In this document: positions 1-64,000 of the stretch, one piece after another
How the letters are laid out: each line of letters opens with the position of its first letter
Position numbering within the stretch: the stretch's first letter is position 1
Source of the DNA: Mycoplasma sp. (ex Biomphalaria glabrata)
GTDB taxonomy: Bacteria > Bacillota_I > Bacilli_A > Mycoplasmatales > GCF-1484045
Length of the DNA stretch: 64,000 nt
NCBI RefSeq assembly: GCF_001484045.1
Contig: NZ_CP013128.1
Coordinates: forward strand, 68,783-132,782
Direction of reading: 5' to 3'
Translations under genes and position numbers: made by a program
The notes under the pieces: model-generated
The model's database searches: none
What the model was told of the DNA's origin: nothing
The model's input: the letters and a program-made list of their open reading frames with translations, nothing else

Positions 1-3000
1 TTAATAGAAGCAGGAGGAAGTGTTTGTATATGCGCAAGCATGTTTGCTTTTAGGTCAGCAAGAGATAACATTGAAGTTCCTTGGGGACCAAATCAAGTAG
101 TTAAATTATTTAAATCATTACCGATTGCGTAACCATAATAATTATCAAAATAATTTTGCAAAATTGTGTCTATTGTGTTAGCTTTTTGTGTTTCAGATCA
201 AATCTTATAATTTAATAGTTCACCAAGAGGTTCAACTACATCACCATTTTTTGAAAATAAACTTTTCAAATAAGAAGAAACAGTTGAATAATCTTTACCA
301 TCATTTATAATGATATCACTTTGAAGTAATTGTGTTTTGAACAAATTATATAATTCATCAACTGTTCCTGGTAAATCATTTGTAAAATTTCCATCATGAT
401 TAAAAAATAGCGCAATATGTTTAGCCCCCGCAAAAACTTCTGTTCCTGATGAAAAATCAATTTCATATCCAAAATAGAAGTTTTTTAATAGCGACAAAAT
501 ATTAATTAAATCTAGCTTTGCCGATTCAATTTGTTTACCCATAAAGACATTTAAATCTCCATCAATAATCCCTTTTAAATATGTATAAATATGGTAAGCA
601 TTTTCTTCGCCATCTCGAGTTTCAGATTGAATAATTTTATCTATCGCATCATTACTAGATAAAGGTGTTTTCTCATCATTTTGAAAAAATCCATCTAGAA
701 TCGATTTTGGAACATCACTACTTCCGTAACCTCAATAACTAGTAATGATATCATTGATAATAGTATTTACATTATCTTCTAATTTATTGTTTTGTTCATC
801 AATGAAATCATTCATATCTTGGGATGCGATTTCATCTAAATTTGAAAATCACTTGTTTAGTTCATACTGTAATGGAAAATTATCGATTCCTTGTTTTGCA
901 ACTACATTCCCTTTAAAATTAGTAAATAAAGTGCTAATATCTAACTTTTCGCCATCTGTTACACCACTTAAAATTGTTTTTGTGATTAATGAGGTGGTTT
1001 CGGATATATATCCATAATAATTTCTTTGAATTTTATTTAAAACAGATGTTCAAATAGTTTGTAAGTTATCATTTTGATCTTTTATAAAATCTTTTATTGC
1101 TTGAGAATCTTCAGTTATTTGTCCAATAAAAGTTTTAACTTCTCATTGCCCGGCTATGTTTATATCATTTGTTAGAAAATTGTTTTTAAAATATTCCAAT
1201 AAAGTACTTGCATCTAATTCTTCATCCAAATTTTGTCCAGCTAAAAAATACTTGTATATATAATTATCAGTCATTGTTTCTGTTGCTGAGAAACCATATC
1301 AAGAATTGGAAATTAAATTAACAATTTTCTCAAAATCGTTATTTAATTGAATGCTTTGATCAAAAATAAAATTTTCAACATCGCCACCGTTAGCTGTTAA
1401 ATTATCTATAAATTGAGATGTAAGATATTTTTCAGGGTATCCAGGTAAGCGATTTTCTATCGAATCCTTAAATTTTTGCAACATTACCGATTTATCGATT
1501 TGCGAACCAAAAACGTGCCCTTCAAAAAGTGTTTTAGCAAAAAAATTATTTGACAAGGAAGATGAAGGATTATAACCAAAATAACCTCAAATTAAATTAG
1601 ATATTATTGTCCCAACAAAAGTATTAAAATGTGCCACTTGATCGTTTGCAAGTTCTTTCCCTTGGTCTATTATTTGTGATAAAAATGATGCTGTTGCATG
1701 CATTACTGGAAAATCAGTCTTTTTAGCAACAACTTCGGCTTTAAAATTAAGAACTAATTTTGCAATGTCAATCGATGTATTTGGAGAATGACCAGCTAGA
1801 ATAAACTTTAAAATAACATTATTAGATAGCGAATCTGAAAAAGCAAAACCATAATATTCTGAAATAATTGGAGTCAAAATTCTAGTAAATTCAAGAGTAA
1901 TATTACTATTTTGGTTATCTTTAAATTTTTGTATTTCTTGTTCGTTGATTGCTTCCAAAAGTGCTTGGATTTGATGTAATGAAGTAATTCCTGTCGGTAA
2001 ACTAGATTTATTAATTGTAGAAATAATATTTGATGATGATAATTCTAAATTTTCAGAATAGTTAGTTAGTAATTCGTCTATTTTACTAATTGTCCCAGTT
2101 TCTCCTGATTTCGAAATTCAACCATAGTAATCATTTTTTACTTGACTAACAATCGATTCAATCTTATTTGTCAATTGAGTTAATTGATCATCCTTTCATG
2201 TGACAAAATTTTCATTATCTTCTTTTTTAAATTGTTCTAAAAACGTTTTTGTTGCTCAAATTCCAGGAAAATCTGATTCACTTAATGGCGGATTATCTTT
2301 AAAATTTTGAATTAAAATCGTTGCACTCATTTGATCACCGATATTTAAATTTCCAAGTATATCATTAGTTAGTTTATTTTGAATTGAACTTTTAAATCCG
2401 TAATAATACTGCTCTAAAAAACTAACTATTGTTTCAAAATCGCTTTGTAGTGATGTATATTGTAGTTTTGCAAAATCTGAAAAATGTTGATTTCTAGAAA
2501 CAGAATATTTTGTTTCACTAGCAATTCACGTATAAAACGAATTAAAATAGTTGTAAAAAGATGCATCATGACTAAATTTTGCAATAAACTCGCTTCTCGT
2601 AATAATTTCAGAACTTCCTCTAAAAAATTGACTAACATCATATGTACTTTGTGTAGCTGAATCAGGATAACCTAAAAAATTCTGTTTCAAGAAAGTATCA
2701 TAAAAGTCATCGACAACTGCATCAAATGAAAGCGTATTTATACCTTTAAAATGTTCAAATTCCGTTGTGTAATCAAAGGTAAAATTTTCATTTTTAGCAT
2801 CTTTCCCAGCTCAACTTGAAACATCCATGCTATTTCATGTTCTTGCATTATACAAAAAGTTAAATACTGTTGTTTGATCGTATTTTGATTGTTTCATAAT
2901 TTCGATTCAAGAAGATATCAGTTTATCAACATTATCAAAATTGTTACGGTTTGTTTGGTCTATAAATAAATTTCAATACTCGTCAAATTGTGCATTTGTA

Positions 3001-5120
3001 TCTTTAAAACCATAATAAAATGTGCTAAATTCATTCTTGATTTTTTGATAGTATCAACTTAATTGATTTTTACCCCAGTCACGATATTCATTAAGTGTAT
3101 TTTCAATATCACTACTAGGTGCTGGATTTAAATATTTTTCTAAAAATCTCGTTGGAGTTCCTGATCTCAATTCATTTCTTCATTCATCAATCGCTTTTTG
3201 TAGTCCTTGTAGCGGATTTGTAACATCATTGTCGTCTAATACATAAAATAAACCATTACTTCCTGATAATATGTATGCTGGAAACATGTTTTTTAAATTA
3301 TTTTCGTTATATCAACCTCATTGATGACCGGTTGTAGTTTCCTCTATTGTAGAAATTCACTTCACATAAGTATCAGCAATAATTTTTTTAGCAGCATATT
3401 TTTGAATAGAAATAAAATTATTTATAGTTGTGAAATATTCTTGAATGTCAACACTCTCTGGTAAATTACTTTTTGCAGCACTCTCTAATTCTAAAATTGT
3501 CATTGGCGCAAAAGTATAATCTCCTTTTTTGCCAATTCATTCAGCTACTTTTTCAATAGATGTTTTTTGTTCAGTGGTTGCATCATTATTGTATACATCC
3601 GTCAAATCAATAAAAAATAAATTTTGAGTTAAAAAAGAAGAAAACTTATCTAAAATAGCTGCCTGAAAGGTTTGAAATCGCTCTTGTTTAAAATTATCTA
3701 AATTGTGACTATTAACAACCATCTCAACACCAGTTGTTACTACGTAATTTAATTTTCAATTAGTAAATTGATTTGATTTTTTAAATAGATATCCTTCAGT
3801 ATTTCAATTGTAATAAGATAAATTAGTAACGTCTTTATTTACAACATTAAAAGCGAAGTAATTTGTTCTGTTTGGTAGTTGAGAGGCTGAAAATGCATCG
3901 TCTTTTTTTATGCCATTTGGAATCATGTAGTATGTTTCATTGAAACCTCTAAAAAAATTCAAAGTAACATTAACTCCGCCATAAAAATCAAATTGTGGAT
4001 TGTCTTTTGGAAATTTTAAAACGTTCGAAATAGTTGCATTGTTATCGCTGTCTACAAAACCGATTTGCAATTTAGCATCATCTCCGCCATCATCACCTAA
4101 ATTCACAAAAACTAGACCATCTGTGGTTTTAAATAATCAATAACCGCGGGCATAAGGTAGTGGTTCAAAATCAACTTTAATCGGTTTAATATCTCCTTTA
4201 TCAAATAAATTTGTTCATCCTAATAATGGATATTCTTTCCCGCCTTTATTAAGGTACTCATGTTTCGGAGTGGCAAAACCATCACCAAAAACTAAATCCC
4301 TTGTTCCCGGATATCAACCTGGTTCAGATGAAGAAACATTTACATTATTAATTTCCGTTTTATGTCAAAATTGATTTAAAACGTCAAAGTTTGTCAATTC
4401 TCAAACGCGAAGATTAGCGTTATTATCATCAAGATAATCAAAAACACTTAAATAAACTTTCAAATTATCACCAGGAATAGTTGTTAAATGAATATTTCTA
4501 AAATTTGCAGTGCTGATCCCTCCTAGAGCATCATTAAGATTAAAAGTGGAAAAACTTCCACTTTTTATATTGGTAACACCAACAGTTCACTCACCAGTAC
4601 CATATTGATGATCAGTATTTCATAATCTAGAAAAAGTGATTAAATTTTCTCCAATAATATGAGGTTTCAATAAAACACTTTCGCTAACATCATAACCAAG
4701 ATTAATTTTTTCACTAATCAATGTTAAAACTTTTGTTTCTCGATTAATAGAATAAGATGTAAAAGTATTATAATGTGCTTTGCTTGTTGCAATGTTTCAA
4801 TAAGGAACAATTAAATAATCTTCATTTTGAACACTAGTATAACCAGCATTATCATAAGTGGTTTCTGATGGATTATCGAAATTACTTTTAACATGACCAA
4901 TAAATGGGTTGGTGTCATAATGCGTAATTGGATTTTGACCAGTTACATAATCATAACTACCTCCGGAAGATGTTGGACTCAATAAATTAGAATTAAATTT
5001 TTGAGAAAAATAATTTTCTTTTTCATCAGAAGTTGAAGGTGTATTTGCATTCCCGATCGGTTCTAAAGCGGAAGTTGTTATAGTCGATAATAGTGTTAAT
5101 AATTTTAATTTTTTATTCAT
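1..5120 (-). CDS. Giant YYGY-repeat surface protein A (C-terminus outside window)
   Basis: Function unknown; no named family recognised. One frame stays open from the ATG at 5120 to the left edge (at least 1706 codons) with TGA read as Trp. The first 20 residues have a KK start and a hydrophobic stretch ending in ALEPIG, which looks like an export signal without a lipobox Cys. The N-terminal region carries the family blocks NPFIGHV, LIVPYW, an FGDGFATPKHEY-like block, YYMIPNGIKKDD and FFIDLTDVYNN. A repeat array follows. YYGY-type motifs lie near + positions 3010, 2669, 2398, 2115, 1851, 1578, 1288, 1010, 728, 469 and 134, so modules are about 90-110 aa. A GAGGA ribosome site lies 5 nt before the ATG. 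By comparison with B, D, E and F, the missing part should hold a C-terminal domain and membrane anchor. Inferred role: exported, membrane-tethered surface protein. Confidence 0.88.
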
Positions 5121-5218
5121 AAAATCCTCACTTGATATATGTAATTTACATTAAAATTAAACAAAAATGTGAGTATACACTTTATTTTTTTAAGATAAGC
5201 CTTTATATATCTACATTA

Positions 5219-5227
5219 ATTATAGCA
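5219..5227 (-). promoter_or_regulatory. Extended -10 promoter of giant gene A
   Basis: The minus strand reads TGCTATAAT, a perfect TATAAT with an upstream TG. It lies 98 nt before the ATG of gene A, and no TTGACA-like -35 is evident. The same block, within an AT-rich context ending AATTG, precedes the other giant genes. Confidence 0.7.
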
Positions 5228-5251
5228 ATTCAATAATTCTAATACTTATAA

Positions 5252-5277
5252 CAAAAAAAATAACGCTTAGCGTTATT
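5252..5277 (-). terminator. Intrinsic terminator after giant gene B
   Basis: AATAACGCT and AGCGTTATT form a 9-bp inverted repeat with a one-base centre (about 7-8 bp of usable stem). A run of U follows on the minus strand, just after the stop of gene B. A-runs and T-runs on both sides could let it work in both directions, but gene A is transcribed away from it. Confidence 0.75.
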
Positions 5278-5287
5278 TTTATATTCA

Positions 5288-8200
5288 CTACTTATCTAAA
5301 TTTTTTGATAATTTGGCATTTTTTATTTTTTTAATGCGTTTAATTGATAAGAAGATAATTGGTCCGATAATAGTTATAGTTGATAATGCTACTAAAACTT
5401 TGACTCAAATTGGCGTTGAAGAAATGTTGTTTATTGTTTTGGCCAATGGTGCTTTAAATAATTTTTTTTCTTCTGGTTGATTTGCTAAACGGTTAATTAC
5501 TTCATCTATTGTTTGAGTTGTTTTATCAAATTGTGGACTCATAATACTAATATTAGAACGAACTTCATGTCCAGTAATTAAATCATTACCCATTCCAATT
5601 TGAATAAATAAATCATTAACAACTTTTGTTGTTTGATGAAAAATGTTAACACTTTTTAATGTATTGATTCCTCATTCGACCGGTAATGGTAATGTGCTTG
5701 AACCGTCATAATCTAATGATAAATTAGAAAAACTAAACATTAATTCATCATAATTAATTACTGATACTGTGCTTTCAGAACTATCGTTGTTTGTAAAACT
5801 TTTATTAATAGTGATTTTTTGAGCCAAACTATAAGCTGGAGTTCCTGAAGAAATATCTGCTACTGCAAACAACATTTGGTCATAATTAGATTTACCATCA
5901 GATTTCATCATTTTATATGTAAATTGTTGCGTTCCTTTTGTTATAACAAGAGTCGGACCATATTCTTTATCATCATCTTTAGATGTTGCTGTAAATTTAA
6001 TAGAATCAATATCCCCATTTAATATATATTCTCCCGTTTGTATATTAACGATAGAAGCCTTCATTTGAGAATTTGTTAAAAGTGACGGGGTAGATGGTTC
6101 AAAAAATAATTGTAACGGCATTCCGTATTCTGCAAAAAACATAAAATTATGTTTTGTAGTAACATCATTTCAATCTGCACCTTTGTCTCCTTGGAATGAA
6201 GAAAATCAATTCGATGTTATATCGTTTAAATCAGCTAATGAAGTTTGTTCCCCTGCTTGATTTAAGAACGCAGCAAGTGCTTGTTTTGCTAAGTTACTAT
6301 CTTGATAATTAAAACGACTATTAGGTTTTGCTCCTCATGTAGTATCCCCTTCTTCTTCACTTAATAAATTAAAAATTTCTTCTTGGCGAGTAAATCCTGG
6401 TTTAGTTAGTGAAGCATCTTTATCAGACATTTCAGTTTGTTCACTTTCAAAATTTTTTAATTCGTCAGTGAAAAATTTTCAAGCATCATAGCTCAATCGG
6501 TACAACGCATCAATGCTCGGAATTGCCATTTTTGTGAAAGTTTGTTCATCAAGCAATGATATTGCTAGTTCGACATCAATTTCAAATTTATCTGGATTAA
6601 TTTTTGTACCAGGGAAATTATTAAATTTTAAAGGTGAACCATTAAATGAAGTAAAATACCCTTTTCAAGAATTAGCATATTTATTTGCCAAATCTTCCAA
6701 GTAGTTACGGAAAATATTTGTTTGCTCAGTTTGAAAATTAGCTAAATTGGTTCTATAAATGGAAATTAAATTAGCTTCTCATGTTGGGGTTGTTGATGTA
6801 TTACGAGATCCACTTAAAAATAATTTTAGAGCTTCTTTATCAAATACTTTAGAAGTTACTCCTTCTCAATTTTGAATAAGGACACCATTTTCAATGGCTT
6901 CATCTCCACCGAGAGATTTGTAAGACAATTTATTACCATTTACATCATTCGTAAAACCGCGAAATGATGTTTGATATTCAGTAATAATTTGATCTAAATC
7001 CGCTTCATAAGCATTTTTCTCTTTATTTATAAAACTATCGTTACCTACCGTCAATCGATCAGTAAGCATTCCAATTGCGCTATTTCGTAGCCATTTCCCG
7101 TTAACCGCACGATTAGGATCTTGATAGTGCCCAACATCGTCTTTTAAAGTTTTAACTGACTCATTTAATGACCAGTTAAAGTTATTATTTAATGTCTTCG
7201 TTAATCCTGGTAAAAACGTTTTATTAATTTCATCTTGTGATGTGTAACCGTAATATGCATCTTGATAATCACTAATTAATGAAAATATATCGTAAGTTAA
7301 TTCATCTACTTGATATAATGCGAATTCAAAAGCTGGTGATTCAATATTTTGAGTAAAATATGGTTCTAAAATATTTTTAAAAGTTTTTCCAGATTGCAAA
7401 TCACTAGCATGGTTTTCATCTAATGAACTAAAAATTTTATAAGTTGATGTATCTTTACTTGATCAATCATTATAAATTCAAGATGATGTGTCTCATATAG
7501 CATCAGGATTTTGACTATTTTGTCATGTTAAATATATTTTAGCATTAGTTGAAATCTCTAAATTAGTGTTATAACCAAAATAATTATTCTTTAAAAAATC
7601 ATTAATTAAATTATCGTTAATATTAGCAATTAATGCATTCATTTGCTCGTTTTTAAAATTGGTTAATCCTGATTCGCCATATTTAGTTTGAATATGGTGT
7701 GCTTCTCAAATGTTAGTTTTACTATCTTTGACAATTGAATTAGTAATTTTATCACGCACTTCTATAAAATTTCAACCACGATTGAAAATTTGACTTGTTG
7801 TTTCTAGCTCAAGTTCTGAAGATATTTGATAACCCATATATCACTGGTTGTAATAATCTACAATTGATTGAAGAACTCTTAACATTTCACTATCTTGAAA
7901 GGTTTTGAAATCTATTAGATTCTTAGAACTTAACCCAAAATCACTAACATATTCACTTAGTAACTTTTGCGAATCATCAAATGCTTTTTGTCGCGCAGTG
8001 TTAAGATCTCTTGTTGTTATAATTTCATTTCAATTGTTATTAGCATCATTGTAAGTAACGAAAAATCAATTTCCTGTGTAACCCGTGAAACCTAAGTAAT
8101 TATCTCTTCACAATTGATTAATTTCACTTATTTTTTGGGTTGCCATTTTAAAATCGCGACCCAATATTGTAGTTTCATCACTCGTTCCTAACTCTTTTAA

Positions 8201-11200
8201 AAATTCTTGAAGCGAAGAATTAATTTTTTTCAACGGCAATGTTTTAATATAATTATTTAAATTTGTTAAAATATCTTCTAATTTAATCATTCCGTTATTT
8301 GGTAAACCAAATCATAATTTTAATTTTAATAGGTCATCACCGTTTGAAAATCCTGAGTAATTATCAAAAAAGTCTTGAGCTAGAGAATTTAAAATGCTTG
8401 TCAATTTTGGTTCAGCTCAATTTTTGTAACTTTTTAATTCATTCTGCGCCTCATTTTCTCCGCTAGAATTACTATATAAACCACGCAAAAAATCTGCAAC
8501 AGTATTGCGCTTTTCTTTGTCTTTAACTATTTCGCTATGCATAATTTGAGTTGTAAATAATGACACAAATTCCTCAAAATCCGTTGGTAATCCATCAGTT
8601 TGAGTATCTTTTTCATAAAAGAAGTAAGAAATTTTCATTGAACCCGCAAATACTTCACTCGGGGCGGTAAATGATGTCATTTCAAACCCAAAATAATATT
8701 TATTTAGCAATTGAAAAATTGCCAGCAAGTCGTTTCTCAATTGCTCTGTTTGCCCTGTTACAAATGATTTTAGTTCGACAGTCAATTGTTCTTCATTTAA
8801 GAATGAAAAAACACTATATATTCCTTTATCACTATCACATTTTTCTCGAATTATATCCATTGTTTCTTCAATTGTTAAATATTCCTGACGATCTTCAGAA
8901 AAAAATAAACTATAAAATGATTCCGGTATAGACACTTCTTTATAGCCTCAATTATTTTCTTTTACGGAATTTATAATTTTTGTAACATCGTCTTCAAATT
9001 TTTTGTTTTGTTCTTGTTCGAATTGATCAATTTTAGAAATGTCTCTATTAATATAAAGTTCAACTTCATATAATCTAGGAAATCAATTTCCACCAGATTG
9101 GATGACATTATCAATAAATTTTGCTAATAAACCATCCAAATCAATATTTTCTAAATTAGTTCCATTAGGTAAACCTAATAATATATAATTATTTGCTCAA
9201 AAATTTGTTTCACTAATATAACCTAAATAATATTTCTTAATTTTGGTGATAAGATCATTAAACATTGATTTAAGATCCTGTTTTTGGAAGTCAATAAGTG
9301 TAGTTACATGTTCACCTGATTGAGTTAAATTATCGAAAAATGCTTTAACATGATATCTTCCTCCGATATATTCTGCCATCGATCAACCGATATCTGTAAT
9401 TTCTTCTGATATGTTTTCTAACATATATTTTGACAATACTACTGGATCTAATGCTTGACCTCACGTTCACCCCATCATAGCATAAACCCCAACTTCATTT
9501 CATTCATCAACAAGTACTCCTTCATTCATTAGAATCCTAGGGTTAAAACCATAAAATCAAGGGCTAATTCAAGAAAAAAGTGTTGTCATACGTTCAATAG
9601 TTTTATTCAATTGATCATTAAATAAAATTTTTGCAGAGGCATCCTTATCAAGGGTTTTTAAAAAATTATTAATTTTTCATGGTTGCGGTAGTTCGACATC
9701 CCCATTTTGATAATTCTCCTTGTATTTTTCGATAATATATTTAGAATCTAAATTTTCATTTTCTTGACGTCCATTAAAAATAAATCGTAAAAATTCATCA
9801 CTTTCAATTACAGATTGCGATGGAGCAAAGCCAAAATAATTTTGTTTAAATAAATCTAAAATCTTATCAAGAGAAGTGTTAAATAAATTTTCTTGATCTA
9901 TAAAGAATCATCGAATGTCCTCGGAATCTATACCTTCAACCAATGTTTTTAATTCTCATAATCCATTTAAAGTTTTAGGTAACTTCTCCTTAGAAATTGA
10001 TGAGAAAATATTTTCAGCTGTAAGCTCGTCCCCTGAATTAAAGTTAAAAAGTAATTTACCCAGTAATGCTGGAAGAGCTTCTTCTAATTCTGACGAATTT
10101 GGAAATCCATAATAATAAAACCCTTTTGTACCATCAATAATTTTTTGTAAATCACTAATAATTTGATCTTTTTGATCTTTTTTTCATTCTTCTATTGAAG
10201 ATGTATGCGTGTTTAAATTATATTTTATAGCGTAAGCATTGCCAGCAGAATTTTGAAAATAAAAATCTCTAATAGTATTGGCATCTAACTTAGTTTCTTC
10301 AGCAGAACCACCAAATAGTGATCGTATAAAGTCATTGTTAATAGTGCTTTTGTATCCGAAATAGTAATCTTCAACCGAATTGACAATTGATACAATATTA
10401 GCTCAGAACATATCATATTGCTTTTGCATCATTTCAACTAACGTATCTCCAACAGCTTGAACAGTACTATCTATATAGAATTTTCCTTCGAATTTTCCTT
10501 CGGATTTTTCTAAACAAAGTTTCCCAAAGTTGTTGTTAAAAAATTCAAAAGTCGCTTTCCCATTAACAAAATTTTTAATCATTCATTCACGGTTGTAAAC
10601 AGGTTCGCCACTAGAATAATCTATAAATGAATCTATGTTAATTGACCCAATTTCGGCACCATATCCGAGGTAATTGTGTTGCAAAAACCATTCAAAAATA
10701 TTCAACATTTGGTTAAATCAATCTAATACAAAATCCTTATAAAGATTTAATTTACTTGTATATTCGAAAATATACTGTTCTAAGGTCGCATCCTTACCAG
10801 CAATTTTACTTGCCGGAATGTTTTCTCAAACTTCTGCTTTTGATAATGATTCTAATACAGTCATATTTTCATACGATGCTTCACTCATCATATTGCTTCA
10901 TTTATTTAAAAGCTCTTTTGAATCAGTAATAAGAAGTCCGTTGTTTAAAAATTTTTCTAAAATTAAATTATTCTCATATGGATCATCAACACCATAATAG
11001 AAGCCTTTGAATTCATCCAAAATTCTATTAGAATACCACTCAAATTGTTTAGTACCTAAAGTTTTATATTCATTATAAGTATTTTCAATATCACTACCCG
11101 ATACAGGTTCTAAATATGCATCTAATAAGCTTTGAAATCTAATCGGTGTATTAGTTGCTAGCTTATTTTGAAATTCCGATACTAATTTTTGTAAACCTTC

Positions 11201-13123
11201 TTTAGGGTTTTCAAGATCGGTATCTGTTTTGTCATATATTAAACCTTTTTCGTTATCTATAACGTATGCTTGAAACATATTAGTTAAATTATTTTCGTTA
11301 TATCAACCTCATTGATGACCTGTTCCATTTGCATAACCTTCAATAGATATAATTCATTTATTATAAGTTAATTGCAATAAGTTTTTGGTTAAGGTTGCTT
11401 GAACTACTGCAAAGTCTTTGATTATCTTATCAATATCAGCATCAGTTACATTCATCGATAAATTTCTTTCAACAGCATCTGTCATTTCTTCAATAGTCAT
11501 CGGAGCAAATGAAAAATCACCATCTTTACCAAGTCATTTTGCTAAATTTTCGATGCTTGCTTTTTGTTCTTCAGTCGCTAAATTAGCGTAAAATGATGTC
11601 AAGTCTACAAAATATAAATTTTTTGATAAAAATGACGTTAGTTTGTCAATTAATGATTCTTGTTGAGTACGTCAATGCTTTTGCGAAGCAATACTAGCTG
11701 CGTAATCTGTGTCGACAGTTATCAAATCTGAACCAAATGATGCAATATAATTTAGTTTAGAATTTTTAAAACTATCACTATTCTTAAAAATATTATTACC
11801 AGCATTATAATCATAAGAATTTAAGTTTGAAATAACTCCATTAGCGTAATTAAAACCAAAGTAACGAGTTCCTTGTGATAAAGATTTTATATCCCCGCTA
11901 TCATCCTTTACTCCGTTTGGGATTAAATAATAAGTACTTTTATAACCTTTCACCATAGTAAAAGTAATTGATGTCCCATCATAAAAATCATACTTGCCAT
12001 TACCTTTAGTTCCTGTTAGAAATGAAAATTTTGCCGATGGAGTTGTTTTATTGTTACTATCAATAGTTCCTAATTTTAAACTAGCATTCCCTTTTCCATC
12101 ATCACCTAAATTAACTGTTACTATCCCTTCATCTGATGGGAACAATCAATATCCCTTAGAATTACCATATTCGGCGTAATCAAAATCAATTGGTTTAATT
12201 TGGTTTTCTTCTAATAAATTTGTTCAACCAAATAAAGGTTTATTTTTATCTTCTTTGGTTGAATATTTGTGTTTTGGCGTAGCATAACCATTTCCAAAAA
12301 TAAGATCAGTTGTCTCAGAAAGAATTCCTGCCTTTCCTGAGATATCCAATTCGTTTATTGATGATAAAGCATGACTAGTATTTCTAGGGTTAAAATTACT
12401 TATTTCAGATACTCGCAATTTTCCTAAATTTAATTCGTTATATTCATATAACGCTAAATAATAAGTAGGACTAGATAGATCTTCATTAGTCATAATGTAA
12501 AGATTACGGAAATTAATTGTACTTTCTCCGATAGAAGCAGCAAGAGAATATGTCGTAAAATCCCCTGTTTTAATGTTTGTCACCCCAACACTTCATTCTC
12601 CAAGACCGTATGGATTTTCAATATTTCAATCTCTAAAAAATGTTACAAGTTCCTCGCCAACTAATTGCGGAGGAAGAATTACTTTATTTGTAACATCATA
12701 ACCTAATTTTGTATTACTACTTAAAGTAGATAATTGTTGAGTATTTGAATCAATTGAGTAAGCAGCAAAAGAATTGTAATAAGGTCGTTTCGTTGCAGTA
12801 CTTCAATAAGGAACAACTACATAGCTATCGTTTTGAATAGTGTTAAAACTTCCATTATCGAAAATTTTTGCTTTGGTGTTGTCAAACGTAGATGGAACAT
12901 ACCCCGTGAAAGGTGAGGAAATTGTTTCTGTTGTTGGTGTTTCTGAAGAAATTAAATCGTATCCTCCACCAACTCATTCTTTTAAATTGCCATTTTTTGA
13001 TTGCAATTGTGTATTTTCTTGTGATTTCTCGTTAATTTGAGTTTGAGCCAAATCGCTAATTGGTTCAGCTGCTGTTGTTGCTACTGTCGAAAAAACTGTT
13101 ATTAATTTAATCTTCTTATTCAT
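5288..13123 (-). CDS. Giant YYGY-repeat surface protein B
   Basis: A 2611-aa protein of unknown function in the local paralogous family. It starts at ATG 13123 with AGGAA 5 nt upstream. The signal-like start contains AAEPISDLA. The N-terminal region has FGNGYATPKHKY, YYLIPNGVKDD and FPAY/FQAYVIDNEKGL-type blocks. YYGY/YFGY modules follow from about 11.0 kb down to about 6.7 kb (for example DYYFGYKS near 10360 and YYGYTSQDEI near 7245). The C-terminal domain begins FFAEYGMPLQLFFEP (start near 6142). A single hydrophobic helix (about residues 2573-2594) precedes a Lys-rich tail and a TAG stop. Export with a C-terminal membrane anchor is inferred. Frame continuity was read directly over several stretches lacking long standard-code ORFs and depends on TGA as Trp. 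Confidence 0.9.
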
Positions 13124-13225
13124 TTAATTCCTATTCTAATTCGCTAAATAATTTTCTTATGTTCAACTATCGTTAATTACACAAAAATGACAAATATTTT
13201 AGCTTTTTATTTACATATATTTATA

Positions 13226-13234
13226 ATTATAGCA
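13226..13234 (-). promoter_or_regulatory. Extended -10 promoter of giant gene B
   Basis: The minus strand reads TGCTATAAT, 102 nt upstream of the gene B ATG. The upstream context, AAGTATTA then AT-rich sequence then CAATTG, closely matches the promoter of gene A. Confidence 0.7.
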
Positions 13235-13288
13235 ATTGTAATTTTTAATACTTTTTTTAAACAAAAATACTTTATTTTCTATTATTAT

Positions 13289-16200
13289 CTATCTTTTAGT
13301 GGTTTTATTTTTAACTTGTGATTTTGTAGAGGGTTTTGATTTTGTATTTGACTTCCTGATTCTTTTTTTAACTTGTGATTTTATAGAGGATTTTGATTTT
13401 GTATTTAATTTTTTGATTCCTTTTTTAACTTGTGATTTTGTAGAGGATTTTGATTTTGTATTTGATTTTTTGATTCCTTTTTTAACTTGTGATTTTGATG
13501 CTTTTTTAAAATTTTTAGGTGCCGATACTTTTTTAAAGTTTTTAATTTTTACGATTTTATTTTTTTTATATTTGCGAATTAAAACGTAAACTAAAGGTAT
13601 TCCAATAAAAGTTACAAATAAAACTATGGTGATAGGTATAACCCAAATTGGAAAACTAGATTGTGTATTGGTAATTGGATTGATTGGTGAAAGATTATTT
13701 GGCAACTTACTAATTAATTCATTAATTGAATAATTTTCATTGTTAAATTCTGAGTCAGAAATATTAACATTGCTACAAATTTTTTCTTTACTAATTTGAT
13801 CGTAACCAACCATTATTTTAATAACAGAATCGTAAATAAATTTGGTAGCACTATGATATGCAAAAATATTTTCAATTTTATTTTCATTTTTAACATTCTT
13901 AACAAATTTATCCATAAAATTGGGTGAGATATTTGAAAAACTAAAATTTTCTAAATCATATTCGATGACCGCTAAAGAACTTTCAATACTATTTTCGGTT
14001 TCAGAATTTTTCATAATTGTAATTTTTTGAGCTTTAGTATAATTAGGAGTTCCGTTTGTAAGATCGGCAACTGCAAATAAAACTTGTTTAAATTGTCCAC
14101 CTTCAGTTGAAGGAATTAATTTATAAATAAATTGTTGCTTATCTTTTGTGATTACTATAGTTTCATCATAAACAATATTGCCATCTTGTGAACTCGGCAA
14201 AAATGAAATATTATCGATCTTCCCTTTCAAAAGATATTCATTTGTATTAATATCCAAAATACTAGTTAACAGTTGTTTAGGTTTTAATGGGTCATAAAAT
14301 AATTGCAAAGGGATGCCGTATTGCGCAAGAAAAGTAAAACTGTGATTTAAATTAATGTTTCCCCAATCAGCTCCATCCCCACCAGCCGTTGATGAATATC
14401 AATTTAGATCTATATTATTTAACCCTAACAAGTTTGGGTTAAATTGAGAAAAAAAATTCTTTAATGTGCTTTTTACAATTGAATCATCAGTGAAATTTCC
14501 ACGATAAGTAGGATTTGTTGATCAAGATTTATTAATTTTTTCATTTTGTAAAAAATTGAAAATATCCAATTTTCGAACAAATCCCTGATCAATTATTCCA
14601 ACATCTTGCTTTAATATCTCATATTGTTCTTTTTCGTAATTTAAGAGATTATTCATATATTTTTCTCAAACGTCGTAACTTAATCGATATTTTGCAGTAG
14701 GAATAGGAGTTTTTTGCTGATTATATGTTTCCTGATCAAAAATAATTGCCGCTTTATCTATATCAAATGTTGGTTTATTGCTTGTAAAAGTTCAAAATGG
14801 CAAGTTAGGGAAATTTAAAGATGTCCCGTTATTGGTTGCGACGTACCCTAAAGAGAATTTGTAATACTGATCGGATACCATTAGTAGAAAATTACGAAAT
14901 ATTTGCGTTTGTTCATTCTTAAATAAACTTATATTATTACGATAATTTTTAATAATATCAGCTTCTCATTTTATGTTTGGAATCCCACTATTACGATATT
15001 GCTTTACAAATGTTTTGAAAGAATCTTTATCAAAGATAGATGAACTAACATCAATCGCTTTAGAAATAAAAACTCCATTAGTTAAAGCGTCATCATCCCC
15101 AAGAGTTTTGTATGTTAATTTATTTCCATTAACGTCATTCATAAAACCGCGAAAAACACTTTTATACTCAGAAATTATTTTTGTCAAGTCGTTATCAAAA
15201 GCAATTTTTTCTTTTTGACTAAAATTATCCGTTTCACTAGTAAGTTTTGCTGTAATTGTAACTAATGCGTTATTATATAATCATCGACCATTACTTAAGC
15301 GATTATCATCTTGATAATAACCATCGTCCAATTTTAAAGTGTTAATTGTATCATTCAAATTTCAATCATATAAGTCATTAGATATCTTAACTAAACCAGG
15401 TAAATATGTTGAATTAACTACTACTGGGTTCGAATAACCTAAGTAAGCTTCTCGATATCTAGATATTAGTTTAGTTATATCAATAGATAAAGCTTGTAAT
15501 TGAAAATTAATAAATTGTTGCCCTATGGAATCACTAGTAATAAGAATATACTCATCAATTGCGTTTTTAAACGTTCTCCCTTTTAATAAATTATTATTAT
15601 GTTCTTCATCTATTGATGTGAAAATTTTGTATGTTGAAGTATTTTGATTTCCTCAATCACCGTCTATTCAATTGGTTATATTTCATATTGCATCTAGTTT
15701 ATTGCTATTTTGTCAACTCAAAATTTTTTGAATATTTAACGGAATAGCCCCTCCAAAATTGTAACCAAAATAGTTATTCTTGAATAAACCACCAATTAGA
15801 TTATCATTAATATCTAACACAAGAGCATTCATTTGTTCATCGCGAAAAGCATTTTGTTTGGTATTAGAACCATAATTCGAATCAATGTAGTTAAATTCTC
15901 ACAATGAAGTGTTTTTATTTTTAATGATTGAACTAGTAATTTTGTTAAAGACTTCATCATATTCTCAGTTATAAGATTTTTGATTTAATTTTTCTAACCC
16001 ATTGCCTAATGATATTTGATAACCCATATATCATTGGTTATAAAAATCTACAATCGGTTGCAATAGTTTTGATATTTCACTTAACTGATAATTTTTAAAA
16101 TTTATTAAATTTTGAAATTCGTTTTTGTAACTTTGTAAGGTTTCTTTTAATGTTTGTGAATTATTAGTTACTAATTTTTTAATTTGATTAACATCCTCAC

Positions 16201-17149
16201 GAGTTGTCGGATTTTTTCAATTATCAATTCGTTCATCATATGTTAAATTAAATCATTCTCCAGCATAATTTTTAACACCATAGTAATTGTTTCGTCACAT
16301 TTGGTTAATGTTTTCAACATCTTTAATAATCAATATTAATTCTCTTCCTAAAATAGTATTGTTATTTGGTGTTTCATCAATAATTCCTAACTCCGTAGCA
16401 AAATTATCCACAGAATTTTTAATTAAACTAGCATTAACATTAGATAGTGCGTAGTTAAGCATATTAATTTTTAATTCATTAAAATCTATGACCTCATTAT
16501 CTTTTACACCAAATCATAATGATAATTTAGCTAAATCTTCACTTGATGCATAACCATAGTAATTATCATAATACGCTTTAGCAATTGGTCCAATTTTATA
16601 TTGCAGCTGTGAAATTGATCAATTTTTATATTTTTCTAAATCTTCACGTGGAGTTAAATTTTGACCATCATTAATGTATAAACTAGTAAGATAGTCGCTT
16701 ATATATTGGTATTCTTCGCCTTCTGCTACTAATAAATCCAACTTTAATTCTGTTTTTAAATTTTCAAATATTTCATCAACTGATGAATTAAGTTGATTTG
16801 TCATATTTTTCGATTTATAAAAAAAAGAGGCAATTTTTTTAGCACCGGTAAAACTTTCGCGTGATAATGTAAAGTCATACTCATAACCAAAATAATACTT
16901 TTGCAACATCGTTAGAACATCAGTAATTTTACTTTTTATTGATTCACTTGTATTTGGTGATAAATTTCCATCATTTTTAGAAGTATTAACTACCAATTTT
17001 TCTTTTATTATCGAATTTTCAGACAATGATTGATGTTGAAAATCATTTTCGTCTTTTTGGATTGGAACATTCAATAGGTTCTCAATAGGGTCTAATGCTG
17101 TTGTAGTTAGTGTTGAAAATAATGCAAATAATTTCATTTTTCCACTCAT
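13289..17149 (-). CDS. Short paralogue C of the giant family, with Lys-rich repeat tail
   Basis: A 1286-aa protein. The start is ATG 17149 with GGAGG 5 nt upstream; the TTG one codon earlier is less likely. After a signal-like segment (LFALFSTLTTTALDPIE) it enters the YYGY module region almost at once (KYYFGYEYDF near residue 97). It therefore lacks the roughly 600-aa N-terminal region of A, B, D, E and F. The module array and the C-terminal domain (MQLFYDPLKPKQL, residue 948 onward) are retained. A helix around residues 1168-1191 (IWVIPITIVLFVTFIG) leads to a very basic cytoplasmic tail. The tail contains tandem 19-aa repeats (KSQVKKGIKKSNTKSKSST type) not seen in its paralogues. This looks like an internally deleted family member. 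Function unknown; surface-anchored by inference. Confidence 0.88.
13306..13500 (-). repeat. 57-bp tandem repeat, about 3.4 copies, coding
   Basis: The string aacttgtg recurs at 13313, 13370, 13427 and 13484, an exact 57-bp period. Each unit encodes 19 residues rich in Lys and Ser in the tail of gene C. The period is a multiple of three, so copy-number change would alter tail length without a frameshift. Confidence 0.9.
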
Positions 17150-17231
17150 CAAAACCTCCGTTTTTTAAATTTATAATTTAGATAAAATTAGTAAATTATG
17201 CTGCAAAATATCAATTTTTCCCTATAAGATT

Positions 17232-17240
17232 ATTATAACA
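17232..17240 (-). promoter_or_regulatory. Extended -10 promoter of gene C
   Basis: The minus strand reads TGTTATAAT, 82 nt upstream of the ATG. It sits after an AT-rich block ending CAATTG, as in gene B. Confidence 0.65.
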
Positions 17241-17270
17241 ATTGTAATTTTTATATTTTTTTAAAGGAAA

Positions 17271-17295
17271 TAAAAAAATAACGCTAAGCGTTATT
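17271..17295 (-). terminator. Intrinsic terminator overlapping the stop of giant gene D
   Basis: AATAACGCT and AGCGTTATT form a 9-bp inverted repeat around one base, followed by a T-run on the minus strand. The arms are identical to those of the terminator at 5252-5277. The first arm overlaps the TAA stop of gene D (17291-17293). Confidence 0.75.
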
Positions 17296-20200
17296 TTTTA
17301 TTTTTGAATAAAGATTTAGTAATTCCTTTTACTTTTGATTTAGTTATTCTTTTAGGATTTTTTACTTTAATATTTTCGGTAGAAAATCTTTTAACCGTTT
17401 TATTTGTAGCAGTTCTTAATCTTAACTTACGAATAATTAAATAAGCAAGTGGGCCAACAACTGTTAAAACACCCACAACAATAATAAGTGGCATAATTCA
17501 ATTTAAAGGTCCAGATCCAGTTTCGATTGGAGGGGTTGGAGATGGTAAACGACTAATTACTTCATCTATTGATAACACCTTGTTTCTATTATCTGGGGAC
17601 ATAATTGCAATATTAGAGCGTAATTTTCTTTCACTTTCTAAATCGCTACCGATACCCATTTGAATATAAATATCACGAACAGCTTTAGTTGTTTGATGCA
17701 AAGTTGCCAAACTTTCTATCTTATTCACACCTGATTCAGATTGAGCTTGTAAATCAAAGGTGCCATCATAATTTGGAGAAAAATTAGATAAACTAAAAGT
17801 TGTTTTGTCATATGTTATATTAGCCAACGAACTTTCAATAGTTGTTGGAGTGTCTAGGTTTTTGGCTATTGTGATTTTTTGTGCTAAATCATAAACTGGT
17901 GTTCCTGTTGAAATATCCGCTATAGTAAATAATAATTCATCAAATGGGTTTCTATTGTTAGAGGAAATTATGCGATAGTTAAATTCTTGATTACCTCTTT
18001 TTATAATTAAGGTAGGTCCATAAATTTGATTTCCTTCTTGTGATGTTGGTAAAAATTCAATTGAATCAATTTCACCATTAATTAAATGTTGCCCTGAATT
18101 TAATTCAATTAGCGAAACACGCATTTTTCCAAGTGATTCACCTGGTTCATAAACAATTTGTAATGGCATTCCGTATTGTGCAAAGAATAAAAATGTATGA
18201 CGAGCATTAGGATTATTTCAATCTGTACTATCAGGACCTTCAGTCAATGAATATCAATTTGACGTAATGCTATTTAAATCTGCAATCGATACTGGGTTCC
18301 CTGTCTTATTTAAAAATTGAACTAACGCTTCTTTTGAAGCATTAAGATGACTATAATCTCCACGATAAGTTGGTTGTGTTTTTCAATTTTTATTGCTTTC
18401 AGTTTCGTTTAAGAAATCGAATATTTCTGTTTGGCGAATAAAGGGGATTTCATTTGAAGCAAGATCTTGATTAATCAATTCAATTTGCTCATTAGCAAAA
18501 TTTTGAACATTGTCATCATATTTTTTATATATTTCAGAACTCAAACGATATAGGGCTTTTGAAGCATTTGGAGTTTCCATGTTATTATAAGTTTCTTGAT
18601 CTAGAATACCTATCGTTAAATTAAAGTCGATTTGCGTACCTGTCGGCCCCATTGTTCATCCCGGTAAATTTGGATATTGTAATGGTGTTCCATTAAATGT
18701 TGCAAAGTAACCTTTTGAAACTGCATTATATTTAGCCTGAACAGATTCCAAGGAGTTTCGTAAAATTTGCTCTTGCTCAGCTTTAAAATTATCGCGATCG
18801 TTGTCATATCCACTTAAAATATTAGCCTCTCATATTGTATTTGTAATTGATGTATTGCGCATTCCATGAAGATAATTTTCGAAAGCTTGTTTATTAAATA
18901 TTTCAGTTGTTACATCGATTGCTTTAGATACAAATACTCCATTAGCAATAGCATCATCTCCACCTAATGTTTTATAGCTTAATTTATTTCCATTAACATC
19001 ATTCATAAAACCACGGAAAATTTTTGTATAGTCCGATATGATTCTTGCAATTTCTGCATCATATGCTGCTTTTTCTTTTGCTACAAAATTATCCGGTTCT
19101 TGATCAATTTTTTTAGTTATTGAATCAACTGCAGTATTATGTAATCATTTCCCATTCGTGTGGCGATTAGCATCTTGATAATTTCCAGGATCACTTATTA
19201 AAATTTTTATTGCATCCTCAATACTTCAATTGTAATTACCATTAGAAGTTGGCACTAAACCTGGTAAATAATTAGAATTTATTACTTCAGCTGAAGTGTA
19301 CCCAAAGTATGCTGTTTGATATCTTGAAATTAATGAAGTTAATTCTATTGACAATGCTTGCAATTGAAAGTTACTAAACTCTGCACTAATTGTTCCTATT
19401 TTCTTTGTGATATAGTCGTTAAAAACATCTTTAAAACTTTTTCCTTGTTGTAAATTAGAATGATGATTCGCATCTATAGAATTAAAAATTTTATAAGTTG
19501 AAGCTGTTGTGCTAGCTCATGCATCAGATCCTCAATATGTAGTATCTCATATTGCATTAATTTCTGTGCTATTTTGTCAATCTAATATCATTTGAATATT
19601 ACTTGGGATGCCAGCTCCGAAATTATATCCAAAGTAATTATTTTTTAAGAAATTGTTAATAAAATCATCATTTATCGAAGTAATTAATGAATTCATTTGT
19701 TCTGAACGAAAACTATTTTGTTTAACGTTTCCATCATATATTGAACGAATATATTGCGCTTCTCAATTTTTAGTTTCGCTATCTTTTATAATGGAATTAC
19801 TAATTTTAGCAAATACATCAGCATAATTTCAACCAGTCGATAATGATGGATCTGTTTTTTCTAATAAATACGTTTCAGTTGTATTATATCCCATATATCA
19901 TTGATTATAGAAATCAACAATCGGTTGCAATAGTTTTGACATTTCCGATTCTTGATAAGCTCTAAAATCTAATAAATTTTGGTCGCCTATTCCGAAATCT
20001 GCAGCAAAATCCTTAATGAACTGAGATTTTTCAAGAGCCACTGTTCTTAGTGAAGCGAAACCGGCATGAGTTGTTATATCCTTTCAGTTATTTTCTTGTT
20101 CGTTAAAAGTTTCCTTGAATCAATTCCCTGTATATCCAGTTAAACCGTAGTAATTGTTACGTCACACACGACTAATGGCATTAATATCATCCATTGCAGC

Positions 20201-23200
20201 TTTAAAGTCTCTACCAAGAATCGTTCCATCTATTTCAGAATCCTGTCCTGTTCCTAATATTGTAGATAAATCACCAATCGCTGTACTAATTAATTTGACG
20301 TCTAATGTTTGAATATAAGACATAGCAACCACTAATATTTCATCAATTGTTAAAAATTTTTCTTGCGTACCAAATCAATTTTTTAAAGTTAACAAATCGT
20401 CACCAGTTGCATATCCATAATAATTATTAACATAATTTTCTGCAATCGATCTAAAAACTTCACCAAACTTTTCTTTCTGATAATTAATAAAATTTTCTAC
20501 AAAACCTCCGCCGTCTAACATTGAATACAATTTAGCCATTACAGAAGTATAATTAGGTGATTCCTTACCATCATATGCAGAATCGTCTCAAGTGCTTCCT
20601 TGAATATTTTGAAGTCAAGTTGCTAGCATTTCATCTATTGAAGTAGGAAGTTCTAATGTTGTACCGCCAAAAGAATTAAAATCGTTTTTGAAAAACGCAA
20701 AAATGTATCTCGCTCCTTCGAAAACATCAGTGTCTTCATCATTCGGTTTTGAAATTTCTCAATTTTGAGTAAAATTAAAACCTCAGTAATACTTAATTAA
20801 ATAACTAAAAATATTTTCAATTCTCGAACGAACTTGCGATATTCCCCCATCGATATATTGTTTTAAATCCTCTTTAAATTTCCCCGTATTTAATTTATTA
20901 TAAATGTTATCTCCTTTAAATAAGGAATTAGATGCATCCACAGTACTACTTCACGCATCTTCAAACGATTTAGGGTTTAATACTGCTTCTCAATTTGAAC
21001 TATAGTCTTCTGGAAAGTTAAATCACAGTTCTATGTATTCTTTACCAATATTATCCATAACTCTTCAATTATATTTAATAATTTCCTGCATTATTTGAGC
21101 AATAGTATCGATACCAGCATTATTTTGAATATCTATAAACATTTGAATTTCAGTAGTTAAATTAAGATAATTATCTAAAATTTCAGCTATTTTGAACATA
21201 GGTATTATTCCATTATTTCCACCTAACTCTGCCATATTCTTTTTAAAACGTTCAAATGATGAAACTGATTCTAATGCAGAACCAGACGGAAGACCTGTAA
21301 GTAAAAGAATACTTAGATTACCATTAGGCAATTTGATGTCATTAATTGAATATCCATATCAATATTGCTGAATTTTTGAGAAAAATGCATCTGAGTTTCA
21401 AATTTCTTGAAGTTTTTTCTCTTGAAAATCAGAAATAGATGTGAATATTTTTTCATCGTTAATAGTGTTTTTTAGATAAGGAGCAACATTTCAAATTCCT
21501 TCTAGCGTCGGGATGTCAGTTGGAAAATTTTTCAAAAAGTTATCTATAACAACTTTTGCTGATCAATCGTTAAGTTCATGATAAATTCCATATCTAATAA
21601 GAAAATTACTATTTAAGTCGCCTTCATTACTCATATCAAAGCCATAATAATTTAATTTCAATTTATTTATTGCATAATTGAAATCCGCTAATAATTGGTT
21701 ATATTGATCATTAACATAATCATCTAAGTCTGAACTATTTAAAAGCTGAGTTAAAAACCTCCCTATTTGAACTTTTTTTGGGTAACCCGCTTTACCCTCT
21801 TCAAAACCATTTTTAAAATAAGATGACACTTCTGTTATATCTATCTTTGTACCTGGTTTATGACCATATAAAATTACTTGCACTATAGCACCATTTTTAA
21901 CTGCCTCACCTTGAGGTAAATATCCAAAATATCCTTTTTCAATTTTGTTAATAATTTTTTCTAGACCTAGTTGAATTTGTTTAACTTGTTGAGAATTAAA
22001 TAAATCAATATCTTTTTGACCTATATCATTAACATACGATTTTAATCCAAACAATCCAGACAAGTCCTTAGGTAATTGATCTATTTTAAATGTAGCAATA
22101 ATAGCGTCCGCATCTAATTCTACTCCTAAAGGATAGTATCCTAACAAATAATCTATTTTTGAAGCTGAAGAATCGTCACTTGGTAAAATTCAGCCATAGT
22201 AACGATCTTTAACTGAATCAATTATATTTTGGATGAATGGTTTTAATTGATTTTTTTGATCATCTATTCATGCCTTTGTGTCTGGATTTTGCGGATCTTT
22301 AAATTTTTCAATTAATGATTTAGTTCCATAACGTCCTAAAAGTAAATTAAGTTCTATTGGTTGATCTGTTTGAAAATAGGCATCGGCTAAAACATTGGAA
22401 TCTAAAGAAGAGTCAACAGCTAATGTTGGAAGCATATATTTGGTAATATTATTTCCAGCTAAACTAGCATATCCGTAATAATTATTTTCAATTAAATGAA
22501 TAAATTCCGCAAAATCTGCAATTAATGAAGTTTTCTGACTAGTTACTCAATCATTAAATTGTGCTGTTCTTTGTATATCGTGTCTTCCAGACCCAGGTGT
22601 TCATGAATAAAATTTACTAAAATGAGTGTACACTGTTCCAGCGTTATGAGGAAACGATACAATAAAATCAGATTTTTTCATAATTAAAACTGGATCTCCT
22701 GAAAAATACATAGATACATCTAATTTTTCAGAAGTAGATTGATCGCCATAACCTAAATATTCTTTTTGTAAGAAGTTATCATATAAATCATCAATAACGG
22801 CATTAAAAGAATTAATGTTAATATTTTTAAAATCTAAAAATTCATTCGTGTACTCAAAAGCAATTTGTTCTACAGCAGCATCCTTACCTACAAGTTTGTC
22901 TATAGATAAATTTGCCCAAATTTTAGAATTAACAAAAAAATTAACAACTGATTTTCCATTAAAAGCGGCATCATTCATTACTACTTTTCATTTCTCAACC
23001 ATTTGGTCAATCGAACCAAATAACTCGTGGCTAGTGTCTTGTAAAAAATAATTTCAAATAATATCATTTGTTTGATTTAAATCTGAAAAACCATAATAAA
23101 AAGTGTTAAATTCAGAATTAATTTTTTGTCTAAATCAATCTAATTGATTTTTATTAAATGATTTAAAATCAATTAAAACTTGTTCAATTATGCCTCCAGG

Positions 23201-25189
23201 AGTTGGATTAATGTATTGGTCTAAGAAATTAGTAAACGAAATTGGTGTTCCAGCTGCTAATTTTTTCTGAAATTCAGTTATTAATCTTTGTAATCCGACC
23301 CTTGGGTTTTTTAAATTTGTATCAGTATTATCAAATATCAAACCATTATCTGCATCAATAATATACGCCGGAAACATTAAAAATAAATTTTGTGGATTAT
23401 ATCAACCTCATTGATGACCAGTTCCATCTGTCGTTTCTTCGATTGTAACTGTTCAATTATTGTATGCATTTTTTAATGAGTTTTGGATTTGTAAAGATTG
23501 AACGTCAATGAAATCGTTCATAATTTGAGTTAATTCAAGATCTGTGATTGCTGTTGAAAAATTAGCAATTAATGCTGTTTTTATCTCATCTATAGTCATC
23601 GGAGAAAATGTATAGTTTCCACTTTTTCCTAATCACTGAGCCATTTTTTCAACTGCCAATTTTTGAGAATTGTTTGCAGAGTTGTTATATACATCCGTTA
23701 AATCGACAAAATATAGGTTTTGTGATAAAAACGAAGTTAATTTGTCAATTAGTGAATTTGCTTGTGTACGGAAATGTCTTTGAGTTATTGTAGATGATGC
23801 TAAACGAATATCCGATGTTAAAATATCTGATCCTGTGGAAGTTATATAATTAATACGAGAACTTGAAAAGTTTTGACTATCTTTAAATAAACCATTTGCA
23901 TCATTATAGTTATAAGAATTTAAGTTAGTAATATTAGGGTTCTCTATATTAAAAGCAAAATATTGTGAACTAACTGGTAATGATGAGATATCTGGAGTAT
24001 CAGATTTAACTCCACTAGGAACCAAATAATAAATATCATCATCTCCTTTAAAAAAGGAAAACGTAATAGCAGTTCCTTGATAAAAATCAAAATTTCCATC
24101 CGTTGTGGCAAAAGAAAAATTTGCTGTAGGTTTTGCTTTATTATTAGAATCAATAATTCCAAGTTGTAAATTAGCTTTACCTCCTAAATCGTTACCAAGA
24201 TTTGCGAACATTAAACCTTTGTCTGTTTGAAACAATCAATAACCACGAGATTTTGTGTATGGTGTATAGTCAACTGTAATAGGTTTAACTCCATCAGCTT
24301 GAAGCAAATTATTTCAACCAAACAGTGGTTGTCCTTGCCCGGCGTCTACGTCATAGCTATGTTTTGGAACAGCAAAACCATTTCCAAACATTACATCGTA
24401 TGTATTAGAATAATTAACAATGTAACTATTATGTGTAGAAGTTTCATAACTTTTAGTTCTTGGATTAAAATTATTTAATTTTAAAACCGTAATTTTACCT
24501 TCGGTAGTATACTCATAAGTTGCTAAGTAATAATTTGGCGTTAAAGAATCTGGATCATCTACCATTACATAAATATTTCTGAAATTTGCTGTACTATTTC
24601 CTATTGCATTAGTTAATAAATAACTTGTATAATCACCTGTTTTAATATTAGTAACTCCAACAGTTCATTCGCCCTTCCCGTATGGGTTTTTTGAATCTAC
24701 ATCTCGAAAAAAAGTTACTAGATCTTCGCCAACTAATTGCGGAGGCAATATAATTTTATTTTCTACATCATAACCTAAATTAACTTTGCTATTTATCGCA
24801 GTAACTTGTTTAGTAATAGAATCGATAGCATATGAAGCAAACGAATCAAAATGAGGTCTTTTTGTGGATGCCGCTCAAAAAGGTACAACTAAATAATTGT
24901 AATTTTTGATAGAAGTGAATGAACCATTATCAAAACTCGCTTCCCCATCAAATGTTGTAGGTACATAACCAACAAATGGTGAAGTGTTAGTATTTGTTAT
25001 CTGATTTTCACCTTCAACTTTAAAGTAACTTCCTCCACTAGAACTCTTAAGAAAATTCTCAAATGTATTCAATTTAGAATCATTAGAACCATCTTTCATA
25101 GTTTGTGCGTTCGCTAGATCACTTATCGGCTCTAATCCAACTGTTGTCAATGTTGAAACAAGTGTTAATAATTTAATTTTTTTATTCAA
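17291..25189 (-). CDS. Giant YYGY-repeat surface protein D
   Basis: About 2632 aa, function unknown. TTG at 25189 is preferred because its context (GGTAAATATT then TTG) aligns with the TTG start of gene F. An in-frame ATG at 25201 would add four residues, but its AAGGA is too close. The signal-like start has LVSTLTTVGLEPISDLA. Blocks in order: NTSPFVGYVP, LVVPFW, FGNGFAVPKHSY, YYLVPSGVKSD, YFVDLTDVYNN and FPAYIIDADNGLIFDN. YYGY-type modules follow near + 23091, 22749, 22470, 22190, 21925, 21640, 21350, 20780, 20412, 20145, 19890, 19628 and 19300. A C-terminal domain (GMPLQIVYEP near 18169), a helix at about residues 2566-2586 and a Lys/Arg-rich tail end the protein. I read 18661-20640 codon by codon and found no TAA or TAG. 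Confidence 0.9.
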
Positions 25190-25201
25190 AATATTTACCA
25201 T

Positions 25202-25504
25202 TCCTTATAAATTTTACGATTAGAAAATATCCAATACTTTTGATAATCCTAATTCATACCATTATTATAGCAATTCAATTTTTAATATCACTTTTAAAGA
25301 ATTATAATATTCTTATTAATTTATTTTTTAAATTTAATGACTACATAATTATTTTTCTCATTAGAAAATTGTTTTAAATTTTACAATTATTTATGCAATA
25401 TTGATTGATAATAATGAGTAATTAAAATAATCACATAATTTCGTGTGAGAATATAAGTAATTTAATATGTTAAAGTTTTTTGAATCTAGTTCCTAATTTT
25501 ACGA
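25202..25504. other. Spacer between giant genes D and E
   Basis: About 300 bp, extremely AT-rich. It holds the promoter of gene D (25264-25272). I see no further coding potential, no convincing hairpin terminator for gene E, and no clear remnant of the neighbouring families. Confidence 0.6.
25264..25272 (-). promoter_or_regulatory. Extended -10 promoter of giant gene D
   Basis: The minus strand reads TGCTATAAT, 74 nt upstream of the TTG start. The preceding context, TTAAAAATTGAAT, is shared in form with genes E and F. Confidence 0.7.
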
Positions 25505-28500
25505 TTATTTTTTAAAAACGTGAGTATTTTTAGAAGCCTTTTTTTTGCGTATTAATATAATTGCTAACGGTATACCTAAAACAGTTAAAACTGATATAGA
25601 AATAATTGCTGCTAGTAATCACGTTGGCATTCCTGTACTATCTTCAACAAATGGAGCTGGTAATCGTTGGAGAATTTCATTTAATGAAAAGGTTTTATTA
25701 ATTAGATTAGCATTACTAATACTAATATTAGAACGGGTTTCAAATTTTGTTGCAATATCATTACCTACCCCGATTTGAATAAAAGCATTTCGATAAGTTT
25801 GGATAACATGATGTACACTACCAACCGTTTCAATTGTATTAGTCGTACCTAGTTCATTTTTTAATAGGGAAAATTCATTAGCATTTGGTGATTCTGCTCC
25901 ATAGCTAAATGTGTCTTTATTATATGAGATAACTGAAACTGAATTTTCAGTAAAATCTACGTTATCGAAATTTTCAGTTACTGTGATTTTTTGAGCTAAT
26001 TCATACGCTGGTAAACCTCATGTTGTATCAGCGACTGTGAATAATAATTGGTCGTATGGTGAAGTATCCACGGAAGAAGGAATCATTTTATATGTAACTT
26101 GCTTACTTCCTTGCGTGATGACAACTGTTGTTCCATAATTCATACTACCATCTTGAGAATTTGGAGAAATAACTATCGAATCTGGAATCCCCTGCATAAT
26201 ATATTCACCATTATTTAAATTAACTATAGCGATTGATAAATTGGTTGGATCTGCCGGGTCATAAAAAACTTGTAACGGCATTCCATATTGACCAAAAAAC
26301 ATAAAACTATGTTTTAATGAAGTGTTAGTTCAATCAGCATCTTCATCACCTTCAAAACCTGAATATCAATTTGAAGAAATATTATTTAAATCAGCTAAGG
26401 ATGTTGGTTCATTATTAGGATTTAAAAATGGAGATAAAGCATCGTGTGCTGATTTTGAATCACCATAATTGCCACGATAATTTACAATTGTATTTCAACT
26501 CAGATCTGTTTCTTCATCCGATAGCATATCAATAATATCAATTCAACGTTCAAAACCGGGATGAATTATTGGAATATCCTTACTAAAAATATCTCTTTGC
26601 TCATTTTCATAATTTTGAACATTATCATCAAATTTCTTTCAAGCATCATAACTTAAACGATAGTTAGCAGAAGAATCAGGAGTTGTCATTTGATTATAAG
26701 TTTTACTGTCAAAAAAATTAATCGCAAAATTTAAATCTATTTCAGCGCCATTTTGCCCAATTTTTCAACCGGGTAAATTTAAATATTTAAGCGGTTCGCC
26801 TTCGAATGTTGCAAAATAACCTTCAGTAGCGGTAGCATATTTAGTACTCAATGAATCTAAATAATTATAAAAGATGCTAGTTTGTTCATCTTTAAAAGCG
26901 GTAATGTTTTTAGTATATTCTTCAATAACATTTACTTGTCATGTAGGATTAGCATTAGCATTACGTAAACTTGTAATATAAGTTTTTAAAGCGTCTTTGT
27001 TAAATATTTCAGATGTAACGTCAGTTGATGTGCGAATAAAAACACCATTTTCTAAAGTGTTATCCCCACCTAAAGTTTTAAATGTTAATCTATTACCATT
27101 TACATTATTTACAAATCCACGAAAAACCTTTTTATACTCAGAAATAATTTTATTTATATCATCTTCAAAAGCAGCTTCTTCAACAGATTTTAAATTATCC
27201 GTTCCATAATTAACTTTTGTAGCAAGAATGCCTAGAATGTTGTTGTGTAATCATTTACCGTTTATTAAACGATTAGCATCTTGAAATCCATTACCATCAT
27301 TAGTTAAAGATGTTAATGTATCATTTAAATTTCAATTCAAATGACCATTACCTGCTGGGCTTATTCCAGGTAAGTATGTTGAATTAATTACAGATTCACT
27401 TGTATAACCCATATAGTTATTACGGTATGCTGTAATTAAAGTTGTAATTTCATTTGTTAATGATAATATTTGATAATTAACAAATTCAGCACCAATTCCG
27501 TTCGCTAAATCCATGTGATCATCTAAAATATTTTTAAATGTTTTACCATTTTTTAAATTATTTTCATGATCTAAATTTATGTCATTAAAAATTTTGTATG
27601 TTGATGCTGTATTGTTTGCTCATACGTCGTTATTTCAAGTAGTAGTATCTCAAATAGCATTCAATTCACTAGAATTTTGTCAATTTAAGATTTTTTTGAC
27701 ATTATTTGGAATATCCGCTCCAAAATTATATCCGAAGTAATTATTTTTAATAAAATTGCCAATAAAATTATCATTGATGTCATTTACAAGAGATGTCATT
27801 TGCTCTTTAAAAAAACCAATTTGCTTGCTGTTTGTATCATATGTATTTTTAACATATTGGTATTCTCAATTTTGAGTATCTTTTGTTTTTGAGATTATGT
27901 TTGTGATTTTACTTATTACATTATTGTAATTTCAACCAACCGTAATAACATCTTCGATTGTTTCTAATGCATATGCGGTAGATATTGAATATCCCATATA
28001 ATTCTTGTTATAAGAATCAATGATAGGTTGTAATAATTTTAATAATTCAGTGTTTTGATATGATTTGAACGCAGTTAAAGCTATTTCATCGTTTTTAAAA
28101 TAATTTAAAAAATCCTTCATTAATTTATTCTTTGCTACAGCTGCTAATTGAATAGTCGAAATGTCATTACGATTTGTTATATCTACTCAATTATAACTAG
28201 AGGAAGAATAAGTATATTGAAATCAATTCCCTATGTAACCCTCTGCTCCATAGTAATTATCACGTCATAATTGATTGATCAAATTTATCTCATCCATTGC
28301 ACTTTTAAAATCTCTTCCAAGAATTGAATCTTCCGTTTGTAAATCCGTTCCTAATAATTGAGAAAATTGCTTCATTGCACTTTTATATTCGATTTGATTT
28401 AGAGAAATAAAATGGTCATGAAAATTTGACTTTAATTGTTCAAGAGCTAAATATGATGTTCCCAAAGTACCAAACCATAAATTTAGTGTTGTTGCGTCAT

Positions 28501-31500
28501 TTCCTATTGCATAGCCATAATAATTATTTAAATAAATTTTAGCTATTGAATCTATATCTTCCGCTAGTTTTTGTTCTGATCATTTTTGATAATTCAGTAA
28601 CTCCAAAATAGGTTCGTATTTTCCTGAATTATTTGAGTATAAACTTTTTAAATAAGTTGACACACCTGTATAATCTTTACCATCATTTTTTACTAAATCA
28701 CTACCAATAATTTTTAATCTAAAATTGTTAAATAAACCTTCATATGTATCTGCAATACCATTTGTCATATTTCCGTTACTCATCAAGAATAAAGCTATAT
28801 TTTTAGCACCGACAAATGGCTCTGAACCACTAAAATCATAATCATAACCATAATAATATTTATTAAAAATATCTAATATAATCATTAAATCTTGCTTTGC
28901 TGCATTCATTTGAGTATTTAAAAAATTGTTTAGATCATCATTCAATTTACCTGTGTTCAAATAAGCGCGAATTTGATAAAGTGATTGCGCATAATCTCTT
29001 ACAAGATTATCTTTAATTTCTGATACATCTAAGGCAGTTTTTTGATCAAAAGAAAAAAATACATCTAAAAGTGATGACGGGATTGATAATCCACCATAAC
29101 CTCAATAACTACTATATATTTCATCAATAATTCTTTTTATATCATCAAACAACAATTTTGGTTGATTTGTTGCTCAATCATCAAATTGAGTAGTGCGAGA
29201 AAATGTATATTTATCGGTACTTGGTGTTCAATTATAAAATTTACTTAAGTAAGTGTATCCTTTTGATGTCGAAGGAGAAAATGTACTAATAAAATCATTC
29301 TTTGAAATGATTTCTGGTAATCCTCCAGTAAATAATGAAAAATATGGACTAACATCTAATTTGTTTGTTGCACTAGGATCATCATAACCGAAATATTGAG
29401 TTTTCAAGAACGATTCATATAAATTATCTGAAGCATCATTAAATGTATTAACATTTATATCTTTAAATTTTTGTAATTCTGGAGTATATTCGAAAAGAAA
29501 TTGTTGAATAACAGCATCTTTCCCACCAATTCTGTCAACAGTTAGATTGTTTCATATTTTAGAATTTGTTAAAAATTTTAAAACTGTAGTGTTATTAAAT
29601 GAAGAATTAGATAAAATTTTTATTCACTTTGTAACCATATCGTCGATATTTGTTAATGTATTACGCGTCTCATCTTCTAAGAAATAGTTTCAATATGTAT
29701 TATTTGATGAATTCATATCTAAAAATCCATAATAAAAAGTAGCAAATTCTTGAGTAATTTTTTGATGATATCATTCTAATTGGTTTTTACCATATGATTG
29801 ATATTCATAAAAAGTTAATTCAATATCACTTCCAGCTTGTTGATTTAAATATCCATTAATTAAACTGTCAAATTTAATTGGTGTATTGTCTTGCATACCT
29901 GTTTTAAATTTATCGATTAATTTTTGCAACCCTTCCTTCGGATTATTTAAATCTAAATCTGTATTGTCATATGTCAAACCATTAGTTGAATCTAAAACAT
30001 ATGCAGGAAACATATAATCTAATTTTTTTTCGTTATATCATCCCCATTGATGAAATTTTCCTTCTAGTGTTTCTTCGATGGTAATTGTTCATTTATCGAA
30101 AGCCGCTTTTAATGATGTTTGAATAGAAGATGTTTGTGCACTAGTAAAATTAGTTGTAACTTCGTCAACCTCAGCTTGAGAAGTTTCTTGAGGGAAACTA
30201 GCTAAAACTGAAGTTTTTATGTTATTAATTGTCATAGCCTGGAAAGAATAATCTTTATCTTGACCCAATCAAAGTGCTACTTTCTCGATAGCAAATTTTT
30301 GTTCTTGCGTTGCAGATGTTGCATAGAAACTAGTTAAATCAACAAAATATAGGTTTTCCACTAAAAAGTTAATAAAATTATCCATTACAGATAAAAATGA
30401 TGTTCTATAATGTTTATTTGTTATTGTTTTAGATGCTAAACGGATATCGTTGGCTATAATATCGGCTCCGGATGAGGTAATATAATTAATACGTGAACTA
30501 GTAAAAATATTGCTTCTAATAAATATATTATTAGCAACGTTATAATCATAAGCATTTAAATTATTAACTACCCCTTTTTCAATTTTAAAAGCAAAATAAT
30601 GCGACCCATTAAGTAATGAACCCATATCAGGCGTATTACCGTCTATTCCGCTTGGAAATAGATAATAAGTATTATCGTTCCCTCTAAAAAAAGAAAATGT
30701 GATTGCCGTTCCTTGATAGAAATCAAAATTAGAATCTGATGCTTGAAAAGAATAATTTGCAGTAGGTGTCGCTTTATTTTCAGAATCAACCAAACCAATT
30801 TGTAGATTTGCTTTACCACCATCATCGTTACCTAAATTAACAAAAATTAAACCTGAATTTGTAGAAAATAATCAATATCCACGGGCATTTTTGTATACTT
30901 GATAGTTTACAATAATTGGTTTGGCTTCATTTTTAACAAATAAATTATTTCAACCGAACAAAGGGCGATCAGCTGTTGCTTCCTTTTGGTAACCATGTTT
31001 TGGAACAGCATAACCATTACCAAAGGTAACATCAAAAGTACCAGGGTATAAACCATTAGTTCCTACTATTTCCATATCATTAGTTAATTCCAAATTGTAT
31101 GTTTGATTACGAGGGTTGAAAGAATTTAATTTCGATACAATAATTCGTCCACTAGTTCCAGTGTAGTTATATCGTGCTAAATAATATACAACATTTAACG
31201 GATCTGAATTATCAGTCATAATGTAAACACTTCTGTTATTAGCTGTACTCTCCCCTATCGCAGTTTTTAATGAATATGTAACATAATCACCAGTTTTCAC
31301 ATTAGTAACTCCAACATTTCATTCTCCTATTCCGTACGGACTAGTTTTATCTACTGCTCGGAAAAATGTAACAAAATCGTCTCCCACTAATTGTGGATAT
31401 AAAACAACTTTATTATCAACATCATAACCTAAATTTACTTTGTTATTTAAAACGCTTAATTGTTTAGTAATGGGATCAATAGCATATGTAGCAAAAGAGT

Positions 31501-31849
31501 CAAAATGAGGTTTTTTAATCACTGCAGTTCAATATGGTACAATCAAGTAATTTTTATTTTGAATAGACGTAAAAGTTCCGTTTTCATAAGCAATATTACT
31601 TTTATCATCAAAATTGTTTGGGACATAACCAATAAAAGGATTATCATTAACGTTTGATATGTAATCTTCTCCAGATATTGAGTCGTACCCTCCACCCACT
31701 TGTTCTGTTAATTTTGATTTATTATTTCTCGTGTTTTGTTTTTTATTTTCAGTATTAATATTTTGCACTTCTGTTAATTGACTAACAGGCTCGATAGCCG
31801 TTGTTGTAATTGTTGAAAAAAGCGTTAATAATTTTAATTTTTTATTCAA
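25505..31849 (-). CDS. Giant YYGY-repeat surface protein E
   Basis: A 2114-aa family member. It probably starts with TTG at 31849, after GGGTGG with a 4-nt gap; no ATG fits the conserved start LKLLTLFSTITTTAIEPVS. The N-terminal region has NPFIGYVP, LIVPYW, FGNGYAVPKHGY, YYLFPSGIDGN, YFVDLTSFYA and FPAYVLDSTNGLTYDN. The YYGY modules include KYYYGYDYDFSG (near 28850), which lies in a block about 93% identical to one in gene F. The C-terminal domain begins MFFGQYGMPLQVFYDP (26302). A helix at about residues 2077-2098 is followed by IRKKKASKNTHVFKK and the stop. Compared with B, D and F, the module array is shorter. Function unknown; surface-exposed membrane-anchored protein inferred. Confidence 0.9.
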
Positions 31850-31924
31850 GATACCACCCGATTTTCTTATATATTTATTTTGATTCTTACATAAAAAACT
31901 ATTAATATATGAATCCGTATAATT

Positions 31925-31933
31925 ATTATATCA
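31925..31933 (-). promoter_or_regulatory. Extended -10 promoter of giant gene E
   Basis: The minus strand reads TGATATAAT, 75 nt before the TTG start. AAATTTGAAT precedes it, as in gene D. Confidence 0.65.
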
Positions 31934-31994
31934 ATTCAAATTTTTAAAATTTTTTTTAAGAAAAAAAATAGTATGTAAAGTGTTTTTTACTAAA

Positions 31995-32023
31995 TTGGAA
32001 AAAATATAAAAAAAAACTATACT
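31995..32023 (+). promoter_or_regulatory. Probable leaderless promoter of the 4-helix membrane protein gene
   Basis: TTGGAA (31995-32000), a 17-bp spacer and TATACT (32018-32023) lie only 9 nt before the ATG at 32033. Transcription should begin at or next to the start codon. No Shine-Dalgarno sequence is present. Confidence 0.5.
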
Positions 32024-32032
32024 AATATGGTT

Positions 32033-32722
32033 ATGGAAAAACGACTACTTACCAAATTCAAAAAACAAATTGAAGAAATTTCTTTTATTTGAAAAGATAA
32101 ATGTCAAAAAGAATCAAGAGATTTATTTTGAGGTTCAATCACAATGTTGTTTTTAACGGGTGGATGTTTTTTTACATTTTATACACTTATCGATATTTCA
32201 TATAACTTAATGGATGGTGTTTATTTTGAATTATTTTTAATAGAGGCTGTTTTTACTGGTTTAATAATTAGTTGCTTAATAATTATAAGTTACAGATATA
32301 AAAACATTGGTAAATTTGGAAAAATTGAATCATCATACTGAATATATGGAATATTTTGAACAATATTTGCATTATTTATACTATTCAATATTTCTGATTT
32401 TTATTTTATTAATCAAGTGATAAATAATGATAAAGAAAATGCTGATTATTTTTTTATGCCGTCAGTTATTGCTTTATATGCAGATGCGTTTTATGTATTG
32501 AAAGGGATTATTGTTTTAATTTGTTTAATTTTGTTATTTAAAGGCGTTACTTTAAATCTAAAATTAAGTGATATTAAAAAAACAATATGATTATCATACA
32601 AAAGTGGTTATAAATTTATTGATTTTCAATTAATCCAAGAATTAAAAAATATGTCAAAAAATGATCGTGAATTTATGATTTTATGAAAAAAGAAAATTCG
32701 TGATTTTCAAAATAACAATTAA
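32033..32722 (+). CDS. Four-helix integral membrane protein, unknown function
   Basis: A 229-aa protein, the only plus-strand gene inside the accessory region. A basic N-terminus (MEKRLLTKFKKQ) leads to four predicted membrane segments at about residues 35-58, 64-88, 104-127 and 143-172. A basic C-terminal segment ends DFQNNN. Several TGA codons are read as Trp. An alternative ATG two codons upstream (32027) is possible. No family motif was recognised. The gene is divergent from giant gene E and convergent with the next gene; the two stop codons overlap in the shared TTAA at 32719-32722. Codon use and AT content look like the surroundings. Confidence 0.8.
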
Positions 32723-34467
32723 GAAAGATCTTGTCTTCTATTTGAATGAATAATTTCTTCGCCTTTGTTAATGTGAGTATTAGATTTTTTTATTGTTTTT
32801 GATTTTTTAGAGTGTGTTCTTCTAAATAAGAAAAAAGCACCTACCCCAAATATAACTAAAGCTGTTGGGACACTAATTAATGTAATGTACAATGCAGTTT
32901 TATTATCGTCACCAGGTAAACTATTTGGTAAATAATTTTTTATTGCTGCAATCATTTTATCAGCATCATTAGTTGTCATCACTTCATTCATTGATGAATT
33001 AGATGAGAAAGCGGCGTAATCTTGTGTAAACAATCCTAAATCAAAAAATTGATTTACAGTTAATTCTACTTTGTTTTTTTCAACTTGATCTTTTATATCA
33101 TTAATCACAAATTTATTTATGTTATTCTCAACAACTTTATATCCATTAGTAACTGTGTTACATATATTTAAAATATTTGTGTAAATATCATTATATGAAT
33201 TGGCATTGTTAATAGTACTAATCGAATTTCTAATATTATCTGAAACAGCATTATAATCTTTATTACTAAAAGGATTATCAATTTTTGGGGATGTTGCGTC
33301 ATATATTTTTTGCAACATATTGATGTTAAGAGAATTGTTTATTCCAACAATCTCCGCTCCAGTTTTATCCTGAAATTTTCCAGAAGTTAAAATTAGGGCA
33401 AAAATTTGATCAATTTTTTGTGCAGGACTTAATGATTCATTAGAAAAAATTTGACCTTCCGGTAGGTAAGCGTTATCGCTACCAATAAATGATTGTTCTT
33501 GCGTACCAAAAGCGTTATTAAAAATATTAGTAATTGGGGTTCTTTCGGTCCCTTGTTTTAAATTACTACCAATGTATGTAAAAGTTGGAATAAAGTTTTC
33601 AATAGATGTTGCGGATTCATAATCTTTAGTAGCTAATTCTGGTGTATATTGATTCGGGTCAACTTTTGAAGCTTCAGTGTTTGGAATCAAATATTTAAAG
33701 TATGGACCAACATTATCATATCCGGGAGTTAGCAAACCTGTAACCATTGCCAGTATAGAACCTAGTGAACTAATTTTGGGTAATAATTTTAAAACAATAG
33801 AAATATCGACTTTTGTCGATAGTTCAAATTCAGCCATTAGAAATGGCGCAGCTTTTAATGGTGAAGATGTAAGATCATTTGTTGCAGCATAAAAAACATT
33901 TAGAATATCTACCAAGAATTGATCAATTGTATATGTTTGACCTGTTTTGATAGTTGGCATATAAATTTGATTTAATCAAGGGTATTCTTTAAAACTATTA
34001 GTTCAAGTAGGATAAACATCAGTAATTAATCTCATGCTACTAACATCTATGTTATCTTTCAATCGAGTTGTTGAATTAATTAAGCTCTGATTTGTGCCTT
34101 GATAGTTTAAAGTTTCATTTCATAAACTTGTTCATACTTTTTTAAAATCAACACCGCTAGTGTAATAAGTCTTAGTGTTATCTAACTGATCACTATAAAA
34201 TTGATCTAATCCACCCTTATAAGTTCCACCGCTATCTGGTAAGTTTACAAGGTTATTAAATGTTTGCGAAAAACCGATCAAACCAGCTGAAATCATGAAT
34301 AGTGCATTATCATTAAGATTAGTTGCTTTGAAATTATCATTTTTTAATTTTGATGATGATAATGTTAATAAGTTATTATTATTTGTTTTTGATAATTCAA
34401 CAATTGATGGTGTTAACGTTGAAGTTAACAAACCAAGAACTGCTAGTTTTTTAATATTTTTTTTCAT
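32719..34467 (-). CDS. Single-anchor surface protein, 582 aa (paralogue of the protein at 44968-46725)
   Basis: The signal-like start KKNIKKLAVLGLLTSTLTPS lacks a lipobox Cys. The ectodomain contains QYTPELATKDYE, IFNNAFGTQEQS and EIVGINNSLNINMLQKIYD, which align with YTPEMAMTDYQ, LFNNAFVQEESS and LVGINQALNVDLIQRMYD of the 585-aa paralogue. One helix at about residues 522-545 (ITLISVPTALVIFGVGAFF) precedes a basic tail. I see no Shine-Dalgarno sequence close to the ATG. It is separated from giant gene F by a decayed copy of its own family's 3' end. Function unknown; a surface protein anchored by its C-terminus is inferred. Confidence 0.85.
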
Positions 34468-34554
34468 ACAAAATAATTTTACATCAATGATTTTTTATTT
34501 CAAAATTACAAAATAAAAGTATTAAAAAAATATTAAAGTCTATTTTGTGTTATC

Positions 34555-34745
34555 AATTAAAGAATTTCGCATTTATTACTAACTAAATTTTAGTTTGTGT
34601 GATTTTTGTTTTACAGTGTGTTAAAGTGTTTTCTTCTTAATTTAACTAATTGAAATACTCCTGTTACAATCAAAGGAATTTCTAATTCAAGAGTAACTAA
34701 TAGTTCCGCAATTAATGGGATATTAATTTCAGAAATAATAAAAAT
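34555..34745 (-). pseudogene. Decayed 3' end of a 580-aa-type surface protein gene
   Basis: The stretch aligns base by base, with small indels, to the 3' end of the 585-aa gene at 44965-45150. Shared strings include aattaaagaatt, gtttgwgtraytttTGTTTTAC and cacaattaatgggatatt versus gcaattaatgggatatt. The frame is broken and no start remains. The adjoining spacer toward 34468 also matches the spacer at 44905-44965. Confidence 0.75.
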
Positions 34746-34799
34746 TAATTTACATCAATTTCTACAATAACTTAATTTTCTGGGGATAATAATTGCTAT

Positions 34800-37700
34800 C
34801 TATTGATGTTTGCTTTTTTTATTTTTTAGTAGATTTTTTTTTCTTAACATGAAAAACGCTAACGGAATTCCGACAACTACAATTATTGAAATAGAAACAA
34901 TTATTGCTAATAATCATGCTGGTAAACCTGATGAATCTTTGCTTGGGGTTGGTGGAGTTGGTAAATCATGAATAACATCATTTAACGGAATAATTTTGTT
35001 ATTTAAACTTGCATTGCTAACACTAACATTTGCACGGTTTTCTAATTCTGACACAGCATCATTTCCAACGGCTATTTGAACGAATGTGTTACGGTGAGTT
35101 CTAGTAGCATGATGAATGACATTCACTGATTTAATCGTGTTACTTGCGTTATATTCACTTTTTAGTAAATTTTCTTCCTCAATAGAGAATGATTCATTTG
35201 AATAACTAAAAGTTGCTGTATCATAATCAATAATTGAAACTGTACTTTCGGTAGTGTTAACATCATCATTATTTTGAGTTATTGTAATTTTTTGCGCTAA
35301 ACTATATTCTATTTTTTCGTTTGTTGTATCGGCAACTGTAAATAATAATTGATCATATGGTGAGTCATTATTTGCCGGTATCACTTTATAAGTAACTTGT
35401 TTTTTCCCTTGAGTGATTACTAAAGTTTCTTCGTAATTCATATCGCCATCTTTGGAATTTGGCGAAAATATCATCGAATCAGGAACTCCTTTTATAATGT
35501 ACTCACCAGTATTAGCATCAATAACAGCAATTGAAAAAACATTTGGATTAGCTGGATCATAAAACACTTCTAGTGGTAAACCATATTGACCAAAAAACAT
35601 AAAACTATGTTTTAATGATGTATTATTTCAATCATCATTTTCCCCACCCTCAAAACTAGAGTATCAATTAGAGGAAATATTATTCAAATCAGCCAAGGAT
35701 GTAGTTTCTTTTTTTTGATTTAGAAATAAATCTAACGCTTTTTTAGCTTCTTCTGGATCTTTATAATTACCACGATAATTTGCGGTTTGATTTCATGTAG
35801 GAAATGTTTCTACATTAGCTAAAAAATCAAATATTTGTGTTTTTCGTTTGAAACCTTGATGATTAACAGGAATATTCTCATTTGCAATACTATTTTGTTC
35901 ATTAGCATAATTTTGAAGATTATCATTAAATAATTTTATTGCATCATAACTTAAACGGTATTTTGCAGATTTATCTGGATTTTTCATTTGATTATAAGTT
36001 TGGACATCGAAGAAATCAATTGCTAAATTTAAATCAATTTCCGCTTTATCAATACCATATTTTCAACCAGGTAAGTTACTATATTTTAATGATTCAGATT
36101 TTAATGTAGTGTAGTACCCTTTTGATACAGCAAAATATTCATTAGATAAAGAGGTTAAATAATTAGAAAAAATAGCATTTTGTTCATTCTTAAAATTATC
36201 TTTATTTTTATCATATTCAGCAATAATGTTCGATTCTCACAGTATATTTTCCCCTGAAGCTAAATGAACATCTTTAACATATTTTTTAAAAGCATCACTA
36301 TTAAAAATGTCAGCAGAAACATTCGTAGAATCTGAAATAAAAACACCATTTTTTATTGCATCATCTCCGCCAAGAGTTTTAAATGTCAACTTATTCCCGT
36401 TAACATCATTAAAAAATCCACGAAACGTTTTTTTATACTCAGAGACAATTTTTATTACATCTGCATCAAATGCTGCATCTTCAATAGATTTTAAATTATC
36501 ATCACCTGATGTTGCTTTTTTTGCAAGTAAATCTAGTGCATTATTATGTATTCAATTTCCATTAACTAAACGATTAGAATCTTGAAAATTACCGCTAATT
36601 AATGACGAGATAGCATTATCTAAATTTCAATCGAAGTTTCCATTATTAGTTAAACTCATACCAGGTAAATATGACAAATTAATTGTAGATTCGTTTGTGT
36701 AACCCATATAAATACTGCGATAAGTAGCAATTAACGCTGTTACTTCGTTTTTTAATGATGAAATTTGATAATTGATAAATTCAGCACCAACACCATCAGT
36801 TGTACTAATATATGAATCAAGAAGGTTTTTAAAAGTTTTCCCAACTTTTAAATTATTTGTGTGATCTGAATTTATATCACTAAAAATTTTATAGGTTGAT
36901 GCATTAGTATTTTCTCAAGTGTTATTATTTCATGTAGTAGTATCTCAAATCGCATTTAATTCAGATGAATTTTGTCAACTAAGAATTTTTTTAATATTGT
37001 CAGATACATCCATATTAAAATTGTAACCATAATAATTATTTGCAATAAATTGACCAATAAAATCATCATTAATATGTTTAGTTAATGCATTCATTTGCTC
37101 ATCATAAAAACTTTGCTGTTTAATATTAGCATCATACGTGGTTTTAATATATTGGTATTCTCAACTATTAGTATCTTTTGTTTTTGAAATTATGCTTGTT
37201 ATTTTACTAATTACATCGTCATAACTTCAACCGTTTGTAATAATATTATTATTCGTTTCTAAAATATATGATTCAGAAATTGAATAACCCATATAATTTA
37301 AGTTATAAAAATCAATAATAGGTTGTAATAATTTTAATAATTCTGTATTTTGATATGATTTGAAGGCGATTAAAGCTGTTCCGTCATTTTTAAAAGAATT
37401 CAAAAAATCTTTTACAAATTTAGCGTCCGATAAAGCTGCCGTTTGAATTGTTAAAATGTCGATGCGATTTGTTATATCTGTTCAATTATGACTGGAAGAA
37501 GAATAAGTATATTGAAATCAATTTCTTCCTGTATAATCTTCTACTCCGTAATAATTATCACGTCATAATTGATTGATTAAATTTATATCACTCATTGCGC
37601 TTTTAAAATCTCTTCCAAGAATCGAATCTTCCGTTTGTAAATCTGTTCCTAATAATTGAGAAAATTCCTTGATCGCATTTTTATATTCAATTCGATTTAA

Positions 37701-40700
37701 AGAAATGAAATGATTATAAAAATTTGATTCTAATTGTTCAATTGTCAAATATGATGTTTCTGAAGTGCCAAATCACAAATTAAGTGTCGTTGCATCATTT
37801 CCTAGCGCATAACCATAATAATTATTCAAATAAATTCAGGATATTGAATATATATCTTCTTTTAATTTTTGTTCTGATCATTTTTGATAATTCAGTAACT
37901 CCGAAATCGGTTCGTATTTTCCAGAATTATTTGAGTACAAACTTTTTAAATAAGTTGATACACCTGTGTAATCTTTACCATCATTTTTTGCTAAATCACT
38001 ACCAATAATTTTTAATCTAAAATTGTTAAATAAATCTTCATATGTATTTGGAATACCGTTTGTCATATTTCCGTTACTTATAAGGAATAAAGCTATGTTT
38101 TTGGCACCAACAAATGGTTCTTGGCCGCTAAAATCATAATCATAACCATAATAATATTTATTAAAAATATCTAATATGATTATTAAATCTTGTTTTGCCG
38201 CATTCATTTGAGTATTTAAAAAATCATTTAGGTCATCATTAAATTTACCTGTATTTAGATAGCTAAAAATTTGATATTTTTTATCTGCTAAAATTTTAAA
38301 AATATTGTCTTTAATTTTTGATTCTTCTAAAACCGTTACCTTATCTGTATCAAAAAATAAATCTAAAATTGATGACGGGATCGATAATTCTCCATAACCT
38401 CAATAACTACTATATATTGTATTAACTATTTTATTAATGTTGTTATATAAAAATTGTTCTTGGTTTTTTTCTCATTCTAGAAAATGAATTGTACGAAATA
38501 CAGAATATTCTTTGCCTATTAGTCTTCAGTTGTAAAATTTGTTTAAGTTAGCATAACCATTCATCGGTTGTGCTAAAAAAGTACTAATAATATCATCTTT
38601 AGAAAGAATTTCCGGCAATCCTTCACTAGACAATGTAAAGTAAGAACTTACATCTAATTTATCTGACAAACTTAGATCATCATATCCAAAATATTGGCTT
38701 TTTAGGAAATTATCATAAAAATCATCTATAGTATGATCAAATATATCTCTATTAGATTTTATAAAATCTACCACGGAAGAACTTGTTTCGGTAATTCCAC
38801 CAAAAAAATTTTTAGTAGCTCATTTTCCAGGAAAGTTTTCATCATCTATTGGAAAATTAATAATAAAATTTTTTGCAATTAATGACGGTTCCAATTCTGT
38901 TCCTGTTTCAATAGGTATTTTATTAAAAAAGTATTTAGAAATTGTATTATCAGGAAAATAGGTAAATCCATAATACCCTTTTTTAATTCATGAGATTATA
39001 TCACTAACTTGATTGGTTAGTGAATTTACTTGATCCTCTTTAAAACTATTAATAGCATCAATATCATTTATAACAGATAGTAAGTAATAATTTACTTGAA
39101 ATGGTAAAGGAAAATTCGCAATTCCAGAATTTACGCCTTCAACAAAATTTTTTCTAATGTCGGAAAAAGATAATTGTTCACCTGTGAGTGTGTAATTTCA
39201 TAATATTACACTAACAATTCTATTGTTTATTAAAGATTCTGAAGGGGCATAACCGAAATAACCATCGCTAATTGCATTCATCACATCTTTTATACTCAGA
39301 TCTAATGAATTATTTTGGTTATTAACAAAATTATCGATATCATCAGAATCTATTTTTTCAATAAATTCTTTTATTTGGTAAGTATATGAAATACCTTCCG
39401 GTAAAGTTGTTTCATCAAAAAAAGATGCAAAAATAGAACCAACAAAATTATTCGATTTAAAATAGACCGGAAATAATAGTTTATCAATGGAAGTAACAAC
39501 ATTACCACCATAATCATAATTAGTAACTCAACCGTAATATTTCCCTTTTTTATTTATTTGGGAAATAAGATTATCTATCGCAATCGCCAATTGCGTTTTT
39601 TGATCATTTTTTCAGTCAACAAGATCTGAATAATCTGGATTTTTTAAGAAATCAAACAAATCTTTTGTCTTAGCAAGACTAGTAAAAAAATTATCTAATT
39701 TTGATAATGATTCATTATAAAAGTAATCAGTTAGGCTTGATGCATCTAATGATTGATCAGATTTCAGATTTGAAAATAAGTATTTTGATAATATATTTTG
39801 AGATTGAAATGTATAACCATAATAAGAATTACTAATTCTACTAATCAAATCTTCAAAATCTTTTTTCAAGGAATCTTTTTGAAATTTAACAAATTCTAGA
39901 AATTCTGTTTTACGAAGATCAATAAATCAAGGAAGTCCTCCATCATCAGGGAGAATAAACTTATCAGTAAAAGGAAAAATATCGTAATAATTATCATTAA
40001 AGAATTTAAAGAATGCAATAGAACCATCGAACGGAAATAATTCCAAAAATTTTTCTTTCGAAATTAATTTTTTTTCATGATCAAAAAAACGTTCAAAATT
40101 AAATTTTGGATCAAAATCATCACTAAAGTATCCAAAATATTCTTTAGATAAAAAATTGTCGTAAAAATCTTCAACAAATAATTTATACATTGATACATTT
40201 TCACTAATGATTGCTTGAACATCAGCGCTATCCTGTGAATATTCATTATCAAATCATTGTGCGAATTGATAGGGGCTTCCAGCTTTAAATAAAAAGTATT
40301 TATCTCTAGTATAAGGTGCATCTGAATCACGCATAATGAATTCAGCAGCCATATCTCTTGCATTTAATGCAATAGTTCCGTCAGGATGTTTTGGATCTCA
40401 CCACACTATCTTTGCATCCATTCCTTCTGTCGGAGTAGTATTTAAACCAAATATATACCTTGAAACTTTATTATGGCCGCTAACTCGAAAAAAACCTATA
40501 AAGGTTGGTCTAATTCAACTAAGTATTTCCTCAAATCTATTCACTAATAGTTCAAATTGAATATTTTTGAATTTTAAAAATTCCTCAGAATCTTTGGCAA
40601 CTAATGATAAAAGATCCTTTACTTCCGCGGTTTTGTATCCTTGAACATTTACTAATGCTTCATCTAAACTTTCTAACATAGTGTCAGATGTAATTTTGGC

Positions 40701-43700
40701 ATATTTTTGATGGTTAAAAAGGAGAAATTTTCCAATTACATCATTATTTGCTCCAGAATATCCAGTATATCCATAATAAACACCATCTAAAAGATTCACA
40801 ATTCTATCTATTTCTGAATTTTTGTGAACCACTTGATTGTCTAAAAATTCATTAATTTCATCACTAGTCACGGTCTCTAAAAAATTATATAATTGATATG
40901 AATTGTCGACGCCAGTTGGTAAACCTTTAGTTAAAATAGAATCAACAATATCATTAGCTATGAAATCTGTTGTTTCTGGATAATTAATTAAAAGTTTGTC
41001 TAAATTTGTAAAATAAAATCCATCTTCTTCTTTTCTTGCAAGTCAGCCATAATATTTTTTTTCGTTACTATTAATTAAATTAATTATTTCATCTATTCTA
41101 TTTGTTAGACTACTCTTTTGGTCATTAATTCAATTATTAATTTCATTTGTATCATTTTTTAACGATGACATTGTTGAATTTATTAGATTTAATTTATTTA
41201 AATTTGCCATGTGTTCGTAAAAATTTTCGTATATTTTATCTAATTCAAAATTTTTACCCGGTTCCAAACTATATAATAAATTCGTAGTTATTATATTATC
41301 CTTTAAAGAATCGAAACCATAATATGAATTTTTTAATAAATTAATGATCTCACTAATATCAGAAATTAACGAATTTTTTTGATATAAAACTCCATTATTG
41401 AATCATTCAGTTCTCTCTAGGTTGTACTTTTTAACACCAGGTTTTCAATTATAATAATTACTTAAATTTCTATAAGTTTCACCTTTATGTGGAAATAAAT
41501 TGATAAATTCATCTTCAGTAATTATTGTTAATGCTGGTTCAAGGAAATAACGATTAGAATCAAACGAAAAATTCGGATCAATATATCCAAAATATTGCGT
41601 TTTTAAGAACGAAGAATAAAAATCATTTGTAAAATCCGAGAAAGAATTTATATTAATATCTTTAAAATCTTGAAATTCCGTTGTATATGAAAATTCGTAT
41701 TTTTCAGCGTTTGCATCCTTGCCAGCAATTTCATCTACTGCAAGACCATTTCATACTTTTGAGGCAATTAAAAATTCGACCACTGTATGATTGTCTCATG
41801 AAGAATCTTGCATAACATATTTTCATCTTTCAACAAGTTTATCAGGAGATTCTATCGGATCATAAAGTGTTTGATCTAAATAATAATTTCAAAATACATT
41901 ATTATTAGAACTTTGATCTGGAAAACCATAGTAAAAAGTAGAAAATTGCAGTAAAATTTCTTGACTATAATAATCAAATTGTTTTTTACCAATTGATTTA
42001 TAATTATTAAATGCTATTTCAATATCACTTCCTTGAACTGGATTCAAATATTTATCGATTAAATCAATCATTCTAATTGGATCAGTATTACCAAATCATG
42101 AATGAAATTCATTTATTAATCCTCTTAAATTATCTTTAGGATTTGCAAGATCAATATCACTTCTATCATATGTCAAACCATTTTCTCCAATAATATAAGT
42201 AGGAAACATGTTTTTTAAATCATTTTGATTATATCAACCTCATTGGTGGCCTAGCGGTGTTCCTTCAATTGTTGAAATTCATTTATCATAAGTTGATTGA
42301 ATAACTTCTTTCATTGCAGTTGCTTGAACATCTACAAAATCACTAATAATAGTATTAATTTCATCAGTAGTAATGCTTGTCGGTAAATAAATTCCTACAC
42401 TGTTATTAATATCAGATCATGACGTTGGAGTAAAAGTATAATCTCCTTCTTTACCGATTCATCTAGCTATTTTTTCAATTGCTTCTTTTTGAGAAGAAGT
42501 TGCTGATTTGTTATAAACTTCGGTTAAATCGACAAAAAATAAATTTTGCTGCAAAAAACGAAGAAATTCATCCTTAACCGGACTAACCGATCTACGGAAA
42601 TGTGTTTGTGTTATTGTTGTTGATAATTGAGTAGTCACTAAATCAATTCCTATTGTACTAATGTAGTTTATTCTTGTAGAAAGAAATTGTAAACCCTCAC
42701 TAAATAAATTATTTGCAATTTTATAGTCATATGAATTTAAATTAGTAACACCTTTGCTTTGAACATTAAAGGAAAAATATTTAGAACTAGTTGGTAATGA
42801 GGAAATGTTTGCGCTATCTGATTTTACTCCACTAGGAATTAAATAATAAACCTCATTATACCCTTTTGAAAAAGAAAATGTAATAGCAGTACCTTGATAA
42901 AAATCAAATTCTTGATCAGTTTTGGTAAAAGAAAATGTGGCGGTTGGTATTGCCTTATTATTTGCATCTACAATTCCCATCTGCAAATATGCTTCATCGC
43001 CCTTATTATCTCCCAAATTAGCAAACATTAATCCTTCTTTTATTTGAAACAATCAATAACCACGAATGTTAGCGTATGGTGAATAATCTATTATTATTGG
43101 TTTTACATCTCCAGCTTGAAATAAGTTATTTCACCCCAATAATAATTTTTCTTCGTCAGAATCGATATTATAGTCGCGTTTTGTTGTGGCAAAACCATTA
43201 CCAAACATGACATCATATATATTTGGATAAATAACATCGAAACTATTATGAGTTGTAAAATCATAAGTTTTTAAAGTTGGGTCGAAATTATTTAATTTCA
43301 AAACTACAATTTTTCCTTGACTTGTGTATTCATAAGCAGCTAGATAATAATTTGGAGATGTTGAATCAAAATTTTCTACCATTAATGAAACATTACGAAA
43401 ATTATTGGTACTAGTACTGATGGCTTCAGATAAAGAATAATTAGTAAATTCACCTGTTTTTATGTTAGTAACCCCTACATTTCATTCACCTTTACCATAT
43501 GGATTTTGTAAATCCACATCACGATAAAAAGTGACAAGCTGTTCACCAACAATTTGCGGAGGTAACATAATTTTATTAGTTACATCATAACCTAATTTGA
43601 TTTTGCTACTAATTACTGATAATTGTTGTGTATTTGAATCAATAGAATATGATGTAAATGAATCAAAATGAGGTCTTTTTATCGAAGCAGCTCAAAACGG

Positions 43701-44000
43701 TACAACTAGGTAATCTTTGTTTTTAATTGTTGTAAAAGAACCATTATCCAAACTAGATTCATTATTAAATGTAGTGGGAACATAACCTGTAGATCATGAT
43801 GGATTATCGCCAGTGATTGGTTTTTCTTTTTCTAATTCCACATAGAAATCGTTGTTTGTTCCTTGAAGAGAACTGTCAATTAGATTATTTTCATCCAAAC
43901 CATCTTTTGTAATTTGTGCATTTGCTAAATCACTAACCGGTTCCAATCCAGCCGTTGTTAATGTTGAAAAAATTGTTAATAATTTAATTTTATTATTCAA
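34800..44000 (-). CDS. Giant YYGY-repeat surface protein F (3066 aa)
   Basis: The longest family member. It starts with TTG 44000 behind GGGAGG (9-nt gap); no ATG fits LLTIFSTLTTAGLEPVSDLA. N-terminal blocks: FGNGFATTKRDY (about residue 270), YYLIPSGVKSD (about 385), FFVDLTEVYN (about 493) and an FPTYIIGENGL-like block (about 600). Around twenty YYGY/YFGY/YYGW modules follow from + 41931 down to about 36700, about 90-115 aa apart. An acidic Phe-rich segment (SDDFDPKFNFERFF) occurs near 40120. The C-terminal domain begins MFFGQYGLPLEVFYDP (35600). The helix is residues 3029-3051, then RKKNLLKNKKSKHQ and the stop. The 5' third is closest to gene D and the rest to gene E. Function unknown; exported, membrane-anchored giant surface protein inferred. 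Confidence 0.9.
37860..38210 (-). repeat. Near-identical module shared by giant genes E and F
   Basis: This 109-residue segment (37878-38207) differs from the corresponding one in gene E (28580-28906) at 8 residues by direct comparison. Both include KYYYGYDYDFSG and SDLxKNDGKDYTGVSTYLKS. Other family copies differ at roughly half the positions. This points to recent duplication or gene conversion. Confidence 0.8.
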
Positions 44001-44079
44001 AATATTTACCCTCCCATATATATCTTTTTAGTAAGAAAAACCAAAAAAGATTTTCTTAAAATTTCAAAAATATATTATT

Positions 44080-44088
44080 ATTATAGCA
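44080..44088 (-). promoter_or_regulatory. Extended -10 promoter of giant gene F
   Basis: The minus strand reads TGCTATAAT, 79 nt before the TTG start. The upstream context is AT-rich and has no recognisable -35. Confidence 0.65.
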
Positions 44089-44149
44089 TTCATTTTTTTA
44101 TACAATTTTTCAAGATAGATATTATTATTCTCAAAATTTTTGTTTTAAG

Positions 44150-44840
44150 AAATTTTTTTAAATTAGTAAGATATTTATCAAAATTTTTAAAACGATTACA
44201 ACCGATACAAAAACAATTGTAGCTAATAATCAAGTTAATAAACTAAAACTAAAAATTTCTTTAGATGATGGTGCTAAAAATTGACTAACGTTTTTTTAAT
44301 GAAAAATTTTGAAAATATAAATGCGCATAGCTAGTGCTAACATTAGAACAACTTTAAATTGTAATGCAATATCATTTTTTACTTGAATTTAAATTAAAGC
44401 GTTTTAGTAAAGTAATAAGCGCTACCAACTAATGTAATTATATTTATACGATCGATCTGTTTTATAATGGGGTTAATTATTTGTTTTAGTGATTAAATAG
44501 AATAATTAAATTTTTAAGATTATAACCAATTATTAAAAGCAAAATTTTCGATTGTTATAGTGATATCAAGATTTTGCATAATCATATTTTTGAGTTTAAT
44601 CATAACTGTGCACTTTTCTCACATCATATCAATCGCTCTAAATAATAATCGACATACAATAACAAATTTAAGGTTTTATGTGTAAATTATTTTTGCCTTT
44701 CACAATTGCAAAAATGACTCCGTATTTCAGTTCTAATTTTGAAAAGCTAAGAAAAAATCACCGAATTTAAAATACCTTTTATAACAAATAATGCATTATC
44801 TTAATGTAAATTGTTTGTTTATTTGTTTATTAAATTCTTT
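44150..44840 (-). pseudogene. Decayed 3' end of a giant YYGY-family gene
   Basis: No open frame remains, but the stretch follows the C-terminal region of gene E (25530-26240) in order. It matches the anchor-helix region (acgattacaaccgatacaaa against acagttaaaactgatataga), then gctaacattagaac, then tgcaatatcattt, then ctaccaact, then ttatgtgtaa and the later blocks, with many indels. It probably represents a lost giant gene upstream of F. The full 44001-44967 gap otherwise holds only the promoter of F and AT-rich spacer. Confidence 0.7.
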
Positions 44841-44967
44841 AATTTTTAAAATTAATATTGTAACTATTGAATCTAGAATAAATAATTTTTTGTGATTTTT
44901 TATACTTATAATTTTGCACCAATGATTTTTATTTAAAATTGCAAAAAAGTATTATTTATGTTGTAAA

Positions 44968-46725
44968 TTAAAGAATTCCACGGTTATCACTATCTGAATT
45001 GTTAGTTTGAGTAACTTTTGTTTTACCATGCATTGAAGCACTTTTTCTTGATCTAACTAAGTAAAATGCACCTACTCCGATTAAAGGGATTCCTAATCCA
45101 AGACCAACCGATAGTCCCACAATTAATGGGATATTCATTTCGGAAATTGGTAAGAATGGATTCAATTCAGTAAACATTTTTTGTGTAACGGGGTCGCCAA
45201 TTATAGTTTCCATTGATGAATAACTTTTAAATGGTGAATTGGTACCAGTATTTAGTAAATCATTAAAAAAGTTTTCCGTAGAAAGAGTTGCCACGTTCTT
45301 TTGTGAAGGATCTCCAATTTTTGCAATAATGTCTTCATTAATTAATTTTTGATCATCTGTATATTTTATAATTAAAGCATCACAAATATTATTAATGCCA
45401 TCATCACCTTCACTAAAGAACGTTCCTGTATTCATGCTTTCGATTTGTTCATTAATTAATTGACTTACTTGTTGAGTTACTTTCCCAGAATCAAGTGGAT
45501 TTGATTTATTAAATTTATCATACATTCTTTGTATTAAGTCAACATTCAAAGCTTGATTTATTCCAACTAAATTTTTATTAGCAGCAGCAGGTCCATTAAT
45601 TACCCCGTTTTTCAAAATATAGGCAAAAATTTGTAATGTTTTTTCTTTATTAGCTACATCTGAACTAATATTTTTATTATTTAAAATATTAGCGATTGGT
45701 TGAAAATTTTGTGGCAAAAGGACTGATGATTCTTCTTGAACAAAAGCATTGTTGAATAATAATGAAGTCGTTGTAGCACTAACTGTTGTTAATCTAACTT
45801 GGACTAATGAAAAATAATTCATAAAGTAGCAAATTAATGCTCCATTTTGGTAATCAGTCATAGCCATTTCAGGAGTATAGGAATTTTTTGGCGTTGGAAA
45901 AGCGTTAGCATTATCAAAAAAGTTTGTAATGTATGGACCTGGTTGGTTATATCCGATGAATAGTAAGTTTGAAACTGAACCTACAATTGATAATAACTTT
46001 GTAAAATCAATTTTTGGATTTAGATCATCGCTTGTAGTGGTTAACTTTACTAAGGGAACTAAAAGAAGTAAAGCATTAACAGGGTTTTGAAAAATAGAAC
46101 CGAATAGATTTAAAATATCCTCTTCAAATTGTGAGAATTTATAATTATCAGTATCAACTAACGCTTGATTTAAAGTTGGTAGTTCCATTTTAGCCAATCA
46201 TGGATCTGCACTAAAATCAGCAGTCGTTCATGTTGAATACAACGACTGGTCTGTTACATTCTTAAAATCAGCCGTATTTGAATAAGATATATACTTTATT
46301 AAACGATCATGCGATTGAATAACAGCTGGATCTTTAGAAGTGGCTGCAAGCTCAAATAATGTTGCTCAAACTCCGATGCCACTACCATTAGTTCATCCGT
46401 CTTGGATTCTTGGATCATTTGAAGAATTTTCATAATAATTTTTAATTGATAAATCTTGCGCATCAAACAAGTCATCAGTTGGTGTTGTTGATGCTGGATC
46501 AAGTTGAAGTAATCCATAAAATAATTTTGAAATTGCAAACATCGTAACATCTGCTAAGAATAACGCATTATCATCAATATTTCGACCATCTTGTAAATTT
46601 TTAACATTTACCTGAGTTGTTTGATTGTGCAATGTGGTTTGTAATGTTTTTGTTGCTTCTGCTGTTGGCAAAAGTATTGTTGTAGTTAACCCAGCTAATG
46701 CTAGGATTTTTGTAAGTTTTTTCAT
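44968..46725 (-). CDS. Single-anchor surface protein, 585 aa
   Basis: Starts MKKLTKILALAGLTTTILLP with AAGGAAA 6 nt before the ATG. The signal-like segment has no lipobox. The ectodomain shares DNALF near the N-terminus and the motifs YTPEMA, LFNNAF and VGINQALN with the 582-aa protein at 32719-34467. One glycine-rich helix (about residues 531-557, IVGLSVGLGLGIPLIGVGAF) precedes a basic tail. It lies 40 nt downstream of the 261-aa gene and may be cotranscribed with it. Function unknown; exported anchored protein inferred. Confidence 0.87.
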
Positions 46726-46765
46726 ATATAATTTCCTTTTTAAATAATTTTTTCTAATTGATAAT

Positions 46766-47551
46766 TTATTTTTTAGAACGGCGGTTATTTTGTAACTTAT
46801 ATCCCATTAATAGGATTAATCCAAGAATTGAAACTATAGCAATAATTATTTCAATGATGTAGTATTTATTTTTAGATGTTTTTTCTGATGATGAAAAAAA
46901 ATTATATTCGGTATTGTTATTGTTTGTAATTTTGTCTGACAAATATAATGGAGATGAAATTACACAAGTTATCAAATAATTATTAATATCATTAATGCTT
47001 TGTTCTAAGTTAAGTAAAGTTAAGTTATCTGTTATTGTTTGACGAATAATTGAGTTTGGAACATTGTATAAATTTTTTTGAGCATCATTTGCTGTTTGTT
47101 CTACAACATAATGTACATACTCTATAATTGGTGTTACAAACGAAGCATCATTTTTCTGTTGATTTTTAAAAGTAAAATTTTGAATTGAAGTACTATCATT
47201 TACTTGATCATAAGTATAAGTGATTTGTTTTGCTCAAAATGTTGCAGATGAACTATCAAATTGTGTTGATGCTAAATCTGCATGATTTCCTTCATGTTGT
47301 AATGTGTAACTATCGATGCTATTATTACGATCTTCAATAGTTGGTGTAAACAAAGTTGAAGCAGTCATCATTAACATTTCAATTTGAATAAACATTTCTT
47401 CGTTAGGAGAAATAGTAGTTACTTGATTAAATTGACTATCATTATTTGAATGGCTAATAAAATCTTTTTTTGGCACTGATACAAAAAATATCGATACAAA
47501 AGCAATTATTGCTACTAATGAAATTCTAATATTCTTAGATACGCTAAACAT
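46766..47551 (-). CDS. Two-helix surface protein, 261 aa, unknown
   Basis: The N-terminal hydrophobic segment ISLVAIIAFVSIFFVSV is a signal or anchor. A roughly 200-residue polar ectodomain, rich in Asn, Ser and Thr, follows. A C-terminal helix (IIEIIIAIVSILGLILLMGY) and the tail KLQNNRRSKK end the protein. The layout resembles the 582- and 585-aa neighbours, and a stretch near residues 50-60 (EEMFIQIEMLMM) may match their NDNALF region; the family link is weak. It is first in a likely two-gene unit with the downstream 585-aa gene. Confidence 0.8.
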
Positions 47552-47562
47552 AATATGTATTC

Positions 47563-47568
47563 ATTATA
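47563..47568 (-). promoter_or_regulatory. -10 element close to the start of the 261-aa gene
   Basis: A perfect TATAAT lies 11 nt before the ATG at 47551. No Shine-Dalgarno sequence is visible, so the transcript would have an extremely short leader. Confidence 0.45.
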
Positions 47569-47620
47569 CAAAAAAGTTTATAAGTTTAAAAATAGTTTAA
47601 AAATCAACAAGTCCAGAAAG

Positions 47621-47755
47621 CTATTTTTTCTTAATTTGTTGTTTCAGTTTTGATATTTTTTGCTTTGTTTTTTCGTGAGAAAAAATCCACATTAATGAAC
47701 CAATAATAAATAACCCTAACATAATCATTAAAAAAACAAAATCAATACTATTCAT
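47621..47755 (-). CDS. 44-aa single-helix membrane peptide
   Basis: The small ORF starts MNSIDFVFLMIMLG, with one helix at about residues 6-25 and a Lys/Gln-rich cytoplasmic tail ending KQQIKKK. GAAAGG lies 7 nt before the ATG. The start overlaps the mtnN stop by 8 nt, which suggests translational coupling at the end of the nadD-rsfS-mtnN unit. No family recognised. Confidence 0.65.
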   Translation of the reverse strand: MNSIDFVFLMIMLGLFIIGSLMWIFSHEKTKQKISKLKQQIKKK

Positions 47756-48431
47756 TAATAATCCTTTCAATAATATTTTGAATTATTTTGGTGGCATGTG
47801 CCATATTCTCGCTATATTGGTTTGAGTTATTATCACTTTCAATATAGTCACTAATAATCTTTATTGCAATAAATGGAACTGTTAATTTTTCTGCAACATG
47901 AAAATAACTTGTCCCTTCCATATCAACAACATCAATTTTTATATTATGTTTTATTTTTAGTTCATTAAAATAATTATGTTTCTGCACAAATACGTCACCC
48001 GTCGCTAAGTTGCATGAATGTGGTTTTCATGAAGCTAATGATGCTCTTATTGTTTCGTGTAAATTACGTTCTGGTTCAAAAAATTGATGTGAACCAGGAA
48101 CTTGGCCATATTTATATCCAAACATTGTTAAATCAAAATCATGATAATAAGCTTTATCAATCATAACGACATCACAAATTGATAGTTTTTTGTTGACCGA
48201 CCCACAAACACCAATATTGATTATGCCTTTTAATGTATTACCTTCATTATATTTTGTTAAAAAATGAGTTAAAGCAAAAGCTGCATTAACTTTTCCTATT
48301 CCAGTAATTAGAAAATAGTGATTATTTTTTTTATATAAATTAAAATTTTTAGATTTGAATACTTCAGTTGGTTTGGATTTTTCTAGAAAAGTAATAATTT
48401 CACTTTCCATTGCACAAACAAATAAATACAC
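47748..48431 (-). CDS. mtnN: 5'-methylthioadenosine/S-adenosylhomocysteine nucleosidase
   Basis: Cleaves adenine from MTA and SAH in methyl-cycle salvage. The start VYLFVCAMESEI matches the family N-terminus (MKIGIIGAMEEE type), with the ME-x-E catalytic region at residues 8-11. INIGVCGSV is a nucleoside-phosphorylase-fold glycine motif. VDMEGTSYFHVA carries the substrate-binding MEG, and KIISDY holds the catalytic Asp. Length is 227 aa, typical. GTG 48431 is chosen over the upstream ATG 48452 because AGGGG lies 7 nt before it, the N-terminus then has family length, and its G is the last base of the rsfS TAG stop (TAGTG). The gene sits in a tight nadD-rsfS-mtnN unit. Confidence 0.93.
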
Positions 48432-48754
48432 TAAATGACCCCTAATTCTCATAATTTTTCAATTTGGTATTTATCACTTAACTCCTGAGTCATAACATGA
48501 ACTAATATATCTTCTATTTCAAAGACAATTCAATTAGTGTTTTTACCTTCAGTTTTATAATTTGTAACTTCGTTATTGCGAGCAAATTCTTTCAATTTTT
48601 CGCCAACCGCATATATTGCACGATCATTATTTGCAATAATAATAACAATATACGAATAAAATGGATGTTTATCTTTCAAATTTACAACGCGAAAAGATTC
48701 CGAAACCGTTTCATGATGTATATAATTTTTTAAATCTTCAATATTAATACTCAC
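48431..48754 (-). CDS. rsfS: Ribosomal silencing factor RsfS
   Basis: A 107-aa DUF143/Iojap-family protein. In this family it binds ribosomal protein L14 and blocks subunit joining when nutrients are short. Family features seen: SYIVIIIANNDRAIYAVGEK in the middle and WIVFEIEDILVHVMTQE followed by YQIEKLWELG at the end. Both Trp residues in that last part (residues 75 and 103) are TGA codons. It starts at GTG 48754 (AGGAG 7 nt upstream), overlapping the nadD TAG by one base as TAGTG. Confidence 0.93.
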
Positions 48755-49863
48755 TAAAATACTCCTAAATATGATTCATATACTTTTAATGATATATCAT
48801 CAATTTCTTTTTTAGTTTTAAGCAAATAATTGTATTTATTCCTTAAAACTTCAATAAAGCCTGTATCTATATCATCTAAACATAAATTAAGCAATTTTTC
48901 TCTATTTTCAAATTTGCGATCATTTGCTAATGAGTCGGCACAAAACATAATTTTATCAAGCGATGTTGCTTTGATTGATGGTAATGTATGTGATTTAATA
49001 GCATCCATAACCTCATTATTACTAATATGTAGTACTCTTCTCGCAACGTCGGCTCCGATAATACCGTGTCATAAGTATTTTGGTTTAAAAGTTTCATGTG
49101 GTAAATATTTTTCAATATAGTGACGCTGTTTCAATTCAGTTCATTCTTTAGCAATATCGTGCAATATGCCGGCTTTGTAAGCTGGTATAACTGGCAAATT
49201 ATGAACATATGATAATTGAACAGCTATTTTCATAACTTGTTCACTGTGCGAAAAACGTGATGGAGATAAATGCAGGCGAGCAAAATCATAAAAATATAAA
49301 TTGTTTAATAAAATATAGCGATGAACTTTAGCCGGTAAATCATTTTGATTAAAATATTTAAAAAATGAACTACTACTTTCTAAAAAGTAATCATTCTTTA
49401 ATGATTTGATGTTAAATCTTTTTTTAATGTATGCTAATTTAACAATATTAAAATTACCATGTCTTTTAAATGAGTAGATAGGAATTTTTTTTACTAATTC
49501 TTTTGCATTCTTTCATTTATTAAATTGAATAGTTTGATCATCACCAATTAATAAAACAAAATTATTATCAGGGAAAGTTTCGTGCAAATGATTAACTAAA
49601 TCAATTGTATAGCTTTTTTGTTTACGGTTTATTTCTCAATCATACGTTTTTAAATATGGTATTTCCTCAATAGCAGCTTCAATCATTTTCAGACGATGAA
49701 TTGGGTGAATGTAATATTTAATATTTTTAAGTGGTGATTCAAAACTCGGAATGAATCAAATTTCATCTAAATTTAATTTTTCTTTTGCAAAATTAGCACA
49801 CTTCAAATGCCCATTATGAACGGGATTGAAGTAACCACCATATATACCAATTTTTTTACGCAT
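48754..49863 (-). CDS. nadD: Nicotinate-nucleotide adenylyltransferase fused to YqeK-type HD hydrolase
   Basis: A 369-aa two-domain protein. Residues 1 to about 185 form the NadD domain, with [11 protein letters not shown] at 9-19, the nucleotidyltransferase HxGH signature. It adenylylates nicotinate mononucleotide in NAD synthesis. From about residue 195 a YqeK-like HD domain follows, with HSEQ at 206-209, HDIAKEW from 235, and [11 protein letters not shown] further on. In YqeK relatives this metal site hydrolyses dinucleotides such as Ap4A. Fused NadD-YqeK proteins are known in mollicutes. The gene was recovered by reading TGA as Trp; I checked every line from 49021 to 49863 for TAA and TAG and found none. 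A TATAAT on the minus strand at 49907-49912 could be its promoter. Confidence 0.92.
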
Positions 49864-50152
49864 ATTTTTTAAACCTAAACTATTTAATTTTCCTACCAAT
49901 AATAAAATTATATAAATTATTATTTAATACTATTTAATAAATATTAATTTTTTTGAATATTTTTTAACACAATGAGGTTAATTTTCAATTTTTTGTGTGG
50001 TCTAGAATAGTTCTAATCCTTTTAAAGAAGTTTTTCTACCATCTAATAAATAATATCATCAATAGTTGTTGATTAATGTATCAATAACTTTAAATAATAT
50101 TTAATCAAACGACAAACTTATTTACAATTATTTTTAAACGTCACAAAATTTG
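49864..50152. other. Intergenic stretch between yqeH and nadD
   Basis: About 290 bp, very AT-rich. Apart from a TATAAT (minus strand, 49907-49912) about 44 nt before the nadD start, I see no coding potential, convincing hairpin or RNA gene. Confidence 0.5.
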
Positions 50153-51232
50153 TTAAAAAAATTTTTTTTCAAAATAAATACTTACATTTTCTGGAACTAT
50201 AATAGAAAGATTTTGTACATTTCCTTTAAATTTTATAACAGCTAAACCATTAATAATTATTGTACCCTGCTCTATTGTTTCATCGGTTAAAGAAATCGTT
50301 GACAATTTCACTTCTTTTCAATTGCCGGAATAATTTGGGCGAAAATTAGGTTTTTTAGATAACTCTATTCAATTTGATAAGTCATTGTAATTTAAACGTA
50401 AACGTTCTATTCTAATTTTATTTGAAACAAAAACAACAAAATTAGTTTTTGAACCACTTATAAAATTAATTTTTGCAATTCCGCCAAGAGCTAAACAATT
50501 TTTTTCTGATAGTTGGTAAACTTTTGGTTTTATGTGATCAAGGGTTGTAAAAAATTTCCCATCTTTAATATTAATTGATTGATAAATACTCATATTATTA
50601 TCTAATCCTGGTGTATCTATGATGGTAAATTCCTGACTGACTATTTCGATAAAATCTTTTGTTGTGTTTAACGATCTTGATGTAATTACTTTAGTATTTG
50701 GGATCAAAGCCTTTATTAAACTAGATTTTCCAACATTTGATAATCCAACAAAATAATTATTTTTATTTTTATTTAATTTATTAGCAAGTAACTTTAAATT
50801 ATATTGATTTTGACTACTTACAAAATGAACATTAATTTGAAAACCAAATTTTTTCTCTAAAATGTTTTTAACTTTTTCAGTCATGTGTTGAAAGTTAATA
50901 TTGTCATTACTTCATCAGTCAAATTTTGAAATAATAAAATCCACTTTATTAACGCTAGTGACTAGTTGAATTACTATAGGGTTATTAATGGTTTCGTGAA
51001 AATGGAATAAATCACTAATTATAAATAAGTTATCTTTAATGTCATAGAATTTGCTTAAATTAACTTCGAATTTTAATTGATTAAAAGTATCATCACCATA
51101 ATGTTGTAAGCGATAACAATTTAAACAAACAACGTTTGCTAAATCATACTTTTCTAAAGGAACATAACCAAATTTATTTTTATCCTCTGATTGCAATACA
51201 ATTCCACAACTTGCACATTTTTTGTAATTCAT
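50153..51232 (-). CDS. yqeH: Circularly permuted GTPase YqeH (30S ribosome assembly)
   Basis: 359 aa, close to the usual length. The N-terminal zinc finger has Cys6, Cys9, Cys36 and Cys39 (CASC and CLNC). The permuted GTPase motifs come in the order G4 (NKVD, 95-98), G1 (GLSNVGKSS, 163-171) and G3 (DTPG, 206-209). The family is required for maturation of the small ribosomal subunit. It starts 1 nt after the parC stop with an AGGAG site inside the end of parC, so it is probably cotranscribed with parE-parC. The C-terminal domain is AT-driven and ends SIYFEKKFF. Confidence 0.93.
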
Positions 51233-51233
51233 A

Positions 51234-53711
51234 TTATTTATTCTCCTCAGTAGATGTTGAAGAAAATGTGATTGAATTTAATGGAATAATTTCAAATTGA
51301 TCATCCTTAACAACAGATAAACTATTTTTTAAAGTTGCGCTATTAATTTTTGTTAAAAAAATAGTTGTCTTGGTAGATAAACCGACCAATCAATAACCTA
51401 AATAATGCTCGGTTGAGGTCAAAATAAACACAATTTTATTTTTAGGTTTGATATTAGGAATCTTAGATGCTGTATGTGATTTTTTACCTACTTCAAATGT
51501 ATCAATCGGTAATACAATTAATTGACGATTATTTAAAACAATTCCAATAACCGGTTCATTACCTATTAAATGTGCCTGTACTATTCTCTCATCTAATTTA
51601 ATATTAAAAGCCTTAACTCCGCTAGTTTTTAAATTTTGATATGGAATTTCATCAATAGAATAAATAATGTATTTTGAATGTGTAAATAAAACTATGTTTT
51701 TAGAAACTGGTGTCACTAATAATACTTTTAACAATGAATCTTCAGGTTTTAATTCATAACAACTCATGGCTTTAATTTTTGTCTCAGCAAATGACTTTAA
51801 CGACATACGTTTAATTCGTCCATCTTTTGTTACTAAAACTAATGTTCTTTCTGGTAATTGTTCGTCAATAATATGGTTATGATTTATATTCATTGCAAAA
51901 ATGATTTTTTCTGGACCATCTAATTTTCGCAAATCATGCAAGTGTGTTCCAAGATCGCGGATATTGTGGTTCCCAATTTCATGGACATTTATTAAAACAT
52001 AATTACCACGGTTTGTAATTACTAAAAATTTATCTAAAGTGTTTGATTCGAATATAGATACAATAGCATCTCCATCTTTTTTAATAAGTTGTTGTGCTGA
52101 TTCAGAAACGTTAATTTTTTCTTCTAAAACACGAACATAACCGTCGTATGTTGTTACACATGTTACTTGTTTTTCAAAAATCTGTGTTTTGTAAGTGGTA
52201 ACTAATTCGTTATTATTTAATTTAGTTCTTCTGTTGATTCCAAATTTATCACGAAGCTTTGTTAAATAATTAGTAATAAATTCAATTAAAATGGTTTCAT
52301 TATTAATGATATTGTTTAAACGTTTAATCTCTACTACAAGATGTTTTTGTTCTTCTTCTAATTTAGAAACATCTGTTGAGCTTAATCGATATAATCTTAG
52401 ATCTGCAATAGCAGTAGCTTGTTTTTCGTTAAACGAAAATTTATCAATTAAATTTCTAATAATTTCTTGTCGATTTGATGCTTTTCTAACTAATGCAATA
52501 ATTTCATCCAAAATACTTACTGATTTTATTAATCCTTCAACTAAATTTAAACGTTCTGTGTGTTTTACCAAATCAAATTTTGAACTACGGATTGTTATCT
52601 CTTTTTGAAAATTTATAAATGATTTAATTAAGTCTTTCAAAGTTAGCAAAGTCGGTTTATGATTATGAATTGCCACCATATTATATGAATATGGTTCGCG
52701 AATTGATGTACATGAACATAAAAATTCCAAAATTTGCTTAGTTTTTTCTTCGCTAACACAATCAGTAATAATAATAATTTTTAAACCATTCCTACCACTT
52801 TCATCAAGGATATCTTTTATTTCTTGAATGTTATTTTTTTCTTTTGCTTTATATATTGATTCGATAAAATTACTTTTAATAACATTAAATGGTAATTCAT
52901 CAATTACAATCTGATAACCTTTTTTAGTAGCAATAATAGTTGTTTTTGCCTGATTAAATATTTTTCCTTTACCTGTTGAATAAATTTCTTTTAATTGTTC
53001 TTTAGTAGCAATTATTTCTCCTCCTGTTGGAAAATCAGGACCTTGAATAATATCTAAAACATTATCAATACTAAAATTTTGATGGTGTAAACAATAAATA
53101 ATAGCGTTAATTACTTCTGTTAAATTATGTGGTGGAATGTCGGTGGCATATCCAGCCGCAATTCCGGTTGCTCCATTAACAAGAAGATTTGGAATAAAAG
53201 TTGGAAAAACAGTTGGTTCTTCTTCAGCATCATCAAAGTTATTTTGAAAAGTAGTAATTTTCTTATCAAGATGACCAACAATATATTCACTAATTTCTGA
53301 TAATTTTGCTTCTGTATAACGCATCGCAGCAGGACTATCACCATCAATTGACCCATTATTCCCGTGAACAGAAATCAATTGTGCCGACATTTTTCAATTT
53401 TGTGATAAACGAACTAACGCTTCATAAACGGATGTATCACCGTGTGGGTGATATTTTCCAATAACTTCTCCGACGATTCTTGCACATTTTTTAAAATCCT
53501 TATCATAAGTTAAACCTAGATTATGCATGGCATAGATGATTCTTCTCTGAACAGGTTTTAGACCATCGCGAATATCTGGTAATGCGCGATCTTGAATAAC
53601 GTATTTTGCATATCTTGCAAAACAAGTTGATAACACTGTATCAAAATTTGTATCAATGTACTCATTAATTCGTTCTACAACCTTGTTATCTTGATTATTA
53701 ATTTTTGCCAT
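51234..53711 (-). CDS. parC: DNA topoisomerase IV subunit A
   Basis: 825 aa; the cleavage subunit that decatenates daughter chromosomes with ParE. Seen: [17 protein letters not shown] (about residues 42-58), the quinolone-determining region [12 protein letters not shown], and the catalytic Tyr132 in [14 protein letters not shown] six-bladed C-terminal DNA-wrapping region follows, without a canonical gyrase GyrA-box that I could see. It is called ParC rather than GyrA because the partner upstream is ParE-like and because of GNNGSIDGD and the [18 protein letters not shown] context. TGA-Trp occurs at codon 106. It starts 12 nt after parE, with GGGGGTG in front. Confidence 0.93.
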
Positions 53712-53723
53712 ACCTCACCCCCG

Positions 53724-55655
<1,932 letters not shown>

Positions 55656-55756
55656 TTAATTTCCTTTTCACCTAATTTACATTTTATAGTTTTTTTTCAA
55701 AATATTTAGATGTGTAATAATGGAAAATCAAAATATTAAAAAAGTAAAATAAGAAT

Positions 55757-56725
55757 ATGATTGAAAATGCATTAATATTAAACTGTTTAATTGGCGGAAT
55801 CTTTATAATAGTAGGATATTTAATAGGTAGTTTGTCCCCATCTATTTTAATAAGTAAGAGACTGTATAACGTAGATGTGAGAACACTTAATTCGCAAAAT
55901 GCCGGAACTACAAATTTCGAAAGATCATTTGGAAAAAAATATAGTAGAGTTGTTTTCTCATTAGACGTAATAAAAAGTGTTGTTGCAATTGTTATATGTA
56001 TGATTGCACAATACGTTATTTCTCATCACATTCAAATAAATAATAATAATTTAGGAATTAGTCCAATAGTTGCTGGAATAGGTGTGATTTTGGGTCATCG
56101 CTTTCCAATATGACATAGGTTTAAAGGCGGGAAAAGCGTTGCATGCTGTTACGGAGTTTTGATATGTATTCACCCTATATTTATATTCGTAACACCAATC
56201 TTATTTTCTATTTTACGAAAAGGATTAAATGTTGTTTCAACAGCTAGCATGTTAACAGTCTCATTTTTATTTATATCTGTAATGGTAGTTTTACTTGCTA
56301 TCCCAGTCGTTGCTCCAAGTGAATGAAAAACATTATTTTTCCAAGGTGATTACAGCACAAGTGAAATTTCTTGATTAGCAAATAATATTGAAAACAATTC
56401 GTGATGAAGATTATTAATAACAGGTAACTACATTTATTATTTTGATATAAATAGTTATTTATCAAACGCAAGAAGCATTCTTACTAATTATTCAATTACA
56501 CAAGAAACAATTTATATATGAAGTGAAGGTTTAACTTGTTTATTAATTCCAATTTTTATTATCTTATTTCACATTCCAAATATTAAAAAAATAATAAAAG
56601 GAACTGAAAGGTTATACATCGAACCAAACAAACTTGCCCCAAAAAACGAAAGTGTTATTGTTATAAGTAACAAAACTAATGAAGATACCATTAAAAATGA
56701 AATTAATAATCCATCCGATATCTAA
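55757..56725 (+). CDS. plsY: Acyl-phosphate:glycerol-3-phosphate acyltransferase PlsY
   Basis: 322 aa; a multi-pass membrane enzyme that makes lysophosphatidate from acyl-phosphate and glycerol-3-phosphate, the first step of phospholipid synthesis. Motifs: YLIGSLSPSILISK (about residues 21-34), NAGTTNFERSFG (about 49-60) and GHRFPIWHRFKGGKSVA, where W is TGA and FKGGKSVA matches the family FkGGKgvA. It is longer than typical PlsY (about 200-240 aa) because of a long loop and C-terminal extension (IEPNKLAPKNES onward). It is divergent from parE. Its stop directly abuts the convergent stop of the DUF4238-like gene. Confidence 0.92.
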
Positions 56726-57781
56726 TTAAATATCAATATGATTTTGATATAAAACAATATTTTTATCATTCTTTTTAGATATATCAACAACTAGTCGATT
56801 ATATTCTCGAATAAAATTAGGATCACTAATAAAATCAAAAGTTATATGAACATTATTAAACTGCGTTTCTGGATTAAAACGAGCTTCAATGATTTCCATT
56901 TTCTTTTCTGTTTCACTTGGGTATGCTAAAATACACAAAATACGAGGAGTTAACGCTGTAACGAACAATTCATCTTGCTCTTTCATCAAGAATTCAGTTT
57001 TAATTCGTTCGCTAAACTCCTTGCAATTTTTACTATATGAATTTATTGATAATGTTAAATTGTTAAATAAAAACGTCATATCTATGTCATCAGAAATTCA
57101 TAAGAATTTAACGGCTTTAAAACTATACGAATAATAAAAATGTTGATTATATTTATTTAATAAATCATCCAATGTAGAAACATGATTATCACTAATATTA
57201 AAAGTATTTTCAATAGTTGGTATTTTGCCACTAAATGCTAATTTTTTACCCGATTCATACTTATATTTTGCTGATAATTTTAGCATTAATTCTAAATGCA
57301 ACTTTAATTTTAATGAAAATAAATCAAAAAAATTTAATTGGCTTCCTTCATCAAAGGACATCATAGCAAACGGCGACTCTGGGTTTTTAAAAAATGATCT
57401 AATATATTCTGATCGATAAAAAGCTGAAAAAATTAGAGTTACAACAAAAAAAATATCAACAATTGATATTTCTTCTGAAGAAAAATTTGAAATAAAATAA
57501 TTCTCAATTATCGAAATAGCTTTTGATGCTCCCGTTTCAATTCGTGACAATCCATGCTCTACACTATTTTCACGTGATAATGTATTTTCGTAAGTATAAC
57601 AATCAAAAATAGATTCGTCATGCGATAAATGATTTTTAGTGGTAATTCGAATAACGAATGGTTCCTTAAAACCATCATTAATAGCGTATATTACTCTTTC
57701 GCCATTGACATTAGATTCTCATTTTTTAACTCAAAACTGAGGAATTAAATGTTGCTTTTTTGTAAATTGACTTTTATCCAT
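56726..57781 (-). CDS. DUF4238-like protein
   Basis: 351 aa. The N-terminus KKQHLIPQFWVKKWE (residues 8-22) resembles the HxxPQFxLKxF start of DUF4238 proteins. FxCYTYENTL near residue 65 and a C-terminal NFIREYN segment are consistent with the family. The biochemical role of that family is not established to my knowledge. No signal peptide or membrane helix seen, so it is probably cytosolic. The start lies 9 nt after the stop of the UPF0154 gene without a strong ribosome site. The gene is unusual for a compact genome and could be horizontally acquired; base composition is like its neighbours. Confidence 0.75.
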
Positions 57782-57790
57782 TCTTAAATT

Positions 57791-58009
57791 CTACTTTAAG
57801 TTTTTATTCATTTGAGTTAAAATTGCTTTAATTTGTGCTTCTTTAGGTTTTCTACCCATTTGAGCATACATCATACGAATCATACCTTCATTAATTGGTG
57901 GGTTTTCACGTAATTGTTTTTTAATTAATTTTCTTGCTAAAAAAAATCCACCTGCTCCTCCAGCAATTAAACCAATAATTAACAATACAATACCTAATCA
58001 AACTTCCAT
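57791..58009 (-). CDS. UPF0154 (YneF-type) membrane protein
   Basis: 72 aa. One N-terminal helix, LGIVLLIIGLIAGGAGGFFLA, is followed by RKLIKKQLRENPPINEGMIR and MMYAQMGRKPKEAQIKAIL, the characteristic UPF0154 signature. AAGGAGTT precedes the ATG; Trp4 is TGA. Function unknown. The gene follows tkt by 38 nt, a neighbourhood also seen for yneF near tkt in Bacillus. Confidence 0.92.
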
Positions 58010-58047
58010 GTTATAACTCCTTTTTAATATATTCTAAATTGAAAAGA

Positions 58048-60020
58048 CTATTTTCCAAAATGCTGACTAACGCGTTTATAAATACTTTCAACATCAAAAT
58101 GCATTTTCTTAGCAACATCGTTTCCTGGTGCTGAATGACCAAATTCAGTTAATTCAATAACTATATCTTTGTCTTTCTTTAAGCGATAATAATGAGAAGA
58201 ATCTGCCGCTTCCAAGAAAATTATTTTTTTATTACCAAGAACTGAGTTAATAGTGTTTTCATCATTTCTCAAAAATAAATTTACAGACGGAACTGAAACT
58301 ATACGAATATTTTCGCAAACCATATTAAAGCGTTGCTTCAATTGTTGGGCTAATTCCACCTCTGAACCGCTAGCTACAATTGTTAATAAATGAGGATTAA
58401 TTTCTTTTTCAAGAATGTAACCACCTAACAATGTTCCTTCAACGCGAGCATTGTTTTGAAAAACAAGATTTTGTCTTGAACCGATAATAATTGTTGGTTG
58501 ATGACGATTAATTCTAGCATATTCGAAGGCTCCGATAGTTTCATAAATATCACATGGTCTAAATAATGTTGTATTTGGGATTGAACGAAGCATTGTTAAT
58601 TGTTCAATTGGTTGGTGAGTTGGTCCGTCTTCACCAGCAAATATTGAGTCGTGAGTAAAAATATATAAAACATGAGCATTCATTAAGGCAGCTAAACGAA
58701 TTGACGCTTTCATATAATCAGAAAATGATAAAAATGTAGCACACATTGGTCAATAGTGTTTTTGCAAAGCAATTCCGGCTGAAATAGCACCCATTCCAAA
58801 TTCGCGAACACCATACTTAATTCCATTAGGATTCTTATCCCTTCCTAAAATTCCTTTATGTCCTTCTACAAAAGTAGAACCAGATAAATCAGCTGACCCT
58901 GCAACTATGTGTTTTGGATAAACTTTTTCTAATTCTTTTAACACTTCACCAATACATTGTCTTGTAGCCATAGGTTTTTTATTTGGATTAATACGCTCAG
59001 CTAAATCATTCATATTTATTTTCCCAATTTCTGGAAAGGTGCATAAATTTTTTAATTCTGAGTGATGTTTTATTAATTCATTGAATTTTTGATTTCATTT
59101 TTTACAAGCAAGTTCTTTTGAATTCGTTATTTTTCTAAAAGAAGTATAAACGTCTGATGGTACTTCAAATGGTTGATAATTTCATCCTAAAGTTTCTCTA
59201 GTTTTTATTAAGGCATCAGCTGATAAAGGTGCTCCGTGAGCCTTTGGGCTATTAGCAACAGGAGAACCATATCCAATAATATTTTTAACTTCTATTAAAG
59301 TAGGTTTTGTACTTTTTTTAGCTTTTCTAATTGCTAAATCAATTGATCTTATATCATTTGCATCTTTTACTAAGATATAATTTCATGAATGTGCCTCAAA
59401 TCTTTTTTTATGATCAACGCAAGTTACTTGATCGCACATCGTATCTAATTGAACATCATTTGAATCAAATAGAACAATTAATTTTTTAATTTATGGCAAC
59501 CAGCTAAAGCAATAACTTCTTCCGAAATCCCTTCTTGTAAACAACCATCACCAACCATAACATATGTGTGGTAATTAATTAATTCATTAGCAATATGACC
59601 ATATTCAGCCTCAAGCAAGACTTGATTCAATGCCATCCCTACAGCACCTGCTAAACCTTGACCTAGCGGTCCTGTCGTGAATTCTATTCCTTGAGTAACA
59701 CCGTATTCAGGATGTCCAGGAGCTTTTGAATTTAACTGACGAAATTTTTTAATTTCTTCAATATTTAAATCCGGATTACCTATTAAATGTTGTATACCAT
59801 AAAGTAACATTGAAGCATGTCCGTTTGATAGAACAAAGCGATCACGATTAATTCACGTTGGATTTTTAACAGAATAATTCAAATGATTTTTGAATAATGT
59901 GTAAATTATTGGAGAAGCACCAAGTATTGCTCCAGGATGACCTGAATTAGCTCTCGAAACTGCATCTATTCCTAGGAAACGCATTGCGTTAATATTTCTT
60001 AAATCTTGATTACTTTTCAT
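58048..60020 (-). CDS. tkt: Transketolase, with an apparent one-base frameshift
   Basis: Transfers two-carbon ketol units in the non-oxidative pentose phosphate pathway using thiamine diphosphate. The first part (60020 to about 59490) has [21 protein letters not shown] and the cofactor motif [13 protein letters not shown]. The second part (about 59485 to 58048) has [30 protein letters not shown] and [14 protein letters not shown]. The two parts are in different frames. The first would stop at TAA 59478-59480 within HKLKN, while the other frame gives [14 protein letters not shown] exactly where expected. The junction is a run of six A; seven would restore the frame. Otherwise about 657 aa, normal length. 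GAGGAAA lies before the ATG. Confidence 0.88.
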
Positions 60021-60061
60021 AATTTCCTCACTGTAATTTATTGTATAAAGAATTTTTTGAA

Positions 60062-61804
60062 TTATTTTATTTTTTTAACAAATAATTCTTTTAATTGTTC
60101 ATCACTTACTTCTCCTGGCGCATTTAACATTGTATCTACACCAGCACTATTCTTTGGAAAAGCGATAACTTCTCTAATACTATTTAATTTTAGTAAAACC
60201 ATTACTAATCGGTCTAGTCCTAATGCAATTCCACCATGCGGTGGCGTTCCGTATTGTAATGCATTAATGAATTTTCCAAATTTATTTTTAATCTCTTCCT
60301 TTGATAATTTAATAGCTTCAAACATTCTATTCTGCATCTCTGCATCATAAATTCTTAAAGATCCACCACCTATTTCATATCCATTGATTACAATGTCATA
60401 AGCTTCAGCCTTTGCATTTTTCAAATCATGGTCAAAATTGTTTTCTCACACTTTAGTTGGTCTTGTAAATGGGTGATGTGCCGTGCTAAATTGATTAGTT
60501 ATTGGGTCGTGTTCAAATAATGGTCAATTAATAACTCAGCATAAAGCGAATTCTTGTTGGTATAAGTCAAAATCTTTAGCAACTTGTGTTCGAATTTGTC
60601 CAAGTGCATTTGAAGCTAATTCGTAATTATCTTTTATAAATAAAAATGTTCCTTCAGATACATTGACATTAGTTGCTTTTATTAAATCTTTTAAAATTTG
60701 TTGATTAACGTATTTCTTAATCGGAGATAAGGTAATTTGATTGTTTTCAATAATTAAATAAGCCAATCCATTGATACCAAATTTTTTAGCAGTTTCGGTA
60801 TAAGTGTCTATATGCTTTTTTGATAATTTTATATTCGGAATAAAAATACTTCTAATTTCTTTATTTTCTTTTTTTGCATTAGCAAACACTTGAAATTCAG
60901 AATTTTCAAAAATATTTGTGATTGTGTATAACTCTAATTGATAACGTAAATCTGGCTTATCAGAACCATATTTATCGATTGCGTCATCATAATTAATTTT
61001 TTGAATTGGATAATTAATTTTAATACCCTTTATCTCATCAAAAATATTAATAATCATATTTTCAATTAATTGCATAATTGTTTCTTTACTTTCGAAAGAC
61101 ATTTCTAAGTCCAACTGAGTAAATTCTGGTTGACGATCACTTCTCAAATCTTCATCACGAAAACATTTAACAATTTGAAAATACCTTTCCACTCCACCTA
61201 TCATTAATAGTTGTTTAAAAATCTGTGGTGATTGTGGCAATGCATAAAATGAACCTGGGTTCAATCTTGAAGGTACTAAAAAATCTCTTGCTCCCTCTGG
61301 AGTTGGTGTTGTCAAAACTGGAGTTTCGATTTCAATAAACCCTTTTTGATTTAAATAGTTACGAATGTAAATAAATAGTTGGTGACGGAATTGTAGAGAT
61401 CTTAAAACATTTGGTCTTCTAATATCTAAATATCGATATTTAAAACGGGTTTCATCCAAAGCATCTGTTATTTCGTTAATTATCAATGGTGTTGTGATAG
61501 CTTCATTTAAAATATCTAATTTTTCAACTAAAACTTCATATTTACCAGTTACAATTTCTAAATTAGGAGTTTTTCTTAGTAAAACTTTACCACTTATTGA
61601 TATAACAAATTCGTTTCGTAATTTTTTTGCTTCGTTTAGTAAATTTTCTGAGAACACTAACTGTGCTATTCCGGTTCTATCCCTTAAATCTACGAAAACA
61701 AGATTTCCCAATTTTCTAACTTTAGAAACTCATCCTTTTAATACTACTTGATTGTTTTCGTGATTAGTAATTGATAAGCATTCAACGCGAAAATTATTTG
61801 TCAT
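60062..61804 (-). CDS. aspS: Aspartyl-tRNA synthetase
   Basis: 580 aa, class II synthetase of bacterial AspRS type. It has an N-terminal OB-fold anticodon domain ([19 protein letters not shown]), then [12 protein letters not shown] and [11 protein letters not shown]. Motif 2 is [19 protein letters not shown], and motif 3 is [14 protein letters not shown] near the end, with an inserted bacterial domain between them. The start ATG overlaps the end of hisS by 11 nt, and the same hisS-aspS pairing occurs in other mollicutes. TGA-Trp codons occur in the N-terminus and around 60430-60535. Confidence 0.95.
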
Positions 61805-63041
61805 TTTTTATTCCTTTGTAAAAATCATTAATGTTGATTTCTTTTTGCGTTTTTTGCTCTACATTTTTGATTGTTAATGTTTTATTTTTTAATTCCTGAT
61901 CACCAATTAAAATAATATTTCTAGCATTAAATTTTTCAGCTAATCTAAATCCATTTTTTAAGTTTTCGCCATTTGAGTTAAAATCACAACTTAAATTATT
62001 TTCACGAATTTTTGTAAGAATATCAAAAAGAATACTACTATTTGATGTTAGGTTAATTATGAAATAATCTAATGTTTTAAATTCAAATTTTTCGTCATCC
62101 AATAGAAGCATTAATCTTTCAATACCGAAGGCGAAACCAATTGATGGTAAAGGTTTCCCGCCTAATATTTCAGAAAGTTTATTATATCTTCCTCCACCAA
62201 CCAAAGTCGATTGGGCACCAATTCTTTCATCAGCTGATGTAATTTCAAAAATAGTATCGCAATAGTAATCTAATCCGCGAACCAATTTATTGTCAACGCT
62301 ATATGAAATTTTTAATTCATTCAAGGTATTCAAAACTTCATAAAAATTATGCTTTGAAACTTCATTTAAATAATCTAATAAAATCGGTGCTGTTAATGTT
62401 GCCTCCTTGTAAGCGTCCATTTTACAATCTAAAATTCTTAACGGATTAGTTTGAAAACGTTTTTGACAATCTTCGCAATAGTGGTGAATTTGTGGAGCTA
62501 AATGCTTTTTTAATTCATTTAAATATAATTTGCGATCTTCAATTGTTCCTAATGAATTAATATTCACCAATAAATTTTTAATGCCCAATGACTCTAGCAT
62601 TTTATATGCCAATAAAATTATTTCAACATCATGAATTGGTCGATTATAACCAAAAGTTTCTACTCCAAATTGGTTAAATTCACGCTGGCGACCTTTTTGT
62701 GGGCGTTCATATCGAAACATAGAACCATGATAAAAAAATTTTTGCGGTAAATTTGCATATAATTTATTTTCCAATAATGAACGCACAACAGAGGCTGTTC
62801 CCTCCGGGCGAAGTGTAATGTTCCTTTCTCCTCGATCTTGAAAGGAATACATTTCCTTCGATACAATATCTGTATCATTCCCGATGCTGCGATTAAATAA
62901 AACCGTTTCTTCTAAAACTGGCGTCTTAATATACTCAAATCCAAAATTTTTAGCTATGCTAGAAAATCTATCTACGATATATTCATACTTTCTACCATCT
63001 TTACCGTATAAATCTACCATCCCGCGGAGTTTTTGTATCAT
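61794..63041 (-). CDS. hisS: Histidyl-tRNA synthetase
   Basis: 415 aa, normal length. Class II motif 2 is FRYERPQKGRQREFNQFG. The histidine-binding motifs are LVRGLDYYCDTIFEI and FAFGIERLMLLLD (motif 3). A C-terminal anticodon-binding domain follows. The start MIQKLRGMVDLYGKD is typical, and AAAGGG lies before the ATG. A possible extended -10 (TGCTAAAAT, minus strand, 63069-63077) lies in the 56-nt gap after rel. Confidence 0.95.
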   Translation of the reverse strand: MIQKLRGMVDLYGKDGRKYEYIVDRFSSIAKNFGFEYIKTPVLEETVLFNRSIGNDTDIVSKEMYSFQDRGERNITLRPEGTASVVRSLLENKLYANLPQKFFYHGSMFRYERPQKGRQREFNQFGVETFGYNRPIHDVEIILLAYKMLESLGIKNLLVNINSLGTIEDRKLYLNELKKHLAPQIHHYCEDCQKRFQTNPLRILDCKMDAYKEATLTAPILLDYLNEVSKHNFYEVLNTLNELKISYSVDNKLVRGLDYYCDTIFEITSADERIGAQSTLVGGGRYNKLSEILGGKPLPSIGFAFGIERLMLLLDDEKFEFKTLDYFIINLTSNSSILFDILTKIRENNLSCDFNSNGENLKNGFRLAEKFNARNIILIGDQELKNKTLTIKNVEQKTQKEININDFYKGIKNDK

Positions 63042-63097
63042 GTTTACCCTTTTTATTACAATAAAATTATTTTAGCATTCTTGAATATAATAAAATA

Positions 63098-64000
63098 CTA
63101 TTTTCTAAAAACTAATGAGATATTTGATTGTTCACGTAATGCAATAATAATTTTATTTAAATGTTCATGATTTTTAACACTAATTTTAATCAGTAAATTA
63201 TAGTGACTAATATTATGTTTTTTACTACAAAAAGAATCTAATAACACTGATTCACAAGCAAAAATAATTTTCGATAACTGAGTAATAAATTCCTTATCTA
63301 CTTTTTTACAATGTAAAACTAATTCAGTGATAAACTGTGCATTTTTGACAAATTCATTATTTCAATGAATGTCTGGAATAATTTGTGGATGGTTAAATGT
63401 TTTACAGTTATAACAATTCTTACGATGAACTTTAATTCCAGAATTTTTAGTTACATAACCAACTATTTGATCGAAAGGAATCGGCAAACAACAATGAGCT
63501 GGTTCTAAACGAATATTTGATAAATTTTTCATTAAGAACATTGATGTGCTATTTTTATGAATATCGATTGGTCGTTGTTTTTCGACTTGTATTATGCTTT
63601 TTTTGTAAGTTAAAAAAATATTACTTACTAATGATGGTGTCACTCCAACAGATTCATACAAACGATCTAAACTTTTAAAGTTAGTATTTTTTAAAAAATC
63701 TCGATTGGCAAAATAAATTTTATATTCATTATTTTTATCAATGTAATCCATGATAATTTTTTTGCCCTTTTCCATTTGTTCACGTTTGATCTCGCGTTCT
63801 TGGGCTTGCAAATATTTGCGGATTTTATCGCGGGATGATTTTAAGCTAACTTTGTCATATCAACTAATATTTGGTGTGACATCAGGATTTGTTTTAATTT
63901 CAATCACATCCCCCGATTTTAATATTGTATTTAATGGCATAATTCTTCCATTAATAATGGCGTGTTTTGCTTTTTCCCCAACGTTACTATGAATTCTAAA
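63098..64000 (-). CDS. rel: Rel/SpoT-family (p)ppGpp synthetase/hydrolase, C-terminal part
   Basis: Only the last 300 residues lie in the window; the N-terminal hydrolase and synthetase domains are beyond the right edge. Seen: the second half of a TGS domain (FRIHSNVGEKAKHAIINGRI and the segment up to DVIEIKTNPD), then a helical region. A Cys-rich segment has HCCLPIPFDQIVGYVTKNSG and HRKNCYNC, matching the conserved CC and HR-x-C region of Rel. A C-terminal ACT domain ends SLVFRK. This regulatory half senses stalled ribosomes in the stringent response. The stop is TAG at 63098. Confidence 0.9.

Follow-up and report, generated by a model that had tools for sequence, protein, structure and literature searches.

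A tandem family of giant, modular, membrane-anchored proteins, putative surface adhesins, in a small Mycoplasma genome

Introduction

Clusters of giant repetitive ORFs have been described in the Hepatoplasmataceae (Ca. Hepatoplasma and Ca. Tyloplasma) and were proposed to encode adhesins (PMC10928387). For Ca. H. vulgare the authors were unable to model the repeats, so beta-sandwich units do not define all of these clusters (PMC10928387). Ca. Mycoplasma girerdii, with a genome of ~620 kb, carries an expanded family of BspA-like TpLRR surface proteins, most of which have a C-terminal membrane helix (PMC4206474). The anchor of Gli349 (Mycoplasma mobile and M. pulmonis) is N-terminal (PMC4937208). 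Gli349 has beta-rich repeats, an LRR-bearing foot at the distal C-terminal end, a Gli521 partner and a dedicated F1-like ATPase. Its repeat motif is YxxxxxGF.

The locus described here was found from a window of 64,000 nucleotides of Mycoplasma sp. (ex Biomphalaria glabrata); positions are those of the window unless given with the contig prefix C1. The Hepatoplasmataceae clusters are its nearest reported precedent (PMC10928387): both are tandem arrays of giant repetitive ORFs in small mollicute genomes, and in both the ORFs most resemble paralogues within the same genome. The two differ in cluster size (three to four giant ORFs in Hepatoplasmataceae, against seven long members and four or more short ones here), in their repeats (beta-sandwich or Ig-like as modelled there, predicted alpha-helical with a YYGY motif here) and in the place of the propeller, which belongs to a separate Hepatoplasma protein with Ig-like domains, whereas here it would form the head within the giant chain. 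Gli349 shares with the family a length of ~3,000 aa, ~100-aa repeats, a similar-looking aromatic-glycine motif and surface exposure; it differs in the anchor, repeat, foot, partner and ATPase features given above, and profile comparison with a probable Gli349 showed no similarity. BspA-like TpLRR proteins, unlike the family, are built of LRR_5 repeats, none of which was found in this genome. Nup155/Nup170-type nucleoporins resemble the family only in domain order, a propeller followed by stacked helices; they occupy a different cellular place, have no sequence relation to it, and nuclear-pore entries in the fold search (E about 5e-5 to 2e-3) gave meaningless superpositions (rmsd >30). The phase-variable Mycoplasma lipoproteins are marked by a lipobox cysteine and a simple-sequence or inversion switch; no family N terminus contains a lipobox, and no simple-sequence tract beyond T9 lies within 250 nt upstream of the long genes.

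Extent and coding content of the locus

The family locus spans C1:25936-112782 in a genome of 647,830 bases, extending leftward beyond the window as far as C1:25936. Its seven long members and no fewer than four short ones together occupy ~66 kb, which is ~10% of the genome. The preliminary description, which recognised six long minus-strand paralogues, was right and understated, the family being larger than the six window genes.

Under genetic code 4 (TGA = Trp) the window contains six long minus-strand frames: P1 (34800-44000), P2 (25505-31939), P3 (17291-25201), P4 (13289-17152), P5 (5288-13123) and P6 (3-5120). They encode 1287-3066 aa and sum to 40.4 kb, rather than the almost 39 kb first given. 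None is broken by stops under code 4; the six hold 234 in-frame TGA codons, and under code 11 no remaining fragment exceeds 339 aa. With a GC content of 27.8%, an open frame of 3066 codons would arise by chance with a probability of ~1e-95, and one of 1286 codons with ~1e-40. Pairwise identity between paralogues is ~33-67% over roughly 800-3,100 aa. The six paralogues are real genes, and the family is under purifying selection as judged by dN/dS (0.2-0.6 among members, below 1 throughout).

The paralogues had been described as filling the stretch; all six frames are present, but they do not fill it alone. Between them are a 582-aa anchored gene unrelated to the family (32719-34467) and, on the plus strand, an ORF (32027-32722). 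P6 is truncated in the window only because a scaffold joint (NNNNN) marks the window's left edge. An exact overlap of 165 bases indicates its continuation in C1:62301-65382, which would make the whole protein ~2,678 aa. The assembly of C1:25-113 kb contains a 3.4-kb piece judged to be misplaced. Four short copies, without head and without anchor, lie in tandem at C1:45-62 kb and are partly near-identical (91-94% DNA identity). RNA families and tRNAs were not found in the window.

Protein architecture

Six long members follow one plan: a signal segment, an N-terminal beta domain, a helical module array, a C-terminal beta-rich domain, one membrane helix and a basic tail. P4 is the exception, its head being missing. 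The signal segment, module arrays, C-terminal domain and anchor reported earlier were all recovered, together with the basic tail. Signal segments and C-terminal helices were placed by hydropathy, and the tails contain 6-39 K/R and 0-2 D/E. Cysteine is almost absent from the family proteins.

P1, a full-length paralogue of 3066 aa with a TTG start, contains 51 in-frame TGA codons. Its N-terminal beta domain, a propeller-like head predicted by homology to the modelled P3 head, covers aa ~95-430 (42711-43718). The stalk, aa 690-2529 (36414-41933), consists of predicted helical modules ending in Y-[YF]-G-[YFW], as assigned by module HMM, alignment and the model of four equivalent P3 modules. The C-terminal beta-rich domain, from a low-confidence model, covers aa ~2779-2996 (35013-35666); the membrane helix at aa 3030-3048 (34857-34913) is followed by a tail of 18 aa, in which 7 residues are K/R and none is D/E.

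P2 is about 2114 aa long (25505-31849, the latter probably being the true start within the longer frame) and lacks stalk module block B-E. P3 has 2636 aa, with a modelled propeller-like head of about 21 strands at aa 99-432 (23906-24907; model and fold search) and stalk modules at aa 815-2065 (19007-22759; module HMM and model). P4 is a headless, anchored protein of 1287 aa whose 95-aa tail holds 39 K/R. P5 has 2611 aa, and the window contains the N-terminal 1706 aa of P6.

Predicted folds

The P3 head was modelled with pLDDT mostly 70-90, and its high-probability PDB fold matches were mostly beta-propellers: coronin, XusB, GH43, integrin alpha, sortilin and a viral attachment head. These matches superpose poorly (rmsd 9-14, target TM 0.27-0.40) and thereby fix neither blade number nor ancestry. 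The head is predicted to have a beta-propeller-like fold.

The stalk modules, of ~92-100 aa, are predicted to be helical. In the model of four P3 modules each contributed one helix of 26-28 residues, at ~93-residue spacing, stopping just before the YYGY motif. The pattern [YFW][YFWLMS]G[YFW] was seen 74 times against 4.5 expected. The C-terminal beta-rich domain occurs once per chain, with model pLDDT about 50-76 in most strands; the C-terminal half was modelled poorly (pLDDT 48), and a fold search with the C-terminal model gave nothing usable. A viral fold search gave generic matches only.

Search for relatives

That the proteins belong to no recognised named family was borne out by sequence searches of Pfam, NCBIfam and PDB, none of which gave a credible match. 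Profiles of the head, modules and C-terminal half found no convincing relative among 320 genomes of the order, which may or may not include Hepatoplasmataceae. A search of the C-terminal alignment against genomes of 85,000 species and a scan of viral contigs, both sensitive to close relatives only, were empty. By sequence comparison, the family is shown to be an orphan within the collections searched.

Several weak matches were set aside. An InlJ_IG match (E 0.0044, in one of nine cases) and Fab matches were taken as chance, as were module-profile matches in 18 other genomes (E 1.5e-4 to 0.01). The latter were single and mostly without the leading motif; several lay in frames with stops and none inside a motif-rich giant frame. 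An N-terminal profile match in a further genome (E 0.0047) was rejected, as the 58-aa frame that holds it contains a stop.

Promoter-like elements and diversification

The extended -10 promoter-like element TGNTATAAT precedes each of the seven long genes, and one short gene, by 43-102 nt; these gene starts account for 8 of its 21 occurrences on both strands of 132.8 kb. In the window it was located on the minus strand at 44080-44088 (P1), 31925-31933 (P2), 25264-25272 (P3), 17232-17240 (P4), 13226-13234 (P5) and 5219-5227 (P6).

The paralogues are mosaics: gB and P6 are 77% identical in the C-terminal domain but 37% in the head. Domain trees rejected each other; tested on head data, the module and C-domain trees gave AU p <0.02, and p was far lower when the test was reversed. 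Within gB a 3-module block is duplicated, the copies being 70-73% identical. The best reading of these alignments is that the family diversified via module-block duplication and recombination between paralogues.

Discussion

The family is probably a lineage-specific set of giant tethered surface adhesins, adhesion itself being what we infer. Long members show the layout of a tethered adhesin (signal, head, repeat stalk and membrane anchor), and among the roles suggested adhesion fits this anatomy best. Each long member would be exported through its N-terminal signal segment and held in the membrane by one C-terminal helix and its positively charged inner tail. Because export is N-terminal and the anchor with its positive inner tail C-terminal, the propeller-like head would be placed far from the cell, at the tip of the helical-module stalk and above the membrane-proximal beta-rich domain. 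There it may bind a ligand on the host surface or matrix, with reach set by the stalk. With a separate extended -10 promoter-like element in front of every long gene, several heads on different stalk lengths could be displayed simultaneously. New variants would arise from duplication or loss of module blocks and recombination among tandem paralogues, and the short copies, which have neither head nor anchor, may act as a donor reservoir or be secreted as decoys. As P4 and the short copies are headless, the function cannot lie in the head alone.

Together with the Hepatoplasmataceae clusters and Gli349, the family suggests that wall-less bacteria invented giant modular surface proteins repeatedly from unrelated parts. 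This makes convergent evolution of attachment directly testable, as the module folds differ and the proteins are anchored in two opposite directions. A 648-kb genome, with no close relative among the genomes compared, keeps ~10% of its length for one orphan family, whose modules offer structure determination a new target.

The preliminary description had proposed a role at the host interface, by adhesion, immune evasion or motility; of these, immune evasion of the classical phase-variable kind found no positive support. Antigenic variation, with the long genes as expressed variants and the short copies as a recombination reservoir under immune pressure, seems unlikely. The mosaic domains with their AU tests, the partly near-identical short copies and the module duplications inside genes agree with it, but a promoter-like element precedes every long gene without a simple-sequence switch, dN/dS stays below 1, and recombination is evident on long time scales only (37-81% identity). 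Rather doubtful is a hitherto undescribed heteromeric attachment or force-bearing appendage, in which anchored, headless and secreted members would assemble, with propeller tips and a helical module found nowhere else, and which would have evolved independently of Gli349 and P1-type systems. There is little probability that the proteins form a structural coat or spacer, either as a palisade on the surface or as a layer linking cell to cell, where the stalks would count and the heads would come second: P4 is just such a stalk and anchor without a head, and the share of the genome given to the family would suit a coat, but six members keep a conserved head, for which a pure spacer would have no need.

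Motility of the M. mobile type, in which the proteins would be Gli349-like legs that catch and pull host glycans, is contradicted on several grounds and very improbable. Size and repeat length are comparable, and the similar-looking motif Y-x5-G-[FYW] occurs 30 times against 5.8 expected; the strict YxxxxxGF occurs 6 times (2.7 expected), and 14 times in a probable Gli349. The latter belongs to a probable Gli349-Gli521 pair found in genome G169, from a genus with many extra F1 genes. Against this protein, the module HMM reached a best i-E of 0.33 and profile-profile comparison a probability of 0.2-1%, whereas a split of the family's own modules, the positive control, reached 99.7%. Its repeats look beta-rich while the family modules are predicted to be helical, and Gli349 is anchored at the opposite terminus (PMC4937208). 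Only one F1 alpha/beta pair exceeded the cut-off in this genome, gliding ATPase genes being absent, and no MreB was found in it beyond DnaK cross-matches. Membership of the giant proteins in the Gli349 family is already largely refuted.

Nutrient capture or a surface enzyme, with the head binding or cleaving host or dietary glycans or siderophores, is hardly credible: fold matches include GH43 enzymes, a putative neuraminidase and siderophore-binding XusB, and ORFs at C1:1-3300 resemble nagA, nagB and sugar PTS genes as judged by eye, but the propeller matches are generic with no assignable catalytic residues, sequence searches gave no family match, and an enzyme would not need so long a stalk.

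The 16S gene was not found in the assembly. The ParE gene of the genome has distant relatives only, the best being from Spiroplasma (47-49%).

Gene Reality and Protein Anatomy

The assembly, a single contig (C1) of 647,830 bases with the window at C1:68783–132782, was the sole member of its genus and family among the genomes searched. Six paralogous frames of 1287–3066 aa (P1 to P6) lay on the minus strand within positions 3–44000 of the window when TGA was translated as Trp, in line with the preliminary description; under the standard code the same frames broke apart. In total, the frames held 234 in-frame TGA codons, many at Trp positions invariant among the paralogues. A chance origin of the six frames was excluded (an open frame as long as the longest would arise with odds of 1e-95, one as long as the shortest with 1e-40), and dN/dS between family copies was 0.2–0.6.

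The membrane-anchored, modular layout described earlier was found in the translations: a signal segment (MNKKxKLLTxFSTxTTxxLEPIS, containing no lipobox), module arrays, and a C-terminal domain followed by a helix. Structure models were built on 7–9 sequences. The N-terminal head (about aa 95–430), missing from P4, was modeled as beta-rich with about 21 strands (pLDDT mostly 70–90). Beta-propellers made up most of its PDB fold matches; many of these had a probability close to 1 and superposed poorly, and the modeled fold class is therefore likely beta-propeller-like. A helical region of about 250–350 aa connected the head to a stalk of modules of ~92–100 aa. In a four-module model, each module comprised short helices and then one 26–28-residue helix directly before the motif Y-[YF]-G-[YFW], which occurred 74 times in the six proteins versus 4.5 times in shuffles. 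Altogether, 88 modules in ten frames scored at least 14 bits; only nine had their nearest relative in their own gene, all in gB, a seventh long member left of the window that carries a duplicated three-module block (70–73% identity). The modules are position-specific types. P2 lacked a module block present in other members, and this absence accounts for much of the difference in length. The C-terminal half was modeled poorly, its beta-rich domain with low confidence. One membrane helix preceded a tail of 14–95 residues with 6–39 K/R and 0–2 D/E. Together, the features from signal segment to basic tail predict the head outside and the tail inside.

Family Locus and Assembly

The family locus spanned C1:25936–112782 and enclosed every match to the P4 protein in the genome. 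The seven long members were gB (C1:25936–35136; 3066 aa), P6, P5, P4, P3, P2, and P1. Short members of 1130–1137 aa (C1:45–62 kb) kept the post-head segment and about six modules and had neither head nor anchor. Long and short members occupied ~66 kb, 10.2% of the genome. A frameshift split one short paralogue (C1:53418–56828) into two frames, of 750 and 353 aa; this copy is either a pseudogene or an assembly error.

The left edge of the window was a scaffold joint. Between two NNNNN runs (C1:65383–65387 and 68778–68782) lay a 3.4-kb piece of family repeats (C1:65383–68782) in which the anchor of a 565-aa protein was joined to a module array. Its flanks shared an exact 165-base overlap. The piece is probably misplaced, the 165 identical bases mark the likely true join, and P6 is most simply read as one gene of ~2,678 aa. 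The assembly yielded no 16S gene and is thus probably metagenome-derived. Details of the repeat-rich C1:45–68 kb are not to be trusted.

Regulation and Recombination

Each of the seven long genes and one short gene had an extended -10 promoter-like element, TGNTATAAT, 43–102 nt upstream; these account for 8 of the 21 times the sequence occurs in 132.8 kb, counting both strands. Several family genes were followed by terminator-like hairpins, and no simple-sequence tract longer than T9 occurred within 250 nt upstream.

The C-terminal domains of gB and P6 were 77% identical and their heads about 37%; for P1 and P2, the first C-terminal modules were 81% identical and the heads about 50%. On C-terminal data AU tests rejected the head tree, and on head data they rejected the C-terminal tree. 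Head and C-terminal half thus have separate histories, and heads and stalks have been reshuffled by recombination among paralogues.

Relatives and Likely Function

The preliminary description recognized no named family, and sequence searches of Pfam, NCBIfam, and PDB likewise gave no credible match. Among 320 genomes of the order, profiles of the C-terminal half and N-terminal part matched no genome but their own, the N-terminal part found nothing credible among 395 genomes of the class, and module matches in other genomes were single and unconvincing. A scan of about 85,000 species, which reaches close relatives only, was empty. On these results the family is an orphan within the genomes and sequence libraries searched.

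Of the host-interface roles proposed earlier, adhesion matched the anatomy best and Gli349-type motility was contradicted. This C-terminally tethered, N-terminally headed, long-stalked family, of which a minimal and probably host-dependent genome keeps several versions, is best explained as adhesins, a binding role we infer from anatomy. In the literature, the closest counterpart is the set of tandem giant repetitive ORFs of Hepatoplasmataceae, for which adhesion was also proposed (PMC10928387); their building blocks differ from those found here.

Large size and ~100-aa repeats also resemble the gliding leg protein Gli349. Counting F1 genes over the order pointed to genus g32 (8 matches per genome). 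In G169, a genome of that genus, a probable Gli349-Gli521 pair (G169 C1:204441–226789) was assigned here by motif, size, and the synteny described in PMC7052211. Its first frame, of 2634 aa, contains 14 YxxxxxGF motifs and has a C-terminal part that is LRR-like; a second frame, of 4279 aa, follows. The former starts without its N-terminal anchor and may be split. Membership in the Gli349 family was rejected: profile-profile probability between the repeats was 0.2–1% (control, 99.7%), the repeats of the probable Gli349 looked beta-rich, the anchor is C-terminal here and at the opposite end in Gli349, and the present genome has one F1 alpha/beta pair. A leg-like function without a Gli349-type motor is an unlikely reading that found no support.

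Neighboring Genes

Two similar-looking minus-strand proteins of 582 and 585 aa (window 32719–34467 and 44968–46725), on either side of P1, had a signal segment, a C-terminal anchor, and no convincing family match; they are possibly partner surface proteins. The only gene-like plus-strand ORF between paralogues (window 32027–32722; 231 aa) had hydrophobic segments and no Pfam match. The 565-aa protein (C1:56911–58608, minus strand), between short paralogues, had hydrophobic segments at both termini, and remnants of its 3′ end preceded the other short copies. Tandem small exported paralogues (C1:8434–12419) shared an NKKSKxxVSLGxxVxLLAGLGVTLGETLTHKN-like N terminus; the two tested had no Pfam match. 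A Z1-domain/MzaC-like protein, a HATPase_c_3 protein, and a split GmrSD_N gene (C1:13687–19252) probably form an MZA-like defence island. An adjoining ORF resembles, by eye, a PAPS-reductase/DndC-type protein.

Follow-up and report, generated by a model that had tools for sequence, protein, structure and literature searches.

The most likely account of this locus, which we would hold at a probability of about 0.6, is that it encodes a tandem family of giant surface fibres, anchored in the membrane at their C-termini and acting as adhesin stalks in an orphan lineage of mollicutes. The repeat domain is new, while giant surface proteins with repeat stalks are already a known kind; indeed, many mollicutes have giant surface proteins peculiar to their lineage, and the family is for that reason less of a surprise. 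What it adds is a well-populated repeat domain, confidently modelled and unseen by the profile libraries, that takes up about a tenth of a reduced genome, and it offers a test case both for how wall-less bacteria use a new part to build long fibres on their surface and for the origin and expansion of a lineage-specific repeat.

The window, by which we mean the whole stretch of 64,000 nucleotides analysed, covers positions 68783-132782 of the single-contig genome (647,830 bases, 97.5% complete) of a snail-associated Mycoplasma. Its minus strand is nearly filled from 3 to 44000 by six giant frames when read under code 4, in which TGA is Trp (Table 1), and the six are paralogues with about 40-43% identity across their shared parts. 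Reading the window with table 11 shattered these frames, and a ciliate code was likewise rejected, the long frames appearing only under code 4. Across the genome, 15 module-bearing ORFs are spread along some 87 kb (25.9-112.8 kb), and the coding sequence of the family comes to about 69 kb, roughly 11% of the total. A search for a 16S gene in this genome found none, and its closest GyrB match, from Spiroplasma, is about 49% identical, with Erysipelotrichaceae at a similar level. Gene A is a single open frame whose 3' end is cut by a scaffold gap: a run of N lies immediately upstream of window base 1, window positions 1-165 are 100% identical to G000:C1:65218-65382 of the same genome, and the latter is the start of an ORF (G000:62301-65378) that carries the matching C-terminal half and a transmembrane (TM) segment. 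Most simply, gene A would continue into that ORF, the contigs having been mis-scaffolded. Two further paralogous proteins of 582 and 585 aa, 30% identical, are encoded at window positions 32719-34467 and 44968-46725; they have a signal-like N-terminus and a C-terminal hydrophobic segment, carry no modules and match no Pfam family at the thresholds used, and they may be partners of the giants. A 240-aa ORF (G000:C1:20676-21398), some 4.5 kb away from the array, has a start that looks, by eye, like the N-terminus of a tyrosine recombinase.

The repeat was first seen through its motif, [YF][YFW]GY, which the first-pass annotation had placed at eleven positions in gene A. All eleven, from about + position 3010 down to 134, are there in a relaxed form ([YFWI][YFWLM]G[YFWVAL], at aa 702, 815, 906, 998, 1089, 1177/1180, 1274, 1368, 1462, 1549 and 1661), but the strict form fits only five (aa 1180, 1368, 1462, 1549 and 1661), the others reading YYGF, YYGW, FLGY or WYGF; neighbouring motifs usually lie 87-97 aa apart, two of the intervals being 112-113 aa. 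Over all family ORFs the strict motif occurs 63 times against 1.05 expected from composition shuffles (maximum 6, n=300), and [YFW][YFW]G[YFW] occurs 107 times against 3.2 expected from shuffles of the same kind. A first profile, for which 13 segments of the paralogue g26, encoded outside the window, were the only seed, detects the gene A modules with E-values down to 1e-20, the best of 750 shuffled proteins reaching 2.5e-3. After iteration the profile finds 132 modules at E<1e-3 in the 15 ORFs, a count that describes the family on which the profile was built and for which the shuffles (best 3.5e-3, none passing) are the control; one of the 132, at aa 1707-1795 of gene A, lies across the scaffold gap on the other contig. 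With both profiles set against shuffles, the modules align with one another at high significance. A module is about 89 aa long, with the consensus LSNNNISKYLLEGYDEGTELSLSELIDTFKNNLETLTTNLPGKYALKSYLNSITSDETDLNNFKNDQKNQLENDIQKIINEIKNNYYGY, and even the degenerate FLGY module of gene A has a counterpart with the same motif at the equal place, 113 aa past FYYGF, in D, E, G, g26 and g45. The gene that had been credited with around twenty modules is gene G, where we count 18; more generally, the first pass was right on the number of modules and on most of the layout, but not on the genetic code, the head, the anchor domains and the assembly break.

Table 1. Features of the giant genes in the window (window coordinates; module counts are those at E<1e-3).
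Feature	Position	Strand	Details
Gene A	3..5120	-	code 4, 1706 aa in window; signal-like N-terminus, head, 10 modules; 3' cut
Gene A head domain	3651..5003	-	N-terminal, beta-rich, probable beta-propeller; the domain is conserved between A, B, D, E and G
Gene A module aa 619-705, FYYGF	3006..3266	-	profile E 6e-12
Gene A degenerate module aa 711-818, FLGY	2667..2990	-	profile E 0.9
Gene A module aa 824-909, YYGF	2394..2651	-	profile E 4e-10
Gene A module aa 912-1001, YYGW	2118..2387	-	profile E 6e-21; in AlphaFold2 model
Gene A module aa 1009-1092, YYGF	1845..2096	-	profile E 7e-13; in AlphaFold2 model
Gene A module aa 1098-1183, YFGY	1572..1829	-	profile E 1e-13; in AlphaFold2 model
Gene A module aa 1189-1277, WYGF	1290..1556	-	profile E 4e-19
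Gene A module aa 1283-1371, YYGY	1008..1274	-	profile E 2e-21
Gene A module aa 1374-1465, YWGY	726..1001	-	profile E 1e-20
Gene A module aa 1466-1552, YFGY	465..725	-	profile E 6e-14
Gene A module aa 1564-1664, YYGY	129..431	-	profile E 2e-9
Gene B	5288..13123	-	2611 aa, with a head, 14 modules, a C-terminal domain, a TM at 5339-5413 and a basic tail
Gene C	13289..17152	-	1287 aa: signal, without head, 5 modules, C-terminal domain
Gene C TM	13568..13660	-	followed by long Lys-rich tail
Gene D	17291..25201	-	2636 aa, with a head, 14 modules, a C-terminal domain and a TM at 17423-17515
Gene E	25505..31939	-	2144-aa ORF with a head, 8 modules, a C-terminal domain and a TM at 25544-25633; translation probably begins further downstream than the listed TTG
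Gene G (gene F of the first-pass annotation)	34800..44000	-	3066 aa, with a head, 18 modules, a C-terminal domain and a TM at 34836-34934

From an alignment of 15 three-module spans, every one of them taken from the window, AlphaFold2 predicts the run of three adjacent modules at aa 912-1183 of gene A to be all alpha, with a pLDDT of 90.9 and a pTM of 0.83, and this bears out the original idea of a helical repeat. The first module has four helices (5-10, 22-31, 43-51 and 59-86) and a similar set follows twice; the last helix, 28 residues long, carries the YYGY-type motif at its C-terminus and FxxxQxxxL inside it, so that the separate helices once assigned to FLxxQxxxL and to the motif give way to a single continuous one. 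An elongated stalk is a plausible shape for a chain of such units. That the repeat is a new domain, as had been proposed, is supported, no sequence family in Pfam, NCBIfam or the PDB spanning the modules and no known repeat HMM in the first two covering them convincingly. Pfam gave nothing near cut-off for the full proteins A and B and, over 72 single modules, a best E of 0.0013 in one member only, with none above the curated cut-off; NCBIfam gave nothing near cut-off for the full proteins C, D, E and G. In PHROGs, 73 residues of g26 weakly match the unnamed phrog_32020 (E=1.2e-5), a match that is not common to the modules, and gene G found nothing there below 0.1. The PDB held no module match by sequence (best E 0.18), and Foldseek with the three-module model returned a best E of 0.85 against the PDB (0 of 87 at E<=0.001) and of 0.2 against viral models. 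It is possible, and we put this forward tentatively, that the module is an unseen all-helical fold without a solved analogue, which would have arisen in one orphan mollicute lineage and expanded there into rigid, membrane-anchored stalks.

The long forms are built to one plan. At the N-terminus there is a hydrophobic segment, which in all but C is followed by a head of about 400 aa; after the modules come a C-terminal region, itself conserved, then a single TM helix and a tail, which in most of them is rich in Lys/Arg. They contain few or no cysteines. AlphaFold2 models the gene D copy of the head as beta-rich with a mean pLDDT of 58, and with this low-confidence model Foldseek gave 76 matches at E<=0.001, at a TM of about 0.3, mostly to beta-propellers among the matches listed and including glycan- and protein-binding ones; on this model, the head is probably a beta-propeller. 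We propose that the N-terminal signal would export the chain, that 8-18 packed helical modules would keep the propeller-like head away from the membrane, and that the C-terminal domain, TM helix and tail would together form the anchor. The head would probably bind glycans or a protein on the host surface, and the protein would thereby tether the wall-less cell to its host; stalk length would have changed through duplication of modules and of multi-module blocks. We infer adhesion from this architecture and by analogy with the legs of Mycoplasma mobile and the repetitive proteins of the Hepatoplasmataceae.

Short forms also exist outside the window (g45, g49 and g58, in the region G000:C1:45075-62076), and these proteins of about 1130 aa consist of a signal and modules without head or TM; they end before any TM, a hairpin and T-run come next, and from their sequences they look secreted. 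Directly downstream of g58 is a 565-aa protein with a hydrophobic N-terminus and a C-terminal TM, which may be the partner of g58, and TM remnants of this protein are found after g49 and fused in g67. These seemingly secreted forms without a TM, the several paralogue lengths and the large coding investment would also suit proteins that stand in for the wall, as a structural coat or in cell-cell cohesion, and have no specific host ligand; we regard this as quite unlikely, since the N-terminal head, probably a propeller, is conserved in at least six paralogues, which suggests ligand binding.

The best module matches between paralogues are mostly at equivalent positions, that is, the module types are collinear, and therefore the array is older than the gene duplication. 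Blocks have also been duplicated internally, at 1004-1272 and 1465-1733 of g26 and at 811-1078 and 1304-1584 of G. Between long forms dN/dS is 0.32-0.44, and they are under purifying selection; between close short-form pairs it is 0.46-0.72. In the comparison of E with G, a patch at aa 940-1330 of E has a dS of 0.52 against 1.12-1.13 in both flanks, which suggests gene conversion, and broken copies of the family are found at g53/g54, g65 and g67. Such a patch, together with paralogues in tandem, the higher dN/dS of the short forms and the broken copies, is in keeping with variable surface antigens or immune decoys that are diversified by recombination between paralogues. We think that explanation unlikely, both from the purifying selection on the long forms and because there is no sign of phase variation: upstream of the genes there is no long homopolymer or dinucleotide switch, the genes run in a single direction, and most long genes have their own promoter-like box (TATAAT-like, 60-100 nt upstream). 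Hairpins followed by T-runs lie between several of the family genes.

The adhesin stalks that we favour are, at the sensitivity used and as judged by sequence searches, an orphan family. Gene B has no relative in the other 319 of 320 genomes of the order, a set that may exclude M. mobile; the C-terminal profile finds its own genome only, among 148 relatives and 392 genomes of the phylum, and the head profile its own genome only, among 395 genomes of the class. For the C-terminal region no relatives appeared in genome contigs or viral contigs, and for gene D nothing was found in plasmids. With the module profile, 33 other genomes gave weak matches to single modules, which we take as chance, since the 19 loci rechecked showed no array and a best E of 0.002. 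All of these searches begin with a heuristic first look, which distant relatives may escape.

How, then, does the family compare with systems already described? Gli349 and Gli521 of M. mobile are also giant mollicute surface proteins, and the likeness in size range (349 and 521 kDa there, up to 3066 aa here) and in surface placement raises the thought that ours might serve a gliding machine as its legs or cranks. This is improbable in our view: the motor of M. mobile uses the extra F1-like MMOB1660/1670, whereas in our nearly complete genome no duplicated F1 motor genes were found, and the idea is weakened because there is one strong F1 alpha/beta pair, a third ATP-synt_ab match being a sub-threshold stretch of 28 residues. 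Two further points tell against it: a search with gene B across 320 genomes of the order detected relatives in its own genome only, and at least six long paralogues stand in tandem. Gli349 has repeats of about 100 aa with the motif YxxxxxGF, which occurs 11 times in the 23,151 aa of our family against a shuffle mean of 4.3 and maximum of 11, and is therefore not the signature of this repeat. The legs of M. mobile measure about 50 nm, and the distal foot of the long leg binds sialylated oligosaccharides (PMC6935860).

The Hepatoplasmataceae, symbionts of isopods, have giant repetitive beta-sandwich ORFs that have been proposed as host adhesins (PMC10928387). As in our family, these repetitive ORFs are large and belong to a mollicute genome of reduced size; the difference is in the predicted fold, beta-sandwich in their repeats and all-alpha in the YYGY-type modules. 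A further mollicute adhesin with a repetitive domain is ScARP/SARP1 of Spiroplasma, whose sarpin repeats are of about 40 aa and whose layout of signal, repeats and C-terminal TM is like that of the long forms described here. It is far smaller and without a comparable head. This repetitive-domain adhesin is reported to act in the entry of insect cells (PMC3485318).
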